Assembly (NCBI GenBank): GCA_902762795.1
Contig: CACWPM010000002.1
Location: forward strand, 1 to 64,000
Source of the DNA: Fibrobacter succinogenes
GTDB taxonomy: Bacteria > Fibrobacterota > Fibrobacteria > Fibrobacterales > Fibrobacteraceae
Direction of reading: 5' to 3'
Length of the DNA: 64,000 bases
How positions within the stretch are numbered: position 1 is the stretch's first letter; every line of letters starts with the position of its first letter. A program made the position numbers and the translations under genes. Of the stretch, positions 1 through 64,000 are shown piece after piece. The notes under the pieces are model-generated. The model was not told where the DNA came from. It ran no database searches and saw only the letters and a program-made list of their open reading frames with translations.

Positions 1-1
1 T

Positions 2-2575
2 TCTTCGCCGGTGGTTCCGCATGACGACCCGACGCTCATGTTCACGAACGCGGGCATGAACCAGTTCAAGGCTATCTTCCTGGGCGACAATCCGAAGGGT
101 TGGAAGCGTGCTTGCAACAGCCAGAAGTGCCTCCGCGTGTCCGGTAAGCACAATGACCTTGACGTGGTGGGCCGCGACAACTACCACCACACCTTCTTCG
201 AAATGCTCGGTAACTGGAGCTTTGGCGACTACTACAAGAAAGAAGCTATTTCTTGGGCTTGGGAACTCCTCACTGAAGTTTGGAAGCTCCCGAAGGAACG
301 CCTGTTTGCAACCGTGTATCAGGACGACGACGAAGCCTGGCAGATCTGGAAGGACGTGTCCGGTCTTCCGGATGACCGCATCATGCGTTTTGATGCTCAC
401 TCCAACTTCTGGGAAATGGGCGATACCGGTCCGTGTGGCCCCTGCTCCGAAATCCACTATGACCGCGGCGACCTCGCTACGCAGGCCGAAACGTTCAAGG
501 ACCCGATCAAGGGCGTGAACGGCGAAAACGACCGCTACATCGAAATTTGGAATAACGTGTTCATGCAGTACGAACGCGTGAGCGATGGAAGCCTCATTCC
601 GCTGAAGGCGAAGAACGTCGATACCGGTATGGGCTTCGAACGTATCTGCGCCATTCTCCAGGGCAAGACCAGCAACTACGACACCGACGTGTTCACCCCG
701 ATCATCGCTAAGATTGCTGAACTCTCCGGCGTTCCGTATAACGATGGCGAAGCCGGCACCCCGCACCGCGTGATTGCCGACCACATCCGCGCTATTTCTT
801 TTGCTATTGCTGACGGCGCTCTCCCGAGCAACGAAGGCCGCGGCTATGTGCTCCGCCGCATTCTCCGCCGCGCCAGCCGCTTTGCCCGCCTGCTCGGCCA
901 GAAGAAGCCGTTTATCTGCCAGCTCGTTCAGGTTCTCGCCGATACGATGGGTGACGCTTTCCCGGAAATTCGCGAACGCAAGGAATTCGTGGCCTCCGTG
1001 ATCAAGAGCGAAGAAGAAAGCTTTATCCGCACACTCGACGCCGGCCTCGAACGCTTCGCCGCTATCTCTGCCGAACTCAAGAAGGGCGACAAAATTCCGG
1101 GTGACAAGGTGTTCTTGCTCTATGATACCTATGGATTCCCGCCGGACCTCACTGGCATTCTCGCCGAAGAAAAGGGCCTCCTGATTGACGAAGAAGGCTA
1201 CGAGAAGTGCATGGAAGAACAGAAGGCCCGCGCCCGCGCTAACATGAAGCAGGGCATCAACACGATGGGTACCGAAGGCTGGACGCAGTACAGCGAAGAA
1301 AGCACCAAGTTCGTGGGTTACGAACTCTCCGCTTGCGAAACGAAGGTTGTCCGCTGGCGCGAAGACAAGGGCGTGCTCAGCATCGTGCTTGAAACCTCTC
1401 CGTTCTATGCCGAAATGGGTGGCCAGGTCGGTGACAAGGGTACGCTCGTTTCTGGCGACCTCGAAATTGACGTGTTCGACACCGTGAAGGTGAACGATAC
1501 CGCCCTCTGCCGCGGTAAGGTGAAGAAGGGTACGGCAAACGAAGAAACGATGGGTGCTGTGTTCATGGCAACTGTCGATAACGACCGCCGTAACGATATC
1601 CGCAAGAACCACTCCGCAACGCACTTGCTGCAGGCGGCGCTCCGTCAGGTGCTCGGCACTCACGTGCAGCAGCAGGGTAGCTTTGTTTCGAACGAACTCC
1701 TCCGCTTCGACTTCAGCCACTTCAACGCCATGACCGCCGAAGAAATCCAGAAGGTGGAAGACATCGTGAACGCAAAGGTCATGGAATGCCTGCCGGTCAA
1801 CACCCAGGTGATGGGCGTGGACGAAGCCAAGGCAAGCGGTGCTATGGCTCTGTTCGGTGAAAAATACGGCGACGAAGTCCGTGTGGTGAAGATGGGCTGT
1901 GCCAACGAAGAATTCTCCAAGGAACTCTGCGGTGGCTTGCATGTGCAGAACACCGGTAACATCGGCATGGTGAAAATCATCTCTGAATCCAGCGTGTCCG
2001 CTGGCGTGCGCCGTATCGAGGCGGTCTCTGGCCGTGGCGCTCTTTCGCTGCTCCGCGCCGGTACGCAGATTCTTACCGCACTCCGCGAACAGCTCCGCTG
2101 CAAGGACGCCGAAGTTCTCGACCGCATCCAGCAGAGCTTTGCCAAGACGCAGAACCTCGAAAAGAGCCTGCAGTCCGTGAAACTCGAACTTGCAACGCTT
2201 GCTGCTGCCGAACTCTTGAACGGTGGCATCAACGTGATGGGCGTGAACCTGTTCGTGCGCGAATTGACCCTGCCGGACGAAAAGTACAAGAACTTGCTGG
2301 ACGGCGTTCAGAACAAGCTTGACACCGACAGCGTCGCCGTGATTGCGAACAAGGATAACGGTTCCGGTAGCATCGCCGTGATGGTCGGCAAGAACGTTCA
2401 GGCCAAGGGCATCAAGGCCGGCGACCTCGTGAAGGACCTCGCCGCTGCTTGCGGTGGCCGCGGCGGTGGACGTCCGGACCGCGCTCAGGCCGGCACCAAG
2501 GAAATCGACAAGATTGCCGGTGCTATCGCCAACGCCAACAACTGGATCCGTGCTAAACTGACCGCTCAGCCCTAA
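2..2575 (+). CDS. alaS: Alanine--tRNA ligase, 5' end cut by the window
   Basis: Cytoplasmic class II synthetase that charges tRNA-Ala and edits mischarged Ser/Gly. The reading frame is open from base 2 (SSPVVPHDDPTLMFTNAGMN), so the family's usual short N-terminus lies outside the window and the GTG at 11 is not the real start. The catalytic domain comes first, with GKHNDL and HHTFFEMLGN. The editing domain has the zinc-ligand motif NHSATH near residue 532 (counted from the GTG at 11) and a Cys/His pair near 640. The second motif reads CGGLH where CGGTH is usual; both metal ligands are kept. The C-Ala domain ends in GGRGGGRPDRAQAG. Strong codon bias towards C-ending codons fits a highly expressed gene. 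A terminator follows at 2773. Identification is certain. Confidence 0.97.
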   Translation, partial: SSPVVPHDDPTLMFTNAGMNQFKAIFLGDNPKGWKRACNSQKCLRVSGKHNDLDVVGRDNYHHTFFEMLGNWSFGDYYKKEAISWAWELLTEVWKLPKERLFATVYQDDDEAWQIWKDVSGLPDDRIMRFDAHSNFWEMGDTGPCGPCSEIHYDRGDLATQAETFKDPIKGVNGENDRYIEIWNNVFMQYERVSDGSLIPLKAKNVDTGMGFERICAILQGKTSNYDTDVFTPIIAKIAELSGVPYNDGEAGTPHRVIADHIRAISFAIADGALPSNEGRGYVLRRILRRASRFARLLGQKKPFICQLVQVLADTMGDAFPEIRERKEFVASVIKSEEESFIRTLDAGLERFAAISAELKKGDKIPGDKVFLLYDTYGFPPDLTGILAEEKGLLIDEEGYEKCMEEQKARARANMKQGINTMGTEGWTQYSEESTKFVGYELSACETKVVRWREDKGVLSIVLETSPFYAEMGGQVGDKGTLVSGDLEIDVFDTVKVNDTALCRGKVKKGTANEETMGAVFMATVDNDRRNDIRKNHSATHLLQAALRQVLGTHVQQQGSFVSNELLRFDFSHFNAMTAEEIQKVEDIVNAKVMECLPVNTQVMGVDEAKASGAMALFGEKYGDEVRVVKMGCANEEFSKELCGGLHVQNTGNIGMVKIISESSVSAGVRRIEAVSGRGALSLLRAGTQILTALREQLRCKDAEVLDRIQQSFAKTQNLEKSLQSVKLELATLAAAELLNGGINVMGVNLFVRELTLPDEKYKNLLDGVQNKLDTDSVAVIANKDNGSGSIAVMVGKNVQAKGIKAGDLVKDLAAACGGRGGGRPDRAQAGTKEIDKIAGAIANANNWIRAKLTAQP

Positions 2576-2614
2576 GTTCAGAAAAGAACCTGTGACTTGG
2601 GCTTCGCTCTCGCC

Positions 2615-2645
2615 ACCACGACTTGTTAATACAAGTCGCTTGTGG
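2615..2645. repeat. Intergenic inverted repeat
   Basis: GACTTGT and ACAAGTC form a perfect 7-bp stem around TAAT, and outer CCAC/GTGG bases can extend it. There is no U-tract, so it is unlikely to be an intrinsic terminator. It may be a processed or REP-like hairpin in the alaS 3' region. Confidence 0.5.
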
Positions 2646-2667
2646 CTCACAGAGCTCGGCGCATAAC

Positions 2668-2698
2668 AGTAGGAAGTAGACGGTAGACAGTAGGAAGG
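2668..2698. repeat. Short array with 7-nt period
   Basis: Four consecutive heptamers in register (AGTAGGA, AGTAGAC, GGTAGAC, AGTAGGA) plus AGG. In reverse complement they match the CTACTTC-type heptamers at 34302-34396. It belongs to a set of period-7 arrays scattered through this window. Confidence 0.65.
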
Positions 2699-2719
2699 AA
2701 AATTCTTGACTGTCACCGT

Positions 2720-2755
2720 GTCATCCTGAGCGAAGGCGCGATGCGCCGAAGTCGA
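2720..2755. repeat. REP-like dispersed repeat
   Basis: GTCATCCTGAGCGAAGGCG is followed by GCGCCGAAGTCGA, with a GGCGC/GCGCC hairpin around GAT at its centre. A close relative lies at 5722-5764, which marks it as a dispersed element. Confidence 0.6.
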
Positions 2756-2772
2756 TAATCTCAAAATTTTTA

Positions 2773-2799
2773 AGGCGGCCTTAGGGTCGCCTTTTTTTT
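2773..2799 (+). terminator. Intrinsic terminator of alaS
   Basis: AGGCGGCC pairs with GGTCGCCT (8 bp, one G-U) around a TTAG loop and is followed by eight T. It lies about 200 bases after the alaS stop codon, beyond the repeats. Confidence 0.8.
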
Positions 2800-2893
2800 G
2801 TTGTATGGGGCCGTTTTCGCTTTGTTTTTCCTTTTTTAGACATCTTTTTTTGTCAAAAAATATCATTTCTGTTAAAATTCCTCAAATAAAATC

Positions 2894-2899
2894 TATAAT
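2894..2899 (+). promoter_or_regulatory. Possible -10 box of the diguanylate cyclase gene
   Basis: A perfect TATAAT lies 21 bases before the ATG at 2921 in AT-rich DNA. No convincing -35 box is visible. GGTGGA just before the ATG is a weak ribosome binding site. Confidence 0.4.
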
Positions 2900-2920
2900 T
2901 GATAAAAATGGTGGAATGGT

Positions 2921-4078
2921 ATGGAGCCGCTTTTTAATCTAGAAAGCATATATGTTGCCAATGTAATCGGGATCGTTCTGATTGCCGTTATGATTGTGTG
3001 TAATTTGTGGCGTTTTCAGACGAGAAGCTTGGCCGACAGGAACTTGTTGATGATGATGTTCCTTGCCCTGACAGGCTGCATTGCCGACCCGATCTCTTAC
3101 ACGATGAAGGGCTTGCCGGGTTTGTTGCCAAGGGTTACTGTTTATGCAACGAGTACTTGGCTTTTTGCGGCGAATATGCTGACAAGTTTTTTTTGGGTGC
3201 GATTTTTGTCGTTTCATTTGAACGGGGGAATGCCACGCCGTTCTAGGATTGCGATGAATGCCGTTGTCATTTTTGGTCTCGTTTTGCTCGTGATCAATAT
3301 CTTCATACCATTGGTGTTCTATATCGATGAGGACAACCTTTATTCCAGAACGTTCCTGTATCCATTGTTCTTGGCAATTGACTACATGCTTGTCATCAAT
3401 AGCCTAGTGACCTATTTTAAGGCGAAGGCGAAAGGTGGATTTCTCAAGTTTTTCCCGATTTGGGTTTACATTGTTCCTATCCTCATCGGCGGTGTTGTCC
3501 AGTCGCTTTTCTACGGAATTTCGGTTACATCGACAAGTGTTGCGGTCTCGATTGCAGGCGTGCTTGCAAGTCTCCAAAACGAGATGATTTATCATGATCA
3601 GTTGACGGGGCTGTTTAATCGCCCTTATATGAATTACTTGCTGAAAAAGTATATCAGTCGACCGAAGCTGTGCATTACCGGTATTATGATCGACTTGAAC
3701 GGTTTCAAACAGATTAATGACGAATTTGGTCATGCGGTGGGAGACGATGCTTTGCTGATGTCGGCGCAGATTCTCAAATCGGCTGTGGGCAATGTGGGGA
3801 GCGTAATCCGCTATGCAGGGGATGAATTTATAATTCTTCTGAATACGCAAGACGATGCGGCTATAGAGAATTGCATCTCTAAAATCCGTGTTTTTTTTGA
3901 TAAATTCAACAAGAATGAATCGAAACCTTACGCATTGTCTGTCTCTATAGGATATCATAAGTTCGATAGAAAGACAGAAAGTGTCGATGCTTTTATCAAT
4001 GTCGTTGACGAACGCATGTACGAAGACAAGAAGGCTTTTTATGTCGCCCATGCGGGAATGGAACGTTGCAAGCGTTAG
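2921..4078 (+). CDS. Membrane-bound GGDEF diguanylate cyclase
   Basis: Predicted to make cyclic di-GMP from two GTP at the inner membrane. The N-terminal half (about residues 8-215) is a run of six or seven hydrophobic segments, probably a sensor. The C-terminal GGDEF domain starts at LTGLFNRPYMN, has the substrate helix DLNGFKQINDEFGHAVGDD, and the active-site loop RYAGDEFI near residue 300. AGDEF is a common active variant of GGDEF. I see no RxxD inhibitory site before the loop, so product inhibition may be absent. The stop codon lies 20 bases before the helicase start, but the helicase has its own promoter box. The signal sensed is unknown. Confidence 0.88.
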   Translation: MEPLFNLESIYVANVIGIVLIAVMIVCNLWRFQTRSLADRNLLMMMFLALTGCIADPISYTMKGLPGLLPRVTVYATSTWLFAANMLTSFFWVRFLSFHLNGGMPRRSRIAMNAVVIFGLVLLVINIFIPLVFYIDEDNLYSRTFLYPLFLAIDYMLVINSLVTYFKAKAKGGFLKFFPIWVYIVPILIGGVVQSLFYGISVTSTSVAVSIAGVLASLQNEMIYHDQLTGLFNRPYMNYLLKKYISRPKLCITGIMIDLNGFKQINDEFGHAVGDDALLMSAQILKSAVGNVGSVIRYAGDEFIILLNTQDDAAIENCISKIRVFFDKFNKNESKPYALSVSIGYHKFDRKTESVDAFINVVDERMYEDKKAFYVAHAGMERCKR

Positions 4079-4084
4079 ATTTTC

Positions 4085-4092
4085 TATCTTTG
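4085..4092 (+). promoter_or_regulatory. TATCTTTG box next to a start codon (possible leaderless promoter)
   Basis: TATCTTTG matches the Bacteroidetes -7 consensus TAnnTTTG and ends 6 bases before the helicase ATG. The same word stands 5 bases before the azlC ATG. No SD sequence precedes either ATG. A transcript starting about 6 bases after the box would begin at the ATG. A TTG lies 16 rather than 19 bases upstream, so the -33 element is imperfect. Confidence 0.45.
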
Positions 4093-4098
4093 CGCAGT

Positions 4099-5679
4099 AT
4101 GAAATTTGAAGAACTTCCTTTGGCAAATCCGTTGCAGCGCGCGGTTCGCGCTGTTGGTTATGAAACCCCGACCCCGATACAAGAACGTTCCATTCCGAGC
4201 TTGCTTGAAGGCAAGGATCTTTTGGGAATTGCGCAGACGGGCACGGGGAAAACGGCGGCTTTTGCTCTCCCGATTTTGCAGAGACTTTTGGATTCTGGGA
4301 AGTTCCGTTCTCCGAAGACTTGCCGTGCGTTGATTTTGTTGCCAACGCGCGAGCTTGCTATCCAGGTGGAAGATTGCTTCAAGGATTATGCGCAGTTCAC
4401 GGCGATTTCGACAGCGTGCATTTTTGGTGGCGTGAACGACAATCCTCAAAAACAAAAACTTGTTCGCGGTGTGGATGTGCTTGTTGCTACTCCGGGACGT
4501 TTGTTGGATCTGATTGGGCAAAAGGCTGTGTCGCTCAAGAAGCTTGAATTCTTTGTGCTCGACGAGGCCGACCGCATGCTCGATATGGGCTTTATCCATG
4601 ATATCCGCAAGGTTGTCGCGATGCTCCCGCCGGATCGACAGAATTTGTTCTTTAGCGCTACGATGCCGGATGAAATTTCAAAACTCGCCGCGACGATTTT
4701 GCGCCCGAACCCGGTGCGTGTTGAAGTCGCTCCGCAGAGCACTCCGATCGAACGCATCCGTCAGGAACTTTACCGCATTGACAAGCGCCGCAAGGGTGCG
4801 CTCCTCAAGGAACTCTTGGCCGAACACCCTGAAATGAAAAAGGTGCTTGTGTTCTGCCGTACAAAGCATGGTGCAGACAAGATTGTGCGCGTTCTTGAAA
4901 AGGCGGGCATCAAGTGCGCCGCCATTCACGGAAACAAGAGCCAGAACCGCCGTCAAGAAGCTCTCGGAAATTTCAAGTGCGAACAAATTCGAGTGCTTGT
5001 GGCAACGGATATTGCGGCGCGTGGCATTGATGTGGACGATGTAAGCCACGTGTTCAATTACGACTTACCGAATGAACATGAAACATTCGTGCATCGCATT
5101 GGCCGTACGGCCCGTGCGGGCAAGGAAGGTGTCGCTATTTCGTTCTGCTCTCCGGATGAAGAATCCGATTTGCGCGGGATTGAAAAACTTACCCGCGTGA
5201 AGATACCGGAAGGTGACCAGAGCATTTACGAGAAACTCCCGCCTCCGCAAAAGGAGACTGCCGAAAGCATAATGCGTAATTCTCGCGGGCGCATGTCTCG
5301 TGAAGAAGCCCAGGCTCGTGCTGCAGAAACTCGTGACAATCGTGGTTCACATAAGGCTAATCGTGGACCTCGTGGCCGCATGGACAATCGCAATGAAAAT
5401 CGCGAGAACGCCCGTAATGCGAATGCGGAAAAAATCGTGAATCCAGTGTCGCAGGGGAATTCATCGCGCGGTTCTCAGCCTCAGCGTAACAATGTGTCGC
5501 GCATTCACGAACCGAATTCTCGCGATGAATCTCGCCGTTCCGCTCAGAATGTGAACTCGCAAAACATTCCGGTTGACAATGCATCGAACCCGCAAAACGG
5601 CGGTCGCCGTCATCGCCGTAACCGCCCGGGGTCCCGCGCTCGCCGCCGCATGCGCGAAGTGCAATCCCAACAACAATAA
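4099..5679 (+). CDS. DEAD-box ATP-dependent RNA helicase (RhlE type)
   Basis: Unwinds structured RNA, probably in ribosome assembly, mRNA decay or cold adaptation. All core motifs are present: Q motif GYETPTPIQ, Walker A AQTGTGKT (about residue 46), PTRELAIQ, TPGRLLD, DEAD near 155, SAT, then the second RecA domain with RGIDVDDV and HRIGRTARAGKEG. The last 140 residues are a basic, Arg/Asn-rich, low-complexity tail typical of RhlE relatives, likely binding RNA. I chose the ATG at 4099. An upstream TTG at 4066 would overlap the cyclase gene and add residues unlike the family. The TATCTTTG box fixes the same start. Confidence 0.95.
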   Translation: MKFEELPLANPLQRAVRAVGYETPTPIQERSIPSLLEGKDLLGIAQTGTGKTAAFALPILQRLLDSGKFRSPKTCRALILLPTRELAIQVEDCFKDYAQFTAISTACIFGGVNDNPQKQKLVRGVDVLVATPGRLLDLIGQKAVSLKKLEFFVLDEADRMLDMGFIHDIRKVVAMLPPDRQNLFFSATMPDEISKLAATILRPNPVRVEVAPQSTPIERIRQELYRIDKRRKGALLKELLAEHPEMKKVLVFCRTKHGADKIVRVLEKAGIKCAAIHGNKSQNRRQEALGNFKCEQIRVLVATDIAARGIDVDDVSHVFNYDLPNEHETFVHRIGRTARAGKEGVAISFCSPDEESDLRGIEKLTRVKIPEGDQSIYEKLPPPQKETAESIMRNSRGRMSREEAQARAAETRDNRGSHKANRGPRGRMDNRNENRENARNANAEKIVNPVSQGNSSRGSQPQRNNVSRIHEPNSRDESRRSAQNVNSQNIPVDNASNPQNGGRRHRRNRPGSRARRRMREVQSQQQ

Positions 5680-5972
5680 AAACTCGCTTGCGGGCACAAT
5701 GCTCACGCGTCTTGTTACCTTGTCATCTTGAGCGAAGGCGAGAAACGCCGAAGTCGAAGGATCCAGTGAAATCTTGATTTGCGTTGTCGCCCTGTCCTCA
5801 TGACGGGACGCCGTCCCCTTTACATTGTCACCTCGGGCTTTGTTCCGGGACGCAGTGCCCTTTCTTAAAAATCTACAATACGTTTGTATTGTGGAAAATG
5901 CGTCAAATTTTAAGATTATTTCATAAAATGTTGAGAATTTTGTAAAAATTGATATTTTGTGTTGTGAAACTA
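5680..5972. repeat. Repeat-rich intergenic region with REP-like element
   Basis: No gene is visible. At 5722-5764 lies a second copy of the GTCATCYTGAGCGAAGGCG...GCCGAAGTCGAAGGATCC element. Two related GC-rich words follow: GGGACGCCGTCCC (5805-5817, a GGGAC/GTCCC hairpin) and GGGACGCAGTGCCC (5847-5860). The remaining bases to 5972 are AT-rich DNA leading into the first cassette promoter. I see no clear helicase terminator. Confidence 0.6.
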
Positions 5973-6000
5973 TTGCGTTTTTTAAATTAAATCGTATATT
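5973..6000 (+). promoter_or_regulatory. Cassette 1 promoter and conserved box
   Basis: TTGCGT, 16 bases, TATATT: a sigma70-type promoter. The -35 lies inside GAAACTATTG, a box repeated at all four regulator promoters (8811, 15035, 17990). The position before AAACTATTG is G in cassettes 1 and 2 and A in cassettes 3 and 4. A plausible operator for the adjacent regulator; that role is inference. Confidence 0.75.
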
Positions 6001-6006
6001 TAATTT

Positions 6007-6051
6007 TAACAACGAACAGGACAAATAAAAAGCAGTTCGTTAGTTAGGAGG
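6007..6051 (+). promoter_or_regulatory. Cassette 1 leader hairpin ending at the SD
   Basis: TAACAACGAAC (6007-6017) pairs with GTTCGTTAGTTA (6035-6046) with one bulged base. The 3' arm runs directly into AGGAGG (6046-6051), 4 bases before the regulator ATG, so the stem and ribosome binding would compete. The other three cassettes have a related stem in the same place. Confidence 0.6.
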
Positions 6052-6055
6052 AAAA

Positions 6056-6889
6056 ATGAAAGAAATATTGGAATATACGAGCTATCGTCAGTATATTGCA
6101 GATTACTATGCCGATAAAAAGGCTAAATCTGCGTTTACTTGGCAGGAGTTTGCAGACGAGGCTGGTTTTTCTTCGCGTGTTTATCTGAAATACGTGAGCG
6201 AAGGCCGCTTTAGTTTGAGTGAAACGGCGACTGTCCGCGTGGCCGATGCCATGCGCCTGGTCGATTACGAACGCGAATATTTCACCGAAATGGTCCAGTT
6301 TGACCATGCAAAAACGGATGCCGAAAAGAAGGCCGCTTTTAACAAGATGCTTGCGATTGCAGACGCACACAAGGCGAAAATCGTGGAAGGCGATGCGTTC
6401 CGCTATTTCGAAAGCTGGAAAAATCCGGTACTTCGTGAACTCGCGCCTTCGATGCCGGGGGCAAAGCCGCTTGCGCTAGCCCATGCTTGCCGCCCCGAAA
6501 TTACCGCCGCCGAGGTGACCGAATCGCTGAACTTCCTTATTAAGGCGGGATTCCTGAAAAAAGATGAAGAAGGCCGTTACATACAAACGGATAAATTCAT
6601 AACGACAGGGCCTTTGGATGTAACGCCTGTGGCTGTCCGCGGAATGCACCGGCAGATGGGTGAATTGGCGCTGGAAACCATCGAAGGCGTTGCTCAAGAT
6701 GAACGCCATTTTTCGGGCCTCACGATGGGGCTTACGCATAAAGCGTACGAAGAAATCGTTCAAGAAATTGACGCATGCCGCAAACGCATTGCCGCAATTG
6801 CGACAAGGGATTCTGAAATCGATGATGTGTATCGTTTGAATATGCAGCTTTTCCCAATCACAAAAAAGAATTCTAATAAAAATGCCTAG
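6056..6889 (+). CDS. TIGR02147/DUF4423 regulator, cassette 1
   Basis: Probable cytoplasmic DNA-binding regulator of the family first listed as Fibrobacter paralogous family TIGR02147. 277 residues. It opens with KEILEYTSYRQYIADYY, then a helix-turn-helix-like stretch at about residues 22-60 (TWQEFADEAGFSSRVYLKYV), an acidic/lysine-rich helical region (HAKTDAEKKAAF), and a conserved C-terminal half with ELAPSMPGAKPLALA, TTGP and MHRQMGELAL. AGGAGG lies at ideal spacing. The stop TAG forms the start of the TAGGAGG SD of the lipoprotein gene, so the two are translationally coupled. Close relatives at 8906, 15125 and 18083; most like 8906. Target genes are unknown; autoregulation is inferred from the shared promoter box. 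Confidence 0.88.
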   Translation: MKEILEYTSYRQYIADYYADKKAKSAFTWQEFADEAGFSSRVYLKYVSEGRFSLSETATVRVADAMRLVDYEREYFTEMVQFDHAKTDAEKKAAFNKMLAIADAHKAKIVEGDAFRYFESWKNPVLRELAPSMPGAKPLALAHACRPEITAAEVTESLNFLIKAGFLKKDEEGRYIQTDKFITTGPLDVTPVAVRGMHRQMGELALETIEGVAQDERHFSGLTMGLTHKAYEEIVQEIDACRKRIAAIATRDSEIDDVYRLNMQLFPITKKNSNKNA

Positions 6890-6898
6890 GAGGAAACT

Positions 6899-8608
6899 AT
6901 GAATTACTCGAAAATAAAATTGCAGCTTGTCTGCAATATGGTGATGCTGTTTGCCTTTGTATTTGCGGCGTGTTCTGACGATCACGTTTCTGGTGGCGTT
7001 ACCGAAGAGACTCGTATTTATGCGTTGGCGGGGCGAGCCGGCGACATTTTGCCAAAGCTGGCGAAACAGGCAAATTCTGAAAAGCCGGCCAACTTTATGC
7101 TTGCCGCAAAAGGAACTATCGTAACTGTTCACGAACTAGATGTCCAGACGCTCGCTGCAACAGGTCGAATTTTCGTGGACACAATTGACAACGACGAGGG
7201 ACGCTTTGAATTTAAGGATCTTTCCTTGAGTAGCCCGTATGTGCTGGTTGAAACACAGGATCAGTACGATTCCGTCTACGTACTGGCCGACAGTACCTTC
7301 ACCACCCTTAGGCCCATTACTGCATATCGCGAATCCTTCAAGGCCGTTGCTGATTTACGGAAAAGAGAACTAGTCAGCCTTAATACGCTAACGAGCGGCA
7401 AGGCTCCCATTCTGTTGAAGTATGTCAACGAAGGAAAAACTTTTGACGAAGCGAACCGATTAGCGGAGCAGTCGTACCTTGAAAATCTTGGAATCTATGA
7501 AGATTTGGGCCCCTTCGAAGATATATTTGACGATACCTCTGAACTCGCATTTGTAATAGAATTTCAGAAAGAACTTATTTATAGCACCTTTGCGATTCAT
7601 TTGGAATTCGGAGTTGTTTTCTCATCACCCAAAAGAATCTCTGCAATAGGCGTCGATGCGGAAGAATATTATTCGAATACAATGAAAATAATAAATTATA
7701 AGGTCGGCTATTACGCCCATAGAGATAGTTTAGGACAATGTACCGAATCTAGGGAAAATGAGCCACGAATCATTTCGATTAAAGATGTGGACAACGTCGA
7801 AAAACAGTATCCAGTAGTATGCCGTTCTGGAAAATGGATTTTCGGGTACAAATCCATAGAGCATACAAAAGGAACTCTCGTAGACAATCGTGACGGCAAA
7901 ACCTACAAGACGGTTACATACGAATGGGACTCTGTCTCGCAAACCTGGATGGCCGAAGATCTTGATTTTAAAGACAGCGTTCTTTTGGGTAGTATGCAAT
8001 GTGCAAACGGTACAGATTCCTGTTCTCGTAACGAAGATAACGCTTTCTCGTCAGTGCCATTTGACTCCGCGTATGGACCTGCCTATTGGTGGCAGGCGGC
8101 CATGAACATTGAAATTGATAGCATATATGAAAAGGTCTCCGTCGAAATAGACTCCTCTATGGGCAAATTGAATGTAATTTCGCATAACGATTATGAGGTT
8201 CACGTACCACAATCAAAGCTGAGCAATACTCAAGGCTTATGTCCAGACGGATGGAGGATTCCTACTTGGAACGATTGGGAAACGCTGCTAAAAAATATTG
8301 GGACCTTGAAGGGGACCGAATATGATAGCATGTCGCTTGCTCTTTACGACGAAACGGCTACGGGATTTGGTTTGAATACCTTTGGCTCTGAATTAGACAG
8401 CATTATGGTGGCTTTCACGCTGAAATATACTTCACCCGACGAATCAGGTCCAAACCATTATCTAAATCCCTTGTCAAACATTGGTGGGCGGTTTAAACAA
8501 GCCATGATTGTAGCTGATACATCCATGTTTACGATTGAATTGCCCTTCCCCACTCCCCAAAAGGGAAACCCAACTTCAGTGGGGGCTGTCCGCTGCATCA
8601 AAAACTAA
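6899..8608 (+). CDS. FISUMP lipoprotein, cassette 1
   Basis: Predicted surface or outer-membrane lipoprotein of unknown function. Signal peptide with lipobox VFAAC (Cys25). Residues about 71-117 resemble a carboxypeptidase-regulatory-like beta domain (VHELDVQTL, DEGRFEF, SSPYVLVE). A helical middle region contains NLGIYEDLGPFE. A Cys-containing stretch follows (LGQCTESRENE, VVCRSGKW). The FISUMP domain runs from about 325 (NRDGKTYKTVTY, TWMAEDL) through LCPDGWRIPTWNDW to the terminal VRCIKN. GGAGGAAACTATG gives a strong start 9 bases after the regulator stop. The gene looks richer in A+T than its regulator. Related to the lipoproteins at 9751, 15968, 18926 and 20796. Confidence 0.88.
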   Translation: MNYSKIKLQLVCNMVMLFAFVFAACSDDHVSGGVTEETRIYALAGRAGDILPKLAKQANSEKPANFMLAAKGTIVTVHELDVQTLAATGRIFVDTIDNDEGRFEFKDLSLSSPYVLVETQDQYDSVYVLADSTFTTLRPITAYRESFKAVADLRKRELVSLNTLTSGKAPILLKYVNEGKTFDEANRLAEQSYLENLGIYEDLGPFEDIFDDTSELAFVIEFQKELIYSTFAIHLEFGVVFSSPKRISAIGVDAEEYYSNTMKIINYKVGYYAHRDSLGQCTESRENEPRIISIKDVDNVEKQYPVVCRSGKWIFGYKSIEHTKGTLVDNRDGKTYKTVTYEWDSVSQTWMAEDLDFKDSVLLGSMQCANGTDSCSRNEDNAFSSVPFDSAYGPAYWWQAAMNIEIDSIYEKVSVEIDSSMGKLNVISHNDYEVHVPQSKLSNTQGLCPDGWRIPTWNDWETLLKNIGTLKGTEYDSMSLALYDETATGFGLNTFGSELDSIMVAFTLKYTSPDESGPNHYLNPLSNIGGRFKQAMIVADTSMFTIELPFPTPQKGNPTSVGAVRCIKN

Positions 8609-8636
8609 ACTGTTTAAAACCGCAAAAAAATTATTT

Positions 8637-8651
8637 GTTAGGAGGAAAAGG
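8637..8651 (+). other. Orphan SD-like box after lipoprotein 1
   Basis: GTTAGGAGGAAAAGG is a perfect SD context copied from the cassette leaders, but no start codon or gene follows. It abuts the terminator. Equivalent boxes stand at 11598, 17849, 22675 and 22691. Confidence 0.7.
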
Positions 8652-8652
8652 G

Positions 8653-8683
8653 AGGCGGACTTCGGTCCGTCTTTCTTTTTTTT
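8653..8683 (+). terminator. Cassette 1 terminator
   Basis: GGCGGAC pairs with GTCCGTC around a TTCG tetraloop (one G-U) and is followed by a T-rich tract. The same C(TTCG)G hairpin type ends cassette 3 and the run after lipoprotein 5. Confidence 0.85.
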
Positions 8684-8820
8684 CATTTTCTGACCAACTT
8701 GGCAAAGCTTTTTTACTATTGCAATATGTTGTTTGTATTATAAAAAATCGCTATTTTTTTTATAATGTGTATAAATTGGCTAATTTAAGCAAAAATATTA
8801 ATATTTTTATGATGAAACTA

Positions 8821-8848
8821 TTGACTTTTTAAAAATTAAGTATATATT
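8821..8848 (+). promoter_or_regulatory. Cassette 2 promoter and conserved box
   Basis: TTGACT, 16 bases, TATATT. It overlaps GATGAAACTATTGACT, the cassette box in its G variant as in cassette 1. DNA between the cassette 1 terminator and this promoter is AT-rich with no other signal I can name. Confidence 0.8.
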
Positions 8849-8855
8849 TGAACTT

Positions 8856-8900
8856 GCGAATGGCTCGAATCACAAAATCAAGACGCCGTTCGCTAGGAGG
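8856..8900 (+). promoter_or_regulatory. Cassette 2 leader hairpin ending at the SD
   Basis: GCGAATGGC (8856-8864) pairs with GCCGTTCGC (8885-8893), nine pairs with one G-U. The 3' arm ends one base before AGGAGG (8895-8900). The 5' arm differs from cassette 1 yet still pairs, which supports a selected structure. Confidence 0.65.
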
Positions 8901-8905
8901 AAACT

Positions 8906-9736
8906 ATGAAAGATGTACTAGAATACACGAACTATCGCCAGTACATCGCGGACTATTACGCCGAGAAAAAGGCCAAATCCGCATTCACTTGGCAGGAGTT
9001 CACGCGAGCGGCGGGTTTTTCATCGCCTGTTCACCTTAAGTACGCAAGCGAAGGCCGGATCAACTTGAGTGATACCGCCGCGAAGCGCGTGGCCCAGACA
9101 ATGCACCTTGTTGATTTCGAGCAGGATTATTTTTGCGAAATGGTCAAGCTCGACAATGCAAAGACCGATGCCGAGAAAAAGGCCGCCTTCAACAAAATGA
9201 TTGCGATTGCGGGCGCCCACAAGACAAAAATCTTGGAAGGCGATGCGTTCCGCTTTTTCGAAAGCTGGAAAAACCCTGTCATCCGTGAATTGGCTCCTTC
9301 GATGCCTGGAGCAAAGCCTCTTGCGCTTGCCCGTGCATGCCGCCCGGAAATTACCGCCGCCGAAGTCAGCGATGTGCTGAATTTCCTCGTCAAAGGCGGA
9401 TTTCTTGAGAAAAACGACGAAGGCAATTACGTACAAACGGAAAAATCCTTGACGACGGGGCCGATGGGCGTGACGCCGGTGGCTGTTCGCGCGATGCACC
9501 GCCAAATGGGCGAACTTGCGCTCGAAACGATTGAAGGTGTCGCTCAGGACAAACGACATTTCTCGGGTGTCACGTTTGGCATCACGAAGGACGGCTATGA
9601 TGAAATCGTGCAAGAAATTGCCGATTGCCGTAAAAGAGTTATCGCCATTGCCCGGAAAAATGCTGCCACGGACGAAGTCTATCGTCTGAACATACAGCTT
9701 TTCCCTTTAACAAAAAAACAGGAATTGAAAAAATAG
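8906..9736 (+). CDS. TIGR02147/DUF4423 regulator, cassette 2
   Basis: 276-residue paralogue of the cassette 1 regulator, same domain order and probable role. The helix-turn-helix-like segment differs at key places (SSPVHLKYASEGRINLS against SSRVYLKYVSEGRFSLS in cassette 1), so DNA specificity may differ. C-terminal markers LALETIEGVAQD and NIQLFPLTKK group it with the cassette 1 copy rather than with the cassette 3 and 4 copies. ATG follows AGGAGGAAACT. The stop TAG is followed by GGTAGGAGGAAACT, the SD of the next gene; here stop and SD are adjacent rather than overlapping. Confidence 0.88.
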   Translation: MKDVLEYTNYRQYIADYYAEKKAKSAFTWQEFTRAAGFSSPVHLKYASEGRINLSDTAAKRVAQTMHLVDFEQDYFCEMVKLDNAKTDAEKKAAFNKMIAIAGAHKTKILEGDAFRFFESWKNPVIRELAPSMPGAKPLALARACRPEITAAEVSDVLNFLVKGGFLEKNDEGNYVQTEKSLTTGPMGVTPVAVRAMHRQMGELALETIEGVAQDKRHFSGVTFGITKDGYDEIVQEIADCRKRVIAIARKNAATDEVYRLNIQLFPLTKKQELKK

Positions 9737-9750
9737 GGTAGGAGGAAACT

Positions 9751-11571
9751 ATGAATTACTTAAAATTTAGCAGAACGTTTGTCTGCCAATTGGCAATGTT
9801 ACTCGCCTTTGTGTTTACTGCGTGCTCGGAAAACAATGACGTTGCCGGAGGCACTGTCGAAGAAACGGGGGTTTATGCCTTGTCTGGACGCGTGGGCCAT
9901 GTTGCTAAAATGAGTGTCATGCTGGATTCTTTGAATTCCTCGAATTCTCCGAAAGTCTTATCTGTAAAGCCGGGTACTGTTGTTAGGGTTCGTGAACTGG
10001 ATTCGGTTTCGTTGGATACGACGGGACGTGTTTTTGTCGATACGATTTCGGATAGTAACGGCCATTTTGGTTTTGAAAATCTCTTGCTCAATAGCCCGTA
10101 TGTTCGGATAAGTGTACTTAATCCAGATAGCTCGTTTTTTTGCCAGCCATGGGGTTCTCCTTTTGATGGTAGCGAAAGTTGCGCTGATAGTCTTACAAGT
10201 ACTTATGTTCCTGAGTTGACTGCAATTGTGGATTTACGAGTATCTGAAAATATTGAGGTAAATGTTTTGACGCTTATGAAAGCCCCTGTTTTGCGGAGTT
10301 ATGTGGCTGCCGGAATGCCTTTTGCTGAGGCGGGGAAAAGGGCTGAACGTGATATACTTGAACGTCATGGAATATATAAGGAGTTTGGACCTTTTGAAAC
10401 GCCGCAAAGTGAGTGTGATGATGAGTTTATTCGTGTTAAGGAGTTTATATCTACCGTTCATGAAGATGTGATTATGTACTATATGGGTGACACCAGTGCT
10501 ATTCTTTGGGCATTTGAAGATTATATTATTTCCTATGCGCGTATTCCTCGTGCAGCTTTTTCTTCAAGTGAAGAGAATGAATCTTTGTATGAAAAAAATG
10601 TGTCGTATTTGAAATTGGAAACGGGCTTTATTGCTGAGTATCAAGGATTGGGACAATGTACGGATTCGCGTGAAGGAGAATCGACCTCCTATAAAGAATA
10701 TTATGAACTTGTTTGCCATTCTAGAAAATGGGAAATGCGATATAGAGGAATTGAATTTACGAGCGGAACCATGGTCGACAATCGTGATGGAAAATCTTAT
10801 AAAACGGTAACGTACAATATTGATGGTAAACCGCAAACTTGGATGGCGGAAAATCTGAATTTTGATGAATCTGATTTGCATGAAGGTACAGGTTGCCTTG
10901 CTGGCGATGAATTTACGTGCGAAGTAAATGGCCGCTTGTATGAATGGCAGACTGCGATGAATATGGATAGAAACTCGATGAAGGTGTTCCTTGCTCTTCC
11001 TGAGAGTGATACGGTTTTCTTGGATGATAAGTGTAAATCTATGATTGAAGATTTAAATAAGTGCTATACGATTGAAACTTCTAATTGCGAAGAAAAGCGT
11101 AGGGAAAGCGAAAAATATTGCAAATCTCTTTATCCCGAAGGTTTATTGACGTATGTTGGCGAAGGCGATGCATATTGGAAATGGAATTATGCGGATTATT
11201 TGTCCCAGTCTAATGTAATGAATTATCAAGGCGTATGTCCTGATGGATGGCGTCTCCCGAATCAAAAGGATTGGGGCTCTTTATATGAGTATGTTACAAG
11301 TCAGGGGGTGACTATTGCTGCGCTTGCTGATGAAGTGGCTACGGGCTTTAATATGAAAAACTGGTTTTTGATAAGAGACGATGAAAATTGGTTAAATAAT
11401 CAACCACGTTATGTGGCAGTTCCTGATATTGAAAATGGGTTTGGTCAATTGGGATATTCTTCGTTTGACGGTTTGCGTGATTGTTATGTGAAGGCAAATG
11501 GCGAATGTCGTATGCTCTATCGCTATGACTTTGCTTCGGGATTTTATTCAGTCCGTTGTATCAAAAATTAA
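9751..11571 (+). CDS. FISUMP lipoprotein, cassette 2
   Basis: 606 residues. Predicted lipoprotein with lipobox VFTAC (Cys25) and a signal peptide closely like that of lipoprotein 1 (MNY start, AFVF before the lipobox). It has the beta domain (RELDSVSLDTTGRVFVDTI), the helical middle (RHGIYKEFGPFE), the Cys pair LGQCTDSREGE and LVCHSRKW, and a FISUMP domain from about 338 (NRDGKSYKTVTY, TWMAENLNF, CEVNGRLYEWQTAM, GVCPDGWRLPNQ, VRCIKN). An insert near 410-465 with many Cys and Lys/Glu residues is absent from lipoprotein 1. Function unknown. The terminal orphan SD and terminator follow directly. Confidence 0.88.
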   Translation: MNYLKFSRTFVCQLAMLLAFVFTACSENNDVAGGTVEETGVYALSGRVGHVAKMSVMLDSLNSSNSPKVLSVKPGTVVRVRELDSVSLDTTGRVFVDTISDSNGHFGFENLLLNSPYVRISVLNPDSSFFCQPWGSPFDGSESCADSLTSTYVPELTAIVDLRVSENIEVNVLTLMKAPVLRSYVAAGMPFAEAGKRAERDILERHGIYKEFGPFETPQSECDDEFIRVKEFISTVHEDVIMYYMGDTSAILWAFEDYIISYARIPRAAFSSSEENESLYEKNVSYLKLETGFIAEYQGLGQCTDSREGESTSYKEYYELVCHSRKWEMRYRGIEFTSGTMVDNRDGKSYKTVTYNIDGKPQTWMAENLNFDESDLHEGTGCLAGDEFTCEVNGRLYEWQTAMNMDRNSMKVFLALPESDTVFLDDKCKSMIEDLNKCYTIETSNCEEKRRESEKYCKSLYPEGLLTYVGEGDAYWKWNYADYLSQSNVMNYQGVCPDGWRLPNQKDWGSLYEYVTSQGVTIAALADEVATGFNMKNWFLIRDDENWLNNQPRYVAVPDIENGFGQLGYSSFDGLRDCYVKANGECRMLYRYDFASGFYSVRCIKN

Positions 11572-11597
11572 TCGCTCTGACGTGTTTGGAATGTTTC

Positions 11598-11610
11598 GTT
11601 AGGAGGATGG
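11598..11610 (+). other. Orphan SD-like box after lipoprotein 2
   Basis: GTTAGGAGGATGG: the leader-type SD box again. Here an ATG overlaps it and opens a six-codon frame that stops with TAG inside the terminator loop. It could be a vestige, a decoy or a micro-ORF. Confidence 0.6.
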
Positions 11611-11642
11611 GGGTCGCGACTTTTTAGCCGCGACCCTTTTTT
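11611..11642 (+). terminator. Cassette 2 terminator
   Basis: GGGTCGCG pairs perfectly with CGCGACCC and six T follow. It faces the 3' end of the GH10 gene, about 107 bases away. Confidence 0.88.
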
Positions 11643-11748
11643 GTGCAAATAAAAAAATGCTAGTTATACTGATGGCGTATTTTTGTATATATAAATAACG
11701 GTTATTTTTTTGTGTGTAAATGAATATGAATTTTGAATAAATGTAATT

Positions 11749-13176
11749 CTATTTAATGACGGCCCGCTGCATGTAGCTTGCTGAACCTGCGTGAACTCGT
11801 GCAACGTATAGACCTTCTGTGATATTTTTTAAATCAACGGAACCGTTTTCGCACTTGGCGCTAAATACGGGTCGGCCTTGCATGTCGAATAATTCTACTG
11901 TGGAGGGCTTTGCGCTTGTGCCTGTAATAAAGAGCGTGCGTCCGGCGAGGTGTATGGTGAACTTCTGCAAGCCTCTCAATTTTGCGATGGCGTTGCTTGT
12001 GTCCTTGGCTGTCGTGTCTGTTACTGTTGTGTCACGGACTGTCGTATCGTTTGCCGTCGTGTCCTTTGCGAACGTGTAAGGCGTTTTCACTTCGGCTGCC
12101 GGGTGCGATTTGAGGCTAACCATGATGCTATCGAATGCGGGCTTAGGCTTGTATTGTTTGTCGTAGAGGAGCCCTTCTGTCTTGCCTTGCTGTTCGTCCA
12201 GCCAGCTGTGCGCATCGGTCAATCCCCAGATGACAAATTCACCCATGTTCGGTTCCTCGAGGAAAACGTCCATGAATTGACGGTAGAGGTGCCCTTGCTT
12301 GGCGTAGTCGGCGGCTCCGAGTTTACCGGCTGACCCCTTCGGGAATCCGATGTCGAGTTCGGTGATGTTCAGCGTGACGCCCAGTTCGGCAAGAGCCTTC
12401 GCGAAATCGCGAACGTTCTGCGGCGTCGTTTCGTGCGCAATTTCGATGTGTGTCTGCGTGCCCACGCAAGTGATGGGAATACCGTTTTTCTTCCAACGTT
12501 TGACTTGTTCTACAACAAAGCTAGCCTTGGATTTTTCGCGCATCCCCCATTCGAGGGAATAGTCGTTGTAGCAGAGTTCTGCCTTGGGGTCGATTGCATG
12601 CGTCCACACGAAAGCGGAGTCCAGGAACTCGGCGCCGATGCCCTCGTACCATACGGAACCTTGACTACGCCAACCTGCGTTATACTCGTCGTTCACGGCT
12701 TCATTTACAACGTCCCATTCGGCGACTTTGCCTTTCCAGTGCCCGACAACGCTATCGATGTGGTTCTTGAGCACTTTGAGCAGTTTCTCTTTTTGGCCTT
12801 TGTAGTCGTTCACCCAACCTGGAACTTGGCTATGCCATGCAAGAGCATGACCGCGCACGCGTATGTTGTTCGCTTGCGCATATGCAATCATCTTGTCGCC
12901 TTTGGTGTAGTTGAATACGTTCTCTTTCGGCTCGGTTGCGTCGAATTTCATTTCGTTTTCGGCAACGACTACATTGAATTGTGTCTTATGAATTTCTTCG
13001 AATTCCGGTTCGATGTTGTCGTTGAACCATTCGCTGTTCAAGATAGTACCGATAAAGCGTCCGCGTTCTTCAGCCAAAGAACGGATTGTCTCGTCTGCGG
13101 CGAAGGCGCTTGTGAACCCGGCGCCAATGAAAGATGTGCTGGCCAAGATTCCGAACAGCGAACTTATAAATCTCAT
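11749..13176 (-). CDS. Secreted GH10 endo-beta-1,4-xylanase with C-terminal sorting-like domain
   Basis: Cleaves xylan backbones outside the cell. A signal peptide ends at about AFAAD. The GH10 barrel has the substrate motif GHALAWHSQVPGW, the acid/base Glu in WDVVNEAVND near residue 157 and the nucleophile Glu in ITELDIGF near 272. A linker made of repeated DTT-type units follows (about 370-392). The last 70 residues (FITGTSAKPSTVELFDMQG, GLYVARV) resemble type IX secretion sorting domains. The gene lies convergent to cassette 2, and separates cassettes 2 and 3 together with the GSCFA gene. The family call is secure; the secretion route is inference. Confidence 0.94.
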   Translation of the reverse strand: MRFISSLFGILASTSFIGAGFTSAFAADETIRSLAEERGRFIGTILNSEWFNDNIEPEFEEIHKTQFNVVVAENEMKFDATEPKENVFNYTKGDKMIAYAQANNIRVRGHALAWHSQVPGWVNDYKGQKEKLLKVLKNHIDSVVGHWKGKVAEWDVVNEAVNDEYNAGWRSQGSVWYEGIGAEFLDSAFVWTHAIDPKAELCYNDYSLEWGMREKSKASFVVEQVKRWKKNGIPITCVGTQTHIEIAHETTPQNVRDFAKALAELGVTLNITELDIGFPKGSAGKLGAADYAKQGHLYRQFMDVFLEEPNMGEFVIWGLTDAHSWLDEQQGKTEGLLYDKQYKPKPAFDSIMVSLKSHPAAEVKTPYTFAKDTTANDTTVRDTTVTDTTAKDTSNAIAKLRGLQKFTIHLAGRTLFITGTSAKPSTVELFDMQGRPVFSAKCENGSVDLKNITEGLYVARVHAGSASYMQRAVIK

Positions 13177-13261
13177 GAATTACCTCTTGTGTTGGTGCTC
13201 GTAAAAATAAGCTTAAAAGCCGTGAATGTCGTGGTTGGGAGGGAAAATTCGTTGTAATGGT

Positions 13262-14479
13262 TTAAATTTCTATGTTGGCAAAACGTTGGCGTTCAGCGCT
13301 TAAGTCCAGTCCCGCGATTTGATTCTCCAGTTCTGTGGCTTGTGCGAGAAACTTTTGTATGAATTCTCGTGAGGCGGGGATCTGCGAATTGACGATGCGG
13401 TGGTTTGCCATTTTCATGAACTTTTCCACCTTATGAATGTCCTCTCGTGTTTCTTTGCTGCAATATGTTTCTGCCATGCGCTCGAAAATGTATTCTTCGG
13501 CGGTTTTGGACAAGTGAATCATGTCACTGTCGTAAAAACGGTAATCGCGCAGCTCGTCCATTACAATCTCGTAACTCGGGGAATAGCTGACTGTCGTCGC
13601 CGTGTTTGGAACGGTTCTAGAGTTGTCGTCGCGAAACTCCGCAGGTGCCGTGGCGATTTCCCGCATAACTTTTTCTATCGCGAGCTGCAATGTCGCTTTT
13701 GAAAGAGTGTTCTCGTGCGCACCGTCGCTCAAGTGCCGGAGTGGCGAAACCGTGAAGACGATGTGAAGCTCGCGTCTCTCCCTTTGACTGACGTAACTCT
13801 GCTGGTCATAACTGCTTCGGTTGCCTAATGCGTGTGCGGGCTCTCGTGCTGTATAATCCTGTTCGTCATTGCGAGCTGCGCTTGCTCCTAGCGAAGCGTG
13901 GGAGCCTGGCGAGGCAATCCAGTCGCATTTTATTTTCTGCAGGTCGCGCACGATGCTTTTTAGCGCTTCGGCGACGTGGTCTACGGAAATCATTTTGCGT
14001 ATGAACAAATTAGGATTTTGCCGGTGGCAATTCGAAACGGCGACTCCGCTCCCTTTCAAGAAATAAACGAATGCTGTCCCGAGCGTGATAAACACGACAT
14101 CGGCTTTTTGCAAAAAATCCCGTGCTTGGATCGTTGCCTTGTCCAGCTGCGCAATGCACTCTTCGCGAGTCGCCGCCGAGAGCGAACCGTGTGCATCCCA
14201 ACAGTGCCATGGGGCACTGTCCCTTGTGATGTCGGGGCGCATGTCTTGGAAAACTTCCGGGTCCCCAAATTTTTTCCCGTTCGCAATCGCTTTGATTTGC
14301 ATTGCTATCGAAAGCGGGTTGTACACTGTCCCGAACGGGTTTGCTAAAATTTTGAATTTCCGTGTTTTGAACTGTGCAGAAATATTGTCGGCAAAGCACG
14401 AGCCGAAAAAGGCCACGCGCGAATTGTAGTCGATTTGCCAATGGGCTGCCGGAATGTCGATTTTCGTAAAAAAGTCCAT
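13262..14479 (-). CDS. GSCFA-domain protein with an in-frame repeat-derived insert
   Basis: Member of the GSCFA family (Pfam PF08885), related to SGNH hydrolases; substrate unknown. The name motif appears as AFFGSCFADNIS, followed by NPFGTVYNPLSIA, FITLGTAFVYF, NCHRQN and VFTVSPLRHLSDG with Asn and SKATL. At 405 residues it looks longer than family members I know. The excess is a segment at about residues 184-236 between DLQKIKCDW and HIVFTVSP. That segment has compositionally odd sequence and is encoded partly by a REP-like palindromic repeat (13864-13922). The rest of the domain is in frame, so the protein may still be made. It ends 85 bases upstream of the GH10 gene on the same strand. Confidence 0.85.
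   Translation of the reverse strand: MDFFTKIDIPAAHWQIDYNSRVAFFGSCFADNISAQFKTRKFKILANPFGTVYNPLSIAMQIKAIANGKKFGDPEVFQDMRPDITRDSAPWHCWDAHGSLSAATREECIAQLDKATIQARDFLQKADVVFITLGTAFVYFLKGSGVAVSNCHRQNPNLFIRKMISVDHVAEALKSIVRDLQKIKCDWIASPGSHASLGASAARNDEQDYTAREPAHALGNRSSYDQQSYVSQRERRELHIVFTVSPLRHLSDGAHENTLSKATLQLAIEKVMREIATAPAEFRDDNSRTVPNTATTVSYSPSYEIVMDELRDYRFYDSDMIHLSKTAEEYIFERMAETYCSKETREDIHKVEKFMKMANHRIVNSQIPASREFIQKFLAQATELENQIAGLDLSAERQRFANIEI
13864..13922. repeat. REP-like element inside the GSCFA coding region
   Basis: On the plus strand it begins CGTCATTGCGAGC and ends GAGGCAATCCAG, with GCTCCTAGCGAAGCGTGGGAGC forming the centre. This is the layout of a common dispersed element (cattgcgagcgaagcg...gcaatcc) and recalls the intergenic copies at 2720 and 5722. 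It keeps the GSCFA frame open. Confidence 0.6.
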
Positions 14480-14530
14480 GGTATAGAATGTAGTATAGTA
14501 TAAAAACGAAAATTTTCAAAAATTTCGATA

Positions 14531-14857
14531 TTTACGTACTGGGCGCCGTAAAATGCCCTTCGAAGTACGTAGCAAAAAAAGGCGTTTTTATGAAATTACG
14601 TACTTGGGCGACGTTTTTACCCCAGTTAGTACGTAATTTGCATTTTTGGGGCCGTCCAAATGTCGTTTTCGCATATTTTTGAGGGTGAAAATGGACCGAA
14701 ATAGGCCTAAATGGGCTTTTTTGCTCGTTTTCGCTAGCGAAAAACAATTTTTTTACGTACTAAACACCTCGGATTTCCGCTCGAAGTACGTAACGGACAA
14801 AGTAAGCGTTTGGAGTTACGTACTTGACCCTCGATTTTGCCCCTGTAAGTACGTAAT
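14531..14857. repeat. Eight-copy TACGTA array with about 32-bp phasing
   Basis: Copies start at 14531, 14563, 14595, 14628, 14752, 14784, 14815 and 14847. They alternate between TTACGTACT and AGTACGTAA. Steps are 31-33 bases, about three helical turns, apart from one gap of 124 bases (close to four steps). Pairs form four stem-loops; loops 1 and 2 contain extra GGGC/GCCC or TGGG/CCCA pairing. The gap holds the perfect palindrome TTTTCGCTAGCGAAAA (14728-14743). No open frame of note overlaps. It resembles an operator or iteron array. Confidence 0.75.
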
Positions 14858-14866
14858 TCTCCAATT

Positions 14867-14940
14867 TGGCGTAATAACTTGGCGTGGTAACTTGGGGTAA
14901 TGAGGTTGGCGTAATAACTTGGGATAATGGACTTGTGGCG
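14867..14940. repeat. Tandem 13-14 nt repeats
   Basis: TGGCGTAATAACT, TGGCGTGGTAACT, TGGGGTAATGAGGT, TGGCGTAATAACT and TGGGATAATGGACT follow head to tail, plus a partial unit. They lie directly after the TACGTA array and before the AT-rich DNA that leads into the cassette 3 promoter. Confidence 0.7.
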
Positions 14941-15042
14941 TTCTTATATATTTTAATATATTGTAGAAATAGCGAAATTTTTAATTCTTTATAGAAATGC
15001 TTTAAATTTTACAAAAAATAAATAAAATATATTGTAAAACTA

Positions 15043-15071
15043 TTGATTTTTCAAAAATGAGATACTATATT
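15043..15071 (+). promoter_or_regulatory. Cassette 3 promoter and conserved box
   Basis: TTGATT, 17 bases, TATATT. It overlaps TTGTAAAACTATTGA, the A variant of the cassette box shared exactly with cassette 4. Confidence 0.8.
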
Positions 15072-15081
15072 TAAAAACAAG

Positions 15082-15120
15082 AACGAACGACCCGTCATGA
15101 AGAGGTCGCTTGTTAGGAGG
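15082..15120 (+). promoter_or_regulatory. Cassette 3 leader hairpin ending at the SD
   Basis: AACGAACGACC (15082-15092) pairs with GGTCGCTTGTT (15104-15114): ten of eleven positions, one being G-U, around an 11-base loop. AGGAGG (15115-15120) follows at once. Confidence 0.65.
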
Positions 15121-15124
15121 AAAA

Positions 15125-15958
15125 ATGAAAGATATACTTGAATACACAGATTACCGCCTGTATATCGCAGACTACTACGCCAATCGCAAGGCTAAGTCCG
15201 CGTTTTCTTGGCAGGAGTTTGCCAAAACGGCAGGCTTCTCGTCGCCGGTTTACCTTAAATACGTGAGCGAAGGTCGCTTCAACTTGAGCGAAGATGCGGC
15301 TTGGCGTACAGCTAATGCCATGCATCTTGCGGATTTCGAATGCGAGTTCTTTGTAGAAATGGTCAAATTTGACCATGCGAAGAACGATGATGAAAAGCGC
15401 GCAGCTTTCAGCAAAATGGTCTCGATCGCGGAAGCTCGCAAGGCGAAAATCGTCGATGGCGAATCGTTCCGTTTTTTTGAAGACTGGAAAAATCCAGTGC
15501 TCCGTGAACTTGCCCCGGCAATGCCTGGCGCAAAGCCTTTGGCAATGGCTCATGCTTGCCGTCAGGAAGTCTCGGCTGCCGAAGTCTCTGAATCGCTGAG
15601 TTTCTTGGTCAAGGCGAATTTGCTCCAGAAAGACAAAGACGGCAATTACGCGCAAACGGATAAGGTCGTGACGACCGGCCCGATGGAATTCACTCCACTC
15701 GCTGTCCGTGGGCTGCACCGCCAGATGGGCGAGTTCGCACTTGACGCAATTGAAGGCGTGCCACAGGACGAGCGTCATTTTTCGGGACTTACGCTTGGTA
15801 TCACTCGCGAAGTGTACGAAGAAATCGTGCGAGAAATTGCCGCTTTCCGCAAACGCATCATCGCGATTGCGACGCGGGAGCCCTCGACCGACGAGGTCTA
15901 TCGCTTGAACGTGCAGTTCTTCCCGATGACGAATAAAAGTTTAAATAAAAAAGGCTAG
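15125..15958 (+). CDS. TIGR02147/DUF4423 regulator, cassette 3
   Basis: 277-residue paralogue of the other cassette regulators and probable DNA-binding protein. The helix-turn-helix-like part SSPVYLKYVSEGRFNLSED is identical to that of the cassette 4 regulator. C-terminal markers FALDAIEGVPQD and NVQFFPMTNK also group it with that copy. I chose the ATG at 15125, which has AGGAGG five bases before it and gives the same length as two of its paralogues; an in-frame TTG at 15110 would start inside the leader hairpin. The stop TAG is the first part of the TAGGAGG SD of the lipoprotein gene. Confidence 0.88.
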   Translation: MKDILEYTDYRLYIADYYANRKAKSAFSWQEFAKTAGFSSPVYLKYVSEGRFNLSEDAAWRTANAMHLADFECEFFVEMVKFDHAKNDDEKRAAFSKMVSIAEARKAKIVDGESFRFFEDWKNPVLRELAPAMPGAKPLAMAHACRQEVSAAEVSESLSFLVKANLLQKDKDGNYAQTDKVVTTGPMEFTPLAVRGLHRQMGEFALDAIEGVPQDERHFSGLTLGITREVYEEIVREIAAFRKRIIAIATREPSTDEVYRLNVQFFPMTNKSLNKKG

Positions 15959-15967
15959 GAGGAAATT

Positions 15968-17803
15968 ATGAATTTCAACAAAATTACTTTGGCTGCGTTG
16001 ACGGCGCTCCTTTTTGCGGCCTGCTCCGACGAAAATAAACCGTTTGGTGCTCTTGGCGGCGCCGAAGAAGAACAGGGCGTTTATGCCTTGGCTGGACGAG
16101 TCGGCGATGTGTACCCGAGATTGATGGATGTGTCGAGTGACGGGCCGGTTGTTTCTTTGGGTCATGAAAATTCTTCTTTTGCCGTGAAAGGATCGGTTAT
16201 AACGATATCTGAATTGGATTCTTTGACGCTTCAGAAAACAGGACGTTTTGTTGTAGATACGATTGGTAATGACGAAGGAAAATTTGAATTTCCTGACTTT
16301 ACTTTGGAAAGCCCTTATGCTATGATTGAAATACGGGACACGTGTACTGTTTGGGAATGTCGTCAACGTGGCGTGTGGGAGTCCTTGTCGTATCCGGCTT
16401 GGCAATATGATTCCACGAAAAAAGAGTATGTAGATGATACCACCATGTATTCTGTTCCTTGGAGAACTATTGTTGATGTCCGGGAATACCAAAATGCGAC
16501 AATGAGCATCAATACGTTGACGAACTTGAAAGTTCCCCTTCTGCAAAAATATTTTGCTGAGGGCATGACGTTTGTTGCGGCGAACAAAAAAGCGGAACAG
16601 GAAGTTCTTGAAGGGTTTGGAATTTATCAAGACTTGGGACCTTTCGAAAAAGTAGAAAATGAAAATAGCGAGTTGTCGATTGTATTGCTGTTTATTTCTC
16701 ATATTGTAAATGTGGGTATTGTTTTTGATGATATCCTTCCGAAGAATATCTATCAATATTTTGGTATCCCGCTGGCTGCGGTTGCCGCGTTGGGAGATTC
16801 TGTGGAGCAGCAGTATTCAAATACGATAAAGATGATAGAATATGATGTTGGCTATTATGCGCATGTACATGGTTTTGGCCAATGCACAGAATCCCGTGAA
16901 AATGAAACTTTTAATATTGGAGGGCTTTATAACACTTCGATTGTTTGCCGTTCAAATAAATGGGTGCCGGGAAGTAAGAAGGTCGAATACGTTAGTGGAA
17001 TTATGGTCGATGAACGCGATGGAAAAATATACAAGACCGTTACGTATAATTGGGGTGATGTCACGCAAACTTGGATGGCGCAAAATCTGAATTATGTGGA
17101 TACGACGTCTTCTGGCGGCGATAGCTCCGCGAAAAATAATTTGCTTGGAAATACGAGATGCTGGGAGGGGGATTCTTCGTGCGAAGCGTTTGGTCGCTAT
17201 TACAGATGGGTTGCAGCGATGGATTTAGATTGGGCTTCTGCTAATGTTACCTGTTCTGTAAGTCATATTGTGCCTGATGAAGAAAATGATCGTTATGTGG
17301 ATAGTTCTGAAATTGTAACGGTGGAAGAAATGTGCTTGATTGCTAAAACCGGCGATCCTGACAGTAAATATGGCTATTGCTCTAGCAAATATGGCAGCGA
17401 ATGCGGTTTTGATTATACGGTATTGAATTCTCAGTCGGGAACGGTGGCTCATCAAGGCGTATGTCCAGAAGGATGGAGAATGCCTAATGAAAGCGATTGG
17501 ACTATTTTGTATGAAAATATGTCTAGTCGGGGGGCGTCACTTAAAGATGCTTATGAAAGTGGCTTTGGTTATCAAGAAGCGATGACGTTAAAGCTTGATG
17601 ATAGGGATCCTCGTGTAATACGGACTTTGAATAGAGAACATTTTAACAGCAAATTTGTCTCGATTCCAGACTTTGATAAATCAGAATACCTGTATCTTTT
17701 CTACAGGATTGCGGAAAATGTGCAAGTTGCTTCTGGAACCGTTGGCAAAATGCTTTTTAATGCCCTTGGCGAAGAAGGCAACGTCCGCTGTATCAAGAAC
17801 TGA
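15968..17803 (+). CDS. FISUMP lipoprotein, cassette 3
   Basis: 611 residues. Lipobox LFAAC (Cys19) after a short signal peptide starting MNFNKI, like lipoprotein 4. Beta domain with SELDSLTLQKTGRFVVDTI and ESPYAMIEI, then a Cys-bearing loop (CTVWECRQRG) not seen in lipoprotein 1. Middle region EGFGIYQDLGPFE, Cys pair GFGQCTESRENE and IVCRSNKW, and a FISUMP domain from about 344 (ERDGKIYKTVTY, TWMAQNLNY, CEAFGRYYRWVAAMD, GVCPEGWRMPNES, VRCIKN). Probably exported and membrane-anchored; its role is unknown, with fibre adhesion only a guess from the habitat. Confidence 0.88.
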   Translation: MNFNKITLAALTALLFAACSDENKPFGALGGAEEEQGVYALAGRVGDVYPRLMDVSSDGPVVSLGHENSSFAVKGSVITISELDSLTLQKTGRFVVDTIGNDEGKFEFPDFTLESPYAMIEIRDTCTVWECRQRGVWESLSYPAWQYDSTKKEYVDDTTMYSVPWRTIVDVREYQNATMSINTLTNLKVPLLQKYFAEGMTFVAANKKAEQEVLEGFGIYQDLGPFEKVENENSELSIVLLFISHIVNVGIVFDDILPKNIYQYFGIPLAAVAALGDSVEQQYSNTIKMIEYDVGYYAHVHGFGQCTESRENETFNIGGLYNTSIVCRSNKWVPGSKKVEYVSGIMVDERDGKIYKTVTYNWGDVTQTWMAQNLNYVDTTSSGGDSSAKNNLLGNTRCWEGDSSCEAFGRYYRWVAAMDLDWASANVTCSVSHIVPDEENDRYVDSSEIVTVEEMCLIAKTGDPDSKYGYCSSKYGSECGFDYTVLNSQSGTVAHQGVCPEGWRMPNESDWTILYENMSSRGASLKDAYESGFGYQEAMTLKLDDRDPRVIRTLNREHFNSKFVSIPDFDKSEYLYLFYRIAENVQVASGTVGKMLFNALGEEGNVRCIKN

Positions 17804-17848
17804 TTCTTCGGGTTTGTATGGAGTAATCCCTTTAGGGAATAGTAAAGG

Positions 17849-17863
17849 GTTAGGAGGAAAAGG
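17849..17863 (+). other. Orphan SD-like box after lipoprotein 3
   Basis: GTTAGGAGGAAAAGG, identical over 15 bases to the box at 8637, with no gene after it. A small ATCCCTTTAGGGAAT inverted repeat lies just upstream (17826-17840). Confidence 0.7.
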
Positions 17864-17865
17864 AA

Positions 17866-17890
17866 GACGGGCTTCGGCCCGCCTTTCTTA
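17866..17890 (+). terminator. Cassette 3 terminator
   Basis: CGGGC pairs with GCCCG around TTCG, with further pairing beyond an A-C mismatch, then TTTCTT. Same design as the terminators at 8653 and 22706. Confidence 0.75.
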
Positions 17891-17995
17891 TTTTCGCTTA
17901 TTTTATATATATTGTCGAAATTAAGCGAAATTTCTAAAAATTTTATAAAATCTTTGAAATTTAAAAAAAAACAATAAATTTTTATTGTAAAACTA

Positions 17996-18024
17996 TTGAC
18001 TTTTTGAAATTTTAAGTTTATATT
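17996..18024 (+). promoter_or_regulatory. Cassette 4 promoter and conserved box
   Basis: TTGACT, 17 bases, TATATT, inside ATTGTAAAACTATTGACT. This is the A variant of the box, as in cassette 3, and the closest to consensus of the four. Confidence 0.82.
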
Positions 18025-18034
18025 GTATTTCGTA

Positions 18035-18078
18035 CAACGGCATGAACGTACAAAGTCGAGATGCTGTTCGTTGGGAGG
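18035..18078 (+). promoter_or_regulatory. Cassette 4 leader, weaker hairpin ending at the SD
   Basis: CAACG (18035-18039) plus AAC (18045-18047) can pair with GTTCGTTG (18066-18073) across a bulge. GCAT/ATGC is an alternative inner pairing. GGGAGG follows. The structure is less regular than in the other leaders. Confidence 0.45.
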
Positions 18079-18082
18079 AAAA

Positions 18083-18916
18083 ATGAAAGACGTGTTAGAA
18101 TACACGAGCTACCGCCAGTACATCGCGGATTATTATGCCGAAAAAAAAGCCAAGTCTGCGTTTACTTGGCAGGAATTTACGCGGGCTGCGGGTTTTTCAT
18201 CTCCGGTCTATCTTAAATATGTGAGTGAAGGCCGCTTCAATCTGAGTGAAGATGCTATGGTCCGAGTCGCTTCCGCGATGGGCCTCGTAAATTACGAACA
18301 GGAATATTTTTGCGAAATGGTCAGGTTTGACCATGCAAAAACGGATGCTGAAAAAAAGGCGTTTTTTAGCAAAATGCTGTCGATGGCCGATGCGCACAAG
18401 GCTAAAATCCTGGAAGGGGATTCTTTCCGTTATTTTGACAGCTGGAAAAATCCGGTGCTCCGAGAACTTGCTCCCGCGATGCCCGGTGCAAAGCCCTTGG
18501 CGCTTGCCAAAGCCTGCCGTCCAGAAATTACGGCTGCCGAAGTCAGTGAATCACTGGCTTTCCTTATCAAGGCGAACTTGCTGCAAAAAGACGAAAACGG
18601 AAATTACGTGCAAACTGAAAAATCCGTGACGACAGGGCCGATGGATGTGACTCCTGTGGCTGTCCGCGGGATGCATCGCCAGATGGGCGAGTTCGCGCTT
18701 GACGCTATCGAGGGCGTTCCCCAAGATAAACGACATTTTTCGGGCCTTACGCTTGGAATCACTCGCAAGGCGTACGAGGAAATTGTCCAAAAAATCGCCG
18801 CCTTCCGCAAAGAAATCATTGCCATTGCGACGCGTGAAGCTACAACGGATGAAGTCTATCGCCTGAATGTGCAGTTTTTCCCGATGACGAACAAGTGCGA
18901 TGGCAAAAAAGGTTAG
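18083..18916 (+). CDS. TIGR02147/DUF4423 regulator, cassette 4
   Basis: 277-residue paralogue, nearest to the cassette 3 copy, with the same recognition-like segment SSPVYLKYVSEGRFNLSED. The N-terminal half (EYTSYRQYIADYYAEKKAKSA) is also nearly the same as in cassette 2, which suggests exchange between copies. The ATG at 18083 follows GGGAGGAAAA; an upstream in-frame extension to 18023 would read through the promoter and leader and is not credible. The stop TAG again opens the TAGGAGG SD of the next gene. It probably controls the longest unit here: two lipoproteins and a small membrane peptide. Confidence 0.88.
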   Translation: MKDVLEYTSYRQYIADYYAEKKAKSAFTWQEFTRAAGFSSPVYLKYVSEGRFNLSEDAMVRVASAMGLVNYEQEYFCEMVRFDHAKTDAEKKAFFSKMLSMADAHKAKILEGDSFRYFDSWKNPVLRELAPAMPGAKPLALAKACRPEITAAEVSESLAFLIKANLLQKDENGNYVQTEKSVTTGPMDVTPVAVRGMHRQMGEFALDAIEGVPQDKRHFSGLTLGITRKAYEEIVQKIAAFRKEIIAIATREATTDEVYRLNVQFFPMTNKCDGKKG

Positions 18917-18925
18917 GAGGCGATT

Positions 18926-20641
18926 ATGAATTTCAATAAAATTATTCTGTTTGTCTCAATTCTTTTTGCCTTGACGTTTGTGGCGTGTTCGGATGTCGAT
19001 ACTTCGGGAGGCTCCACGGAAGAAACGGACGTGTATGCCTATGCTAGGCTGGCGGGGCATATCATGCTTGTTTCTTACGAGCAGTCTACGGATTCGGTGC
19101 TGATTTCGAGTACGCTTTGGAAAGGGTTCATGGTGAGGATGACCGAGCTGGATCCCGTGACTCTCGATACGACGGAAAATGTCTATTACAGTTCACTTAC
19201 GGATTCCTCGGGAATGTTCTCGTTCGACAGTGTTACGTTGAAAAGCCCCTATGTCATGTTGGAATTGTCTCCTTTAGGCGACGTGAATTGGTGGACTCAG
19301 GGAGAGGAATGGGATTGGTTTTATCGGTACCAGCCCAAACCCGTCCCGTATCGTGCGATTGTTGATTTGCGTGAAGTCAAGGATGTTTCTATCAACGTGA
19401 TGAGTTCCCTGGAAGCTTATCGCCTGCTCTATTTGGTGAGGCAAGGGATGAATTTCGATGCTGCCAAGCGGCAGGCCGACCGCGATGTGATGGATGCGTT
19501 CGGTTTTTATGACGCGCCGTTCTATTATGGAGGGCCTGTTAATTTCTTGAACGATGACGATATTGATGCCGTATATTTTGTAAGTATTTTTACAAGTATT
19601 TTTACCGCGTCCTCTGACAAGTGTATTAATTTGCAGGCGGTTGACGTTTTTGCAGTGAAGGGGTCTTTCGTCGACATCTCTGATTCTGCCAAGCAGGCTT
19701 GTAAAGAAGTCATGGGTCCTGCGCTTTGGTATGGGCGTGATGGTACGCTCGATGAAGAAAGTAAAATGTACGGCAATTTCCTTTCGAGTCTCTATGGGCT
19801 GGGCAAGTGCACGGATGAAAAGGAAGGAGATTCGTTGGAAATTGAATTTTTGGGTCCTGAATTGACCCTCAAGGTGAAATGCGAGTCAGGAGACTGGAAG
19901 CCGTCGGCTTTCCGGACGGTGCAGGAAGAAATTGAACGCTCGGAGGGAACCATGACCGACGAGCGCGACGGAAAGACGTACAAGACGGTCACCTATACCT
20001 TCAATGGGATAACCCAGACGTGGATGGCGGAGAACCTGACTTATAGTAATGAAACTATAACACCTGTTCTCGACAGCGCTGCCATTGAATTCTTAAAGTC
20101 GAGACTGGAATTTATGGCTACCCATGACCTCACCTGTAACATTGATGATGGTTGGCTCTGTACACTTGATTCGACATATTGGAATTCTTATGTCGAGTAC
20201 AAATGGTTCGAAGCGATGGGGCTGGATTCTTCCTCGGTGTCAATGGATAGCGGCATGGTTGACTTGGATATGATCGTTATCATGGTAGATTCTGTCGAAA
20301 AAACGAAGGGGTATTACCAGGGGCTGTGCCCGGATGGATGGAGACTTCCCAAAGTAGATGATTGGCAACAGTTGTTTAAGCAAGCCTACAGGTCTCAGGG
20401 AGGCCTCGTCGAAGGGAAAAGGGGGAACTGGGTAACGGGATCGTATTATTTGCCGTCAATCGGTTTCGGACCCATGACTACGGAAGATTTCGTCATCCGC
20501 TTGGAAAACTCGGATGGTGATCCTGATTTTGGGACGCAGTTATACGGCTGTAGGTTTTCTTATAACTTAAAATATGTCTGGGATAAGACTACGATGTTGG
20601 ATATGAACACGAGAATGTCTGTCCGCTGCATCAAGAATTAG
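18926..20641 (+). CDS. FISUMP lipoprotein, cassette 4
   Basis: 571 residues, lipobox TFVAC (Cys21). More diverged than the other copies: the beta domain (TELDPVTLDTTENVYY, KSPYVMLEL) is followed by a Trp-rich loop, and the middle region replaces the GIY-DLGPFE motif with AFGFYDAPFYYGG. The Cys-bearing stretch LGKCTDEKEGD remains. The FISUMP domain runs from about 340 (ERDGKTYKTVTY, TWMAENLTY, YKWFEAMG, GLCPDGWRLPKVDDW, VRCIKN). SD is TAGGAGGCGATTATG. No terminator follows; GTTTGGAGG comes 3 bases after the stop and serves the small gene at 20659. Confidence 0.86.
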   Translation: MNFNKIILFVSILFALTFVACSDVDTSGGSTEETDVYAYARLAGHIMLVSYEQSTDSVLISSTLWKGFMVRMTELDPVTLDTTENVYYSSLTDSSGMFSFDSVTLKSPYVMLELSPLGDVNWWTQGEEWDWFYRYQPKPVPYRAIVDLREVKDVSINVMSSLEAYRLLYLVRQGMNFDAAKRQADRDVMDAFGFYDAPFYYGGPVNFLNDDDIDAVYFVSIFTSIFTASSDKCINLQAVDVFAVKGSFVDISDSAKQACKEVMGPALWYGRDGTLDEESKMYGNFLSSLYGLGKCTDEKEGDSLEIEFLGPELTLKVKCESGDWKPSAFRTVQEEIERSEGTMTDERDGKTYKTVTYTFNGITQTWMAENLTYSNETITPVLDSAAIEFLKSRLEFMATHDLTCNIDDGWLCTLDSTYWNSYVEYKWFEAMGLDSSSVSMDSGMVDLDMIVIMVDSVEKTKGYYQGLCPDGWRLPKVDDWQQLFKQAYRSQGGLVEGKRGNWVTGSYYLPSIGFGPMTTEDFVIRLENSDGDPDFGTQLYGCRFSYNLKYVWDKTTMLDMNTRMSVRCIKN

Positions 20642-20658
20642 AACGTTTGGAGGATTGT

Positions 20659-20808
20659 ATGGATTCTAGAAAAATGATCGTGATTCAGGTGGCAATTTCC
20701 TTGATTGTAGTTTGTTCTTACTATGTGGCTGGAGTTACGATGGACGGAAACGTTATCCAAAAATTGCAAGGGCTGAATGAAATGTGGGGATTGGTATGGA
20801 TTGCTTAA
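20659..20808 (+). CDS. Small single-pass membrane peptide (49 aa)
   Basis: Open frame of 49 codons starting with MDSRKMIVIQVAISLIV: a basic N-terminus, one hydrophobic helix at about residues 6-26, then a short soluble tail rich in Asn, Gln and Leu. GTTTGGAGG with 7-base spacing gives it one of the better SD sequences in the region. It begins 17 bases after the stop of lipoprotein 4 and overlaps the start of lipoprotein 5 by 13 bases in another frame, so translation of lipoprotein 5 is probably coupled to it. No family recognised. It could be a leader-type coupler or a functional small protein. Confidence 0.6.
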   Translation: MDSRKMIVIQVAISLIVVCSYYVAGVTMDGNVIQKLQGLNEMWGLVWIA

Positions 20809-22646
20809 AGATTGCCTTAGTCGCATGGATGACAATCGCATTTTCGGCATGTTCTGTCGAAGCTCCAGGATCGGTTTCGGGAGGTTCCTCGGAAGAATCA
20901 GACGTTTATGCATTGGCCGGGCAGGCGGGAAACCTTTCTCCTCGCTTGTTGAAATTGAAAGATCAAATTGAAGTTGAAAATCAGTTTTCTGTTAAGAAAG
21001 GAAGCATTGTAAAACTGATTGAACTGGATTCCGTTTCGTTTACCATAACGGAGCGTTATTTTGTCGATACTGTTTTTAATGACGAAGGAAATTTTGCCTT
21101 TAATAATCTTTCGCTCAGTAGTCCGTACGTGTTGGTCTTTGTGCTGGATTCCTGTTATCGCGAAGATTGCAGTGAAAATGGAATCTTATACGATTACACA
21201 AATCGAATTCGCGATAAGGAAGATAGTGCCAAGTATTCAAGAATGTTGAGTGCGGTTGTGGACTTGCGCGAATTCAAATCAAAAAGTATTAGCGTGAATG
21301 TGCTGACCGATCTCAAGGTGCCCATACTGTTGGAACTTGTCGCATCGGGAATCCCTTTTGCTACAGCGAATACGCAGGCAGAAAAACAGGTGCTTGAAAG
21401 TTATGGCGTTTATGAAGATTTGAGCTGCTTTGAATGCCTGGATGATGCAAACTCGGAACTTGCTTTTGTAAGGCAACTGGTGCAAGAGTATTATACTTTG
21501 AACCCGAATGCCTTGTATAATATGAATGAATTGAAATTGACGATTGAAGCTTATTGGAATACAGCTCCAGACATATTTGCCTTTGATGGGAAAAAAATGG
21601 AAACCCTGTATAGGAATTCAAAAAAGATGTTGGAATACAAGCTGGGTTATTGGGCGCATCGCTTGGGTTACGGACCATGTACGGATCAAAATGAAGGTGA
21701 AACGTTTATCCTTGGTATTTCGGGCGATGATGAATCGAGTGCTTTGTGTCGTTCCGGTAAATGGTTGCCTGGACATAAAAAAATGGACTTTGTGCGTGAT
21801 TCCATAGTCGATCGTCGCGATGGGAAATCGTACAAAACGGTGACTTATAAAATTGGTGGAATAACCCAGACGTGGATGGCCGATGATTTGAATTATACGG
21901 GTACTCTTTCTGCTACGGGAGATTCTCTAAAAACAGATTTACGAGAACACTCATCTTGTTATTACGAGAAAGATTCTTTATGTGAAGTCAGTAGCCGCGA
22001 GTATCGATGGGATGCAGCGATGAATCTTGACGAGAAATCGATAAGGTATCTCAGTGTGAAGCCGTTGGCCAGTGATACGACTTATTTACCGGAAATATGC
22101 GTGAATGCCCATATGATTATGGAGGAGCATCCCGTTTTCTGTGCGGGGCCCGGTGATGATTGCGTGGCGAACTTATGGAACCATGATTATGGTGGTGGAT
22201 ATTGCATAGATATTGTTGATTCAAATGGTGGAATTGACAATTGGACTTGGAATTATACGGAACTTATGCCCGAGTTCAAATCTGATTCATATCAAGGCAT
22301 TTGCCCTGAGGGCTGGCGCATCCCCAACAAGAGGGATTGGAAAACTCTTGTCCACTTTGTTATGGAAGAGTACGGTATTGATTCTTCCAGGGTAGGGACT
22401 ATTCTTGCCGATGATTATGCTTCTGGCTTTGGAATGAAAAATAATTTGTATGTTGCCGATATAGACAAAAATTGGATTTTTGTTAATTCTCTACACTCCT
22501 ATATTGCGGTTCCTGATTTTCAGATTGATCGTAATGCTGGAGCCAGTGGAGTTCAAATAAATGATCGTGATTATTATACTTACAGGTCCGCTGAAAATTA
22601 TAATTACGTCTTTTATCGATATGTTGTCCGTTGCATCAAAAGGTAA
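20796..22646 (+). CDS. FISUMP lipoprotein 5, without its own regulator
   Basis: 616 residues, lipobox FSAC with Cys19. I chose the ATG at 20796 because it puts a normal short signal peptide before the lipobox; a GTG at 20784 in the same frame adds only four residues. Beta domain IELDSVSFTITERYFVDTV and SSPYVLVFVL, middle region ESYGVYEDLSCFE (Cys replaces Gly/Pro), Cys pair GYGPCTDQNEGE and ALCRSGKW. FISUMP domain from about 336 (RRDGKSYKTVTY, TWMADDLNY, CEVSSREYRWDAAMN, GICPEGWRIPNKRDW, VRCIKR). It lacks a regulator and cassette promoter, so it is probably read from the cassette 4 promoter. Confidence 0.86.
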   Translation: MDCLKIALVAWMTIAFSACSVEAPGSVSGGSSEESDVYALAGQAGNLSPRLLKLKDQIEVENQFSVKKGSIVKLIELDSVSFTITERYFVDTVFNDEGNFAFNNLSLSSPYVLVFVLDSCYREDCSENGILYDYTNRIRDKEDSAKYSRMLSAVVDLREFKSKSISVNVLTDLKVPILLELVASGIPFATANTQAEKQVLESYGVYEDLSCFECLDDANSELAFVRQLVQEYYTLNPNALYNMNELKLTIEAYWNTAPDIFAFDGKKMETLYRNSKKMLEYKLGYWAHRLGYGPCTDQNEGETFILGISGDDESSALCRSGKWLPGHKKMDFVRDSIVDRRDGKSYKTVTYKIGGITQTWMADDLNYTGTLSATGDSLKTDLREHSSCYYEKDSLCEVSSREYRWDAAMNLDEKSIRYLSVKPLASDTTYLPEICVNAHMIMEEHPVFCAGPGDDCVANLWNHDYGGGYCIDIVDSNGGIDNWTWNYTELMPEFKSDSYQGICPEGWRIPNKRDWKTLVHFVMEEYGIDSSRVGTILADDYASGFGMKNNLYVADIDKNWIFVNSLHSYIAVPDFQIDRNAGASGVQINDRDYYTYRSAENYNYVFYRYVVRCIKR

Positions 22647-22674
22647 AATGTTCTAAATGATTTGTGGAAATTCC

Positions 22675-22705
22675 GTTAGGAGGAAAAAACGGTAGGAGGA
22701 AAAGG
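22675..22705 (+). other. Two orphan SD-like boxes after lipoprotein 5
   Basis: GTTAGGAGGAAAAAACGG (22675-22692) and GGTAGGAGGAAAAGG (22691-22705) follow each other with no gene between them. It looks like a duplicated version of the single box seen after the other lipoprotein genes. Confidence 0.7.
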
Positions 22706-22735
22706 GGAGACGGGCTTCGGTCCGTCTCCTTTTTT
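22706..22735 (+). terminator. Terminator of the cassette 4 / lipoprotein 5 unit
   Basis: GGAGACGGGC pairs with GTCCGTCTCC, ten pairs with one G-U, around TTCG, then six T. The strongest terminator in the window. Confidence 0.92.
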
Positions 22736-22778
22736 ATATCTTTTAAGCGTTGTCTATGGAGGCAAAAAAGGATTTGTT

Positions 22779-23534
22779 ATGAAACCAGGGAAGACTGAAC
22801 TCCGTCTGAATGCAGAAATCGAAAAGCGTGGTGCACTTTTTGCGGTGCTCCTGGATCCGGATACTTCGGACGAGGCCGCCTTTGTCAAGGCGGGTTCCTT
22901 GGCTGCTGAAAACGGTGCCGATTTGCTCTTGGTGGGCGGTTCTTATCTTGGCAATTTTACACTCCCGAAGCAGGTAGCGGCTCTCAAGTCCGCTGTCGAT
23001 TTGCCGGTAATTCTTTTTCCGGGTGGCGCTTCGCAGGTGGTTCCCGGTTTTGACGCAATGCTTTTCATGACGCTTGTAAGCGGTCGCAATCCGAATTACC
23101 TCATCGATGAACAGGTGCGTGGAGGCGCGCTCGTGCGTGCGCTCAACATGGAAGCTATCCCGACGGCGTACCAGCTCATCAACAGCGGCAAGCGTACGAC
23201 GGTCGAATACATCAGTGGTACGATGCCGGTGCCATCGAACAAGCCGAAACTCAGCATGGTGAACTCCATCGCCGCAGAACTCATGGGAATGCGCTACGTT
23301 TATCTCGAAGCGGGCAGCGGTGCCGAAGAACCGGTGCCGGTCGAGCACATCGCTTACACACGCAAGGCGACCGAGATGACTATCATTACGGGCGGTGGCA
23401 TCAAGGATCCGCAGACTGCTGCTGTCCGTGTGGCTGCGGGCGCACAGATTATCGTGACCGGGACGCTTTGGGAAAAGGTCAACGACCCGGCGCTTCTCAA
23501 GGAATTCGCGGCTGCAATCCACGTGAAAGGCTAA
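22779..23534 (+). CDS. Geranylgeranylglyceryl phosphate synthase family protein (group II)
   Basis: TIM-barrel prenyltransferase that joins an isoprenoid diphosphate to glycerol 1-phosphate; the family covers archaeal GGGP synthase, Bacillus PcrB and the Bacteroidetes group. Visible motifs are VLLDPDTSDE at the N-terminus, GADLLLVGGSYL, ILFPGGASQV, the phosphate-binding YLEAGSGAEEPVP and ITGGGIKDPQ, and VTGTLWEK near the end. 251 residues is normal. There are no obvious lipid-synthesis neighbours, so the product's fate is open. ATG at 22779; a clear SD is not seen. The 248 bases after it show no gene. Confidence 0.9.
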   Translation: MKPGKTELRLNAEIEKRGALFAVLLDPDTSDEAAFVKAGSLAAENGADLLLVGGSYLGNFTLPKQVAALKSAVDLPVILFPGGASQVVPGFDAMLFMTLVSGRNPNYLIDEQVRGGALVRALNMEAIPTAYQLINSGKRTTVEYISGTMPVPSNKPKLSMVNSIAAELMGMRYVYLEAGSGAEEPVPVEHIAYTRKATEMTIITGGGIKDPQTAAVRVAAGAQIIVTGTLWEKVNDPALLKEFAAAIHVKG

Positions 23535-23782
23535 AAGCTTCGCGTTAGTGCTTTGCAAAGTTCCTCATGCACGCTTGGTACGTTACTTCGCTTTGCTCTT
23601 TTTTATGAGACGATTCTAAAGCATCCAGTTCTTATAGAAAACATGTAATCGATCAAAAAAAATTATGAATCTTATCGAAAGAAAGTATTAGTCAAAATGG
23701 CTAATTCCATCTAAATTTGTGCCCGAAAAAAAAGAGCTCTTGAAAATTCATTGTTAAAAACAATCTTAAGGAGATTGAATAT

Positions 23783-24307
23783 ATGAAGTTCAAGTTCACT
23801 GCTGTAGCGGCGTTTGCCATTGGGGGCATCGCATTTACGGCGTGCGAAAAAGTCGAAAACTGTCACTATGATGAAGCTGCGAAGACGCTCAAATGCCAAG
23901 GACAGACCTATTCTACTGTTGAAACGGGCGGTCGAGTCTGGATGGCAGAAAACGCGAACCTCGTGAATTTTGATTCCAGTTATTGCTACGGCGATAATCT
24001 CGACAATTGCAAAAAGTATGGACGTCTCTACGACTGGAAATCCGCGAAGGATGCTTGCCCAGTGGGCTGGGAATTACCGAAACAGGCGGATTTCGAAAAG
24101 GCCGATTTCAAGTTGCTCAACATTGGCAAGGACGGTTTCCGCTATTACGACGGCAAGTACGCCGATGAAAACGTGAGCGCCAGTTTCTGGACTGCCGATG
24201 CTTTCGACGATTCCCGTGCTGTCATGGTGCGTGTTCAGGATAATGTAGCTTACGAACATTACAACAAGAGTATCGCCGCATCCGTCCGCTGCGTCAAGGC
24301 AAAATAG
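23783..24307 (+). CDS. Small FISUMP-domain lipoprotein
   Basis: 174 residues: a signal peptide with lipobox AFTAC (Cys21) and then essentially only the FISUMP domain (CQGQTYSTVETGGRVWMAEN, CYGDNLDNCKKYGRLYDW, ACPVGWELPKQADF, VRCVKA). It lacks the beta, middle and CTE/CRS parts of the cassette lipoproteins. AAGGAG precedes the ATG by 10 bases. No regulator gene and no cassette box are nearby; a small TTGTTAAAAACAAT inverted repeat lies upstream (about 23751-23764). Codon use resembles the housekeeping genes more than the cassette lipoproteins. It may represent the minimal form of the family. Confidence 0.88.
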   Translation: MKFKFTAVAAFAIGGIAFTACEKVENCHYDEAAKTLKCQGQTYSTVETGGRVWMAENANLVNFDSSYCYGDNLDNCKKYGRLYDWKSAKDACPVGWELPKQADFEKADFKLLNIGKDGFRYYDGKYADENVSASFWTADAFDDSRAVMVRVQDNVAYEHYNKSIAASVRCVKAK

Positions 24308-24525
24308 TCTAAGCTTTGTCTTGGCTCACGTCATCCTCGACCCCGTCATCCTCGAAGCCCGTCATTCTCGACCGAAGGGAGGGAAACCATAATTTCTTGT
24401 TTTGCTCTTGCGTAGGGGAACCATAATTTCTTGTATCTACGTTTGGGAGGAAAACCATAATTTCCCGCATTTACTTTTGACGGGCTCCTCCCTATACAAT
24501 CCTCTTAGCTGAATCATAACAAAAG
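24308..24525. repeat. Intergenic region with triple GGAAACCATAATTTC repeats
   Basis: No gene. Three copies of an imperfect word around AACCATAATTTC lie at about 24381-24399, 24416-24433 and 24446-24467, each preceded by a purine-rich GGGAGG-like stretch. Before them, degenerate GTCATCCTCGA words (24330-24375) recall the REP-like family. Confidence 0.55.
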
Positions 24526-24560
24526 GGTCTTGCAGTCTAATCGCTGCAAGGCCTTTTTTT
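24526..24560 (+). terminator. Intrinsic terminator
   Basis: GGTCTTGCAG pairs with CTGCAAGGCC, ten pairs with one T-G, around an 8-base loop, followed by seven T. It probably ends the transcript of the small FISUMP gene. Confidence 0.88.
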
Positions 24561-24659
24561 GCATATGGGAGAAGTCCTTTGAATTGTTTAGATTTTTGAC
24601 AACATTTTATTTATATTTATTAGTATAGATAAGTTGTATTCTGTTTGGAGGAGTGTAAT

Positions 24660-25480
24660 ATGAAGAATATTCTGATTTTTTGTTATTTTTGACTTCTTAT
24701 GCTGCCGCGAATACTTGTACGGAGGCGTATTTCAAAGCGACAAGTTTTAGCTATTATCCTGTTGAGGAAGATCCTCAAATAGATTCCGTTTATGAAAAAG
24801 TTAATTTAGGTAAAGATCATAATTATGAAAATGTACGCAAGTATTATTATCGCAATAAAATAGCTGAACGATTTGTGTCCGTATATATCGGTGATGTTGT
24901 CGATACGACTACTTGTAATGCTTATTACTCTTTAGATGAAAAAGTTCTTTCAAAAAAGGGGGGCGAAATTCTTTTTTCCGATTCTTCTTATAAAGATACT
25001 TTGATTTTTGTTGAAAAACAATATAAAGATGGCCTATTTAGTGTGGATAAAGTAACTAAAAAAGCTAAGAACTATACATCTCAATGGGTGCGTTCTTACT
25101 CGTCTGGTGCTTTAAATGGTGAGTACTATAGCGAGATGGTTCTTAGAAATGATTCCGTTGTATTTATGGAGATAAATCATTATAATACAGACCATCCTAC
25201 AACTAGATATTCTTATATAGTTGGAAATTCTAATGATGATTACGAATGTGAAAATTATAATGACGGCAAAGATACCTCAGATTACAAGTATGTTTATAAA
25301 AAACTAGATAATGGTTTTGTATTTGAAGAAAAAAATGGGGATATACATTATAGACAGATTTTTATGCTTTTTCATCCATATGACGAAATTACGGCCATTA
25401 AAAAACGTCGCCCAGTGACTAAGCATTCTGCGAAAGCTCGTTATTTCGATCTTCTGGGCCGTTATAAATATATTCGTTGA
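24660..25480 (+). pseudogene. Exported protein of unknown function with an apparent N-terminal frameshift
   Basis: A good SD (GGAGGAG) precedes the ATG at 24660, but that frame stops after 10 codons (MKNILIFCYF). The long frame, open to 25480, has no ATG and begins with a TTG at 24680 within what should be the signal peptide. One extra T in the T6 tract (24676-24681) or the T5 tract (24686-24690) would join them into MKNILIF..LTSYAAANTC, a normal signal peptide. The mature part (about 255 residues) is rich in Tyr, Asn and Asp and unrecognised. It ends in RYFDLLGRYKYIR, which looks like a short remnant of a sorting-domain motif. Either phase variation, a recent mutation or a sequence error. 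Confidence 0.6.
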
Positions 25481-25590
25481 ACAGAACGCCCCCGCCACAA
25501 GGTCTTTTTTGCGTGTATTTCGCGAAAATCGCGTGATATTCTCCACATCGCTCGTCTTTTTTATTTATAAATACATATATTGAAAATGTG

Positions 25591-25613
25591 AATGCCCTGC
25601 GGGTTGCTGGGCA
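25591..25613 (+). promoter_or_regulatory. Leader hairpin
   Basis: ATGCCC pairs with GGGCAT around an 11-base loop, 17 bases before the next start codon. An AT-rich stretch with TATATT at about 25575 could be the -10 box. Function unclear. Confidence 0.35.
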
Positions 25614-25630
25614 TCGTTTAGAGGTTTACG

Positions 25631-25984
25631 ATGCAAAAAATTGTGATTGTCACTTACGTGCTGAGGGCGCTTGGCTTTATTCTCGTCCTTTTGGCACTTT
25701 TCGGTCATGAAATCATTTTGAATTTATTCCCCGGTCTTGAGGGTGCGTCCATCAACCCGATTTTCTATTCTGGCATCATCGTGTATTTGGTGGGTGCTGT
25801 CGTTTATTTTTTCATCAACAAGAAGGAACGGGCGGAACGTCGCCGTCGCGAAATAGAGGAATCCTATAAGGCCGCGGGTCTTGACGATCCTAGTGACGGC
25901 ACTTCCGATGAATTGTCCGATGAAACTGCGGCTTCTGGCGATGCATCCGGCAGTGTAACCGGCGAAAATTCTAACGAAAAGTGA
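25631..25984 (+). CDS. Small two-helix membrane protein, unknown
   Basis: 117 residues. Two hydrophobic helices at about 8-33 and 45-62, a basic juxtamembrane stretch (KKERAERRRREIEE), then an acidic Ser/Asp/Glu-rich tail from about residue 80. I do not recognise a family. It is the first gene of a tightly packed run with the ABC transporter, the two PilT-like genes and the patatin-barrel gene. Its stop lies 8 bases before the ATP-binding protein start, so a link to the transporter is likely but unproven. Confidence 0.7.
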   Translation: MQKIVIVTYVLRALGFILVLLALFGHEIILNLFPGLEGASINPIFYSGIIVYLVGAVVYFFINKKERAERRRREIEESYKAAGLDDPSDGTSDELSDETAASGDASGSVTGENSNEK

Positions 25985-25992
25985 TTGCGTGT

Positions 25993-26916
25993 ATGAGTGA
26001 TTTTATGATTGAAATTGAACACCTGCACAAGACTTACCGCAGTGGCTTTACCATGAAGCCGAAGCTTGCGCTCAAGGATGTGAGCTTCCGTGTCGAGACG
26101 GGCAAGGTGTATGGCTTTATCGGACCTAACGGGGCGGGCAAGTCCACCACGATCAAGGTGTTGACGGGGCTTTTGAATTTCGATTCGGGCAAGGTGCTTG
26201 TAAACGGGATTTCTCCGCGTGACGTGAAGAGCCGTGAGTTTATAGGTTATTCGCCGGAGCAGCCGTATTTTTACGATTATCTTTCGGGCCGCGAACTTTT
26301 GCGTTTTTACGGGAAACTCGTAGGCCTCAAGGGCGCAGGACTGGAATCCCGCATTGGCTGGGCGCTCGAACTTTTGCATGCGAACAAGGACTGGATCGAC
26401 CGCCGCTTGCGTTCGTACTCCAAGGGCATGATGCAGCGCGTGGGCATTGCGCAGGCGATCCTTTCGAAGCCGAAACTCCTCATTCTCGATGAACCTATGA
26501 GCGGCCTTGACCCGATGGGGCGCCGTGACGTGCGCGAGGCAATCCAGCAGCTGAACCGCGATGGAGTGACGATTTTCTATTCGAGCCATTTGCTCTCGGA
26601 TGTGGAAGCTATCAGTCACCGCGTAGCGATGATCGTCGATGGGCATATCGTGCGCGAAGGAACCATCGATGAAATTACGGAATCCTGCGGCGTTGAATAC
26701 CATGTGCGCACGCGTCAGGCTATTTTGGAATCCGACTTGCCGCGAGGTGTTTCCGCGACTGGGCACCCGCAAGAATACATCTGCGCCGACGATGTCGCGC
26801 GCGACCGCATGTTGGGCTTTTGCCTCTCGAACGGGATAGCCGTAGAAAAGATGGACCACAAGCGTCCGAGTCTGGAAGATATTTTGACGGAGGAAATTGC
26901 CCGTGCAGATGCTTAA
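25993..26916 (+). CDS. ABC transporter ATP-binding protein
   Basis: ATPase subunit that drives the permease encoded next. Walker A GPNGAGKSTT near residue 44, Q-loop region YSPEQPYFYDYLSG, signature SYSKGMMQRVGIAQAI, Walker B LLILDEPMSGLDP, and H-loop SSHLLSDVE. The C-terminal extension after about 220 resembles ABC-2 exporter ATPases of the CcmA/GldA kind. I chose the ATG at 25993, since a GTG at 25981 overlaps the previous stop and adds a non-family start. The stop lies within the first codons of the permease gene. Confidence 0.93.
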   Translation: MSDFMIEIEHLHKTYRSGFTMKPKLALKDVSFRVETGKVYGFIGPNGAGKSTTIKVLTGLLNFDSGKVLVNGISPRDVKSREFIGYSPEQPYFYDYLSGRELLRFYGKLVGLKGAGLESRIGWALELLHANKDWIDRRLRSYSKGMMQRVGIAQAILSKPKLLILDEPMSGLDPMGRRDVREAIQQLNRDGVTIFYSSHLLSDVEAISHRVAMIVDGHIVREGTIDEITESCGVEYHVRTRQAILESDLPRGVSATGHPQEYICADDVARDRMLGFCLSNGIAVEKMDHKRPSLEDILTEEIARADA

Positions 26917-27706
26917 GCATATCGGCATTATTGCCCTCAATACGTTCCGCGAATCTATTCGCGACAAGATTTTGTACAACATTGGTTTCTTGGCGATTGC
27001 GCTTACGTTATTCAGTATTGTACTGGGCGAATGGTCCGTGTTTGACCGCGCCTATGTCATCAAGTCTACGACGCTTTCCGTGATGAGCCTTTCTGGACTT
27101 TTGATCTCCATCTTCGTGGGGATCAGTCTTGTGCAAAAGGAAATCCAGCGGCGCACCGTGCTCACGCTCCTTTCGAAACCCATCAGCCGTGCCGCGTTTA
27201 TCGTGGGCAAGTATTTTGGGCTTCTGGCGGTTGTCGCGGTGCATCTCGTGCTGCTCACGTGTATTTATTATGTGATTTTGTGGATTACAAATTCGAGTCC
27301 GACGGCAAGCCTCCTAACGGCCATATACCTCATTTTTTGCGAGATGGCGGTCGTGATTGCCGTTGCGCTTTTGTTCAGCAGCTTTAGCAGCACGGTGCTT
27401 TCCGCGCTCTTTACGCTAGGTGTTTATTTTGCGGGCCACTTGAGCGATCAACTTTTGGAACAGGTGAAATTTGCAAGCCGTATGGGTGAACTTCACGGAA
27501 CTTCGTCTGCGCTTCTTGAAAAGGCGGCAGTCGTAATCCACGCCGTGTTTCCCGGGTTATACAGGTTTAACGTGACGAACTATGTTGTTCATGGCGTGGC
27601 TCTTCCGGACATGTACGTGTTCTGGAATTCCATTTATGCGCTTGGCTATATTGGCGTGTTCCTCTCGATTGCGAGTTGGTGGTTTAGCCGGAGGGATTTC
27701 TTATGA
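26903..27706 (+). CDS. ABC-2 type permease
   Basis: Membrane subunit partnering the upstream ATPase. About six hydrophobic helices: the first after RESIRDKILYNIG, later ones around LSGLLISIFVGISLV, LVLLTCIYYVILW, MAVVIAVALLFSSF and the final ALGYIGVFLSIASWW. The GTG at 26903 lies 9 bases after GGAGG and is the best-spaced start; the ATG at 26909 is the alternative. It overlaps the ATPase gene by 14 bases and the next gene by ATGA. Organisation and size resemble GldF-type permeases, but the substrate is unknown. Confidence 0.88.
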   Translation: MQMLKHIGIIALNTFRESIRDKILYNIGFLAIALTLFSIVLGEWSVFDRAYVIKSTTLSVMSLSGLLISIFVGISLVQKEIQRRTVLTLLSKPISRAAFIVGKYFGLLAVVAVHLVLLTCIYYVILWITNSSPTASLLTAIYLIFCEMAVVIAVALLFSSFSSTVLSALFTLGVYFAGHLSDQLLEQVKFASRMGELHGTSSALLEKAAVVIHAVFPGLYRFNVTNYVVHGVALPDMYVFWNSIYALGYIGVFLSIASWWFSRRDFL

Positions 27707-29358
27707 GAAACCAGTACATGGCTAAGGTCCTTGTTCACAACAAGGTTGTGACCGAGGATCAGATCAAGGCCCATTGGGGTGAAATCACGGATTCGATGGA
27801 TATTGGACAGGTTCTCGTTCGTGCGGGGATCTTGAAGCAGTCCATGTACGAAAAGGTGCTTGCCTTTGTACGGAACCTCGAAGCGAAAAATGCAAAGCCT
27901 GCATCCCCGTCTGCAGCAGCGTCCGCAGCGAAATCCGCAGCTGCTCCTGCGAATGGAGCGAGGTCCGTTACGGCGCCTCCTGTAAAACCTGTGTCGGCGC
28001 CTTCTCCGGCGGTGAAACCTGTGCTTTCAGTGCATTCTGCCGCTCCTGCGCCTAAGTCAAATGAAGAGCCTGCTATTCGTATTGAAGGCAACAGCAGCCT
28101 TTACGGCGAAGCGTCTTCCTCGACGGTAGTTATCGAAAAGGTCGCGGGGCTTGAAACTACAAGCATGGCGAATGTGCAGGTTCCTGTCGAAAGTGAAACT
28201 CCCGCTGAAGAATCTGGGCAAGAAGAACTTCCGTCGCAGTTTGCTGTTGCTACAGGCGAAGGCAAGGCCGTTGAGGCTCCTGATGTATTGCACCCGATAA
28301 CATCGCTTGCCAAAATTATCGCTTACGCTCGCAAGTTTAACGTTACGGATGTTTATCTGTACGCAGATCGCCAGATTACCATGCGACAATCGGGAGCGCT
28401 CTTTGTCGCTTCCGAAAAGGTGCTTGAAAAGACGCACCTGATGGATCGCCTGACCGAAGCCGCAACGGGGTTTGCGGACGGCTACAAGATTGTCGTCGGT
28501 CGCAATTTCAGTAAGACGATGGGGCTTCCGGGTGTCGGCCGTGCGCGTATTTCCGTGACATGGAACGATGTCATCCCGAGTATTTCGATCCGCATCATCC
28601 CGATGGACGCGATTGCGCTAGAAAATCTTTATCTGCCCGAATTCTGCACGCAGTTTGCGACGCTTGATAGCGGTCTTGTGCTGATTGCAGGTCCTTCTGC
28701 AAGTGGCCGGTCCACGACGATAACTGCATTTGCCGAGTGCATTGCCGCTAATAGGCAGGTGTTTATCCAGACCGTTGAAAAGCCGATCGAACGTTTGCTC
28801 ATGAATCCGAACGGTTCCATTGCCCAGCGCGAAGTGGGCCTGCATGTGCGTTCCGGTGTGGCGGGCATCGAGCTTGCCATCCGCACGGGTGCCGATGTAA
28901 TCCTCTTCGATCATCTGGAAACTATGGAAGAACTTTCGCTCTTGATGCAGGCTTCGAATGCCGGGGCGCTTGTGTTTGCAGTCGCTAGCGGTAATAATAT
29001 CCATGCATTGCTTTCTCGCTTGCTTATGTCCGTGCCGACTGAAAGCCGTACGGCGTTTGCTTGTTCGCTTGCCGACCAACTCAAGGGCGTCATCGTGCAG
29101 CACTTGATTCCCGTGGTGCAGAACCAGGGGCTGGTCCTTGCATCGGAAGCGATGAAAGTTACATCGACCATTGCAGGGATGATCCGCAAGGGCGACGTGT
29201 CGCAAATAGTTTCTGCGATTAGCGGTAAAAAAGATCAGGGGATTACGTTGGACGAATCTTTGCAGATGTGCGTGGATTCAGGTTACATCGAAGGTGTCGA
29301 AGCGTGGAAACGTGCTAACGACAGTAGGCGCTTTGCTTCTTACCGCAAGGTTAAATAA
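27703..29358 (+). CDS. PilT-like protein with degenerate ATPase motifs and N-terminal extension
   Basis: 551 residues. Residues 1-60 look like the small N-terminal domain of GspE/PilB proteins (VLVHNKVVTEDQI, GQVLVRAGI). An Ala/Pro/Ser-rich linker follows to about 190, then a PilT-type domain. Key motifs are altered: Walker A reads GPSASGRSTT with Arg in place of the catalytic Lys, the Walker B region reads VILFDHLETMEE instead of the usual GEMRDLET, and the His box is missing. The PilT-like C-terminus GMIRKGDVSQI remains. It probably does not hydrolyse ATP normally and may be a regulatory partner of the next gene. Starts by ATGA overlap with the permease gene. Confidence 0.82.
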   Translation: MRNQYMAKVLVHNKVVTEDQIKAHWGEITDSMDIGQVLVRAGILKQSMYEKVLAFVRNLEAKNAKPASPSAAASAAKSAAAPANGARSVTAPPVKPVSAPSPAVKPVLSVHSAAPAPKSNEEPAIRIEGNSSLYGEASSSTVVIEKVAGLETTSMANVQVPVESETPAEESGQEELPSQFAVATGEGKAVEAPDVLHPITSLAKIIAYARKFNVTDVYLYADRQITMRQSGALFVASEKVLEKTHLMDRLTEAATGFADGYKIVVGRNFSKTMGLPGVGRARISVTWNDVIPSISIRIIPMDAIALENLYLPEFCTQFATLDSGLVLIAGPSASGRSTTITAFAECIAANRQVFIQTVEKPIERLLMNPNGSIAQREVGLHVRSGVAGIELAIRTGADVILFDHLETMEELSLLMQASNAGALVFAVASGNNIHALLSRLLMSVPTESRTAFACSLADQLKGVIVQHLIPVVQNQGLVLASEAMKVTSTIAGMIRKGDVSQIVSAISGKKDQGITLDESLQMCVDSGYIEGVEAWKRANDSRRFASYRKVK

Positions 29359-29369
29359 CGGGGTTCGTC

Positions 29370-30377
29370 ATGGCATCAGAAATTGAATCTCTTTTGGAAT
29401 ATGCCCTGAACATCGGGGCGAGTGACTTGATTGTGACGGAGGGCGCGCCTTCTGCGGTTCGTTTCGCGGGACGCGTTTGCGCCATACCGGATTCGACTGC
29501 GCTTCCGTTCGGTTCATTGCTTGAATTTTTAGGATCGCTCGATGGCGAATCGGGTACTTTTGTCGGTGGTCCGTGGAAAAACTCCAGGTGGCGCGTGAAG
29601 TATTTCCGTGAGGCGTTGGGTAATGCGGCTATTTTTAGGCCTTTGATGGCTGAATGTCCGGAATTTACGACTCTTGGTGCGCCTGCCGCGCTTGACAATT
29701 TACTGGGGTTAAGTTCCGGTTTGGTTGTTTTTGCGGGTCCCGCTTGTTCGGGAAAGACTGTTACGGCGACATCTTATGTCTCGGCAATGTGTTCGTCTGG
29801 CATTTTGCGTTTTTGCGATTTGGATGCCGGGCATGAATTGCCTGTGAAGACGGGTGAAAGCCTTACGCTTGTGAATACGGTTGGCTCTGCTTCTGAAAAG
29901 TTGGAGCAAGGGCTTCGCAGCGGGACGGATCTTTTCTGGGTGGGCGATTTTGAAGGACCGACATTAATTCCCGTTTTGCGTGCTGCGGAAGCGGGTGCTT
30001 TGGTCGTTATGAATGTAACTGCGGGTAACGCCGTTGGTGTTGTCGATGCTTTGCTTTCTGCGGCATCTTCGGAAAATCGTGACCTTGTCCGCACGATGCT
30101 TGCGGCGGCCCTCAAGGCCGTTGTCGTGCAGAGGCTTTTGCCTGCGGCGGCGGAAGGTGGTGGTGCCGTTGCTGCCTGGGAAATTCTTTTTAATACGCAA
30201 AATGTGGCGTCTCATATACGTAGTGGAGACCATTTCAAGCTTCCGTCCATAATAGCAGCTTCCGCATCGGAAGGGATGCTTTTGATGGATGATAGCCTTG
30301 CTGAACTTGTTCGCTCTAGCTATGTGACTCCCGAAGAGGCTGGTAGGTATGTTTCCAATCCCGCTAGGTTGGCTTAA
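29370..30377 (+). CDS. PilT-like ATPase paralogue
   Basis: 335 residues, PilT-type fold: N-terminal part with GASDLIVTEGAP (compare ASDLHL in PilT), Walker A GPACSGKTVT near residue 128 with the Lys intact, a diverged Walker B region DLFWVGDFEGPTL, and the C-terminal PilT signature around HIRSGDHF and EGMLLMDDSLAELV. The usual Asp and His boxes are diverged, so motor activity is uncertain. Together with the gene before it, 11 bases upstream, it may form an unequal pair. No pilin or PilB gene is in the window. The patatin-barrel gene overlaps its 3' end by 29 bases. Confidence 0.8.
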   Translation: MASEIESLLEYALNIGASDLIVTEGAPSAVRFAGRVCAIPDSTALPFGSLLEFLGSLDGESGTFVGGPWKNSRWRVKYFREALGNAAIFRPLMAECPEFTTLGAPAALDNLLGLSSGLVVFAGPACSGKTVTATSYVSAMCSSGILRFCDLDAGHELPVKTGESLTLVNTVGSASEKLEQGLRSGTDLFWVGDFEGPTLIPVLRAAEAGALVVMNVTAGNAVGVVDALLSAASSENRDLVRTMLAAALKAVVVQRLLPAAAEGGGAVAAWEILFNTQNVASHIRSGDHFKLPSIIAASASEGMLLMDDSLAELVRSSYVTPEEAGRYVSNPARLA

Positions 30378-32616
30378 AAAAGCGTTTTTTTTGTCAGTGG
30401 TGATTTTATCCTCTGCGTATGTGACGCCTCTTCAGGCGGCGCATTCCGTAGATGAAACCATTTTGGGAGCGATGACGCTCGAACCGGATTCTTTGCAAGC
30501 AAAGAAGACAAAGTCCGTGCTCTACATGGGTGGAGGGGATCGTTCGCCTTGGTTCCACCTTGGAATGTTGTATGCGCTTGAGGAATACAAAATACCAGTA
30601 GATTCTATTGTGGCGACTTCCTGGGGGGCTTGGATGGGCGCTCTATGGTCTCTAGGTGTTTCTATAGACGATATCCAGCGCCTGATGATGGATCCGCATG
30701 TCGTTGATTTTTTAGGCGTCAATGCTATCCATGCAAAGACGGAACACGATCCTTTTAGACTTCCGGTGTCGATTGACGGTATTCCCTCATTTCGAGAACG
30801 TTTTTCGTTCTATGCGGATTCGTCCGGTAAAATTTACCGCAGTATGCATGCGCTAGTTCCGGATACTCCTTCTGTTGAAAGGTCGCTTTCTCGCCTGCGT
30901 TTTGAAGAAGCTTTATATCGCCAGCGAGGTTCCTATCGTATTCCCTTTACGCTCCTTACTTGCGATAGCATTATTGAAAATCCGTTATATGCAGATATTG
31001 TGAATTCGCTTCCGCTTGCGGGCAATGAAAATTCTGGGGAACTTTGTCCTTACTTGGCGCTTCCGCAATCCAAAAATCCGCAAGAAGCGTCGATAATCAT
31101 CGTCTCTGATCCGGTGCGTTTTGAACTAGGCGGAAATGCGGAAATGCGCACGCTCAAGAAAAATGTTTTGTCCAAAATTTCTGATCAGGGAATTTTCGTG
31201 AGGGCGCATTCTATTCGCGATACGTCTCGCAAGTCCATGATTCAAGCGGGTTTTTCTGCGGTGGAGCATAGCTTGCGTGAAATTATTCCATTGGTCGATG
31301 GTCGCAGGGAATATTCCGACAAGCAAAAATCCGATGCTTGGTTTGAATTTAATCCGGTATTCGATAGCCTTTCGGCTGAACATCATTCATCGGTCCTTTC
31401 TTACTGGAATCCAAAAGATACGGGCTTTGTCGCTCCATCGAGGTTTGCCTATTCGATCGTATCAAAGGTGCCCTACGATACGATTTCGTTCAACATGCAG
31501 CCCGACGGAGGACTCTTGATTAATGTGGGCGTGCATCCGACGATTGATGTGGCTGTTGGTGGATTTGGTTCCAATGTGAATGGGGCAAACGTTTATGGCG
31601 AGGTGACCCTTAATTACGTGAAACAGATGGAAATAGCCTTGAAAATAGCCGGTTTTTATGGAACCTCGTTGTACGGATTTCAGCCACGGCTTGAAGTTTG
31701 CAACTTGATCAGTCGTCGGTGGAAGTTCGGCTTTGGTTATGACTTGATGAAACTCCAGTTTTTGAAGGCTTTTGAAAATGATAATATTCCGAGCGAAAAT
31801 CGTTTTGAATATGAAACTCGAAAAGACCTTTTCTTGTCGGCGCAGTATGCGCTCGATAAAATGCAATCCATCGAAGTCAAGTTCCTGTTTGGCAACCGCG
31901 AATTTGAACTTACCCCTACGGCCATAACGGGTTTAGATTTATATGATGAAGATGTTTATGTCAATACGAGTCGTAAATACGAGACGAGCCCGGTGACACA
32001 AAGTGTCCGTTATTCCATATCGGACGGCGATGAGGATTCTTGGTTTTCGGCTAAAGGCTTCGCTGCTAATGCTACCCTTGCCATGAATCTGATTGGTTAT
32101 GGTTTCCATCAAAGAGGCCCTATCTATGGAATTTATGCCTTGGACGGAAAGTTTTCTTGTGCGCCGACGCAGAACACTTCTCTGACGGTTGGGGCTGCGA
32201 TGGGCTTTGATGCTTATCGCGATGGTGGGAGTTTTAAGTTCCCCAAAAATTTTGACAATATGGCGATGGAAGACCGTTATCGCTTGCATGTGGCGGCGAC
32301 GCCGTTGTCAGGGGAATGGCTCGATCCTGAACTGTCGTCGCATGGATATGCCATGTTGCGCATGAATGGCGGTGTGCATCGAAAAGGCTTTGGTGCATGG
32401 CTCTCGTTTGCATATATTCACGATTTCGAGGATAAGGCTACTGCAAAGTTAAATTCGAACAAATTCGTGTTTGAACCGGCGCTGCGCTATAAATACCGCT
32501 CGTTCACTGTTTATGCGGGTTTGAACCGCATTGTCGATACGGAAACTTTCGGTGATATCAAACGCTTAAAAAATTACAGATACTTTATCCGTATCGGCGA
32601 CTACAATCTGTTTTAG
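30349..32616 (+). CDS. Patatin-like protein with C-terminal outer-membrane beta-barrel
   Basis: 755 residues. A signal peptide (FFLSVVILSSAYVTPLQA) precedes a patatin-like domain: MGGGDRSPWFHLGML matches the oxyanion glycine loop, and ATSWGAWMGALWSLG matches the nucleophile elbow, with Ala for the first Gly of GxSxG. I cannot find a clear DG[AG] catalytic Asp at the usual place; PDGG near residue 384 lies at the start of the barrel. The C-terminal 370 residues have the alternating pattern of an outer-membrane barrel. The layout recalls PlpD-type secreted phospholipases. The catalytic state is uncertain. Its stop codon is part of the repeat at 32615. Confidence 0.8.
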   Translation: MFPIPLGWLKKAFFLSVVILSSAYVTPLQAAHSVDETILGAMTLEPDSLQAKKTKSVLYMGGGDRSPWFHLGMLYALEEYKIPVDSIVATSWGAWMGALWSLGVSIDDIQRLMMDPHVVDFLGVNAIHAKTEHDPFRLPVSIDGIPSFRERFSFYADSSGKIYRSMHALVPDTPSVERSLSRLRFEEALYRQRGSYRIPFTLLTCDSIIENPLYADIVNSLPLAGNENSGELCPYLALPQSKNPQEASIIIVSDPVRFELGGNAEMRTLKKNVLSKISDQGIFVRAHSIRDTSRKSMIQAGFSAVEHSLREIIPLVDGRREYSDKQKSDAWFEFNPVFDSLSAEHHSSVLSYWNPKDTGFVAPSRFAYSIVSKVPYDTISFNMQPDGGLLINVGVHPTIDVAVGGFGSNVNGANVYGEVTLNYVKQMEIALKIAGFYGTSLYGFQPRLEVCNLISRRWKFGFGYDLMKLQFLKAFENDNIPSENRFEYETRKDLFLSAQYALDKMQSIEVKFLFGNREFELTPTAITGLDLYDEDVYVNTSRKYETSPVTQSVRYSISDGDEDSWFSAKGFAANATLAMNLIGYGFHQRGPIYGIYALDGKFSCAPTQNTSLTVGAAMGFDAYRDGGSFKFPKNFDNMAMEDRYRLHVAATPLSGEWLDPELSSHGYAMLRMNGGVHRKGFGAWLSFAYIHDFEDKATAKLNSNKFVFEPALRYKYRSFTVYAGLNRIVDTETFGDIKRLKNYRYFIRIGDYNLF

Positions 32617-32711
32617 ACGAAAGAACGTTCGCTAAAGCGGGCTACAGACGAAAGGCTAGAGAGGGATGATTTATGATTTCTTTATTCTCTCGTCTTTCGT
32701 CTCTCGTCTAA
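32615..32711. repeat. AGACGAA/CTTTCGT inverted 7-nt arrays between convergent genes
   Basis: AGACGAAAGAACG, a small variable stem and CTACAGACGAAAGG stand on the left. CTCTCGT, CTTTCGT and CTCTCGT in register stand on the right (32687-32709), inverted to the left side. The element starts inside the patatin stop codon and ends at the mltG stop codon, with T-rich DNA beyond. A bidirectional terminator is plausible. Relatives at 39072 and 41733. Confidence 0.65.
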
Positions 32712-33725
32712 TTATTTTTTCTCGCCGCGGTTCTTGGCGGCGACATCTTTATACTTATTGTGATCGGCGAGGTTCGTGCTAAAGAAATGCGTATGCGATC
32801 CATCGTCCTTGGCGACAAAGTAAAGTGCTTCGGTCTTGTCGGGGAAGAGCGTTGCCTCGATTGCCTTGCGACCTGGATTGGAAATTGGTCCCGGCATCAG
32901 CCCTGGGAACTTGCGGGTGTTGTACGGACTATTGCTGTTTAACTGGCTCTTGTAGATCGGTCCGGTCAAGTTCTTGAAGATGAACCGCACGGTCGGGTCT
33001 GCTCCAAGCGGCATGCCGATGCGGAGTCTGTTATGGAACACGCCTGCAATCAGCGGACGCTCGTCGGGAATACCCGTTTCTTCTTCGACCACGCTTGCAA
33101 GCGTCAACACGCGGTGCCAGTTGCCCAGCGTTTCCCACATCGATCCTTTGCGCTGTTTCATCTCGTCGCGCACTTTCAAATTCGCTGCGACCATCTGTTT
33201 CAGTATGGACTCTTCGTCGGAGTTGATGGCGAACGGGTATGTGTCCGGCAAGAGATAGCCTTCAAGCGAATTCGCGTCAATGCCGAGCGAGTGGGCGAAC
33301 TTCGGGTCCTGGACTAGTTTGTTCCAACGGGCCGTGTCGAGGTTTGGGAAGCTTTTCTGGAGGTAGGCGGGAATTTCCCAAGAGGCTCGACCTTCGGGGA
33401 TGGTCACCTTGCGGACGGCGCTTTTGCCACTTTGGAACAGTGCAGCAAGTTCTTCAAGTGTCTGGTGGGCAGGTACTTCGTACCAGCCGGCCTTGAGTGC
33501 CGGTTTGTTCATTTTACACCATAAAGTGAAGGCCAGTTCGTCTGTCCAGACCCCTTTTTCTTGTAAAATTTGTAAAACTTTTGTGGGGGAACTGCCCTTG
33601 GGAATCTCCAAAATGACAGTTTTTTCATTATGTGAAACGGCGCTCAACCGTTGATTTACGTGGAAAAACGCGAAAACAGCGGTTAGAACGAGGATAATGG
33701 CGGTAATTGAAAAAATCTTCTTCAT
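32712..33725 (-). CDS. mltG: Endolytic murein transglycosylase MltG
   Basis: Cuts nascent peptidoglycan glycan strands at the outer face of the inner membrane. One N-terminal membrane helix (IFSITAIILVLTAVFAFF), then the YceG domain with ILEIPKGSSPTKV, VTIPEGRASWEI, EGYLLPDTYPF, the catalytic Glu in VVEEETGIPDERP near residue 215, NRLRIGMPLGADPTVRF and the terminal FFSTNLADHNKY. I chose the ATG at 33725 (MKKIFS), which gives 337 residues; an upstream in-frame ATG at 33788 would add residues from the divergent gene's promoter region. No SD is obvious. Confidence 0.94.
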   Translation of the reverse strand: MKKIFSITAIILVLTAVFAFFHVNQRLSAVSHNEKTVILEIPKGSSPTKVLQILQEKGVWTDELAFTLWCKMNKPALKAGWYEVPAHQTLEELAALFQSGKSAVRKVTIPEGRASWEIPAYLQKSFPNLDTARWNKLVQDPKFAHSLGIDANSLEGYLLPDTYPFAINSDEESILKQMVAANLKVRDEMKQRKGSMWETLGNWHRVLTLASVVEEETGIPDERPLIAGVFHNRLRIGMPLGADPTVRFIFKNLTGPIYKSQLNSNSPYNTRKFPGLMPGPISNPGRKAIEATLFPDKTEALYFVAKDDGSHTHFFSTNLADHNKYKDVAAKNRGEKK

Positions 33726-33799
33726 TGCGTAAAAATTTAAAAGAAAATGCAACGGATTGGCAAAATAAAAAGTATATTCGTATAGCATTGTTAAAAGTT

Positions 33800-34222
33800 A
33801 TGTTTGTCGCCTTCGCTTTGCTGGTTGCCTCTTCCTTTGCGGCCAAGAAGGTTAAGTCCAAGCTGGGCGACGTGGAACTCACCAAAGAAAAAGATGGTGG
33901 CTCCGTAGTCTGCACGGCTAGCTTTAACGACGAAATGACGGTCTTGAAAGAAGCCGATACCGAAGTCCTCGTGAAAGGCGCCTGCGGTCAGGGCTGGGTT
34001 CCGAAGGCCAAGGTCGAATATGTCGCCCAGAAGGCTGGCGACAAGTCCATGAAGTTGGAAGACGTGGACATCGTGGGCTGGCTCGATAACCCGAGTGCCG
34101 TGTTCGTGTTGGAAAATGACGACATCGACTTCGACGGTGTGAACCTCGACCGTGACTTCAAGGAATACTTGCAGCACACGCTCGACCGTGAAAATATTGA
34201 AATGCGCAACGGCGAAAACTAA
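33800..34222 (+). CDS. Small exported protein, unknown
   Basis: 140 residues from the ATG at 33800, which starts a signal peptide (MFVAFALLVASSFAAKK). The mature part is acidic and has two Cys (VVCTASF, KGACGQGW) that could form a disulfide, then a WLDNPSAVFVLENDDIDFDG segment. No family recognised. It is divergent from mltG with 74 bases between the start codons; the frame can be extended upstream to a TTG at 33707 inside mltG, which I reject because it destroys the signal peptide. TATATTCG about 25 bases upstream may be a -10 box. A good terminator follows. Confidence 0.75.
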   Translation: MFVAFALLVASSFAAKKVKSKLGDVELTKEKDGGSVVCTASFNDEMTVLKEADTEVLVKGACGQGWVPKAKVEYVAQKAGDKSMKLEDVDIVGWLDNPSAVFVLENDDIDFDGVNLDRDFKEYLQHTLDRENIEMRNGEN

Positions 34223-34249
34223 TCGCCCTTCGCTATTGTGAATGTTTGT

Positions 34250-34277
34250 CCCGCAGCTACGCTGCGGGCTTTTTTTA
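34250..34277 (+). terminator. Intrinsic terminator
   Basis: CCCGCAGC pairs perfectly with GCTGCGGG around TAC, then C and seven T. It ends the small exported-protein gene. Confidence 0.9.
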
Positions 34278-34301
34278 TTCCTTCAGCGAAGTCCGGATTT
34301 T

Positions 34302-34396
34302 CAACTTCTAACTTTCCGACTTCTACCGCCTACTGCTTATAGCTTACTTCCTACTGTCTACTTCCTACTTCCAACTTCCTTCCGTCTACTCCCTAC
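34302..34396. repeat. 7-nt period array, CTACTTC type
   Basis: Thirteen heptamers stay in register (CAACTTC, TAACTTT, CCGACTT, CTACCGC, CTACTGC, TTATAGC, TTACTTC, CTACTGT, CTACTTC twice, CAACTTC, CTTCCGT, CTACTCC) plus CTAC. Units vary but the period does not. It lies between the terminator and the azlC promoter and has no coding frame of note. Confidence 0.75.
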
Positions 34397-34432
34397 AAAA
34401 ATTGCGTGTATTTAAATATTTGCATAAACCTG

Positions 34433-34462
34433 TTCGCGTGTAGCGTAAAAATGCTATCTTTG
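34433..34462 (+). promoter_or_regulatory. azlC promoter, TTC-N19-TATCTTTG
   Basis: TATCTTTG (34455-34462) matches the Bacteroidetes -7 box. A TTC lies exactly 19 bases upstream, where TTG is expected. Five bases separate the box from the ATG and there is no SD, which suggests a leaderless transcript. Confidence 0.5.
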
Positions 34463-34467
34463 CGTCC

Positions 34468-35181
34468 ATGAATTACATGAGTGGGTTTAAGGACGGTTTT
34501 CCAATCGGGCTAGGCTATTTTGCAGTGTCGTTTTCTTTTGGCATTGCGGGGTCGAATTTTTTGTCATGGCCGTTGGTAACGCTGATATCCATGACGAACT
34601 TGACCTCGGCGGGACAGTTTGCAGGTCTACAGATTATGGCCGATGCTGCAGGCACGTTCATCGAAATGGCTATTGCGACGTTCTTTATAAACCTTCGCTA
34701 TTCCTTGATGGCTATTTCTCTGTCGCAGAAGGTGTCGCCGGATTTCGGGACGGCGAAGCGTCTTTTGCTTGCGACGGGCATCACGGACGAGATTTATGCG
34801 GTCGCGATGTCGCAAAAGTGTGTGACGCCGATTTACTTTCTTGGGCTTTCGACACTCCCGTACTTTGGCTGGTCGCTCGGGACGATGGTTGGTGCCATTT
34901 GTGGTGAAATTCTCCCCGCGATAGTGACGAATGCCCTTGGCGTAGCGCTTTATGGCATGTTTGTGGCGATTGTGGTGCCTCAGATGAAGGTGCATGGCCC
35001 GACGTTCTTTGCTGTTGCGATTGCCGTGGCGTTGAGTTGTGCGTTCAAGTTTTTCCCGCCGCTGGGCGGCGTGTCGGTCGGTTTTGCGATTATAATCTGC
35101 GCGCTCGTGGCGTCCTTTATTGCGGCTGCGTTTTTCCCGATGAAAAATGTCAACGCAGATGACGAAGGAGCTGCAAAATGA
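34468..35181 (+). CDS. azlC: AzlC family branched-chain amino acid exporter subunit
   Basis: Larger membrane subunit of the two-component AzlCD exporter, which expels branched-chain amino acids or analogues. 237 residues with the family start GFKDGFPIGLGYFAVSFSFG, the conserved TNLTSAGQFAG and FINLRYSLMAISLSQK, and several membrane helices after it. The stop overlaps the azlD start by ATGA, so the two are co-translated. The ATG is close to a TATCTTTG box with no SD. The end (PMKNVNADDEGAAK) is cytoplasmic and variable. Confidence 0.93.
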   Translation: MNYMSGFKDGFPIGLGYFAVSFSFGIAGSNFLSWPLVTLISMTNLTSAGQFAGLQIMADAAGTFIEMAIATFFINLRYSLMAISLSQKVSPDFGTAKRLLLATGITDEIYAVAMSQKCVTPIYFLGLSTLPYFGWSLGTMVGAICGEILPAIVTNALGVALYGMFVAIVVPQMKVHGPTFFAVAIAVALSCAFKFFPPLGGVSVGFAIIICALVASFIAAAFFPMKNVNADDEGAAK

Positions 35182-35498
35182 ATATCGATATGCAGACCTA
35201 CGTGATTTATTTGTTTGTAATGGCGGGCGTGACGCTTTTTTTACGCGCGGTGCCGTTCATTTTGTTGCGAAAAAAGCTCAAGAGCGTGTTCTGGAGTTCG
35301 TTCTTGGCTTACGTGCCTTACACCGTGCTCGGCGCGATGACTGTGCCCGCGATTTTCTTTGCAACGGATAGCCGTATTACGGGCGCCTGTGCGCTTCTTG
35401 CTGCAGTAATCGCTTCGCTTCTCGGCGGTGGACTCGTAACCGTTGCCGCGATTTCCTGCCTTACCGTCCTCGGCGTTGACGGGCTCATGCTCTTGTAG
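35178..35498 (+). CDS. azlD: AzlD family exporter subunit
   Basis: Small partner of AzlC, 106 residues with four hydrophobic stretches, typical of the family. Conserved features are AVPFILLRKKLKS near the first helix and SFLAYVPYTVLGAMTVPAIF. It starts within the azlC stop codon (ATGA). GGAGCTGCAAAATG supplies an SD inside azlC. Nothing odd is visible. The 114 bases between it and the GH8 gene are AT-rich at the end and must contain the GH8 promoter. Confidence 0.92.
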   Translation: MNIDMQTYVIYLFVMAGVTLFLRAVPFILLRKKLKSVFWSSFLAYVPYTVLGAMTVPAIFFATDSRITGACALLAAVIASLLGGGLVTVAAISCLTVLGVDGLMLL

Positions 35499-35612
35499 AT
35501 TTGGGAATGCGGAATCGTTTTTCTGCTGCCATACTCTTATGGATATGGCTGTGCTGCAATATTATTAATTAATTACTAAATTATAACAGGATTTTTTTCA
35601 GAAGGTTGCAGA

Positions 35613-37862
35613 ATGAGAAAAGTATTTGCGGTATTGACTACGGCGATAGCCTTCGCTGCGGTTTCCTCTTTGGCTGCTCCGAACTTCCCCTTCCCCCAAA
35701 ACATGAAGCATCCTCACGGCAATATTATCGAGTATGCCGATGTCAACATGATCATGGACCATTATAACAAGTGGAAAAATACCTGGTACGATGCGAACCA
35801 GGGGTGGATCCTCGCACCCGAGGGCACATGCTCTACCACGTCCGAAGCAATCGCCTATGGCATGTTGATTGCCGTGTATATGGACAACGGCCAGAATGGC
35901 GCCAAGGACATGTTCGACAAGCTTTATGAAACCTGGAAGGCCAATGGCGGTAACGGCGCCGGTATGAACTGGCGTGTCGGTTGCGATGGCGGTACAGGTT
36001 CTGCTTCTGACGCCGACTTTGACGCTGCCCTCGCCCTTATCATGGCTTCCAAGCAGTGGGACAATGTTTCCTATCTGAACGACGCTAAGGCTCTTCTCGA
36101 TTGGATATTCACCAACGATATTGATGGTACCAAGATTAAGTCGGGAAATGAACGAAATTACGCTTTCAACCCGAGTTACGCCACTTTGGCTAACTTCCGT
36201 GTTTTCGATGCGTTGGGCGGCTCTCACGACTGGAACGGAGTTGCTACTTGGGCTGCAAGCGAAATCAAGGCATGCCAGAACCAGTCCACGGGCCTCGTTC
36301 CGGACTGGTGTTCTTGGGATTCCCATCAGCCGACTCGGCCGGATTCTTCTGTGCAGCTGAATTATATCGGTTTCTTTGACGAAGCTGTCCGTACTCCGTG
36401 GCGCATCGCTTGGGACTATTACTGGTTTGGTACCGCCACCTCCAAAAATTTCAATGCAACCATTACCAAGTGGCTCTATGTCGAAGCTCCCGTTGCAAGC
36501 GATATCAACTCCGGCTACTATGTAGAGGGTAAGGCGGAAAAGTCCGTCAATCGCCACTTCATCTCTTCTACCTTCTCTGGAGGTCTCGGCCTTGCAGCCT
36601 CCAGTGACGATTCCGAAGCGGGGGTAAACTTCCTTAGTTCCGTTTACAACTACCTCGCTTCCAAGACGGCTTGTGCCAAGGTCGAAGAATGTGGCACGAC
36701 ATCCAATCCGGGGGAAAAGTACTATTCGTCCACTTTGAACCTCCTCTACCTCCTCCTCCTGACCGGTAACATGCCCAACTTTTACGACACGACTGGCTTT
36801 ACCGCCTTCACTCCGGATCCGAATAAGGCACCGAATCTGAGCGAATTTGAGGGCAAACGGATGGAAATCAGGGATACCACCGTGGGAATATCCGGTTTCT
36901 GGTACTGGGGCGCCTACCATGACAGGTATGGTCTCGGTACCGAGATGAATCCGGATTCCGGATTGTCTCCGCTGATTGTCCGTGGTGGCAAGATTTATGC
37001 CGAAGCTTCTATGAAGATAGGTCCTGATCCGGAATGGTCGCAGGAAGCAGAAGACGCCGGTACGCTTCTGTACCCGAATGCCTATATTGCCATGAACTTC
37101 TTCTCTGACCGCAATAAGGGGGTGGATCTTGAGGCTCTCGGGGTTGCGAAACTCCGTATCGACATCAAGACTTCCGGTCCTATCCGCATGGCAGTTCTCA
37201 ACGGCCTATCTGTGGAAGCTTTTTCCGAACCGGGAGTTTACGTCGCGAATTCCTCGGACTACAAGGTGTTTGAATACGACTTGACTCCGGAGAATTACGG
37301 TTTCAAGGGATTTTCCGAAAAGAATGATTTCGGGGGTCTCCTCGATTGGGTTAATCTAATTTCCGCTCCGGATGGTAAGGACATCATCAAGAACGTCAGG
37401 GGTCTCAGGTTCGAAATCAGGCAGAAGGAAGGCGGTTTCGGTGACGTTTCCATCAGGGCTGTCGAATTCCTCGATTCAAGCGGCACTGTAATCGATCCGG
37501 TCTTGATTACCGGCATGTCGGGCGTCCGTAGCGAAATCGTTGAAGAAAGTTCTTCTTCTAGCGGGAACCTGACGAATTCAAGTTCCTCCTCTAATCCTGT
37601 CGATATCGGTTCCAGTCCTTCGAGTGCTGGAAACGCTCTTCCGACGATATTTGCTCCTGCAACGTTCAATGTTTCCGTCAACGGTTTACAGATCAAGATC
37701 AGCAATGCCGCTGTCGGCTCTAACTTGACCGTATTCTCCATGTTGGGAATGGTTGTCCAGACGGGCATGGTCAAAAACAATAGCGAACTTGTTACGGTCA
37801 AGAACAAGGGCGTGTACTTGGTTCGCGTCGGCAACGAAATACGCTCCGTTATTGTGAAGTAA
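35613..37862 (+). CDS. Secreted GH8 endoglucanase with C-terminal sorting-like domain
   Basis: Hydrolyses beta-1,4-glucan or a related polymer outside the cell. Signal peptide ending near SSLAAP. The GH8 domain (to about residue 385) has the catalytic acid Glu in STTSEAIAYGM near 78 and the family signature ASDADFDAALAL near 131. Residues about 410-635 form a second domain with a beta-sandwich-like pattern, possibly carbohydrate-binding. A Ser-rich linker follows, then a 65-residue end (NVSVNGLQIKI, GVYLVRVGNE, SVIVK) like a type IX secretion sorting domain. The exact substrate within GH8 cannot be read from the sequence. Terminator at 37885. Confidence 0.93.
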   Translation: MRKVFAVLTTAIAFAAVSSLAAPNFPFPQNMKHPHGNIIEYADVNMIMDHYNKWKNTWYDANQGWILAPEGTCSTTSEAIAYGMLIAVYMDNGQNGAKDMFDKLYETWKANGGNGAGMNWRVGCDGGTGSASDADFDAALALIMASKQWDNVSYLNDAKALLDWIFTNDIDGTKIKSGNERNYAFNPSYATLANFRVFDALGGSHDWNGVATWAASEIKACQNQSTGLVPDWCSWDSHQPTRPDSSVQLNYIGFFDEAVRTPWRIAWDYYWFGTATSKNFNATITKWLYVEAPVASDINSGYYVEGKAEKSVNRHFISSTFSGGLGLAASSDDSEAGVNFLSSVYNYLASKTACAKVEECGTTSNPGEKYYSSTLNLLYLLLLTGNMPNFYDTTGFTAFTPDPNKAPNLSEFEGKRMEIRDTTVGISGFWYWGAYHDRYGLGTEMNPDSGLSPLIVRGGKIYAEASMKIGPDPEWSQEAEDAGTLLYPNAYIAMNFFSDRNKGVDLEALGVAKLRIDIKTSGPIRMAVLNGLSVEAFSEPGVYVANSSDYKVFEYDLTPENYGFKGFSEKNDFGGLLDWVNLISAPDGKDIIKNVRGLRFEIRQKEGGFGDVSIRAVEFLDSSGTVIDPVLITGMSGVRSEIVEESSSSSGNLTNSSSSSNPVDIGSSPSSAGNALPTIFAPATFNVSVNGLQIKISNAAVGSNLTVFSMLGMVVQTGMVKNNSELVTVKNKGVYLVRVGNEIRSVIVK

Positions 37863-37884
37863 TCCGAAAAAAATTTTTAGAAAA

Positions 37885-37913
37885 GGTCGTGGATTTGTCC
37901 GCGGTCTTTTTTT
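37885..37913 (+). terminator. Intrinsic terminator of the GH8 gene
   Basis: GGTCGTGGA pairs with TCCGCGGTC, nine positions with three G-U, around TTTG, then seven T. Confidence 0.8.
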
Positions 37914-37961
37914 GTATATTCTTGCGTGTAATTTATCGTTTTTCGTTATTTTGGAGCTGAA

Positions 37962-39065
37962 ATGGATATTGGAACCCTTCATTTTCAAAATCCCGAGGCC
38001 TTTTGGCTGTTGTTGTTCGTGCCGCTGTTGATTGCGCTTTATGTCTATCGCCAGCAGCGTCGCAAGAGTACGATCAAGTTTCCGGCGCTTGCGCTTGCAA
38101 AGAAGGCGGTACCGAGCCGTCGCGTGAAGTTTAGGCATATTGTTCCTGCGCTTCGATTGGCGGCGCTCATTTGCTTTGTGGTGGCGCTTGCCCGCCCGCA
38201 AAACGCTATGGAAGTCGAATACACCTCGACAGATGGTGTGGATATCATGCTTGCGCTCGATGTTTCCGGTTCCATGGGCACGCTCGACATGCTCACGCGC
38301 ACGGAACAGGCGAAGCTTGGCGTGATGAACGCCGAACGCATCTTGAAACGCGGCGAATACTGGAAATACAGTCGCCTTGGTTATGCGCAGGACGTGATTG
38401 CTGATTTCATCAAGAAGCGCCATAGTGACCGTATAGGCCTTTCGGCGTTCGGTGCGCGTTCGTTTACGCAGTGCCCGCTTACGCTCGATTACGGTTCCCT
38501 TCTCGAAATATTGAAGGCTAGCGACGACCTTGCCCGCGATTCGCTTATCAACAACAGGACCGCGATAGGGGACGGCCTCATGAACGCCTTGGCGAGACTC
38601 AAGATGTCGGATGCGAAGTCCCGCGTGGTGGTGCTCTTGACTGATGGCCGCGACAATGCGAGCGTCGTTCCGCCGATGCGAGCCGCCGAGGTGGCGAAGT
38701 CCTTGGGCGTGAAGGTCTATACAGTCGGCGTCGGCAAGAAGGACGGCAAGATATTGGCGTTCCAGCAGAACCCGTGGACGGGCGAAATCTCCTGGGGCGA
38801 ACGCGATATTACGCCTGAAGAAGGAATTGACGAGAGTGTGCTTAAGGCTGTTGCCGCAAAGACTGGTGGACGTTTCTACCGTGCAGAAAACAAGGAAGAG
38901 CTCGAAAAGATTTACTCAGAAATCGATGAACTCGAAAAGACGGAAATCGAGACCATCGCTTACGCCCGCTACGCGGAAAAATTCTACCCGTGGCTTTTGG
39001 TTGGTGCGCTCCTCATTCTGCTCGAACTCCTGCTGGCCAATACAAGATTCGTGAGAATCCCGTGA
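37962..39065 (+). CDS. batA: BatA-like von Willebrand factor A membrane protein
   Basis: 367 residues. Two N-terminal hydrophobic helices with the family motif FQNPEAFWLLLFVPLLIAL, then a vWA domain facing the periplasm, and a C-terminal helix. The metal-binding MIDAS residues are complete: DVSGSM near residue 100, Thr in NRTAIGDGL, Asp in TDGRDN. Bat proteins are usually encoded in an operon with a MoxR ATPase and affect aerotolerance or envelope assembly; no moxR is in this window. GGAGCTGAAATG is the SD and start. It is separated from the paralogous batB gene by a convergent gene and a repeat element. Confidence 0.88.
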   Translation: MDIGTLHFQNPEAFWLLLFVPLLIALYVYRQQRRKSTIKFPALALAKKAVPSRRVKFRHIVPALRLAALICFVVALARPQNAMEVEYTSTDGVDIMLALDVSGSMGTLDMLTRTEQAKLGVMNAERILKRGEYWKYSRLGYAQDVIADFIKKRHSDRIGLSAFGARSFTQCPLTLDYGSLLEILKASDDLARDSLINNRTAIGDGLMNALARLKMSDAKSRVVVLLTDGRDNASVVPPMRAAEVAKSLGVKVYTVGVGKKDGKILAFQQNPWTGEISWGERDITPEEGIDESVLKAVAAKTGGRFYRAENKEELEKIYSEIDELEKTEIETIAYARYAEKFYPWLLVGALLILLELLLANTRFVRIP

Positions 39066-39071
39066 TTATAT

Positions 39072-39178
39072 AGACGAGAGAACGGACCTGAGGTCCTACA
39101 GACGAGAGTGGGTAGTGGCGAAGCTGTGTTGTATTTTTCTTTCGTCTTTCGTCTCTCGTCTCTCGTCTCTCGTCTAAT
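39072..39178. repeat. AGACGAG/CTCTCGT inverted 7-nt arrays between convergent genes
   Basis: Left side: AGACGAG, AGAACGG, ACCTGAG, GTCCTAC, AGACGAG in exact 7-nt register, with GGACC/GGTCC inside. Right side (39139-39175): CTTTCGT twice and CTCTCGT three times, inverted. It fills the space between the batA stop and the stop of the convergent gene. Same design as 32615-32711. Confidence 0.7.
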
Positions 39179-40348
39179 TTACTCTCTCGGGGCGGGTGTT
39201 TCTGGTTTGTAGCAGTTCTTTTTCGCTTCGGCGAAAATTTCGGAAATATTGCTTGTGGAAATGTTCGAAATCTCGGCGTAGTACAGGCTGAACGATATTT
39301 TCCACGAGGTCATGTCGGATTGCATACTGTCACGGTCGCTTTCTCGGACTAGCTTTTGGCAGAACGATTCGATTTCGGAGACTTCATCGCGTTCCATGAC
39401 GATTACGAATTGTTTTTCGCCGGTTCTTGCTAAAAAGGCGTTCTGTCCTCGACACTGGCGTTTGAAGAACGATGATAGGTCTACGAGAACGCGGTCGGAC
39501 ATTTCATAGCCGAAATTGTGGACGATAGCTTTGAAGTAATCTACTTCCATGACGAGGAAGAACAAGCGCTTGCTGGGGTCCTGGTGCTGTGTGATGTACT
39601 GGAGATAGTCGATGAGGCGAATTTTATTGTTTACGTTGGTAAGCGGATCCGATGTAATTCTGTATTTTAGAAGCGTGACGTAAACGTGCAAGAGGGTTAG
39701 CGCAAAAATTGGATCGGTGAGCGGAACGTCGGGGACGAAGTACTGGATAATGCAGGTGCTGCTAGGCACAAGGGCGATGAACGAAAGGTAGAACGCCTCT
39801 TTTTTGTTCGTGGAATTTTTTTGCATAATGGCATGTTGGATACCGAGTGCCATTGTTGCGAGGACATAGAGAAAGTTTAATCCGATAAGGAATGGTAAGA
39901 GCCTTCTGAATTGTAGCGATGTCGTATGGCAGTCGTTTGTGAACCCGTAAATGCTGATTCCTATGCAAATGAAGATGCCGATGATGCTTGGGGTCGAGAA
40001 TAGCGGGAACAGGTGCTTGTAAGAGTAAACGCTTTTGCGGATGCGGAGGAAGATGAACGAGAACCACAGTTGGGCAAGGACCAGTGAGGAACTAAGGCTC
40101 AGGGCGTACATGACCGCATAGATGACGCAAACTTTCTGGTTGCTTGCGTAAAGGTCGCTTTGCACATGTACCGAATAAAGCATCTTGGTCACCGTGCTCA
40201 GCACAATGTAGATGATGGTATCGATGATGGTAAAGCCGAGAATACGTTCTTCGAGATGCCTGAGAATACTGTCTTTGAACTGTAGCAGCGTAATGAGCAA
40301 CACTGCTATACAAATAATGTTGATTTCTATCAGACCTATATAGGACAT
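39179..40348 (-). CDS. Membrane protein with degenerate GGDEF domain
   Basis: 389 residues. The N-terminal half has about seven hydrophobic helices. The C-terminal half follows the GGDEF fold (SDPLTNVNNKIRLIDYL at its start, VMEVDYFKAIVHNFGYEMSDR), but the active loop reads ARTGEKQFVIV near residue 308 in place of GGDEF. Catalysis is therefore unlikely, and it may act as a receptor or by protein contact. It lies inverted between batA and batB, an unusual interruption of that pair. The start is the ATG at 40348, with AGGAAGCGAG upstream on the minus strand as a weak SD. Confidence 0.82.
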   Translation of the reverse strand: MSYIGLIEINIICIAVLLITLLQFKDSILRHLEERILGFTIIDTIIYIVLSTVTKMLYSVHVQSDLYASNQKVCVIYAVMYALSLSSSLVLAQLWFSFIFLRIRKSVYSYKHLFPLFSTPSIIGIFICIGISIYGFTNDCHTTSLQFRRLLPFLIGLNFLYVLATMALGIQHAIMQKNSTNKKEAFYLSFIALVPSSTCIIQYFVPDVPLTDPIFALTLLHVYVTLLKYRITSDPLTNVNNKIRLIDYLQYITQHQDPSKRLFFLVMEVDYFKAIVHNFGYEMSDRVLVDLSSFFKRQCRGQNAFLARTGEKQFVIVMERDEVSEIESFCQKLVRESDRDSMQSDMTSWKISFSLYYAEISNISTSNISEIFAEAKKNCYKPETPAPRE

Positions 40349-40700
40349 TCTCGCTTCCTAAACCTTATAAGGAAATATAACTATTTGAAAGCTTTTCGTA
40401 TGAAGACTTTATGAAAAGAAATCAAAATCTTTTTGAAAAGGTTTTAAATCCAAATCTTTATGATATAACTTAAGAATGTACGTCATGCGGGCGGGGCGAG
40501 AGCTCGGAGTTGACGCTTATGCGTCCGTGGCTGCACCCTCCCCATCCTTGGCCGGCGCTTTATTCTCTCGACGAAATATTTTTGATTTGTTTTTGGTTTT
40601 CATGCCTCGCGTTATTTGGTGAATTGAAGTTTTTTTCCGCAGACTTTTGTATATTCTTGTTGCTTGCTTGAATCAAGATGATTTTATATCGGAGTAGATA
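40349..40700. other. Divergent intergenic region
   Basis: 352 bases between the degenerate GGDEF gene and batB. It contains a GC-rich block at about 40490-40560 and AT-rich DNA near both genes. TATATTCTTG at about 40651 may belong to the batB promoter. I see no gene or strong hairpin. Confidence 0.4.
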
Positions 40701-41729
40701 ATGAGATTTGCTGAACCGAATTTTTTGTGGGGCCTTTTTACTTTACCCCTTTTTGCGCTTCTTTTTGTATATGCGTATCATCGTCGTAAAAAACTTGCAG
40801 CTCGCTTTGTTTCTCTTTCGATGCTCCCGAAGCTTTCGACGAGCGTTTCGCCTTGGCGACGCCTGACTAAAGTTTTATTGCTGCTCCTTGCTATTGCGTT
40901 CCTGTTTGTGGCGCTTGCCCGTCCGCAGTGGGGCTACAAAATGGAACATGTGGAACGCCGTGGCCAGGATTTGGTGCTGTTGCAGGATGTTTCGCTTTCG
41001 ATGCTTGCCGAGGATGTAAAGCCGAACCGTCTGGTCCGTAGCCGTCACGAGATTTCTTCGTTTCTCGAATCGCTCACTGGCGACCGTGTAGGCTTGGTTG
41101 CGTTCAGTGGCGAAGCGCAGGTGATGGTTCCCCTGACGCTCGATTACGGTACAGTGCAGATGGTGCTGCGCGAACTTAATCCGGGATGGCTTATGCCGGG
41201 CACGAATTTGGAAAAAGCAATCCGCAAGGGAATGACTTTGTTCAAAAATTCCGGTGGCGCAAACCAGCATTCTATCATGATTCTCATGAGCGATGGCGAA
41301 GAGCTGGAAGCTGCTGCTGTCAATGCCGCCAAAGAAGCCGCCGAGATGGGCATCAAGATTTATACGATCGGCATCGGATCCCGTGAAGGCGTGCCTATAC
41401 CGCTCAAGGACAAAAATGGCGGTAGCGTGTACAAGAAGGATATGCAGGGCAATATCGTGACAACCCGCTTGGAAGAGGGGACTCTTCAGGAAATCGCGAA
41501 TGCGACAGGGGCGCTTTATTTTTACGCAAGCCCTGGCGAGTTCCAGTTGCAAAAAGTCCTGACCGAAATTGCGGCGCTCGAAAAGAAGGATCAGAGCAGT
41601 GATCACATGGAAAATTACCAGGACCGCTACCAGATTTTCCTTGGACTTGCAGCCCTCCTGTTCTTGATCGAAGCCGTCATCTCGGAACGTGGTCGTCGCC
41701 GCAAGCAGCTCAACGGAAGGTTTAGCTGA
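40701..41729 (+). CDS. batB: BatB-like von Willebrand factor A membrane protein
   Basis: 342 residues, paralogue of the batA product. N-terminal helices (EPNFLWGLFTLPLFALLFVY), then RPQWGYKMEHVERRGQDL, a vWA domain with MIDAS DVSLSM near residue 95, Thr in MPGTNLEKAI and Asp in MSDGEELE, and a C-terminal helix around FLGLAALLFLIEAV. The word QDVSLSM where ALDVSxSM is usual keeps the metal ligands. GGAGTAGATAATG gives the start. An AGACGAG-type repeat and a terminator follow. The function is envelope-related in other bacteria; the partner set is incomplete here. Confidence 0.87.
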   Translation: MRFAEPNFLWGLFTLPLFALLFVYAYHRRKKLAARFVSLSMLPKLSTSVSPWRRLTKVLLLLLAIAFLFVALARPQWGYKMEHVERRGQDLVLLQDVSLSMLAEDVKPNRLVRSRHEISSFLESLTGDRVGLVAFSGEAQVMVPLTLDYGTVQMVLRELNPGWLMPGTNLEKAIRKGMTLFKNSGGANQHSIMILMSDGEELEAAAVNAAKEAAEMGIKIYTIGIGSREGVPIPLKDKNGGSVYKKDMQGNIVTTRLEEGTLQEIANATGALYFYASPGEFQLQKVLTEIAALEKKDQSSDHMENYQDRYQIFLGLAALLFLIEAVISERGRRRKQLNGRFS

Positions 41730-41732
41730 TTT

Positions 41733-41779
41733 AGACGAGAGAACGCCCGCTATCGCGGGCTACAGACGAGAGACGAAAG
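41733..41779. repeat. AGACGAG repeat, left half only
   Basis: AGACGAGAGAACG, hairpin CCCGC-TATC-GCGGG, CTACAGACGAGAGACGAAAG. Same frame as at 32615 and 39072 but with a different inner hairpin and no inverted right half; an ordinary terminator follows instead. Confidence 0.65.
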
Positions 41780-41794
41780 ATGTTTGAAAAAAAA

Positions 41795-41824
41795 GGCCCG
41801 GCGCGTTTGCGTCGGGTCTTTTTT
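41795..41824 (+). terminator. Intrinsic terminator of batB
   Basis: GGCCCGGCGC pairs with GCGTCGGGTC, ten positions with two G-U, around GTTT, then six T. Confidence 0.9.
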
Positions 41825-41842
41825 CATAGGAGGGATTGAAGA

Positions 41843-41933
41843 AGCCTTCCTGGTGGGGCTGTGTCTCGACTGGAGATCGGTGCGGAAGCCGGAGGTTGGC
41901 TTGCTACGCGTGTTGTGGGCCACTAGGAAGGCT
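41843..41933 (+). ncRNA. Candidate structured RNA, about 91 nt
   Basis: The ends close in a 14-bp stem: AGCCTTCCTGGTGG (41843-41856) with CCACTAGGAAGGCT (41920-41933), one G-U. The inside can form smaller stems such as TCTC/GAGA and contains CGGAAG and an ACGCGT palindrome. Length and shape are compatible with a bacterial SRP-type or other small RNA, but the canonical SRP loop words are absent, so no family is assigned. It could also be a 5' leader element of the M16 gene. Strand is assumed. Confidence 0.4.
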
Positions 41934-42033
41934 CTTTATTAATATATGTCTATTTGCGGATGGGGGTGTAATAAACCTTAAAATGATTGGTCTATTTTGG
42001 AATGTTCTGTTTTAGTTTACTATTTTCTAGTCG

Positions 42034-43551
42034 ATGAATACGAATTACATGATTTCTGCCGCCCTTTGCGCGGCTTTAGCGACTTTAACGGCATGTTCCC
42101 TGATGCCTAGGAAGGACTCCAATGTTAAGCATACACAGGATTTGTATGCCGCGGCGGCGGATTCAAGTTCTTTTCCGGTTACTGAGAACGGCTTGCCTGA
42201 GCATTATAGCAAGATTGAATTCCCGGAATACAAGTATGTGGCTCCATATCCGAAGGATTTCCGTGTGGAAATTGCGGAGGGCATTTCCGGCTACATCTTG
42301 AGCGATTCGACGCTTCCGCTTGTGGACTTTACGGTCTATTTTGAAGAAAATAATTTGCCGCAGGTTTTGAAGGACAAGGCCGCCTTTGAAATGATCGGCT
42401 CCATGATTCGTCGTGGTTCGGGCGGTGGAATTACGCCGCATGTGCTTGAAGATTCTCTGGAATTTGTGAGCGCATCGATTTCTACGAGCGTCGGTACGTA
42501 TCTTTCGGCATTTGATATCAATTGCCTCTCTTCGTATTTCCCGTCGATGCTGGAACTTGCGAAGAAGGTGTTGACTGCGCCGGCGTTCGACAAGAACCAG
42601 CTCGAAGTCGTGAAGGCTAATTTTGTCACGGCATACGAACGCCGTTACGAGACTCCTGCCAAGGTGCTATCGGCGCTCAAGTCCAAGGTCAACTATGTCC
42701 CGAACCCGAGACTCTGGGATGCGAACGCTGCCGAGTACAAGGCGGTGACCGCCGCCGATGTGAAGCGTCTTGCAAAGGGCGTGTTCTCGTCCAAGCGTAT
42801 CGTCTTTGCGCTTGCCGGAGACGTGAACAGGGATTCGGCGGTGACAATGCTCAAGCAGTTCTTTGCCGATTGGAATGTTGAACCTTCGAAGTCCGAAAAA
42901 CCGACGCCATCTCCGCTTGCGTTTGCTCGCAAGCCTGGCGTGTACGTGGTCGATAAGGACATTACGCAGGCGAATATCACCATGAACCAGCCGTTCGTTA
43001 GACGTCCACATCCGGATTACTATCCGACTGCGGTGGCAAGTTTTATTCTCGGTGGCGGCAGCTTCAGTTCGAGGCTTATGAACCGTGTGCGTAGCGATGA
43101 AGGCCTTGCCTACAGTGTCTATAGCACGGTCGGGAACGACTACCGCGACACGGCGATGACGACGATCGCTCTCCAGACGAAAGTCGAAACGGTTGATTTT
43201 GCATTAAAACTCATTTTTGAGGAAGTGGAAAAACTGGCAAAGGAAGGGCCTACTCCTGAGGAACTGGAACAAGCCAAGAAGTCCCTGGTCGAAAGCTTGC
43301 CTAGCCTGTTCGATTCGCCTTCGTCGACAGCTTCTATTTTTGCGAAGGGGGAACTTCTTGGCAAATCGGATGACCATTACATCGATTATGTGAAGGAAAT
43401 CACGGCTGTGACGGCAGAACAGGTCAAGGCGATGATAGCTAAGTATTTTGATAGGGACAAAATGACCATTTCAATTGTTGGTCCTGTCTCCATGTTCGAT
43501 TCGCTGAAACCGTTTACAGTGATTCCCTTGGACAGTCTTGAATTCAGGTAA
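42034..43551 (+). CDS. M16 family lipoprotein, probably non-catalytic
   Basis: 505 residues with a lipobox LTAC near residue 21. Two M16 half-domains are recognisable. The first lacks the zinc motif HxxEH; its place is taken by AAFEMIGSMIRRGS. The second has the conserved RxxxxGLAYSVYS arrangement (SRLMNRVRSDEGLAYSVYS near residue 350) that supplies Arg and Tyr to the active site in two-subunit M16B enzymes. It therefore looks like the beta-type helper of such a pair, yet no HxxEH partner gene is in the window. Located in the periplasm or outer membrane. Start ATG without an obvious SD. Confidence 0.82.
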   Translation: MNTNYMISAALCAALATLTACSLMPRKDSNVKHTQDLYAAAADSSSFPVTENGLPEHYSKIEFPEYKYVAPYPKDFRVEIAEGISGYILSDSTLPLVDFTVYFEENNLPQVLKDKAAFEMIGSMIRRGSGGGITPHVLEDSLEFVSASISTSVGTYLSAFDINCLSSYFPSMLELAKKVLTAPAFDKNQLEVVKANFVTAYERRYETPAKVLSALKSKVNYVPNPRLWDANAAEYKAVTAADVKRLAKGVFSSKRIVFALAGDVNRDSAVTMLKQFFADWNVEPSKSEKPTPSPLAFARKPGVYVVDKDITQANITMNQPFVRRPHPDYYPTAVASFILGGGSFSSRLMNRVRSDEGLAYSVYSTVGNDYRDTAMTTIALQTKVETVDFALKLIFEEVEKLAKEGPTPEELEQAKKSLVESLPSLFDSPSSTASIFAKGELLGKSDDHYIDYVKEITAVTAEQVKAMIAKYFDRDKMTISIVGPVSMFDSLKPFTVIPLDSLEFR

Positions 43552-43572
43552 TCTTTAAAAAGCGAGGTGCAT

Positions 43573-44643
43573 ATGCAGGGAAAAAAATGGCGCTTTTCGT
43601 TATTGATGTGCTTTAGCATTTGGCTTGCGCTAGGCTCTTCTCTGTCTTTTGCCGCTAAAACAGTGCCTTCATCGGAGGTCTCCCGTCGGCAGCTCTTGAT
43701 GAAAATGAAGAACAAGGACGATGACATGCGTTCGTTCTGCGCGGGCATGGACAAGTGCCTGGACGTCAAGTACGAAGCCTGCACGGAAGCGGATCTGAAA
43801 CCGTGGCCCAAGGTTACGTATGACGATGAATTCTGTCGCCCGTACAAGGAGATCGTCAAGCGAGGCTTTCCTTTGGACATCAAAGCGCCGATGATGACGG
43901 ATGTGTTTTTGCGCCTCGGTCGCCAGTACAGGGCTATTTATGAAAGCGAGGGAACGCTCCCGCTTGAAGTTAATGAAATTTCGTACTTGTTCGACAACAT
44001 GCCGTTCACGGCGGACATGATTAACGCGTATCTGGAATCGGAATATACGTTGGAGTACAATAGCTTGAACCGTCGGTATTTTTCGGGGGGGAACGGTCAT
44101 GGGCTTTCCGGTGATTTTTACTGGGCCTTGCAAGATAGCGCCGGCACAAAGACTATGCTTCGCAACATGTTCTTTGGCTATGGCTACGCGCAGATATTGA
44201 AATGGTCGCTCAAGGGGACTGCGGTTGCTTTCCTGGATATGGATCTCGTGGGGCCGAGAAAATTAAAGTACAAGCTTACGGCGTTAGTGTTCCCTGCGAA
44301 TTCTGTATTGAATTCGATCATGCAGTTGCGCGTTTTCAAAAGTGTAGTGAATTCAAAGATTGACGATGTTGTGAATGACATCAAAAAGGCGGCGTCGATG
44401 TACTATAACGGAAACAGACGACCGCTTGTGGAAAATGCCAAGTTGCGGACTCCTGAAAACAAACGCCATATTGCGGAATATGACAAAGTGGTTGCTGGTG
44501 GATCTTGGAAACTGGGCGATGCCGAACGTATTGAACGGTCTAGGATGGAACTTAGCAAGCCAAAGCCGGAACCGGCAAGGCCTGTAGAACCTAGGGAAGA
44601 GCCTGCCGAATACAAGGCCAATGTTATTATACAAAAGGATTAA
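43573..44643 (+). CDS. Exported protein of unknown function
   Basis: 356 residues from the ATG at 43573, which has GAGG five bases before it; a GTG two codons upstream is less likely. A signal peptide (LLMCFSIWLALGSSLSFAA) precedes a mature protein with four early Cys (SFCAGMDKCLDVKYEACTE, DDEFCRPY) and a mixed alpha/beta pattern. The last 40 residues are Pro/Glu/Lys-rich (SKPKPEPARPVEPREEPAEY). No family recognised. It sits 21 bases after the M16 gene and 3 bases before the TrmH gene, so the three are probably co-transcribed. Confidence 0.72.
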   Translation: MQGKKWRFSLLMCFSIWLALGSSLSFAAKTVPSSEVSRRQLLMKMKNKDDDMRSFCAGMDKCLDVKYEACTEADLKPWPKVTYDDEFCRPYKEIVKRGFPLDIKAPMMTDVFLRLGRQYRAIYESEGTLPLEVNEISYLFDNMPFTADMINAYLESEYTLEYNSLNRRYFSGGNGHGLSGDFYWALQDSAGTKTMLRNMFFGYGYAQILKWSLKGTAVAFLDMDLVGPRKLKYKLTALVFPANSVLNSIMQLRVFKSVVNSKIDDVVNDIKKAASMYYNGNRRPLVENAKLRTPENKRHIAEYDKVVAGGSWKLGDAERIERSRMELSKPKPEPARPVEPREEPAEYKANVIIQKD

Positions 44644-44646
44644 AAA

Positions 44647-45303
44647 ATGAGTGAACCCAAGGATTTGGAAACTTTGCTTGCACGTGTCACGGAACGCCGT
44701 CGTGAACTTTTGACTTCTGTGGTCAATCGCCGTACGCGTCATTTTTGCATGGTGCTCGAAGATTTGTTTGACCCGCACAATATTTCTGCTGTTATCCGTA
44801 CCGCCGAAGTCTTTGGACTTCAGGATGTTCATGTCATAGAAGAGGATAACGCCTATAGCGTGAACAAGTCTATTTTGAAGGGTTCTTACAAGTGGATGAG
44901 CATTTATCTGTACAAGAAGCGTATGCTTTGTATGGAAAAGCTTCGTGAGAAGGGCTACAAGATCGCTGTCGCCAGCACGAACACTACGAATTCTGTTTTG
45001 GATCTCGATTTGAGTCAGCCGATGGCTTTCTATCTGGGCAGTGAATTTCATGGAAATCACCCGGACACGCTTGCCCATGCCGATTATGAATTCAAGCTTC
45101 CGCAGTACGGCATTACGGAATCGATGAACGTTTCTGTCGCGGGCGGCGTCTTGATGACATATCTTGACGTGTTCATGCAGAAGGAAGGCCGTGAAAAGTT
45201 TGCGCTTCCGCAGGCGGAGCGTGACGCTCTCTTGCTCGACTGGCTTGACCGCCATGTGAACGGCATTGAGAACAATAGCCCGATTGTGAGGGTGGACGCG
45301 TAG
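44647..45303 (+). CDS. trmH: TrmH family tRNA (guanosine-2'-O-)-methyltransferase
   Basis: 218-residue SPOUT enzyme that transfers methyl from S-adenosylmethionine to a ribose 2'-OH, most likely G18 of tRNA. Motif 1 is DPHNISAVIRTAEVFG with the conserved Asn and Arg. Motif 2 is FYLGSEFHG. Motif 3 is ITESMNVSVAGG, which forms the trefoil knot and binds the cofactor. Length matches TrmH rather than the longer RlmB type. The start lies 3 bases after the preceding stop. The stop codon is part of a TAGCGGC/GCCGCTA hairpin without a T-tract. Confidence 0.88.
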   Translation: MSEPKDLETLLARVTERRRELLTSVVNRRTRHFCMVLEDLFDPHNISAVIRTAEVFGLQDVHVIEEDNAYSVNKSILKGSYKWMSIYLYKKRMLCMEKLREKGYKIAVASTNTTNSVLDLDLSQPMAFYLGSEFHGNHPDTLAHADYEFKLPQYGITESMNVSVAGGVLMTYLDVFMQKEGREKFALPQAERDALLLDWLDRHVNGIENNSPIVRVDA

Positions 45304-45450
45304 CGGCTTTGCCGCTAATTGCCTTCGGAACCGTTACTGGAGAATCTTGAAAATGAGATTCTAGGAACTCAGAGGTTGTAACTAGATTCTTCCCTTATTT
45401 TTCAGGATGCTTCCAATGCCGATTGCAAAATATGCTAGATTGTTTTTAGA

Positions 45451-46371
45451 ATGAAAAAGAATACCGCTTTATATTTCTCTGTCGGACTTGTCGTTCTTTT
45501 GGCCATTTTCATTTTGATATTTGGCATGTTTTTCTTGAACGAAAAGGATCTGCGTGAAACTTTTGATGTGTACCATTTGCGTTTTACGCAGGTGAGTACA
45601 CTTGTCTTGGATGACCCTGTTAAGATCAACGGTGTGAAACTTGGACGTGTGGAATCCATCGAGCTTGCTGGACATCGCGTGGTCGTGACGGTTCGGCTCA
45701 AGTCTAATGTGAAAATTCCGAAGGATTCCGAAGTGCGTGTGCAGAACATTGGCATCATGGGTGAACGCCAAATCGGCATGATTCTCGGCGACTCCGAGGA
45801 TTATTACATGCCGGGCGATACCATTACGGGTCAGTTCGATGCGGGCATTGCCGAGGCGCTAGGCCTTGCGGGAGAAGTTTGCGATTCGACGAAGGTACTT
45901 TTGGAAGCGGTGAAGAAGGCTTTGAACGGAACAATCGCTAATCAGGATTTTCAGGACCGTTTCAGGACGCTTCTCGTAAAGGCCGAAAAGCTTGAAGACC
46001 GCTTGATGTCGCTTGTGACGACAACGGATCCGCAGCTCAAGAAGAGCCTTGCCAATTTGAACAAAGTGACGGTCAAGGTCAACGAGCTAGTCGATGGCGT
46101 GAAAGAACCGATTAACGGACTTTTCGCCGGGACAGACAAAGTTATGGGAAACGCGAACCAGTTGATTTCGGAACTGGAAGGCGTGACGAAGCACTTGGAT
46201 GGGTTGATCGCCAAGGTGCAAACCAAGATGGATTCGAAGGACAATACCGTCGGAATATTGTTGAATGACAGACAGCTTCACGATGACTTAGTGAAAACGG
46301 TGCATTCCGCAGACAGCTTGTTTAAGATTATCTTGCAAGATGGTCTTGACATTAACGTTGATTTCTTTTGA
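45451..46371 (+). CDS. MCE/MlaD-domain protein
   Basis: 306 residues: one N-terminal membrane helix (LYFSVGLVVLLAIFILIFGMFF), one MCE domain at about 38-120 (VKINGVKLGRVESIEL, VQNIGIMGERQI), then a long helical tail to the end. MCE proteins carry lipids between the membranes as part of ABC systems with a YrbE/MlaE permease; no such permease or ATPase gene is adjacent. Instead ptsH follows after 7 bases, an unexpected neighbour. The 147 bases before it contain no further gene. The start is the ATG at 45451 with a poor SD. Confidence 0.88.
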   Translation: MKKNTALYFSVGLVVLLAIFILIFGMFFLNEKDLRETFDVYHLRFTQVSTLVLDDPVKINGVKLGRVESIELAGHRVVVTVRLKSNVKIPKDSEVRVQNIGIMGERQIGMILGDSEDYYMPGDTITGQFDAGIAEALGLAGEVCDSTKVLLEAVKKALNGTIANQDFQDRFRTLLVKAEKLEDRLMSLVTTTDPQLKKSLANLNKVTVKVNELVDGVKEPINGLFAGTDKVMGNANQLISELEGVTKHLDGLIAKVQTKMDSKDNTVGILLNDRQLHDDLVKTVHSADSLFKIILQDGLDINVDFF

Positions 46372-46378
46372 GGGATTG

Positions 46379-46651
46379 ATGATTACAAAGTTATTTACTG
46401 TTTCCAACAAACTGGGGATTCACGCTCGCCCGGCCGGTATGATTGTTGATATTACGGGTCAGGCGAAAAGTGACGTGTCCATTGTATTTGATGGGTCGAA
46501 AGCTAATGCGAAGAGCATCTTGAACGTGATGATGCTTGCTATCCCGGCGGGTTCCGAAGTCAAGTTCGAAATTGATGGCGAGGATGAAGAAATAGTCGTT
46601 CAGCAGTTGGAAAAGCTTTTTGATGACCACTTCAACGAAGAACCCTGCTGA
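46379..46651 (+). CDS. ptsH: HPr phosphocarrier protein
   Basis: 90-residue small phosphocarrier. His15 in GIHARPAG is the residue phosphorylated by enzyme I, and Ser46 in NAKSILNVMM is the regulatory position. The ATG at 46379 follows GAGGG and gives the normal N-terminus (MITKLFTV); longer in-frame starts run into the MCE gene. Its 3' end overlaps ptsI by 29 bases in another frame. No sugar permease (EII) gene is in the window, so the pair may act with remote EII genes or in regulation. Confidence 0.95.
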   Translation: MITKLFTVSNKLGIHARPAGMIVDITGQAKSDVSIVFDGSKANAKSILNVMMLAIPAGSEVKFEIDGEDEEIVVQQLEKLFDDHFNEEPC

Positions 46652-48461
46652 ATTTGTGGCGAAATCGTCCAACGAGTCCTCCCGTAAATCTCCAAGGACG
46701 GAACTTGTTGGTGTGCCCTCATCTCCGGGCTTTGCCATGGGGACCGTTTTCCCTGTTGCAAATCGTGAATTTTCTGTGGTTGACGAGACTCTTCCGGAAA
46801 GCCGCCTTGCTACAGAAGAACAAATGTTCCTGAAGGCGATTAGTAAGACCTCCAAGGAAATTGCCCAAATAAAAGAAATCTCGGAAACCAGAGCTGGCGT
46901 CAAGGACAGCCTGATTTTTGCAACTCATCTGATGATTTTGCAGGATCCTGGACTTGTGAACGGAGTCCTTGATAAAATCAGGAAGAGACATAAAAATGCG
47001 AAGTGGGCCGTACACGTAGTATTTAGCGCCTACATCGATAAATTTGAAAAGATTGATTCTCCTGCCATGCGTGACAAGGCCGCGGACCTTAGGGACTTGT
47101 ATAACCGCTTGATGTCTGCGATGGATGACTCCGGACCGGTATTGGAGGATGTCGCTGACGAAGAGGGCATTGTCCTTGTTGCCCATGAGTTTGTCCCAAG
47201 TTTCTTGATGACGTTGAAGCCTGGACAGGTGAACGCTATCGTAATGGATACGGGTGGCCGCACGAGCCATGTCGCTATTTTGTCTAGGGCGTTACAGATT
47301 CCGGCTGTCTCTGGCCTTAGGAATGTTGCTGCCCTCGTCAAGAGTGGCGATACGATTATCGTTGACGGTGCTGATGGCAAGGTCATCATCAATCCGAATG
47401 AAGACGATATTCGCAATTTCCACGAGCGTCAGGAAATGTTCGAGCGCCAGCGCCGTGAACTTTTCACGATGCGCCAGTTGGAGCCGATGACCCGCGACGG
47501 CAAGTACATTGTGCTGCATGCAAACATCGAAATTCCGACGGAAGCAGACAAGGTAACGGACTTTGGTGCTACGGGTATCGGCCTTTATCGATCGGAGTTC
47601 TTGTTCTTTAGAAAGGGGGCCCCGAGCGAAAAGGAACAGGAAGGTGCTTACAGGCATATCCTCGAAAAAATGGATCCGTACCCGGTTGTTATCCGTACGC
47701 TTGATGCCGGTGGTGACAAGCTTGTCTCGGGAGTTTCTGCGGTGAACGAATCGAACCCGTTTATGGGGTGGCGTTCTATCCGTGTGTGCTTGGACCGCGA
47801 AGATATTTTCATGACTCAGTTGCGAGCGCTGTTGCTTGCGAATACGAAAGGCAACTTGCGTATTCTGTTGCCGATGATTTCGAGCATGACCGAGCTAAGG
47901 CGGGCAAAAGCCTGTATTGCGAAAGCCCGCAAGGAACTTGAAGAAGAGGGGCATAAGCTCCCCGTGGTCAAGGTTGGCTCGATGATCGAAGTCCCTGCCG
48001 CGGTGATGATTGTGGATAAACTTGCTAAGGAAGTGGACTTTTTTAGCTTGGGTACGAACGACTTGATTCAATTTACGCTTGCGGTCGACCGTACGAACGA
48101 ACTTATTACCGATATGTTCCAACCGCACCATCCGGCGGTGCTAAGCATGATTTACCAGACGGTTGTTGCGGCGCATCGCGAAGGAATCCCGGTTGCTGTT
48201 TGCGGTGAAATGTGTACGGATCCGATGAGTGTGCTTTTGCTGGTTGGGCTTGGTGTTGATGAACTTTCGATGACTCCGTGGAGCGTGATGACGACGAAGA
48301 AGATTATCCGTTCCATCAACTTTGAAGATGTCCGTGATGCTGCTTTGACGGTCTTGCAAATGGATGATGCCGAAAGTGTAAATGAGTTTTTGCATAAAAA
48401 GTATGCACAGACCATCATGGAACTTGGTATATCTGGATTTGTAGGACAAGTCGAAAAATAA
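46623..48461 (+). CDS. ptsI: Phosphoenolpyruvate-protein phosphotransferase (enzyme I)
   Basis: 612 residues. Passes phosphate from PEP to HPr. The N-terminal domain has VGVPSSPGFAMGTVFPV and the phospho-His in GGRTSHVAILSRAL near residue 216. The PEP-binding barrel has ATGIGLYRSEFLF, the Arg in MGWRSIRVCLDR, EVPAAVMIVDKL, SLGTNDLIQFTLAVDR and the C-terminal Cys in VAVCGEM. About 25 extra polar residues precede the usual start of the family. I use the ATG at 46623; it overlaps ptsH, which suggests coupled translation. Confidence 0.95.
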   Translation: MTTSTKNPAEFVAKSSNESSRKSPRTELVGVPSSPGFAMGTVFPVANREFSVVDETLPESRLATEEQMFLKAISKTSKEIAQIKEISETRAGVKDSLIFATHLMILQDPGLVNGVLDKIRKRHKNAKWAVHVVFSAYIDKFEKIDSPAMRDKAADLRDLYNRLMSAMDDSGPVLEDVADEEGIVLVAHEFVPSFLMTLKPGQVNAIVMDTGGRTSHVAILSRALQIPAVSGLRNVAALVKSGDTIIVDGADGKVIINPNEDDIRNFHERQEMFERQRRELFTMRQLEPMTRDGKYIVLHANIEIPTEADKVTDFGATGIGLYRSEFLFFRKGAPSEKEQEGAYRHILEKMDPYPVVIRTLDAGGDKLVSGVSAVNESNPFMGWRSIRVCLDREDIFMTQLRALLLANTKGNLRILLPMISSMTELRRAKACIAKARKELEEEGHKLPVVKVGSMIEVPAAVMIVDKLAKEVDFFSLGTNDLIQFTLAVDRTNELITDMFQPHHPAVLSMIYQTVVAAHREGIPVAVCGEMCTDPMSVLLLVGLGVDELSMTPWSVMTTKKIIRSINFEDVRDAALTVLQMDDAESVNEFLHKKYAQTIMELGISGFVGQVEK

Positions 48462-48478
48462 AAACAGTTGGTTTGTAG

Positions 48479-50758
48479 ATGAAGTTATTTTATTCTTTAT
48501 TGTTTGCGTGCACTGCCGCCCTGTATGCCCAGGTGGACGGATCCGTATATTCTACGTATAAGTCGCCTTTTGCGGAACAGGAAATGGTTGCGCCGGATCA
48601 GTTCCAGGATGCTGTTATTCGCGCTGCCCGTGCAAAGAAAACAATGAATGATATTTCTGTTTCTCAGAATCACCGTGATTTTGCCCGTGCCGCTTATTAT
48701 TATTACAGTGGACAATGGGATAGTGCCTATGCGGCTTACAATTCATTGCGCAAACGGGAACCGGAATTGCTTGGGAATGTTGTACTTCGCATGGCGCAGG
48801 CCAATTTTAAGCAGGAAAAGTACGCCAAGATGCGCGAGACGCTGCATTTGGAGAAAAGTCTTGAGAATGACAAGGCCTGGCGTGAAGTTGCCGATCGTTT
48901 GAGGATCGAGGCCACGATGGCGGATTATTCGCTGAATGATGTCGCTCGCGCGGATTCTCTGATGGTTTTCTTGGAAAGTAACCCGGATGGCGATGATGTT
49001 GCGCCGCTCAAGTATCGTTATGCCCGCTATTTGGAGGATTCTTACCAGCTGAAGCAGGCGAAGCGCCTTTATATGAAACTTTTGACAAGTCGCACTTCTT
49101 ACAAGGATTCTGCATACGCCTCTATCCGTCGCCTGCGCGAAGTGCTAGGGACGCCGGAATCGCTTGCCGAGAAGGTCGCCTATGCAAAGATGGCTTGCAC
49201 AAAAGACGAAATGAAAAACTGCTTGGATCTTTTGGATTCCATCCAGATTATGGATGCCCACCAGGCCCAGAAAAATCCTGCTTCTGTCGTGGTGCTTGAA
49301 GATCCTGCGTATGCGCGTCTGAAGAAGAGCACTCTTGAAATCAATACGCGCATTGTTCTATGGGAAAAACGCGCGGGTGCTTTACGGGCGCTGAACCGCA
49401 ACGATGAGGCCATAGAACAGTATCGTTACTTGATTGAAAATGTGGAACCGCGTCCGTCCTGGATTCAGGCTATTTTGAAACTTTACCGCAAGGAAGCGAC
49501 GGGGCTTTTTAATGAAGAAATCCATATGTATGATTCCTTGTTGCAGGATGTCAGCCAGTTCAGTAACGAAAATGCGAACAACCTTTGGCTGCGCGGCTTT
49601 GAATTTGAACAGAAGCTGATGTACGATAAGGCCATCGACTGTTATAAGAAACTTATCCATAAGCGTTTTAAGAATAACGTAAAACGTCAATGGGCGCGCT
49701 TCCGCATAGGCTATATCTATTTCAAGCGCGGCATGTGGACCGAGGCTACCGCTTATTTCCGCGAAGCGATTAGGGATCCGTTCTTGTGGAGCGGCAGTGC
49801 TTCCCGAATGTTCCTTGGCGATGCGTACATGAAAATGGGCGAAGATTCGCTTGCCCGCGAGGCGTATCTCGACTGCATCAAGGATTTTCCGCTTTCGTAC
49901 TATGCGCATCGCAGCCGCACCAAGCTTTTGGAAAACCGATTGATGCCTTCGGATAAAATCCCGTATGCGCATGGTGTGCCGATGTCCCATGCGGCAACTC
50001 TTGACTGGATCCGCTCCGTGAACAAGCTTGGCAAGGCCGATGCTTCGTATAGCAAGGAACGCTATGAACGTATCAAGAAACTCTTCTTGTACGGCTTTGA
50101 AGAAGAGGCGTTTAGATTGTACGAAGATGTCAAGAAGAAGAACTTCAAACGCCTCGATTTCCTTTACGAATACGGAAAGCTGTTCTATGAGATGGGCGAG
50201 ACCGCTGCCGGTTACAGGTTGGCGCGCCAGTTCCAGGCAAAAATGGATCGGCGCTTGTTGATGACCCCGCCGATCGATGTATTGCATTACTTGTTCCCGG
50301 TGCCATATGCCGATCCGGTTGTTTACCATTCGGGAAGCAATATCGACCCGTTCTTTGTGTATAGCGTGATGCGTCAGGAATCTATATTCGACTTCCAGAT
50401 TACATCGCCTGCGGGCGCCTGCGGCCTCTTGCAGATTATGCCTGCGACGGGCAAAATGCTTGCCGACAAGGAAGAAATCGCGAATTTCAATCCGAAGCGC
50501 CTGTACAATGCGTATATGAACATTCGTTTAGGAATTCGTTACTTGGTGGATCTCAAGGACGAATACAAGAACGATTACATGTACGTGCTTTGCAATTACA
50601 ATGCCGGTCCGAAACCGACAAAACGCTGGCAGTCCGAAAGCGAAGGCCTTCCGTGGGATTTACGCGTCGAAGAAATCAGCTACTGGGAAACCCGCGACTA
50701 TGTCAAGCGCGTTATGGGAAATTATTGGATCTATCAGGAAATATATCGGCAAAAGTAG
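48479..50758 (+). CDS. Lytic murein transglycosylase, Slt70-like
   Basis: 759 residues. Cleaves peptidoglycan to 1,6-anhydro products in the periplasm. A signal peptide ends near ALYAQ. A long alpha-helical superhelix with TPR-like repeats follows (for example FARAAYYYYSGQWDSAYAAY and RIGYIYFKRGMWTEATAYF). The C-terminal SLT domain (from about 615) contains the catalytic Glu in MRQESIFDF near 634, SPAGACGLLQIMP, and YNAGP. The start is the ATG at 48479, 17 bases after ptsI, without a good SD. The 7-nt array that precedes the S23 gene begins 11 bases after its stop. Confidence 0.93.
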   Translation: MKLFYSLLFACTAALYAQVDGSVYSTYKSPFAEQEMVAPDQFQDAVIRAARAKKTMNDISVSQNHRDFARAAYYYYSGQWDSAYAAYNSLRKREPELLGNVVLRMAQANFKQEKYAKMRETLHLEKSLENDKAWREVADRLRIEATMADYSLNDVARADSLMVFLESNPDGDDVAPLKYRYARYLEDSYQLKQAKRLYMKLLTSRTSYKDSAYASIRRLREVLGTPESLAEKVAYAKMACTKDEMKNCLDLLDSIQIMDAHQAQKNPASVVVLEDPAYARLKKSTLEINTRIVLWEKRAGALRALNRNDEAIEQYRYLIENVEPRPSWIQAILKLYRKEATGLFNEEIHMYDSLLQDVSQFSNENANNLWLRGFEFEQKLMYDKAIDCYKKLIHKRFKNNVKRQWARFRIGYIYFKRGMWTEATAYFREAIRDPFLWSGSASRMFLGDAYMKMGEDSLAREAYLDCIKDFPLSYYAHRSRTKLLENRLMPSDKIPYAHGVPMSHAATLDWIRSVNKLGKADASYSKERYERIKKLFLYGFEEEAFRLYEDVKKKNFKRLDFLYEYGKLFYEMGETAAGYRLARQFQAKMDRRLLMTPPIDVLHYLFPVPYADPVVYHSGSNIDPFFVYSVMRQESIFDFQITSPAGACGLLQIMPATGKMLADKEEIANFNPKRLYNAYMNIRLGIRYLVDLKDEYKNDYMYVLCNYNAGPKPTKRWQSESEGLPWDLRVEEISYWETRDYVKRVMGNYWIYQEIYRQK

Positions 50759-50769
50759 CTGCTAGTTCT

Positions 50770-50850
50770 GAGCTTAGAGCTTAGAACTTAGAACTTAGAG
50801 CTTAGAACTCAGAACTTAGAGCTTAGAACTCAGAACTTAGAACTTAGAAC
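50770..50850. repeat. 7-nt period array, GAACTTA type (left flank of the S23 gene)
   Basis: Eleven heptamers in exact register, all variants of GAACTTA (GAGCTTA, GAACTCA), plus GAAC. The reverse complement TAAGTTC appears in the array on the other side of the S23 gene at 51241. Confidence 0.85.
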
Positions 50851-50888
50851 ACTGTCTTCCTCTATATGTTTTAAGATGGTTTGTGCAT

Positions 50889-51257
50889 ATGGAATCGAAT
50901 TATAAGAATCTGGTTGTTTGGCAAAAGTCAATGGCATTGACTGTGAACATTTATAAAATTGTAAAGAAATTACCTAAAGAAGAGATGTTTGCATTATCTG
51001 ATCAAATGAGGAGAGCTGCTGTTTCTATTCCTTCCAATATAGCTGAGGGATGTGGTAGACGTTTACAAGGAGAGTTGAAGTATTTTTTGCGAATTGCGTG
51101 TGGATCTGCTGCTGAGTTAGAAACTCAAATGCAAATCTGTTTGAATCTTGGATATTTGCAATCCGAAGATATAGAAGAATCCTTGTGCTTATTGCATGAA
51201 GTTGAAAAAATGCTTAATTCTTTTATGAATTCTAAAAAGCTAAGTTCTACCAACTAA
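50889..51257 (+). CDS. S23-type four-helix-bundle protein
   Basis: 122 residues of the TIGR02436 family, known as the protein encoded in intervening sequences of some 23S rRNA genes and found alone in many genomes; molecular role unsettled. Hallmarks are NLVVWQKSM, ALSDQMRRAAVSIPSNIAEG, KYFLRIACGSAAELETQ and a final heptad-rich helix. I use the ATG at 50889; a GTG at 50883 is possible. The stop codon lies within the downstream 7-nt array. The gene is more A+T-rich than its neighbours and is bounded by inverted heptamer arrays, so it looks like an inserted unit. Confidence 0.9.
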   Translation: MESNYKNLVVWQKSMALTVNIYKIVKKLPKEEMFALSDQMRRAAVSIPSNIAEGCGRRLQGELKYFLRIACGSAAELETQMQICLNLGYLQSEDIEESLCLLHEVEKMLNSFMNSKKLSSTN

Positions 51258-51271
51258 GTTCTGCCAACTGC
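51241..51271. repeat. 7-nt period array, TAAGTTC type (right flank of the S23 gene)
   Basis: TAAGTTC, TACCAAC, TAAGTTC, TGCCAAC in register, overlapping the S23 stop codon. TAAGTTC is the reverse complement of the left-flank unit GAACTTA, so the flanks form inverted repeats around the gene. Confidence 0.75.
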
Positions 51272-51272
51272 T

Positions 51273-52106
51273 ATGCTATTCCTTCTTTTAACTATTGGTC
51301 CGGCGTTTCTTTTTGCCTGTGGAAACATTCTTGAAAAATCGGGCGTGTCCGCTGTGGGCAAACGCACGGGTGGCACGTCTAGGCCTTGGGAATTTTTCAA
51401 GGGTGTTATAACGAATAAATTCTGGTGGCTGGGCATCGGTTGCTCTGGGCTTGCGACGCTTGGCTATTACATTGCCATGGCGCAATACGACCTTTCGCAA
51501 GTGCAGCCGATGATGGTCCTCAATCCGGTGCTTACTGCGCTGATGGGTTTTTGCATCTTGAAAGAGGTCTTGACCAAGCGCATCGTGGTGGCGATTTGTT
51601 TTGTCGTGGCCGGGTTGCTGTATTCGGTCGAAAATTTGGGAGAATCGACTGCAGTGCAGAATATTGCCTCCCTTTGGATGTATGCGGGCGGGCTCTGTTT
51701 TGCGACGCTGATTGCGCACTTCTGGGTGAAGGATCGCGAAATGGTCGATTCGCTGATCATGGGGGTCGGTTTTGGGCTCTCGGCGGCATTTTACAAGAGT
51801 CTTGCGATGGATTTTGATCTCGACCACATTGAATTTGCATCTGTTGCGAACCTGCTTTTGGATTTTAGGACACTTGGCTATGTGGCGACTTACGGCATTG
51901 CGTTCTTGTATTCGCAGGTGTCGTTCTCTCGTGGGCGTGCGCTGTTCATTATCCCGTTTAGTGCTGCGGTCGGTGCTGCGGTCCCGACGCTTGCAGGGGC
52001 GTTGGTTTTCTATGAAGCGTTCCCAATTGGCAAAGTGGTTTCCGTGTCGCTCGTGTTGATCGGAGCGTGCATGTTTATCATTCGCCGTCCGAGAAGAAAA
52101 AAATAA
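51273..52106 (+). CDS. EamA/DMT-family transporter
   Basis: 277 residues with about ten membrane helices in two EamA repeats, as in the drug/metabolite transporter superfamily. The first helix starts at the initiator (MLFLLLTIGPAFLFACGNILEKSG). MAQYDLSQVQPMMVLNPVLTALMGF marks the end of the first repeat, and SFSRGRALFIIPFSAAVG the corresponding part of the second. The substrate cannot be told. The ATG follows the right 7-nt array by one base, so the array forms its ribosome-binding region and no SD is seen. Insertion of the S23 unit may have changed its expression. Confidence 0.85.
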   Translation: MLFLLLTIGPAFLFACGNILEKSGVSAVGKRTGGTSRPWEFFKGVITNKFWWLGIGCSGLATLGYYIAMAQYDLSQVQPMMVLNPVLTALMGFCILKEVLTKRIVVAICFVVAGLLYSVENLGESTAVQNIASLWMYAGGLCFATLIAHFWVKDREMVDSLIMGVGFGLSAAFYKSLAMDFDLDHIEFASVANLLLDFRTLGYVATYGIAFLYSQVSFSRGRALFIIPFSAAVGAAVPTLAGALVFYEAFPIGKVVSVSLVLIGACMFIIRRPRRKK

Positions 52107-52123
52107 TATTAATTTATTTAAAT

Positions 52124-52147
52124 TTCTCCGAAAGGGGAACCTTTTTT
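52124..52147 (+). terminator. Likely intrinsic terminator
   Basis: TTCTCC pairs with GGGGAA around a GAAA tetraloop, followed by CC and six T. A short stem, so of moderate strength. Confidence 0.55.
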
Positions 52148-52222
52148 CACGTTTGATGTAGTGAATCGTTGTAAAAAGCGAGTATTTTCAGTATCTGAAA
52201 GATTGCCCTATATTGTAATTTC

Positions 52223-52230
52223 TATCTTAT
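52223..52230 (+). promoter_or_regulatory. TATCTTAT box close to the ugd start
   Basis: TATCTTAT ends 6 bases before the ATG, the same geometry as the TATCTTTG boxes of the helicase and azlC genes, and no SD is present. A possible third leaderless start. TATATT at 52210 is an alternative -10 box. Confidence 0.35.
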
Positions 52231-52236
52231 AGCATC

Positions 52237-53607
52237 ATGAGTTTTGGAACCAAAATTGTTTGCATTGGTGCAGGCTACGTCGGTGGCCCCACCATGACTG
52301 TTATCGCCGACAAGTGTCCGGATGTTAAGGTTACTGTTGTTGATATCAACCAGCCGCGCATCGATGCTTGGAATAGCGAAAATCTCCCGATCTTTGAACC
52401 TGGCTTGGATGATGTTGTTAAGCGCGCTCGTGGTCGCAATCTGTTCTTTAGCACGGACATTCCGGCGGCAATTAAGGACGCGGACATTATCTTTGTGTCG
52501 GTGAACACTCCGACGAAAACGTTTGGGCATGGTGCCGGCAAGGCTTCCGATCTCCAGTATTGGGAAAAGACCGCGCGCAATATCCTGGAAATTGCAGACG
52601 AAGGAAAGATTATCGTCGAAAAGTCGACGCTTCCGGTCCGTACGGCCGCAGCCATGGAACGCATCTTGAATTCGAATGACAAGGGGCTTCATTTTGAAGT
52701 GCTCTCGAATCCGGAGTTCCTTGCCGAAGGTACGGCCATTAATGACTTGTTTGAGCCCGATCGGGTGCTGATCGGCTCCCATCAGACGGAATCCGGGCTT
52801 GCGGCCTGCCAAAAGCTTGTGGATATTTATGCGCACTGGGTGCCGCGTGAACGTATCCTCACGACGAACCTCTGGAGTTCCGAGCTCACGAAGCTTACGG
52901 CAAACGCCTTTCTTGCCCAACGTATCAGTTCCATCAATTCCATTAGTGCGCTTTGTGAACGCACGGGTGCCGATGTCGATGAAGTCGCTTACGTGATGGG
53001 CAAGGACCGTCGCATAGGATCCAAGTTCTTGAAGGCGTCCATCGGGTTCGGAGGTAGCTGCTTCAAGAAGGATATTTTAAATCTTGTGTATCTGTGCGGC
53101 TATTACGGACTTCCTGAAGTTGCGGCTTATTGGGAAAGCGTCGTGAAGATAAACGAGTGGCAGACCCACCGCGTGGTGGACCGTATGCTCGAAACGATGT
53201 TCAATACGATTGCCGGCAAGAAAATAGCCGTGTTCGGTTTTGCGTTCAAGGCGAATACGGGGGATACTCGCGAAAGCCCGGCCAATCTCGTCGTGCGTGA
53301 TCTGCTTGCGGAACATGCAGAACCTGTCGTGACCGATCCGAAAGCTATTCCCGATGCAAAGCGAGATCTCAAGGACGTGATTGAAAAAGTGCAGTTCGAG
53401 GAAGATCCGTACAAGGCTATCGAAGGTGCCCATGCAGTTGTGGTTTGCACGGAGTGGAAGTGCTTTGCCGAACTGGACTGGAACCGCATTTACAAGGGCA
53501 TGGCTAAGCCCGCGTTTGTATTCGATGGTCGCAATATATTGGATGCCGATGCTCTTCGCAAGATTGGCTTTGAGGTGACAAGTATCGGTAAAGGTAAAGC
53601 GGAGTAA
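52237..53607 (+). CDS. ugd: UDP-glucose 6-dehydrogenase
   Basis: 456 residues. Oxidises UDP-glucose to UDP-glucuronate with two NAD+, supplying acidic sugar for surface polysaccharide. The NAD-binding motif is [10 protein letters not shown]. Further motifs are [27 protein letters not shown], and the catalytic Cys in [11 protein letters not shown] near residue 275; the C-terminal domain has [15 protein letters not shown]. The [17 protein letters not shown] insert places it with the longer eukaryote-like form. It begins the polysaccharide locus and lies 6 bases before the next gene. Confidence 0.95.
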
Positions 53608-53613
53608 TTTGTT

Positions 53614-54717
53614 TTGAAAATCGCTGTTGTTGGTACGCGTGGAATTCCTGATATCATGGGTGGTATTGAAACCCATTGTCAGCAGCTGTATCCGCGTATT
53701 GTGAAGCGTGGGGCTTCGGTAGTCCTTTTTGCAAGAAAGGCGTATACCTCTCGGAAGACTCCCTATGAATATAAGGGAGTGCAGGTTGTCCCTGTCTATG
53801 CACCAAAAATTTCGGGACTGGAAACGGTCGTCCATACTTTTAGGTGTTTTTTTAAGGTGCTTGCCCTGAAACCCGATATTGTGCATTTACATGCTATTGG
53901 TCCGTCGTTCATTGCGCCCTTGTTTAGAATTTTCGGGTTAAAGGTTGTCTACACTCATCATGGACAGGATTATAATCGAGCCAAGTGGGGCTGGTTTGCA
54001 AAGGCTGTTTTACGTCTGAGTGAATTTGTGGGTACTAAGTTTTCTAACCGCGTTATTGTTATTTCGGACTTGCTGGATCGTTGGCTGAAAGACCGCTATC
54101 ATTGCGATAAAACCGTCCGCATCAATAACGGTGTGACGTTGTTGCCGGCTGTATCCGAAGACAAACGGGAAGCGTGGCTTCAGAAGTACGGGCTTGCCGG
54201 TAAGCACTATATTTTTGCTTTAGGGCGTTTTGTCAAGGAAAAAGGGTTTCACGATTTAATTGCCGCCTACAAGAAAACCGGACTTACTGGAGTGCCTCTT
54301 GTTATTGCCGGGACGGCGGATTACGAATCCGAATATGTGAACAAATTGAAGGCCGATGCTGCTGATGTCGGTGCTATTTTGCCGGGTTTTATTCATGGCG
54401 AGGAATTGCAGGCTTTGTTTGAAAGTGCGTCTTTATTTGTGATTCCGAGCTACCATGAAGGACTCCCCATCGTATTACTCGAAGCGCTGGGTTACAACAG
54501 GAACGTCGTGGCAAGCGATATCCCGGCGAACATGGAAGTACCCCTTCCTGAAGAATGTTTTTATGAACTGGGCGATGTCGATGAACTTGCAAAGAAAATG
54601 CGACAGTTTATGGAAAATCCCGTGCAGCGCGATTTTAAGCAGATTGTCGAGGACCATTATAATTGGGAGTTCATTGCGGACAAGACGATGGATTTGTATA
54701 AAAGTTTGCTGAAATAG
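53614..54717 (+). CDS. GT4 glycosyltransferase (DUF1972-like N-terminus)
   Basis: 367 residues, GT-B fold. N-terminal VVGTRGIPDIMGGIETH is typical of the DUF1972/rhamnosyl-type GT4 group, followed by DIVHLHAIGPSF and VYTHHGQDY. The C-terminal nucleotide-sugar half has FALGRFVKEKGFHDLI and IPSYHEGLPIVLLEALGYNRNVVAS, with the two Glu of the retaining EX7E motif. The start is a TTG at 53614 with GGAG about 9 bases upstream. Likely adds a sugar to a lipid-linked repeat unit in the cytoplasm; donor and acceptor unknown. Confidence 0.92.
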   Translation: MKIAVVGTRGIPDIMGGIETHCQQLYPRIVKRGASVVLFARKAYTSRKTPYEYKGVQVVPVYAPKISGLETVVHTFRCFFKVLALKPDIVHLHAIGPSFIAPLFRIFGLKVVYTHHGQDYNRAKWGWFAKAVLRLSEFVGTKFSNRVIVISDLLDRWLKDRYHCDKTVRINNGVTLLPAVSEDKREAWLQKYGLAGKHYIFALGRFVKEKGFHDLIAAYKKTGLTGVPLVIAGTADYESEYVNKLKADAADVGAILPGFIHGEELQALFESASLFVIPSYHEGLPIVLLEALGYNRNVVASDIPANMEVPLPEECFYELGDVDELAKKMRQFMENPVQRDFKQIVEDHYNWEFIADKTMDLYKSLLK

Positions 54718-54742
54718 GGCTGTGGTGAGTGCTGAGGAGTTT

Positions 54743-55837
54743 ATGGGCTGCGCGAATTGTAATTGTGGATCCAGTAAAATTCAGATGCCGACAGACGTGT
54801 CGGTGATTACGACATACCGTTGCCAGATGCGCTGCAAAATGTGCAACATCTGGAAAAATCCTACCAAGAAAAGCGAAGAAATCCAGGCAAAAGACCTAGA
54901 AATTTTGCCTCCACTCAAGTTTGCCAATGTGACCGGTGGCGAACCTTTTATCCGTCAGGATTTGGAAGATATTGTTGAAGTCCTTTATACGAAGGCTCCT
55001 CGTATCGTAATCAGCACGAGCGGTTGGTGGGTGGATCGCGTCATCAAACTTGCTGAGCGGTTCCCGAATATCGGCATCCGCGTGAGTATCGAAGGTCTTG
55101 AGAAAACCAATAATTTTTTACGTGGTCGTGACGATGGTTTTGAACGCGGAATGCGTACGCTCAAGACTTTGCACGAAATGGGCGTTAAGGATATTGGTTT
55201 TGGACAGACGCTTAGCAACTGGAACAGCAACGACTTGATTCCTCTTTACGAACTTGCGCTTTCGATGAATTTCGAATTTGCAACAGCGGCGTTCCATAAT
55301 AGTTATTACTTCCATAAGGAAGATAACCAAATCAGCAACAAGGAAGAACTCTGCGAGAATATAGGAAAACTCGTGAATCGGTTGCTCAAGGAAAATCACC
55401 CCAAGTCTTGGTTCCGAGCGTTCTTTAACTTGGGCCTCATCAAGTACATTCAGGGTGGCAAGCGTATGTTGCCATGTGAAGCGGGGTCGGTGAATTTCTT
55501 TACGGACCCGTGGGGAGAAGTTTATCCGTGCAACGGCCTGGAGCCGCGCTATTGGCAAGAAAGCATGGGCAATATCCACACCGCGAAAAACTTTGAAGAA
55601 ATCTGGTTTAGCGAACAGGCTCAAAAAGTACGCGAAAAGGTGCGCACTTGTCCGAAAAATTGCTGGATGGTTGGAACCGCCGCCCCCGTGATGAAAAAAT
55701 ACATTGCTCACGTGGCTCCTTGGGTGCTCTCTGCAAAACTTAAGAGTTTATTCGGAAAAGAAGTCGATTGCACCAAGTTCCCGACATTTAATGTGGGGCA
55801 AGACCCACGTCAAGGTGACTTGAGAAGTGAAGGGTAA
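54743..55837 (+). CDS. Radical SAM protein with SPASM-like C-terminus
   Basis: 364 residues. CQMRCKMC at about residues 27-34 binds the [4Fe-4S]-SAM cluster, followed by TGGEPF. The C-terminal region has further Cys in LPCEAG, YPCNGLE and CPKNCW, consistent with an auxiliary cluster. The N-terminus MGCANCNCG holds three more Cys. I chose the ATG at 54743 because GAGGAG lies three bases before it; a GTG at 54722 would place that SD inside the gene. It sits among glycosyltransferases, so it may modify a sugar or lipid of the surface polymer. Substrate unknown. Confidence 0.85.
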   Translation: MGCANCNCGSSKIQMPTDVSVITTYRCQMRCKMCNIWKNPTKKSEEIQAKDLEILPPLKFANVTGGEPFIRQDLEDIVEVLYTKAPRIVISTSGWWVDRVIKLAERFPNIGIRVSIEGLEKTNNFLRGRDDGFERGMRTLKTLHEMGVKDIGFGQTLSNWNSNDLIPLYELALSMNFEFATAAFHNSYYFHKEDNQISNKEELCENIGKLVNRLLKENHPKSWFRAFFNLGLIKYIQGGKRMLPCEAGSVNFFTDPWGEVYPCNGLEPRYWQESMGNIHTAKNFEEIWFSEQAQKVREKVRTCPKNCWMVGTAAPVMKKYIAHVAPWVLSAKLKSLFGKEVDCTKFPTFNVGQDPRQGDLRSEG

Positions 55838-55845
55838 AAGGCACG

Positions 55846-57084
55846 ATGCGAATAGCTCTTGTCAACTATCGTTATTTTATTTCTGGCGGACCTGAACGCT
55901 ACATGTTCAATATCAAAGAGGTCCTGGAACGAAATGGACACGAAGTTATCCCATTTAGCATAAAAAGCTCAAAGAATGTGATGTCGCCGTATGAAGAGGA
56001 TTTCTTGGATACGGTAGATGACCAGACGTATTTCGCTCAAAGTAAAAAAACTTTGCGCGTTGTCCTGAAATCTTTTACGAGAATGTTCTATTCTTTCGAA
56101 GCGAAAAAAGTCTTCGGTGAATTTTTAGACAAGTACAAACCGGATATCGTCTATATCATCCATTATCACAATAAAATTTCTCCAAGCATTGTTGATGCTG
56201 CGAAAAATAGGAAAATTCCGGTTGTCCATAGAATTTCGGATTTTCAGTACATGTGCCCCAATGCGTTATTCTACAACGAAAAAAAAGGAATATGTGAAGA
56301 TTGTCTGAATGGCCGTTCGTTGTCTTGTGTCAAGAATAAATGCGTCATGAATTCACGTGTGTATTCGGCTATCAAGCTTGCTGCAAAAAAGTTGCACGAT
56401 TTTTTGCATGTGACGAAAAAAATTGACGAGTTTATTGTTCCATCCCTGTTTACATTGACGAAATTAAACTTGTACGGAATTCCGATGGAAAGACTCCACC
56501 ATATTCCGACATTTTTCAATCTAAAACAGGGTGCCCTCGAAGTTACCTATGAACCTTATTTCTTGTTTGTGGGACGCCTTGAAAAACAGAAAGGTTTAAT
56601 GACCTTGCTGAAAGCTTTTGTCAAGACGGCTCTTCCGTGCAAAATTATCGGGTTCAGTAACGACGGCTACGAAGATGAATTAAAGAAATTCCTTGACGGG
56701 AAAATGCATAGGATTGAATTTTTAGGTCGAAAAAGTTTTGAAGAAATAGAACCTTATTTGAAGACTTGCCTATGCACGATCGTTCCTTCGGAATGGTATG
56801 ACAATTTCCCGAATGTTATATTGGAAAGCTTTGCATACAAGAAAGCCGTTATTGCAACGAATATTGGATCCTTGCCGGAATTGGTCATCGATGGTGAAAC
56901 AGGTAGTTTGTTCGAGTATGCCGATGTTGACGATTTATCTGCAAAAATTGAATTCATGTTCAATAATGTAGACGAGGCAAGGCGCATGGGCGAAAATGCC
57001 TATGAAAAAATATGCAATGAGTATTCTCCAGAAAAACATTATGGACAATTGATGGGTGTTTTTAAAAGACTTGTTGAAAATTAA
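55846..57084 (+). CDS. GT4 glycosyltransferase with Cys-rich insert
   Basis: 412 residues, GT-B fold. N-terminal NYRYFISGGPERYMF, the acceptor-side motif VVHRISDFQYMCPN, and a Cys cluster (CPNALFY, ICEDCLNG, SCVKNKCV) near 145-170 that could bind a metal; this cluster is common in one GT4 subgroup. C-terminal half FVGRLEKQKGLMTLLKAF and VILESFAYKKAVIATNIG with the EX7E pair. Starts 8 bases after the radical SAM gene. From here on the locus becomes more A+T-rich than ugd and its neighbours, a usual sign of exchanged polysaccharide genes. Confidence 0.9.
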   Translation: MRIALVNYRYFISGGPERYMFNIKEVLERNGHEVIPFSIKSSKNVMSPYEEDFLDTVDDQTYFAQSKKTLRVVLKSFTRMFYSFEAKKVFGEFLDKYKPDIVYIIHYHNKISPSIVDAAKNRKIPVVHRISDFQYMCPNALFYNEKKGICEDCLNGRSLSCVKNKCVMNSRVYSAIKLAAKKLHDFLHVTKKIDEFIVPSLFTLTKLNLYGIPMERLHHIPTFFNLKQGALEVTYEPYFLFVGRLEKQKGLMTLLKAFVKTALPCKIIGFSNDGYEDELKKFLDGKMHRIEFLGRKSFEEIEPYLKTCLCTIVPSEWYDNFPNVILESFAYKKAVIATNIGSLPELVIDGETGSLFEYADVDDLSAKIEFMFNNVDEARRMGENAYEKICNEYSPEKHYGQLMGVFKRLVEN

Positions 57085-57101
57085 AATTTGGAGAAAAAAT
57101 T

Positions 57102-58115
57102 TTGTCTCAGCAAGCATTGATTTCGGTAATCATCCCGGTATATAAAGTAGAAAAATATCTAGACAAGTGTGTCGGAAGCGTTGTCGCCCAGACGTATAAA
57201 AATTTGGAAATTATTTTGGTCGATGACGGCTCTCCGGACAAGTGCCCTGAAATGTGCGATGCGTGGGCTAAAAAAGATGCTCGAATAAAAGTTGTGCATA
57301 AACAGAACGGTGGACTAGGCGATGCGAGAAATGCCGGGCTGAATATCGCTTCGGGGGAATTTATTGGCTTTGTTGATAGTGACGATTGGTGTGAACTGTC
57401 TATGTACGAAAAAATGATGGAGTCCTATCAAAAATACTGCAAGTCCATTGTCGTGTGCGATGTTTGGATTGATTGGGAAAATGGCTGGCCATCCGAAAAA
57501 AAATGTTTGGGCTTGAAATCGCCTTTTTGGAACTCGGTCGAGACCGCGGAAGCTTTTTATTGCGGTGAGCTTCCTTCGTGGATGTGCAATAAATTATTCG
57601 TACGTTCGTTGTGGAATGGTGTCCGGTTCAATGCGCAGTTGTATGAGGATATCCCTATCATGCGTGCCTTTATGAATACCATAAACGGAATTTCTTTTAC
57701 GCATACATTGGAATATCATTATATTCAACAGCAAAAAAGTATTGTCAACAGCTCCATAAAGGAGTCTCACTTGACGTTGCTTTATGAGATGATGGATAAT
57801 TATGAAGCTGCAAAATCGGTTTCTGAAAAAGCGGCTGTGAGCGCGCGGCAGGAACTCGTTTCTGTTGCTTATTTTTTGCTTTATAAGCTGGTTGAACAAG
57901 ATGCGTTGCCTGAAAAGCAGGATGAAATTATAGAGGTGATTCGACAAAATTGGAATGGTCAGAAAAATTTTAAAATGTCGAATGTGTTTGAAAGTTTTGT
58001 TTTGAAAAAAATTGCGACAGGCAAGCGCTTTAGGTATTTAATCAGAATTCACAAGTTATTCAAGAAATTATATTTTAAATTGAAAATAAAAGAGTTTATT
58101 GGGGCAAAACGCTAG
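57102..58115 (+). CDS. GT2 glycosyltransferase
   Basis: 337 residues, GT-A fold at the N-terminus: SVIIPVYKVEKYLDKCV, ILVDDGSPD with the nucleotide-binding Asp, NGGLGDARNAGLN and FVDSDDW carrying the DxD metal site. The C-terminal 150 residues are helical and variable, with no membrane helices. The start is a TTG at 57102 with TTGGAG upstream. Probably transfers a single sugar to the growing repeat unit. Its end lies 4 bases before the polymerase ATG. Confidence 0.92.
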   Translation: MSQQALISVIIPVYKVEKYLDKCVGSVVAQTYKNLEIILVDDGSPDKCPEMCDAWAKKDARIKVVHKQNGGLGDARNAGLNIASGEFIGFVDSDDWCELSMYEKMMESYQKYCKSIVVCDVWIDWENGWPSEKKCLGLKSPFWNSVETAEAFYCGELPSWMCNKLFVRSLWNGVRFNAQLYEDIPIMRAFMNTINGISFTHTLEYHYIQQQKSIVNSSIKESHLTLLYEMMDNYEAAKSVSEKAAVSARQELVSVAYFLLYKLVEQDALPEKQDEIIEVIRQNWNGQKNFKMSNVFESFVLKKIATGKRFRYLIRIHKLFKKLYFKLKIKEFIGAKR

Positions 58116-58119
58116 GATT

Positions 58120-59412
58120 ATGTCTATTGCTTACGTGTTCATTGCAATATTTGTTTTCGGGATGCTTATTGATTTCCGAAAGACTATTGCGATTCTAGCG
58201 CCGTTTCATCTTATTCTTGCTTTGATTCCTTTTGAAAAATTACCTGTGAGTGATTTTGAAGTCGTCTCGGTTATCGCTCTTTGTTTTTATTTAGTTAAAA
58301 GACCTTTTTCCCAATGGACAAGCTTGATCAGGAATCCATTTAATGTTGGTATCTGTTTAACCTTGATTTCTATTGTTGGTACAAATTATTTTATAGAACC
58401 TCACTGGCCGACATCGATACTCCGTTTCATATCGGCTTTTATATATCCGATGATTTTATGGAATTGCATTGATGAAAAATCGATGCTTCAGTTTGTCGTA
58501 AAGACAACGACTGCTTTTGCTTTGGTCATGTCTCTTTATATTTTAATTGAAGTTATTTTAGGAACGAACCCGTTTATTCAAATGGCATTGACCAATAAGT
58601 GGGTGAACGAAGATTTGGTAATCGATTATGAAGAAATTCGTTTTGGATTCAAACGTTGTCAAGGTTTTTTAGCAACTCCTGCCGCTTCAGGGCTTTTTCT
58701 TGGATTATTTGGTGTTGTGCTTTATTGTGTTGCGCCTGTTTTAGAAGAGAAGAAAAGGTATATGGCAATTCTTGTTGGCTTGTTCCTTGCTTGTACAATT
58801 TTGTCTGGAACGCGCTCTGTTATTGCTGCTTCTGTGGTTGCTGCTTTGATCATTGTGCGTAAAGAGTTTTTTAATGCTAAATTGTTCCTTTTTAAATTGG
58901 TGCTTGTGATGGTGATTATAGCCGTCGGAGGATCGTTCTTTCTTCAAATTATCGATTCTTTTATTAATTCCGAAAACGTGCAAGGCAGTAGTGGTGAAAT
59001 GAGAATGAACCAGTTGATGGTTACCCTGATATATTGGGCTAGATCGCCAATATGGGGGAACGGGAATGGCTTTGTGTGGACTTTCGTGAAAGAAGTGGAT
59101 GTCGATATTGCGGGGGCGGAGAGTATCTGGTTTCAGGTCCTGCTGGATCAGGGATTGGTGGGGGCCATTGCATATTTGGGAGTAAATCTCAATGCGGCAA
59201 TAGCGGTGCTCAAAAAAAACAAAATATGGGTGTTTGTCCCGCTTGGATTCTTGGTCGGCAAAACATTGTCTTCCGTTTTGGGAATAGAACTTTCCCTTTT
59301 ATTTGTATTGACAATTATCTTGTTGAAGTATGACGAATTGTATGTAAAGGAAAAGGATACTCAAGATAAAGAAACGCTGGTGAAGAATGCAGATGATGAG
59401 GATGATGCGTAA
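58120..59412 (+). CDS. O-antigen polymerase/ligase-like membrane protein (Wzy type)
   Basis: 430 residues with about ten or eleven hydrophobic helices and a long periplasmic loop late in the protein (around SSGEMRMNQLMVTLIYWARS), the layout of the O-antigen ligase/polymerase family. The conserved late motif appears as RSPIWGNGNGFVWTF. Predicted to polymerise or ligate repeat units outside the inner membrane. I chose the ATG at 58120; a TTG at 58099 lies inside the previous gene. Its TAA shares a base with the ATG of the next gene. Confidence 0.86.
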   Translation: MSIAYVFIAIFVFGMLIDFRKTIAILAPFHLILALIPFEKLPVSDFEVVSVIALCFYLVKRPFSQWTSLIRNPFNVGICLTLISIVGTNYFIEPHWPTSILRFISAFIYPMILWNCIDEKSMLQFVVKTTTAFALVMSLYILIEVILGTNPFIQMALTNKWVNEDLVIDYEEIRFGFKRCQGFLATPAASGLFLGLFGVVLYCVAPVLEEKKRYMAILVGLFLACTILSGTRSVIAASVVAALIIVRKEFFNAKLFLFKLVLVMVIIAVGGSFFLQIIDSFINSENVQGSSGEMRMNQLMVTLIYWARSPIWGNGNGFVWTFVKEVDVDIAGAESIWFQVLLDQGLVGAIAYLGVNLNAAIAVLKKNKIWVFVPLGFLVGKTLSSVLGIELSLLFVLTIILLKYDELYVKEKDTQDKETLVKNADDEDDA

Positions 59413-60599
59413 TGGACAATGTCTCGGTCGTTTCTCATGAAGTCTGTTCGGGCTGCGGCGCTTGTGCCAGTGCATGCCCCAAGAACTGCATCTCGATGGT
59501 CTATGATCAAGAGGGATTTGCGTTTCCGTCGGTTGATTTGCAGACATGCGTGGAATGCGGCTTGTGCTTGAAAAAATGCCCACAGAAAAAAGCGGACCGT
59601 GCCGGGAACGACCCTCTTGCTTCGTTTGTATTGCAAGATAAAGATGAAGAGTGCTTGCAAAGGAGTACTTCGGGAGGGGCGTTTGTTTGTATCGCTCGCC
59701 ATGTTTTAAAGTTAGGCGGCGTTGTTTTCGGTGCCTCGTACGATGATTCGTTGCATGTTACTCATATCGCAATTACGGAATTGTTGGATTTGCCCAAGTT
59801 GCAGGGCTCCAAGTATGTGTCTAGCGATTTGAAGGACGCCTATAGAAGGGTGAAGGATTTCTTGAAAGAGGGACGCTATGTGCTTTTTTCGGGAACGCCT
59901 TGCCAGGTGGCTGGACTCAAATCTTTTTTGGGTGAAGATTCGGATTTGCTTTTGACAATGGATCTTGTGTGTCATGGAACGCCTAGCCAAAAATTGTTCC
60001 AAAAATACATCCGATGGTTGGGTGAAAAGAAGAATGCTCCAATAAAACAATTCGTGTTCCGCTCAAAAAAGTTTTTTGGCTGGTCTCTTGGCGGAGAATG
60101 TTCCGATGGGAAAAAGACCTATCCAGTCAGAGCTCTTTGCGACCCTTATTATGCCGCTTTCTTGCGTGGAGAAACGTTTCGCAAATCTTGTTATTCGTGC
60201 AAGTTTGCGAACATGAACCGCTACGGAGATTTTACGGTGGGGGATTTTTGGGGCTTTCACGAGATGACTGAAACGATGGCGTTGGATCCGAAAAAAGGAC
60301 TTTCCATGCTTTTGGTCAATTCGCCTAAAGGATTGTCTTTGCTTAAAGCGATAGAAAAAGAAGCGAATGTTGTTTCTATGGATTTGAATACGGTAAGCTC
60401 TGGAAACTGGAACTTGTATCATCCGTCCGTTTTCAAGGCAATCCGTGACGTGATTTATGCGAATATAGATTTGCCTTTTGATGAATTGCAAAAAAAATAC
60501 TTGTGTCATGAAGAGCCTTTTATGTATTATGTGCGTCGGTTACGTCGTAAATTGCTGCCTCAAAAGCTAAGGGATGCTTTAAATAAACTAAGACGGTAG
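59412..60599 (+). CDS. FrhB-like iron-sulfur protein of a polysaccharide locus
   Basis: 395 residues. Two ferredoxin-type clusters at the N-terminus (CSGCGACASACP at about 11-22 and CVECGLCLKKCP at about 42-53), then an F420-hydrogenase/dehydrogenase beta-subunit-like domain (QRSTSGGAF, LFSGTPCQVAGLKSFL, DLVCHGTPS, SCYSCKFANMNRYGDFTVGDFWG). Proteins of this kind often sit next to pyruvyl transferases in polysaccharide loci and may carry out a redox step on the polymer; the actual reaction is unknown. It overlaps the stop of the polymerase gene by one base. Confidence 0.87.
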   Translation: MDNVSVVSHEVCSGCGACASACPKNCISMVYDQEGFAFPSVDLQTCVECGLCLKKCPQKKADRAGNDPLASFVLQDKDEECLQRSTSGGAFVCIARHVLKLGGVVFGASYDDSLHVTHIAITELLDLPKLQGSKYVSSDLKDAYRRVKDFLKEGRYVLFSGTPCQVAGLKSFLGEDSDLLLTMDLVCHGTPSQKLFQKYIRWLGEKKNAPIKQFVFRSKKFFGWSLGGECSDGKKTYPVRALCDPYYAAFLRGETFRKSCYSCKFANMNRYGDFTVGDFWGFHEMTETMALDPKKGLSMLLVNSPKGLSLLKAIEKEANVVSMDLNTVSSGNWNLYHPSVFKAIRDVIYANIDLPFDELQKKYLCHEEPFMYYVRRLRRKLLPQKLRDALNKLRR

Positions 60600-60604
60600 T
60601 GGGT

Positions 60605-61783
60605 ATGAAGAAGAAAGTTGGCATCGTTACAATGCACAAGGTTCCAAATTTTGGATCTGCGCTTCAGGCTTATGCGCTACAGCAGAAAATAGATTTTTTG
60701 GGTTGTAATGCAGAAATAATTGATTACCGTTATCCGAATGAGTATCACTGTAAAAAACAGGGAATTGCCTATTATCCGCAGCGATCGCTTTTGCGTCTTT
60801 TTTTGCTGAATTTGATTGGGAAAATTTTACTTTTATTGCATATAAATAAATTTAAGAAAAAGGCTGAAGATTGCATAGTCCGCTATCGATTGCAAAAAAA
60901 TTATAGGCGGTTTTATAGAAAATATTTTAAACTTTCGCGTTTTTTCGATTCGATAAAATCAATTTTCGATGTTCCGCCGGATTATGATGTTTACATGACT
61001 GGAAGTGACCAGGTCTGGAATCCTCGTTTTGTTGCGGATGATCCCGTGTTTTTTCTGGATTTTGCCAAGGTTGGGGCTCCTAGAATCAGTTATGCCTCAA
61101 GTATTTCGAACCGCTCTATTAATCGAGACTACGAACAATTGTATGGAGCGTATTTGAAAAAATACAAGGCTATTTCCGTACGGGAAAATTCTACCGCAAA
61201 AATTGTTTCCGACTTGACTGGAAAAGATGTTTGCGTGGTGTGTGATCCTAGCCTGTTGCTTGATAAAAACGAATGGTCTAAAATTTGTCCGCAACGAAAT
61301 CTTGTAAAAGAAAAATTTTTGTTGCTTTATATCCAGTCTTATTCGTACGACCCGTACCCGGATATTGTATTGTTTACTGAAAAAATGGCAAAGCGATTAG
61401 GTTTGAAAGTTGTTATCTTGATGGGTCTTAAAGAAGAATTTTCCATTGATGGCGCACTTGTTTATGAAACGGCTGGACCGTTAGAATTCTTACAATTGTT
61501 TAGGGATGCCCAATTTGTAATTACAACATCTTTCCATGGAACGGCTTTTGCCTTGAATTTTGGAAAGAATTTTTATTCAGTTGTCAAAAAAAAAGATGGA
61601 GAAGATTGTAGAATTGCTGATCTTCTTCGCCAATGTTCTGCAGAACATCATTTACTGGAAATAGATTCCCTTGTTTTGACTGAAAATTTGCCGTGTTCAG
61701 AAACTGCAGAAATTGAATTGCAGAGCCTTCAAAAGTTCCGCAATCAGTCTTTGAATTTCTTGAGGGAAACTTTGATGCAATGA
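60605..61783 (+). CDS. Polysaccharide pyruvyl transferase family protein
   Basis: 392 residues. Predicted to add a pyruvate ketal to a sugar. The N-terminus has GIVTMHKVPNFGSALQAYAL, and further motifs are MTGSDQVWNPRF, SYASSISN, SVRENSTAKI, VCDPSLLL and TTSFHGTAFALNF with the family's conserved Ser-Phe-His. I chose the ATG at 60605, five bases after the stop of the iron-sulfur protein gene. Gene order with that protein is common in such loci. Its 3' end overlaps the convergent GT2 gene by 40 bases. Confidence 0.9.
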   Translation: MKKKVGIVTMHKVPNFGSALQAYALQQKIDFLGCNAEIIDYRYPNEYHCKKQGIAYYPQRSLLRLFLLNLIGKILLLLHINKFKKKAEDCIVRYRLQKNYRRFYRKYFKLSRFFDSIKSIFDVPPDYDVYMTGSDQVWNPRFVADDPVFFLDFAKVGAPRISYASSISNRSINRDYEQLYGAYLKKYKAISVRENSTAKIVSDLTGKDVCVVCDPSLLLDKNEWSKICPQRNLVKEKFLLLYIQSYSYDPYPDIVLFTEKMAKRLGLKVVILMGLKEEFSIDGALVYETAGPLEFLQLFRDAQFVITTSFHGTAFALNFGKNFYSVVKKKDGEDCRIADLLRQCSAEHHLLEIDSLVLTENLPCSETAEIELQSLQKFRNQSLNFLRETLMQ

Positions 61784-62691
61784 TATGCGGCTTTTAATTT
61801 GCCGATAAAAGATCTCTGTTTGTAATGGCTTGTTTTTTTGAGCAAAGCCCATTTGCCGAAATCCCAATAGAGGTTGAAATCATTGAGGTCCAGCTTTTCT
61901 TGAATTGCATCGGAATAGTTGAAATTTGTAAATGCGTCAAAAGCCTTGAGACTTTTGCGCATCTTGGTAATGTGCTTTAGCCTTTTGTCATATGCTTCGG
62001 GCCCAATCATCGTTTGACTGGACCAGGATCCATTGGCGTAAAGTCTATATACAGACATTTCTTGTGGAAAATAGTGTATTTTCCCATGGCAGGCTAGGCT
62101 TAGCATTTGTGGAAAGTCTCCTACAGGAGAACTTTGCCAAAAATCTTCTTTGTAGTCTTGTACGAAATCCCTTCTGCAAACAACGGTGTTTGAACCGAAA
62201 AAACCGCCTCCTCCCAGGATGACATCTTTTAGCGAAAAGTCGCGTTCATGCTCTTCTTGGGGGAACGATTTTTCGTATGATTTTGTTTTGCAGTTGAATC
62301 TTTTGCATCGATGAACGCAGAGGCTGTAATCCGGGTGAGCTTCGAGAAAATCCACTTGTTTTTGCAATTTGTACGGATCGTTCCAATAATCATCGCCTTC
62401 GCATTCAGCGAAATATTTGCCTCGTGCGGCGGGATAAATGAAATTTATGCAAATCCCGAGCACCTTTGAATATTGATTTTCTGTTTGATAAATTCCCTTG
62501 ATCAAGTTCGGGTACTTTGCTTCATATTGACGGACGATATCTGCCGTGCCATCTGTAGAGGCGTCGTCGTGAATAAGGATTTCTATTGGAAAGTCCACTT
62601 TCTGCATCAAGAAACTTTCAATAGTTTGTGCGATATAGTCCTTTTGATTGTAGGTGGCGCAAATGATAGATACTAAAGGTTTCTCGTTCAT
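61744..62691 (-). CDS. GT2 glycosyltransferase
   Basis: 315 residues from the ATG at 62691 (MNEKPLVSIICATYNQKDY); an upstream frame extension reads into the intergenic DNA and ATP-grasp gene and is not credible. GT-A motifs are ILIHDDASTDGT and the DxD-type site in ECEGDDYWND, followed by VVCRRDF. Last gene of a minus-strand group with the ATP-grasp and aminotransferase genes, convergent on the main locus. Likely adds a sugar whose amino group the two upstream genes make or decorate; that is inference. Confidence 0.92.
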   Translation of the reverse strand: MNEKPLVSIICATYNQKDYIAQTIESFLMQKVDFPIEILIHDDASTDGTADIVRQYEAKYPNLIKGIYQTENQYSKVLGICINFIYPAARGKYFAECEGDDYWNDPYKLQKQVDFLEAHPDYSLCVHRCKRFNCKTKSYEKSFPQEEHERDFSLKDVILGGGGFFGSNTVVCRRDFVQDYKEDFWQSSPVGDFPQMLSLACHGKIHYFPQEMSVYRLYANGSWSSQTMIGPEAYDKRLKHITKMRKSLKAFDAFTNFNYSDAIQEKLDLNDFNLYWDFGKWALLKKTSHYKQRSFIGKLKAAYHCIKVSLKKFKD

Positions 62692-62725
62692 GCGATTTGG
62701 ATGTTGCGTTGATTGTGGTGTTAAT

Positions 62726-63733
62726 TTAGAATAGAACAGGCAAAATTTCTTTGCTACTTTTGACGCCGTTTTTTTGAGTCGTGTATTTGGGATTGGTCGG
62801 ATTCCCTTTGAGCCATTCAATGATCTGTTTGGGAATGTTGACCCCCGCATTATGCGTGAATGGGTATTGTCCGCCGAAACGGCAATTCATTTCAAGAATG
62901 TAAATGTCGCCTTTTTCAGTGACAAAACAATCGACATCAAGATTTCCAATGTGTTTGAGGTGCGATGATAGGGCTTGTCCGATTTTTTCAAAAGGTCTCG
63001 GATCTACAGTTTCGGCAATGTCAGTTTCACCTGATCGCATTGCCAATTTCTTTTTGGCGAATGTGGTGACGTAGTTGCCTTCTAGGTCGTTCAAAATTTC
63101 GATGCCATATTCTTCGCCCTTGATGGCCTGCTGTATGATGATGCTGGAATCCCGATCGGCTGCGGATTCGTATTTTAGGTATGTGTTGAAAATTTCCCGA
63201 TGGAGTTTCTTGTACAACACATCAAGCTCTTCGTCATTATCGATTCTATAAATTCCGATAGATCCCATGCCCCAGCGAGGTTTCATGAACAGCGGGTACG
63301 AAATGCTACCGTTTTTGATGGCTGCCTTTACATCGTCAATTTTTAGGAATGATTGGGTTTGCTTGAGGCCAATATTTGAAAGGAACTTGTATGTAAGCCA
63401 TTTGTCGTTGCAAATTGCCGTTGCTTCAAAGTTGGATACGACAAGCTTTATATTTGCATTTTCAAAGACCTTCCTGTTTTTGGCAAGAATGGGAAGATCG
63501 ATGTCGAATAACGAAATAATGGCGTCTATTTTTTTCTCCTTGCAAAAAGAAAGCAGAAAGTCGATATACTGTTTGTCGTAAATATTTGGCGTGATGACAA
63601 ATCCGTCTGATCTTAGAAGCGTGCTTGTTAAAACGCTGTTGGAGGCAAAAACTTTTCCATCGCCATCTAATGCTTGCCTGAAATATTCAACCATGTAGGT
63701 TCTGCGTCCGGCAGACGTTAAAAGAATGTTCAT
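62726..63733 (-). CDS. ATP-grasp ligase (CarB/PylC-like)
   Basis: 335 residues. N-terminal pre-ATP-grasp fold beginning NILLTSAGRRTYMVEYF, then the ATP-grasp domain with the Lys in PLFMKPRWGMGSIGI near residue 150, VTEKGDIYILEMNCRFGGQYP with the metal-binding Glu and Asn near 288, and HNAGVNIP. Such enzymes join a carboxylate to an amine using ATP. In this setting the substrate may be an amino sugar nucleotide produced by the aminotransferase encoded next to it. It starts 21 bases after that gene ends. Confidence 0.9.
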   Translation of the reverse strand: MNILLTSAGRRTYMVEYFRQALDGDGKVFASNSVLTSTLLRSDGFVITPNIYDKQYIDFLLSFCKEKKIDAIISLFDIDLPILAKNRKVFENANIKLVVSNFEATAICNDKWLTYKFLSNIGLKQTQSFLKIDDVKAAIKNGSISYPLFMKPRWGMGSIGIYRIDNDEELDVLYKKLHREIFNTYLKYESAADRDSSIIIQQAIKGEEYGIEILNDLEGNYVTTFAKKKLAMRSGETDIAETVDPRPFEKIGQALSSHLKHIGNLDVDCFVTEKGDIYILEMNCRFGGQYPFTHNAGVNIPKQIIEWLKGNPTNPKYTTQKNGVKSSKEILPVLF

Positions 63734-63754
63734 TTTTAAACCTGTGCAATCCAG

Positions 63755-64000
63755 TTATTTATGTGCAAATTTTTGTACAATGTCGATGACACGATTTTCG
63801 TTTTCAGAATCGAGGGTGGCGAACATAGGTAGGCATAGTACCTGGTTTGCCAATTTGTGGGCGATGGGAAGGTTGGACGGATTGGCGGAATCGAGCCCCT
63901 TGTAGGCGCTGAAAGTGCTGATAAGCGGGTAGAAATAACGACGCCCGTAAATGTTGTATTCCTTGAGCTTTTCGTATAAGGCGTCGCGGCTGAGGCCATA
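63755..64000 (-). CDS. DegT/DnrJ/EryC1/StrS aminotransferase, C-terminal part
   Basis: The window ends inside this gene; 81 residues of the C-terminus are visible. KLKEYNIYGRRYFYPLIS, a Ser/Ala-Tyr-Lys-Gly segment and LPIAHKLANQVLCLPMF are typical of the end of PLP-dependent sugar aminotransferases of the DegT family, which make amino sugars for surface glycans. Another minus-strand frame over the same bases is open but is a shadow without family features. Order on the minus strand is aminotransferase, ATP-grasp, GT2. Confidence 0.88.
   Translation of the reverse strand, partial: YGLSRDALYEKLKEYNIYGRRYFYPLISTFSAYKGLDSANPSNLPIAHKLANQVLCLPMFATLDSENENRVIDIVQKFAHK

Follow-up and report, generated by a model that had tools for sequence, protein, structure and literature searches.

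How did an array of repeated regulator and lipoprotein genes arise in Fibrobacter succinogenes, and are the two partners in each unit matched to each other? The array lies in a stretch of 64,000 nucleotides, here called the window, and the original prediction was that whole cassettes had been duplicated, each a matched regulator-surface protein pair, perhaps for switching among surface variants. We favor a different reading, with a probability of roughly 0.7: that the locus, which occupies a fixed place in the chromosome, is an island for the diversification of surface lipoproteins, composed of privately regulated tandem cassettes whose ectodomains are exchanged.

Organization of the array

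The predicted four TIGR02147 regulators and five FISUMP lipoproteins were confirmed by profile scores, as was, from the sequence, the predicted order of parts in all four regulator units (promoter, leader hairpin, regulator, Shine-Dalgarno [SD] sequence, and lipoprotein). Upstream of each regulator lie a TTGNNT/TATATT-type promoter, a leader hairpin of about 50 nt, and an SD of the TAGGAGGAAA type; each cassette's lipoprotein has its own SD, AGGAGG, and starts 9 to 14 nt after the regulator in all four cassettes. All cassette features are on the forward strand.

In cassette 1, a candidate distal operator word, TTTGTATTGTGG (5883 to 5894), is a direct repeat, at 73 bp, of the proximal word TTTGTGTTGTGA (5956 to 5967), which stands just upstream of the −35 element of the promoter (5973 to 6002; −35 TTGCGT at 5973, −10 TATATT). 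The leader (6008 to 6055; hairpin ACGAAC...GTTCGT and SD TAGGAGG) is followed by regulator 1 (6056 to 6889; a TIGR02147/DUF4423 profile match with R41, Y43, and F52), lipoprotein 1 (6899 to 8608; FISUMP, lipobox FAAC, linker SGGVTEET), and an orphan SD, TTAGGAGGAAAA, with a terminator hairpin (8638 to 8685). Cassette 2 has the candidate words TTTGTATTATAA (distal, 8732 to 8743) and TTTTTATGATGA (proximal, TGAT class, 8804 to 8815), a 9/12 match at 72 bp, and then the promoter (8821 to 8851; −35 TTGACT, −10 TATATT), a leader with the hairpin GCGAATGGC...GCCGTTCGC and an SD (8852 to 8905), regulator 2 (8906 to 9736; TIGR02147 profile match; H43, A47, and I52), lipoprotein 2 (9751 to 11571; FISUMP), and the orphan SD CGTTAGGAGGA with a terminator hairpin (11595 to 11640). 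The array is then split 2 + 2(+1) by genes on the opposite strand (11749 to 14479), inside the island and outside the cassettes, which encode a GH10 xylanase (11749 to 13176; family assigned by reading of the sequence, syntenic in relatives) and a GSCFA family protein (13262 to 14479; domain match).

Cassette 3 comprises the candidate words AATATATTGTAGA (distal, 14955 to 14967) and AATATATTGTAAA (proximal, 15026 to 15038), the promoter (15043 to 15072; −35 TTGATT, −10 TATATT), leader hairpin and SD (15077 to 15124), regulator 3 (15125 to 15958; TIGR02147 profile match; P41, Y43, and F52), lipoprotein 3 (15968 to 17803; FISUMP), and a further TTAGGAGGAAAA orphan SD with a terminator hairpin (17850 to 17895). 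In cassette 4, the candidate words ATATATTGTCGA (distal, 17907 to 17918) and TTTTTATTGTAA (proximal, 17979 to 17990), a 9/12 match at 73 bp, precede the promoter (17996 to 18025; −35 TTGACT, −10 TATATT), leader hairpin and SD (18030 to 18082), regulator 4 (18083 to 18916; TIGR02147; P41, Y43, and F52), and lipoprotein 4 (18926 to 20641; FISUMP). A second lipoprotein of this cassette, lipoprotein 5 (20796 to 22646; FISUMP), has no regulator of its own, and a double orphan SD with a terminator hairpin (22676 to 22735) closes the array. The leader hairpins were assessed by an end-pairing test, and the leader hairpin is real: ends paired with their own partners at 17.4, versus 14.0 ± 0.4 with the ends of other cassettes and 14.8 in the best of 30 shuffles.

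All five lipoproteins scored 65 to 90 bits against TIGR02145 (FISUMP; cutoff, 41.65), and this domain forms the C-terminal end of the body whose exchange is described below. The lipobox Cys is invariant among 92 homologues, and a lipoprotein signal peptide was called, by lipobox pattern, in all five. An AlphaFold2 model of lipoprotein 3 (pLDDT 86) gave only weak fold matches.

Across Fibrobacter, the site of the array is constant, flanked by a DEAD-box helicase and GGGPS, and cassette number varies; many of the relatives compared are metagenome assembled. In relatives, the GSCFA protein is 48 to 72% identical where the flanking GGGPS is 87 to 99% identical, the order of parts in tandem arrays is the same everywhere, and arrangements with two lipoproteins per regulator recur.

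Regulators and lipoproteins as pairs

Cassettes 1 and 2, and likewise 3 and 4, had been thought to be kin in both of their genes. Signal peptides (MNY or MNF) do follow the regulators, but the lipoproteins disagree and only their signal peptides track: among the regulators, identity is highest between 3 and 4 (78%; 77% for 1 and 4), whereas lipoproteins 3 and 4 share only 32% and the closest lipoproteins are 1 and 3 (42%). What stands of whole-cassette duplication is a variable locus of tandemly amplified cassettes made from repeated parts; co-inheritance of the cassettes as wholes was rejected by distance and nearest-neighbor tests. When the suggested check of tree congruence was made, regulator and lipoprotein nearest neighbors agreed in only 13 of 86 cassettes, an outcome against matched pairs, which are not supported: near-identical regulators precede divergent lipoproteins and vice versa. 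Regulator and lipoprotein distances still correlate (rho, 0.54 overall and 0.28 in the clade of the window), and exchange is thus frequent but not universal.

Elements for switching were sought at the array and in the genome. There were no promoter-flanking inverted repeats in the array, as invertible promoters would have, and no slippage tract there beyond one A8 tract, in regulator 4, so that phase variation was rejected for want of such elements at the array. A whole-genome search with lipoprotein 3 for a silent archive (genome 97% complete) found full-body relatives only in this array, the remaining matches being short FISUMP or partial ones. A within-cell surface switch, in which matched pairs duplicated whole are expressed singly, would accord with tandem arrays of identical part order, with the weak correlation of distances, and with operator words that differ between cassettes and would make them separately switchable; given the discordant nearest neighbors, the different lipoproteins behind identical regulators, and the negative outcome of the searches just described, we regard it as improbable.

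Exchange of ectodomains between constant ends

Among regulators at least 90% identical, the median identity of the lipoproteins was 44%, versus 75 to 81% in two other cassette classes, which retain their lipoproteins. At the DNA level, regulators that are 90 to 100% identical are often followed by lipoproteins only 29 to 50% identical, and near-identical lipoproteins are also found behind different regulators. Across 51 cassette pairs with regulator DNA at least 90% identical, identity was 88% in the DNA of the leader peptide and a median of 47% in the body. Homology is usually lost just past the lipid-anchor linker GGxxEET, 58 to 90 nt (interquartile range) after the Cys codon, and returns at −30 to −10 nt from the end of the lipoprotein in 33 of 39 cases, about 20 nt before the stop codon; therefore, it is entire ectodomains that are exchanged between cassettes and between species, within ends that stay constant. 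The regulator keeps its promoter and leader and, as a rule, the signal peptide with the anchor linker, but not the ectodomain; the signal peptide, too, had been replaced in one pair whose regulators are identical.

Very fast divergence of the bodies in place, under selection and without exchange, might account for bodies at one locus that are distant homologues with short patches of 75 to 88% DNA identity, but it is hard to square with mirror cases, such as the body of lipoprotein 2, which in L214 lies behind a different regulator (89.6% DNA identity for the bodies and 72.7% for the regulators). Bodies that are 76 to 95% identical occur behind regulators only 66 to 79% identical, at other array positions, and the boundaries, which are sharp, fall repeatedly at the same position, all of which makes divergence in place very unlikely. 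Still less credence can be given to an assembly artifact, by which draft genomes would have been joined at repeated regulator genes; the many metagenome-assembled relatives lend that explanation some color, but the pattern was found, with both flanks intact, in genomes of about 9 to 30 contigs that are 99 to 100% complete, on contigs of 0.26 to 2.3 Mb, and with boundaries past the regulator, in nonidentical sequence. In near-complete genomes, the lipoproteins are 29% identical for a regulator pair whose DNA is 100% identical, and the bodies are 44% identical for a pair whose leader-peptide DNA is 99% identical; after this check, chimerism of metagenome-assembled genomes was rejected.

Operator words and the recognition helix

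A word of about 11 bp that abuts the −35 element is repeated 69 to 74 bp upstream in 47 of 93 promoters, versus 0 to 8 promoters in other spacing bins and none in the neighboring ones; the other 46 promoters lack a 10/12 match and so have no clear word pair. The class of the word varies with regulator residue 43 (Y43 with TTGT, 49/49; F43 with TC[AC], 9/9; H43 with TGAT, 6/6), with zero exceptions among 64 regulators, a covariation that is partly confounded by phylogeny, in that some residues outside the helix-turn-helix (HTH) rank equally high and only F at residue 43 is clearly found again in a separate sequence background. We used this explicit residue-word table because mutual information, inadequate on its own for identifying specificity residues, carried too much phylogenetic background. 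The word-pair pattern of cassettes 1, 3, and 4 occurs three times in the 3.93-Mb genome, only at those three promoters of the array, versus zero times in the control. From these words, the regulators look privately autoregulated, each through its own predicted operator; the words of cassettes 3 and 4 belong to a single class, and these two cassettes may therefore cross-regulate each other. A general palindrome at the distal operator was rejected, as it holds in a subset only (15/76 versus 4/76 in the control), and outside the genus the search for a two-word operator gave scattered hints and no spacing peak.

The regulator family and its lipoprotein partners

Regulators 1 to 4 are full-length members of TIGR02147 (“Fsuc_second”) and DUF4423, far above the cutoffs (296 to 312 bits over profile positions 1 to 272, cutoff 50; and 105 to 112 bits, cutoff 30, respectively). 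An AlphaFold2 model of regulator 4 (pLDDT 78) matched Cro/HigA-type HTH proteins (Z up to 8.6) and, in its winged helix, MarR/ArsR/BlaI-type proteins (Z about 6 to 6.7), scores that are moderate; on this model, the regulators are of a DNA-binding fold, with a Cro/HigA-like HTH, whose recognition helix residue 43 opens, and a winged helix. TIGR02147 is present in 157 of 168 Fibrobacterota genomes, and a lipoprotein follows 106 of the 116 regulators tested across the phylum (35/37 in this genome, 29/29 in the genus, and 42/50 in other genera). Most of the approximately 38 TIGR02147 genes of the whole genome precede non-FISUMP lipoproteins, and because the majority of regulator-linked lipoproteins lack FISUMP, this domain was rejected as the defining partner. 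A motif beyond the lipid Cys separates regulator-linked from unlinked lipoproteins (AUC, 0.91).

The regulator might conceivably sense the N terminus of its lipoprotein (signal peptide or anchor motif) and tune expression to export, ectodomain exchange then being neutral for regulation. The specificity of the N-terminal motif for regulator-linked lipoproteins and its usual persistence with the regulator when bodies are exchanged speak for such surveillance, but co-inheritance could follow from adjacency alone, the motif may serve in surface sorting, and the replaced signal peptide noted above fits poorly; we judge it rather unlikely, although somewhat less so than the surface switch. RNPP-type peptide-sensing regulators sit beside lipoproteins elsewhere, and for that reason we considered the analogy in which the lipoprotein signal peptide is a pheromone; the moderate-confidence model of regulator 4 comprises a winged helix and helices, with no TPR array seen, and the analogy survives only within the surveillance explanation. 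A broader reading, which we hold only tentatively, is that TIGR02147 regulators and anchor-marked lipoproteins form obligate pairs phylum-wide, with a private operator of two words that is read by residues 41, 43, 47, and 52 in the region of the recognition helix, the regulator sensing the export/anchor segment of the lipoprotein and the Fibrobacter subset forming the head-exchange island; each regulator would then have a private operator, so that dozens of paralogues could operate side by side with little cross talk.

Discussion

We suggest that each cassette of the diversification island begins with a module that is constant (operator of two words, promoter, leader hairpin, TIGR02147 regulator, and SD, then the signal peptide and anchor linker of the lipoprotein), continues with a variable ectodomain made of beta, helical, and FISUMP domains, and closes with a 3′ end that is again constant (VRCIKN-stop, orphan SD, and terminator). 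Each regulator would bind its own word at its own promoter, at the −35 element and about seven helical turns upstream, and would thereby control its own cassette with little cross talk; direct binding, autoregulation, and the sign of regulation are what we infer. The ectodomain, or in some cases the entire lipoprotein gene, would be swapped, probably by homologous recombination at ends that are constant or similar, with the expression site left in place; the products of such events are seen. The result would be independently controlled expression sites bearing surface heads that can be changed between lineages, with the lipoproteins presumably on the outer surface and their heads probably binding ligands.

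A precedent exists in one-component systems that regulate themselves through two operators and DNA looping: here, too, two words on the same face of the helix, separated by about seven turns, lie upstream of the promoter from which the regulator is expressed, but each genome has dozens of paralogues, and their word classes track one recognition-helix residue. As in vlsE of Borrelia burgdorferi, where silent cassettes feed one expression site during infection (PMC2632889), recombination changes the body of a surface lipoprotein whose ends are constant; in Lyme Borrelia, loci for host-interacting surface lipoproteins are likewise reported to be diversified between lineages by recombination (PMC11389397). 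The Fibrobacter array differs from vlsE in having a separate regulator for each of several expressed sites; the search of this genome revealed no silent archive, and it is only between lineages that exchange is seen. For the Lyme Borrelia loci, we know of no private regulator, operator code, or tandem regulator-lipoprotein cassette. The FISUMP (Fib_succ_major; TIGR02145) domain has been considered a possible cohesin analogue (PMC4704652); it is similar to DUF1566 and occurs in targets of diversity-generating retroelements (PMC4159848), whereas variation here is by exchange of bodies between constant ends. A literature search on TIGR02147 “Fsuc_second” or Pfam DUF4423 found no paper on the family, which has no name beyond that of a paralog family or a DUF, and its lipoprotein partner, two-word operator, and residue-word relation therefore appear to be undescribed so far; a Bdellovibrio DUF4423 protein, Bd3700, is named in PMC12546842.

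The regulator family now becomes a concrete, testable system, with a word at a fixed place, a matching residue, and a private target. TIGR02147 and FISUMP belong to the largest protein families of rumen fiber degraders, and to our knowledge neither has an established function. Near-orthogonal regulator-operator sets may serve as building blocks for gene circuits, and an island of surface-protein exchange between Fibrobacter lineages could matter for the binding of substrates, for phage host range, or for competition in the rumen.

An island of varying cassette number

Profile matches agree with the original prediction of four TIGR02147 (DUF4423) regulators and five FISUMP lipoproteins in the stretch from 5.97 to 22.7 kb; the source genome is a draft of 3.93 Mb in 89 contigs, 97% complete. 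The array is flanked by genes that, from reading their sequences, we take to encode a DEAD-box helicase (4066-5679) and a GGGPS-like protein (22779-23534), and it is split within 11749-14479 by two genes on the opposite strand, one presumably a GH10 xylanase (family assigned by sequence reading) and the other a GSCFA gene identified by profile match. The order helicase, regulator-lipoprotein, GH10/GSCFA, further regulator-lipoprotein cassettes and GGGPS recurs across Fibrobacter, and the number of cassettes at the site ranges from none in one genome to four or five elsewhere; the array is thus a variable island at a fixed chromosomal site. Among relatives, GGGPS is 87-99% and the helicase 82-92% identical, whereas GSCFA is only 48-72% identical and may therefore also be subject to exchange. 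The island holds two GH10 genes in some relatives and none in others. The intergenic region before cassette 3 (14533-14850) holds eight TACGTA-centred repeats, and comparable clusters occur at four other places in the sampled genome. A possible short membrane-like ORF of about 48 residues (20660-20806) comes after lipoprotein 4 and runs into the start of lipoprotein 5.

Regulators and lipoproteins as pairs

The cassettes had been proposed to hold matched regulator-surface protein pairs, and a comparison of 113 pairs from named relatives speaks against this, as the nearest neighbours of both proteins agree in only 13 of 86 cassettes. Distances of the two proteins correlate above all permutations, with rho at 0.54 overall and 0.28 in the clade of the array regulators, where median identity is 74% for regulators and 29% for lipoproteins. 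Regulators that are 96-99% identical precede lipoproteins just 33-46% identical, and the reverse also occurs (lipoproteins 95%, regulators 75%). Behind regulators at least 90% identical, lipoproteins are 44% identical in this clade (n = 94), against 75-81% in two other cassette classes. Some discordance is also seen in a second class with serine-rich lipoproteins (C18-type, L247-L276), in which the median lipoprotein identity behind such regulators is 73% and the 5th percentile 28%. To judge from these sequences, the pairs in the array clade are not matched.

At the DNA level, homology between orthologous cassettes is continuous from the promoter through the regulator and signal peptide to the GGxxEET linker, breaks 58-90 nt past the Cys codon (interquartile range), is absent for about 1.6 kb except in short patches, and restarts 20 nt ahead of the lipoprotein end to span the terminator and reach into the next promoter. 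On the structure that AlphaFold2 predicts for lipoprotein 3 (mean pLDDT 86), the 5' break coincides with either the disordered linker at residues 20-33 or the first beta strand, and the exchanged part thus comprises the whole folded head. The mirror case is given by cassette 2 and the related locus L214, with bodies 89.6% identical in DNA from +222 to the end and regulators 72.7% identical. Discordance persists in near-complete genomes; in one DNA-identical regulator pair the lipoproteins are 29% identical and homology breaks off at the start codon of the lipoprotein gene, which shows that the anchor is not always retained. The nearest mechanism is that of vlsE in Borrelia, which, unlike the Fibrobacter array, has a silent archive and a single site (PMC2632889). 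A whole-genome search found no further full-length copies of an array-type body outside the array.

A proposed two-word operator

A word of about 11 bp occupies -15 to -4, counted from the -35 hexamer, with a second copy 69-74 bp upstream. Among 93 non-redundant promoters scored for at least 10 of 12 matches in 6-bp spacing bins, the repeat occurs at this spacing in 47, against 0-8 in every other bin and none in the two adjoining ones. Words agree within a cassette and vary from cassette to cassette; some distal words of other cassettes in the same genome are palindromic (for example ATGCTACA-GTG-TGTAGCAT). The regulator model has a Cro/HigA-like helix-turn-helix with residue 43 at the start of the recognition helix, and in 64 non-redundant clade regulators this residue predicts the word class with no exception (Y with TTGT, 49/49; F with TC[AC], 9/9; H with TGAT, 6/6), an association inflated by phylogeny. 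R or S at residue 41 mostly accompanies G on the left side of the word, and the F43-TCA pairing is found in two sequence backgrounds. The word-pair pattern of cassettes 1, 3 and 4 has three matches in the whole genome, exactly their promoters, and its reversed control has none. A chance origin of the residue-word relation seems unlikely given the clean residue table, the recurrence of F43, the fixed spacing and this genome-wide uniqueness, and we infer that the regulators would directly and privately autoregulate their own cassettes. The regulator of cassette 1 has R41/Y43 and that of cassette 2 H43/A47/I52; P41/Y43/F52 is common to those of cassettes 3 and 4, which may therefore cross-regulate. 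An activator would fit the placement of the proximal word, and a repressor would fit promoters so near to consensus.

Leader and tail of the transcript

The predicted leader hairpin of about 50 nt is borne out by cassette-specific pairing and leaves the SD free; it might, speculatively, influence mRNA stability or translation. In 14 of 36 other cassettes of this genome (for example L046, L054, L055 and L060; contigs C30, C18, C7 and C26), 6-8 nt separate the -10 box from the start codon of the regulator, which suggests that many of them have leaderless mRNAs. Between lipoprotein stop and terminator, about 30 nt past the stop, stands an orphan SD, TAGGAGGAAAA (8638, 11595, 17850 and 22676). It is present behind 83 of 120 lipoproteins of arrays and behind 9 of 767 other genes, and in 72 of the 83 no start codon comes after it; other regulator-linked lipoproteins in this genome do not share the feature.

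The pair across the phylum

Of 168 Fibrobacterota genomes, 157 have TIGR02147 genes, from one to more than 50 apiece; by genus, the family reaches 39 of 41. In the source genome, every regulator with readable downstream sequence has a lipoprotein gene behind it that overlaps it or lies at most 15 nt away. An automatic lipobox test on the gene behind the regulator was passed by 106 of 116 (35/37 in this genome, 29/29 in the genus and 42/50 outside it), several failures being detection failures or gene fragments. Most regulator-linked lipoproteins lack the FISUMP domain and share a short motif, approximately G-[TG]-x-T-[ED]-x-x-N-x-[IL]-A, that lies a few residues past the lipid Cys. A matrix of this motif trained only on other genomes separated 30 linked from 88 unlinked lipoproteins of this genome with an AUC of 0.91, and the best-scoring unlinked ones were second genes of cassettes.

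In a literature search confined to papers available without subscription, which bounds any claim of novelty, TIGR02147 was named in no paper and DUF4423 appeared once, as a table entry (PMC12546842). FISUMP, for which a role as cohesin analogue has been suggested (PMC4704652), is a relative of DUF1566 and is also found in targets of diversity-generating retroelements (PMC4159848).

In the same family, two genera (g4 and g2; loci L115-L118) have a single TIGR02147 gene each, and an AGG(G)TSEETN motif is common to the downstream lipoproteins that were read. These genera could serve as simple models for the function of the pair.

Follow-up and report, generated by a model that had tools for sequence, protein, structure and literature searches.

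Inverted heptamer arrays frame an S23 gene in Fibrobacter succinogenes and recur at S23 loci in many bacteria

Main

The closest described counterparts of the locus analysed here are the intervening sequences of ribosomal RNA (rRNA) genes, in which an S23 open reading frame lies within terminal inverted repeats, in a unit of about 0.43 kb. These inserts are cut by RNase III, and their origin has been open since 1990 (PMC4990558). The insert of Coxiella burnetii carries tandem heptamers (GACAGAT) before the S23 frame and has a 28-bp terminal stem; its S23 frame is reportedly probably unexpressed and degrading (PMC4990558), so the S23 protein is not always needed. A second point of comparison is provided by RAYT/REP systems, in which a gene for a Y1 transposase is framed by inverted copies of a palindromic, genome-dispersed repeat, with gene and repeat types matching.

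Dispersed heptamer arrays have also been described in their own right, including GGGAATC arrays in Xanthomonas, often as convergent pairs (Rehm and others, PMC4692102), and TAACTGA arrays in Beggiatoaceae (PMC4679880), with the origin left open in both cases. Heptanucleotide arrays are reported as the commonest class, and slippage has been proposed for them (PMC4679880, introduction; Mrazek 2007 via PMC4679880). S23 is not named in the main text of PMC4692102 or PMC4679880, and we found no link between S23 genes outside rRNA and heptamer arrays in the open-access literature searched.

Here we analyse an S23 locus in a 64,000-nt stretch of F. succinogenes DNA (GCA_902762795.1, contig CACWPM010000002.1), referred to as the window. 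The insert appears to follow the plan of rRNA intervening sequences, with its S23 frame enclosed by terminal inverted repeats, but it lies between two protein genes, its words are lineage-specific and dispersed genome-wide, and its S23 gene is under purifying selection. By its place it is not an rRNA intervening sequence: an Rfam search of the window gave no match, so the insert is not inside an rRNA gene. It resembles RAYT/REP systems in that the S23 gene is framed by inverted copies of a word dispersed in its own genome, a likeness that is weaker in the nearest-relative test below; it differs from them in that S23 is a four-helix bundle rather than a Y1 transposase and the repeat is a 7-nt array rather than a palindrome. 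Its arms share with the Xanthomonas and Beggiatoaceae arrays an intergenic position and a period of 7.

An S23 gene between inverted arrays

The initial annotation, made from the sequence alone, had described an S23 gene enclosed by inverted heptamer arrays between two protein genes, and this architecture is confirmed by tandem-repeat (TRF) and profile matches (Table 1). The gene belongs to the PF05635/TIGR02436 S23 four helix bundle family, matching PF05635 with E = 2.2e-38 (131.2 bits against a curated cut-off of 33.8) and TIGR02436 with E = 6.3e-38 (129.4 bits against 24). It is the only listed open reading frame of at least 50 aa wholly inside the insert, with an alternative start possible at a GTG at 50883. 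The eleven heptamers claimed for the left side are present. The claimed TAAGTTC-type array on the right does overlap the stop codon (TAA, 51255-51257), but it reads CTAAGTT CTACCAA CTAAGTT CTGCCAA CT and so holds just two TAAGTTC units, repeated at 14 bases.

Table 1 Features of the S23 locus and its neighbours, in window coordinates
Feature	Position	Strand	Remarks
Lytic transglycosylase (SLT) gene, upstream neighbour and left border of the site	48479-50758	+	PF01464, E 2e-20
Whole insert between transglycosylase stop and EamA start	50759-51272	+	514 bp; junction 2-4 bp in 29 of 73 genomes read
Left array of CTTAGAA-type heptamers	50773-50850	+	Period 7, 11.1 copies; TRF score 121
S23 (four helix bundle protein) gene	50889-51257	+	122 aa from ATG; PF05635 and TIGR02436 matches
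Inverted right array, in which CTAAGTT alternates with CTACCAA or CTGCCAA	51240-51269	+	TRF period 14, 2.1 copies
EamA-like transporter gene, downstream neighbour and right border of the site	51273-52106	+	PF00892, E 1.4e-06

The annotation had further proposed that the transcript could fold into a long hairpin, which is overstated for this copy. In the predicted RNA fold of the insert (minimum free energy −128.2 kcal/mol, z = −1.66, with 4 of 100 shuffles equally good) the left array pairs partly with the right array, and the stem remains partial because the two arms are unequal.

Inverted arms at S23 loci within and beyond the genus

PF05635 genes occur in 53 of 80 genomes of the genus, and all 100 loci listed were read. 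Within 130 bases around each gene end, the mean lag-7 score was 13.4 on the left and 15.7 on the right, compared with 3.0-3.8 at other lags (4-6 and 8-12), which thus show no such periodicity, and with 3.2 in control stretches 370-500 bases away. The heptamer varies from locus to locus (CTTAGAA, TTACTAG, GACGAGA, AGTAGGA, GTGGTTA, GGTATAG, GATAATG and others), yet at each locus the two arms match as reverse complements: the inverted match averaged 14.9, against 7.3 for the direct match and only 8.0 for arms taken from different loci. When longer flanks were read, 89 of the 100 loci had a period of 7 in one or both arms and 91 had inverted arms, with direct arms in 1 and neither feature in 2; no shuffled flanks (0/100) passed the period-7 or the inverted-arm test. 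At one genus locus (L142, genome G050), the right heptamer array doubles as coding sequence for the C-terminal tail of the S23 protein, giving NSELRT-like repeats.

The same arrangement is found in other bacteria. We read 80 pan-bacterial loci, the best-scoring of at least 587 confirmed and hence not a random sample of bacteria; they come from Clostridia, Bacteroidetes, Acidobacteria, Nitrospirae, candidate phyla, Proteobacteria and others. Lag-7 scores were 13.0 and 12.1, against 3.5-5.2 at other lags, and the inverted match of own arms was 17.4, against 9.9 direct and 8.1 between different loci. After two Fibrobacter loci were dropped, 78 remained, with period 7 in 58, period 7 or 8 in 66, inverted arms in 56, direct arms in 6 and neither in 7. 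Nine S23 loci have mainly period-8 flanks (L232, L237, L240, L252, L257, L259, L269, L292 and L293), and three have arrays in the same orientation on both sides of the gene (L303, L249 and L278).

A strict rule, under which both arms must be periodic and mutually inverted, was met by 72 of 100 genus loci and 37 of 78 loci of other bacteria. Control genes, picked by a simple open-reading-frame rule rather than from annotation, met it in 2 of 172 cases (0/44 in the window, 2/114 at pan-bacterial loci and 0/14 at genus loci). The generality of the arrangement is thus shown, and the initial annotation does not fall by the absence of heptamer arrays at other TIGR02436 loci, one of two observations that it said would refute it: arrays flank the majority of S23 genes, both within the genus and beyond it.

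The window locus taken alone could plausibly be a coincidence, because its word recurs at many other places in this Fibrobacter genome. A chance meeting of an S23 gene with the genome's own dispersed repeat is, however, ruled out by the matched arms at other S23 loci and by controls that lack them.

Plasmids gave 25 S23 matches, of which 13 were read, and a search of phage records gave none. The plasmid loci adjoin unrelated genes, as judged from annotations. On the Azospirillum lipoferum 4B plasmid, S23 lies inside a large-subunit (23S) rRNA gene (RF02541, 899 bits), a case found once among the 13. Its period-7 arms, divided into sevens by hand, read CAGAGGA CGGATGA CAGAGG before the S23 frame and CTGTCTT CTGTCAT CCGTCTT after it; the lag-7 score is only 4.0 on the left and 10.5 on the right, and the inverted match is 16.5. 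The likeness to rRNA intervening sequences proposed in the initial annotation therefore held, and this insert and that of Coxiella suggest a common plan for rRNA inserts and free units. On Pseudanabaena and Anabaena plasmids (L303 and L307), the S23 gene lies between cas6 and cas4 in CRISPR loci.

Empty and filled junctions

The EamA-like transporter gene is present in 76 of the 80 genus genomes. We took 77 transglycosylase–EamA junctions, of which 73 were readable. Beside the 29 that measure 2-4 bp, 16 measure 432-514 bp and hold an S23 gene, 1 holds a truncated S23 gene and 27 lack S23 and measure 6-255 bp, with other heptamer arrays in several of these 27. Five of the 16 S23 genes, from a divergent subfamily, were missed by tblastn and supplied by the PF05635 search. 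The site is empty even in close relatives, such as G047, at a protein identity of 95-96%. Presence–absence polymorphism is thus shown, and the second observation said to refute the initial annotation, synteny conserved in all relatives, was not met either.

At another junction, which precedes a LolC-like gene, the picture over 30 loci was similar: 3-7 bp in 11, 24 bp in 4, 452-480 bp with S23-type arms in 12 and unreadable in 3, with one S23 locus that was cut short counted neither way. The neighbours at other S23 sites were read from translated ends without family searches, and we take them to be LolC, lysS, map and ABC-F genes. Genus elements lie mostly between same-strand genes, and three shared junctions hold 68 of the 100 loci. 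Inspection of the junctions by eye gave no evident target-site duplication; empty spacers vary in length, most being 3 bp. The suggestion of mobility in the initial annotation is supported by inference, from presence and absence and from the occupation of one site by different S23 clades, and movement itself was not observed.

Three EamA junctions showed further forms. In G069 (L074), the truncated case, a 197-bp remnant keeps 36 residues of S23 along with CTTAGAA arrays, and 41 dispersed GAACTTA sites remain in the genome; in G030 and G032 the junction contains CTTCATC-type arrays without S23.

The heptamer follows the protein lineage

In a tree of 88 S23 proteins (built on few columns and with 19 open forks), heptamer words group with protein clades. 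Several S23 clades, each carrying a heptamer of its own, share one junction; at the EamA junction there are two subfamilies separated by a deep split; and the ACGAGAG clade is found at two junctions. A separate comparison used alignment scores and no tree. At protein scores of 0.65-0.80, 54% of pairs from the same site and 53% of pairs from different sites had heptamers alike at 6 or more of the 7 bases, whereas below 0.50 this held for 0-5% of pairs, and the protein–heptamer correlation, for same-site or different-site pairs, was reached by 0 of 300 permutations. Because agreement is equal at same and different sites, the word belongs to the S23 lineage and not to the place. Co-inheritance of protein and heptamer is therefore shown; it had been overlooked by the initial annotation, as had the variation of the heptamer among loci and its genome-wide dispersal.

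These results bear on two alternatives. In the first, neighbourhoods are exchanged by homologous recombination within the genus only, and arm-to-arm gene conversion keeps the arms alike. The concentration of genus loci at three shared junctions speaks for it, but it does not account for the same protein clade and word at two different junctions or for plasmid loci that adjoin unrelated genes, and we consider it unlikely. In the second, heptamer arrays arise everywhere by replication slippage and S23 genes are passive cargo. S23-less arrays are common in the genus, and the literature ranks heptanucleotide arrays as commonest and proposes slippage (PMC4679880). Slippage alone, however, does not produce two arms that mirror each other on either side of an unrelated gene, and it does not link a word to a protein lineage from site to site; other genes rarely show matched arms; this explanation is already disfavoured and we regard it as very unlikely.

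Dispersal of the word in carrier genomes

Counted as a 14-mer with up to 2 mismatches, the window's word occurs at 245 sites in its own genome, against 45 for a reversed control, and a 21-mer of it is present in 39 of 80 genus genomes. We counted four words in all 80 genomes, excluding copies at S23 loci. The 10 carriers of TACTTCC had a median of 95 copies (52-204), and the other 43 S23 genomes a median of 1 (p = 1.8e-6); TTACTAG had 41 in 5 carriers against 2 in others, and ACCACTA 85 in 6 carriers against 15. GAACTTA had 81 and 116 in 2 strict carriers against 0 in others, only two carriers passing the both-arms rule because the right array of the window copy alternates. Dispersal of the cognate word is thus shown.

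Kinship was allowed for by comparing each carrier with its nearest non-carrier: the carrier had more dispersed copies in 27 cases and fewer in 9, with 7 ties, or 21 to 6 with one case per partner (p = 0.003). This test counts either arm and admits weak carriers, such as G065, G070 and G044, in which some words have few dispersed copies or none. The result of the test is good but not clean. Weak support comes from the more complete genomes, in which those with S23 (n = 29) had a median of 65 and those without (n = 11) a median of 29 (p = 0.012). Some genomes have many dispersed words but no matching S23 gene, as with GAACTTA in G008 (144), ACCACTA in G028 (152) and TACTTCC in G067 (159). The dispersed arrays of the window's own genome are mostly solo, sometimes beside a second word, and among 31 loci read there was 1 clear inverted GAACTTA pair (a hairpin) without S23.

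The window itself holds further period-7 arrays without S23, at 34345-34396, 39138-39175, 32686-32709 and 2666-2693; they are of TACTTCC/TACTGTC, TCTCTCG and ACAGTAG types, some of them similar to words that flank S23 genes in relatives. The reversed control pattern for TACTTCC matched 63 times in G030 and 27 times in G032, where CCTTCAT is a dispersed word.

A third alternative is an RNA device, in which the paired arrays fold the mRNA into a hairpin, either as a substrate for RNase III or to tune operon translation, S23 binds this RNA, and the unit is inherited or lost but immobile. In its favour are the inverted arms at 91 of 100 genus and 56 of 78 other loci, the cutting of rRNA intervening sequences by RNase III (PMC4990558) and the partial pairing of left with right array in the predicted fold. 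Against it, the window fold reaches only z = −1.66, and the device leaves unexplained the dispersed S23-less words of the same type, the different S23 clades at one site and the 2-4-bp empty sites in close relatives. We judge it improbable.

The S23 protein and candidate partners

The window S23 gene has a dN/dS of 0.03-0.24 against relatives at 65-99% identity, and across 31 independent S23 pairs the median is 0.12, with values below 0.5 in 30 and above 1 in none; the protein is under purifying selection. Two relatives have solved structures, 2gsc (X. campestris XCC0516) and 2rld, and each entry contains five chains. Pfam and NCBIfam profile searches recognised no catalytic domain in S23, and the insert encodes no Y1 (HUH) transposase and no transposase domain that we could find. 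Avd of diversity-generating retroelements has a related four-helix fold, with only weak matches (32.2 bits against a curated cut-off of 80 for Avd and 28.9 against 40 for bAvd), and the reverse transcriptase of those elements is absent here: RVT_1 has no match in the window's own genome, although 18 of 80 genus genomes have one. A reverse transcriptase as a required partner is ruled out, with no RVT_1 in the own genome or in 38 of the 53 S23-bearing genomes, several of which are incomplete.

Discussion

We consider the window locus likely to be a copy of a widespread, pan-bacterial S23–heptamer element that is selfish and probably mobile, with rRNA intervening sequences as one of its landing sites. 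The putative element is about 0.43-0.51 kb long and would consist of a single S23 gene with an array of a 7-nt unit on each side (8 nt in some lineages), the two arrays being inverted relative to each other and the unit specific to the S23 lineage. It would enter tight gene junctions, and its unit would also be multiplied across the genome as S23-less arrays. Movement is inferred, as are all the workings proposed for it: S23 may recognise its own heptamer, as DNA or RNA; together with host enzymes, none of them identified other than by inference, it may help the heptamer to spread or grow; expression would be by read-through transcription; and the hairpin would keep the host transcript usable. 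The rRNA intervening sequences would then be copies that landed in 23S rRNA. Several points stand against this reading, namely unpaired dispersed arrays, words without a matching S23, direct-armed loci, loci with neither feature, and the absence of a transposase or target-site duplication.

In a bolder version of the element reading, S23 proteins make and spread bacterial heptamer arrays, each lineage writing its own 7-nt word with no recognisable transposase. We put this forward tentatively, as a possibility that the balance of evidence does not quite favour. If true, it would explain the excess of heptanucleotide arrays that has long been noted (Xanthomonas, Nostoc, Beggiatoa), and rRNA intervening sequences would be one product.

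The S23 gene has so far been known mainly from rRNA inserts; in many bacteria it has mirror-image heptamer arms, which points to a widespread, little-noticed and possibly mobile class of element. Three loose ends may be one: S23 annotations without a function, the origin of rRNA intervening sequences and the excess of 7-base tandem arrays (PMC4990558, PMC4679880, PMC4692102). The element also suggests a route by which small selfish elements may spread when no transposase or reverse transcriptase is evident.
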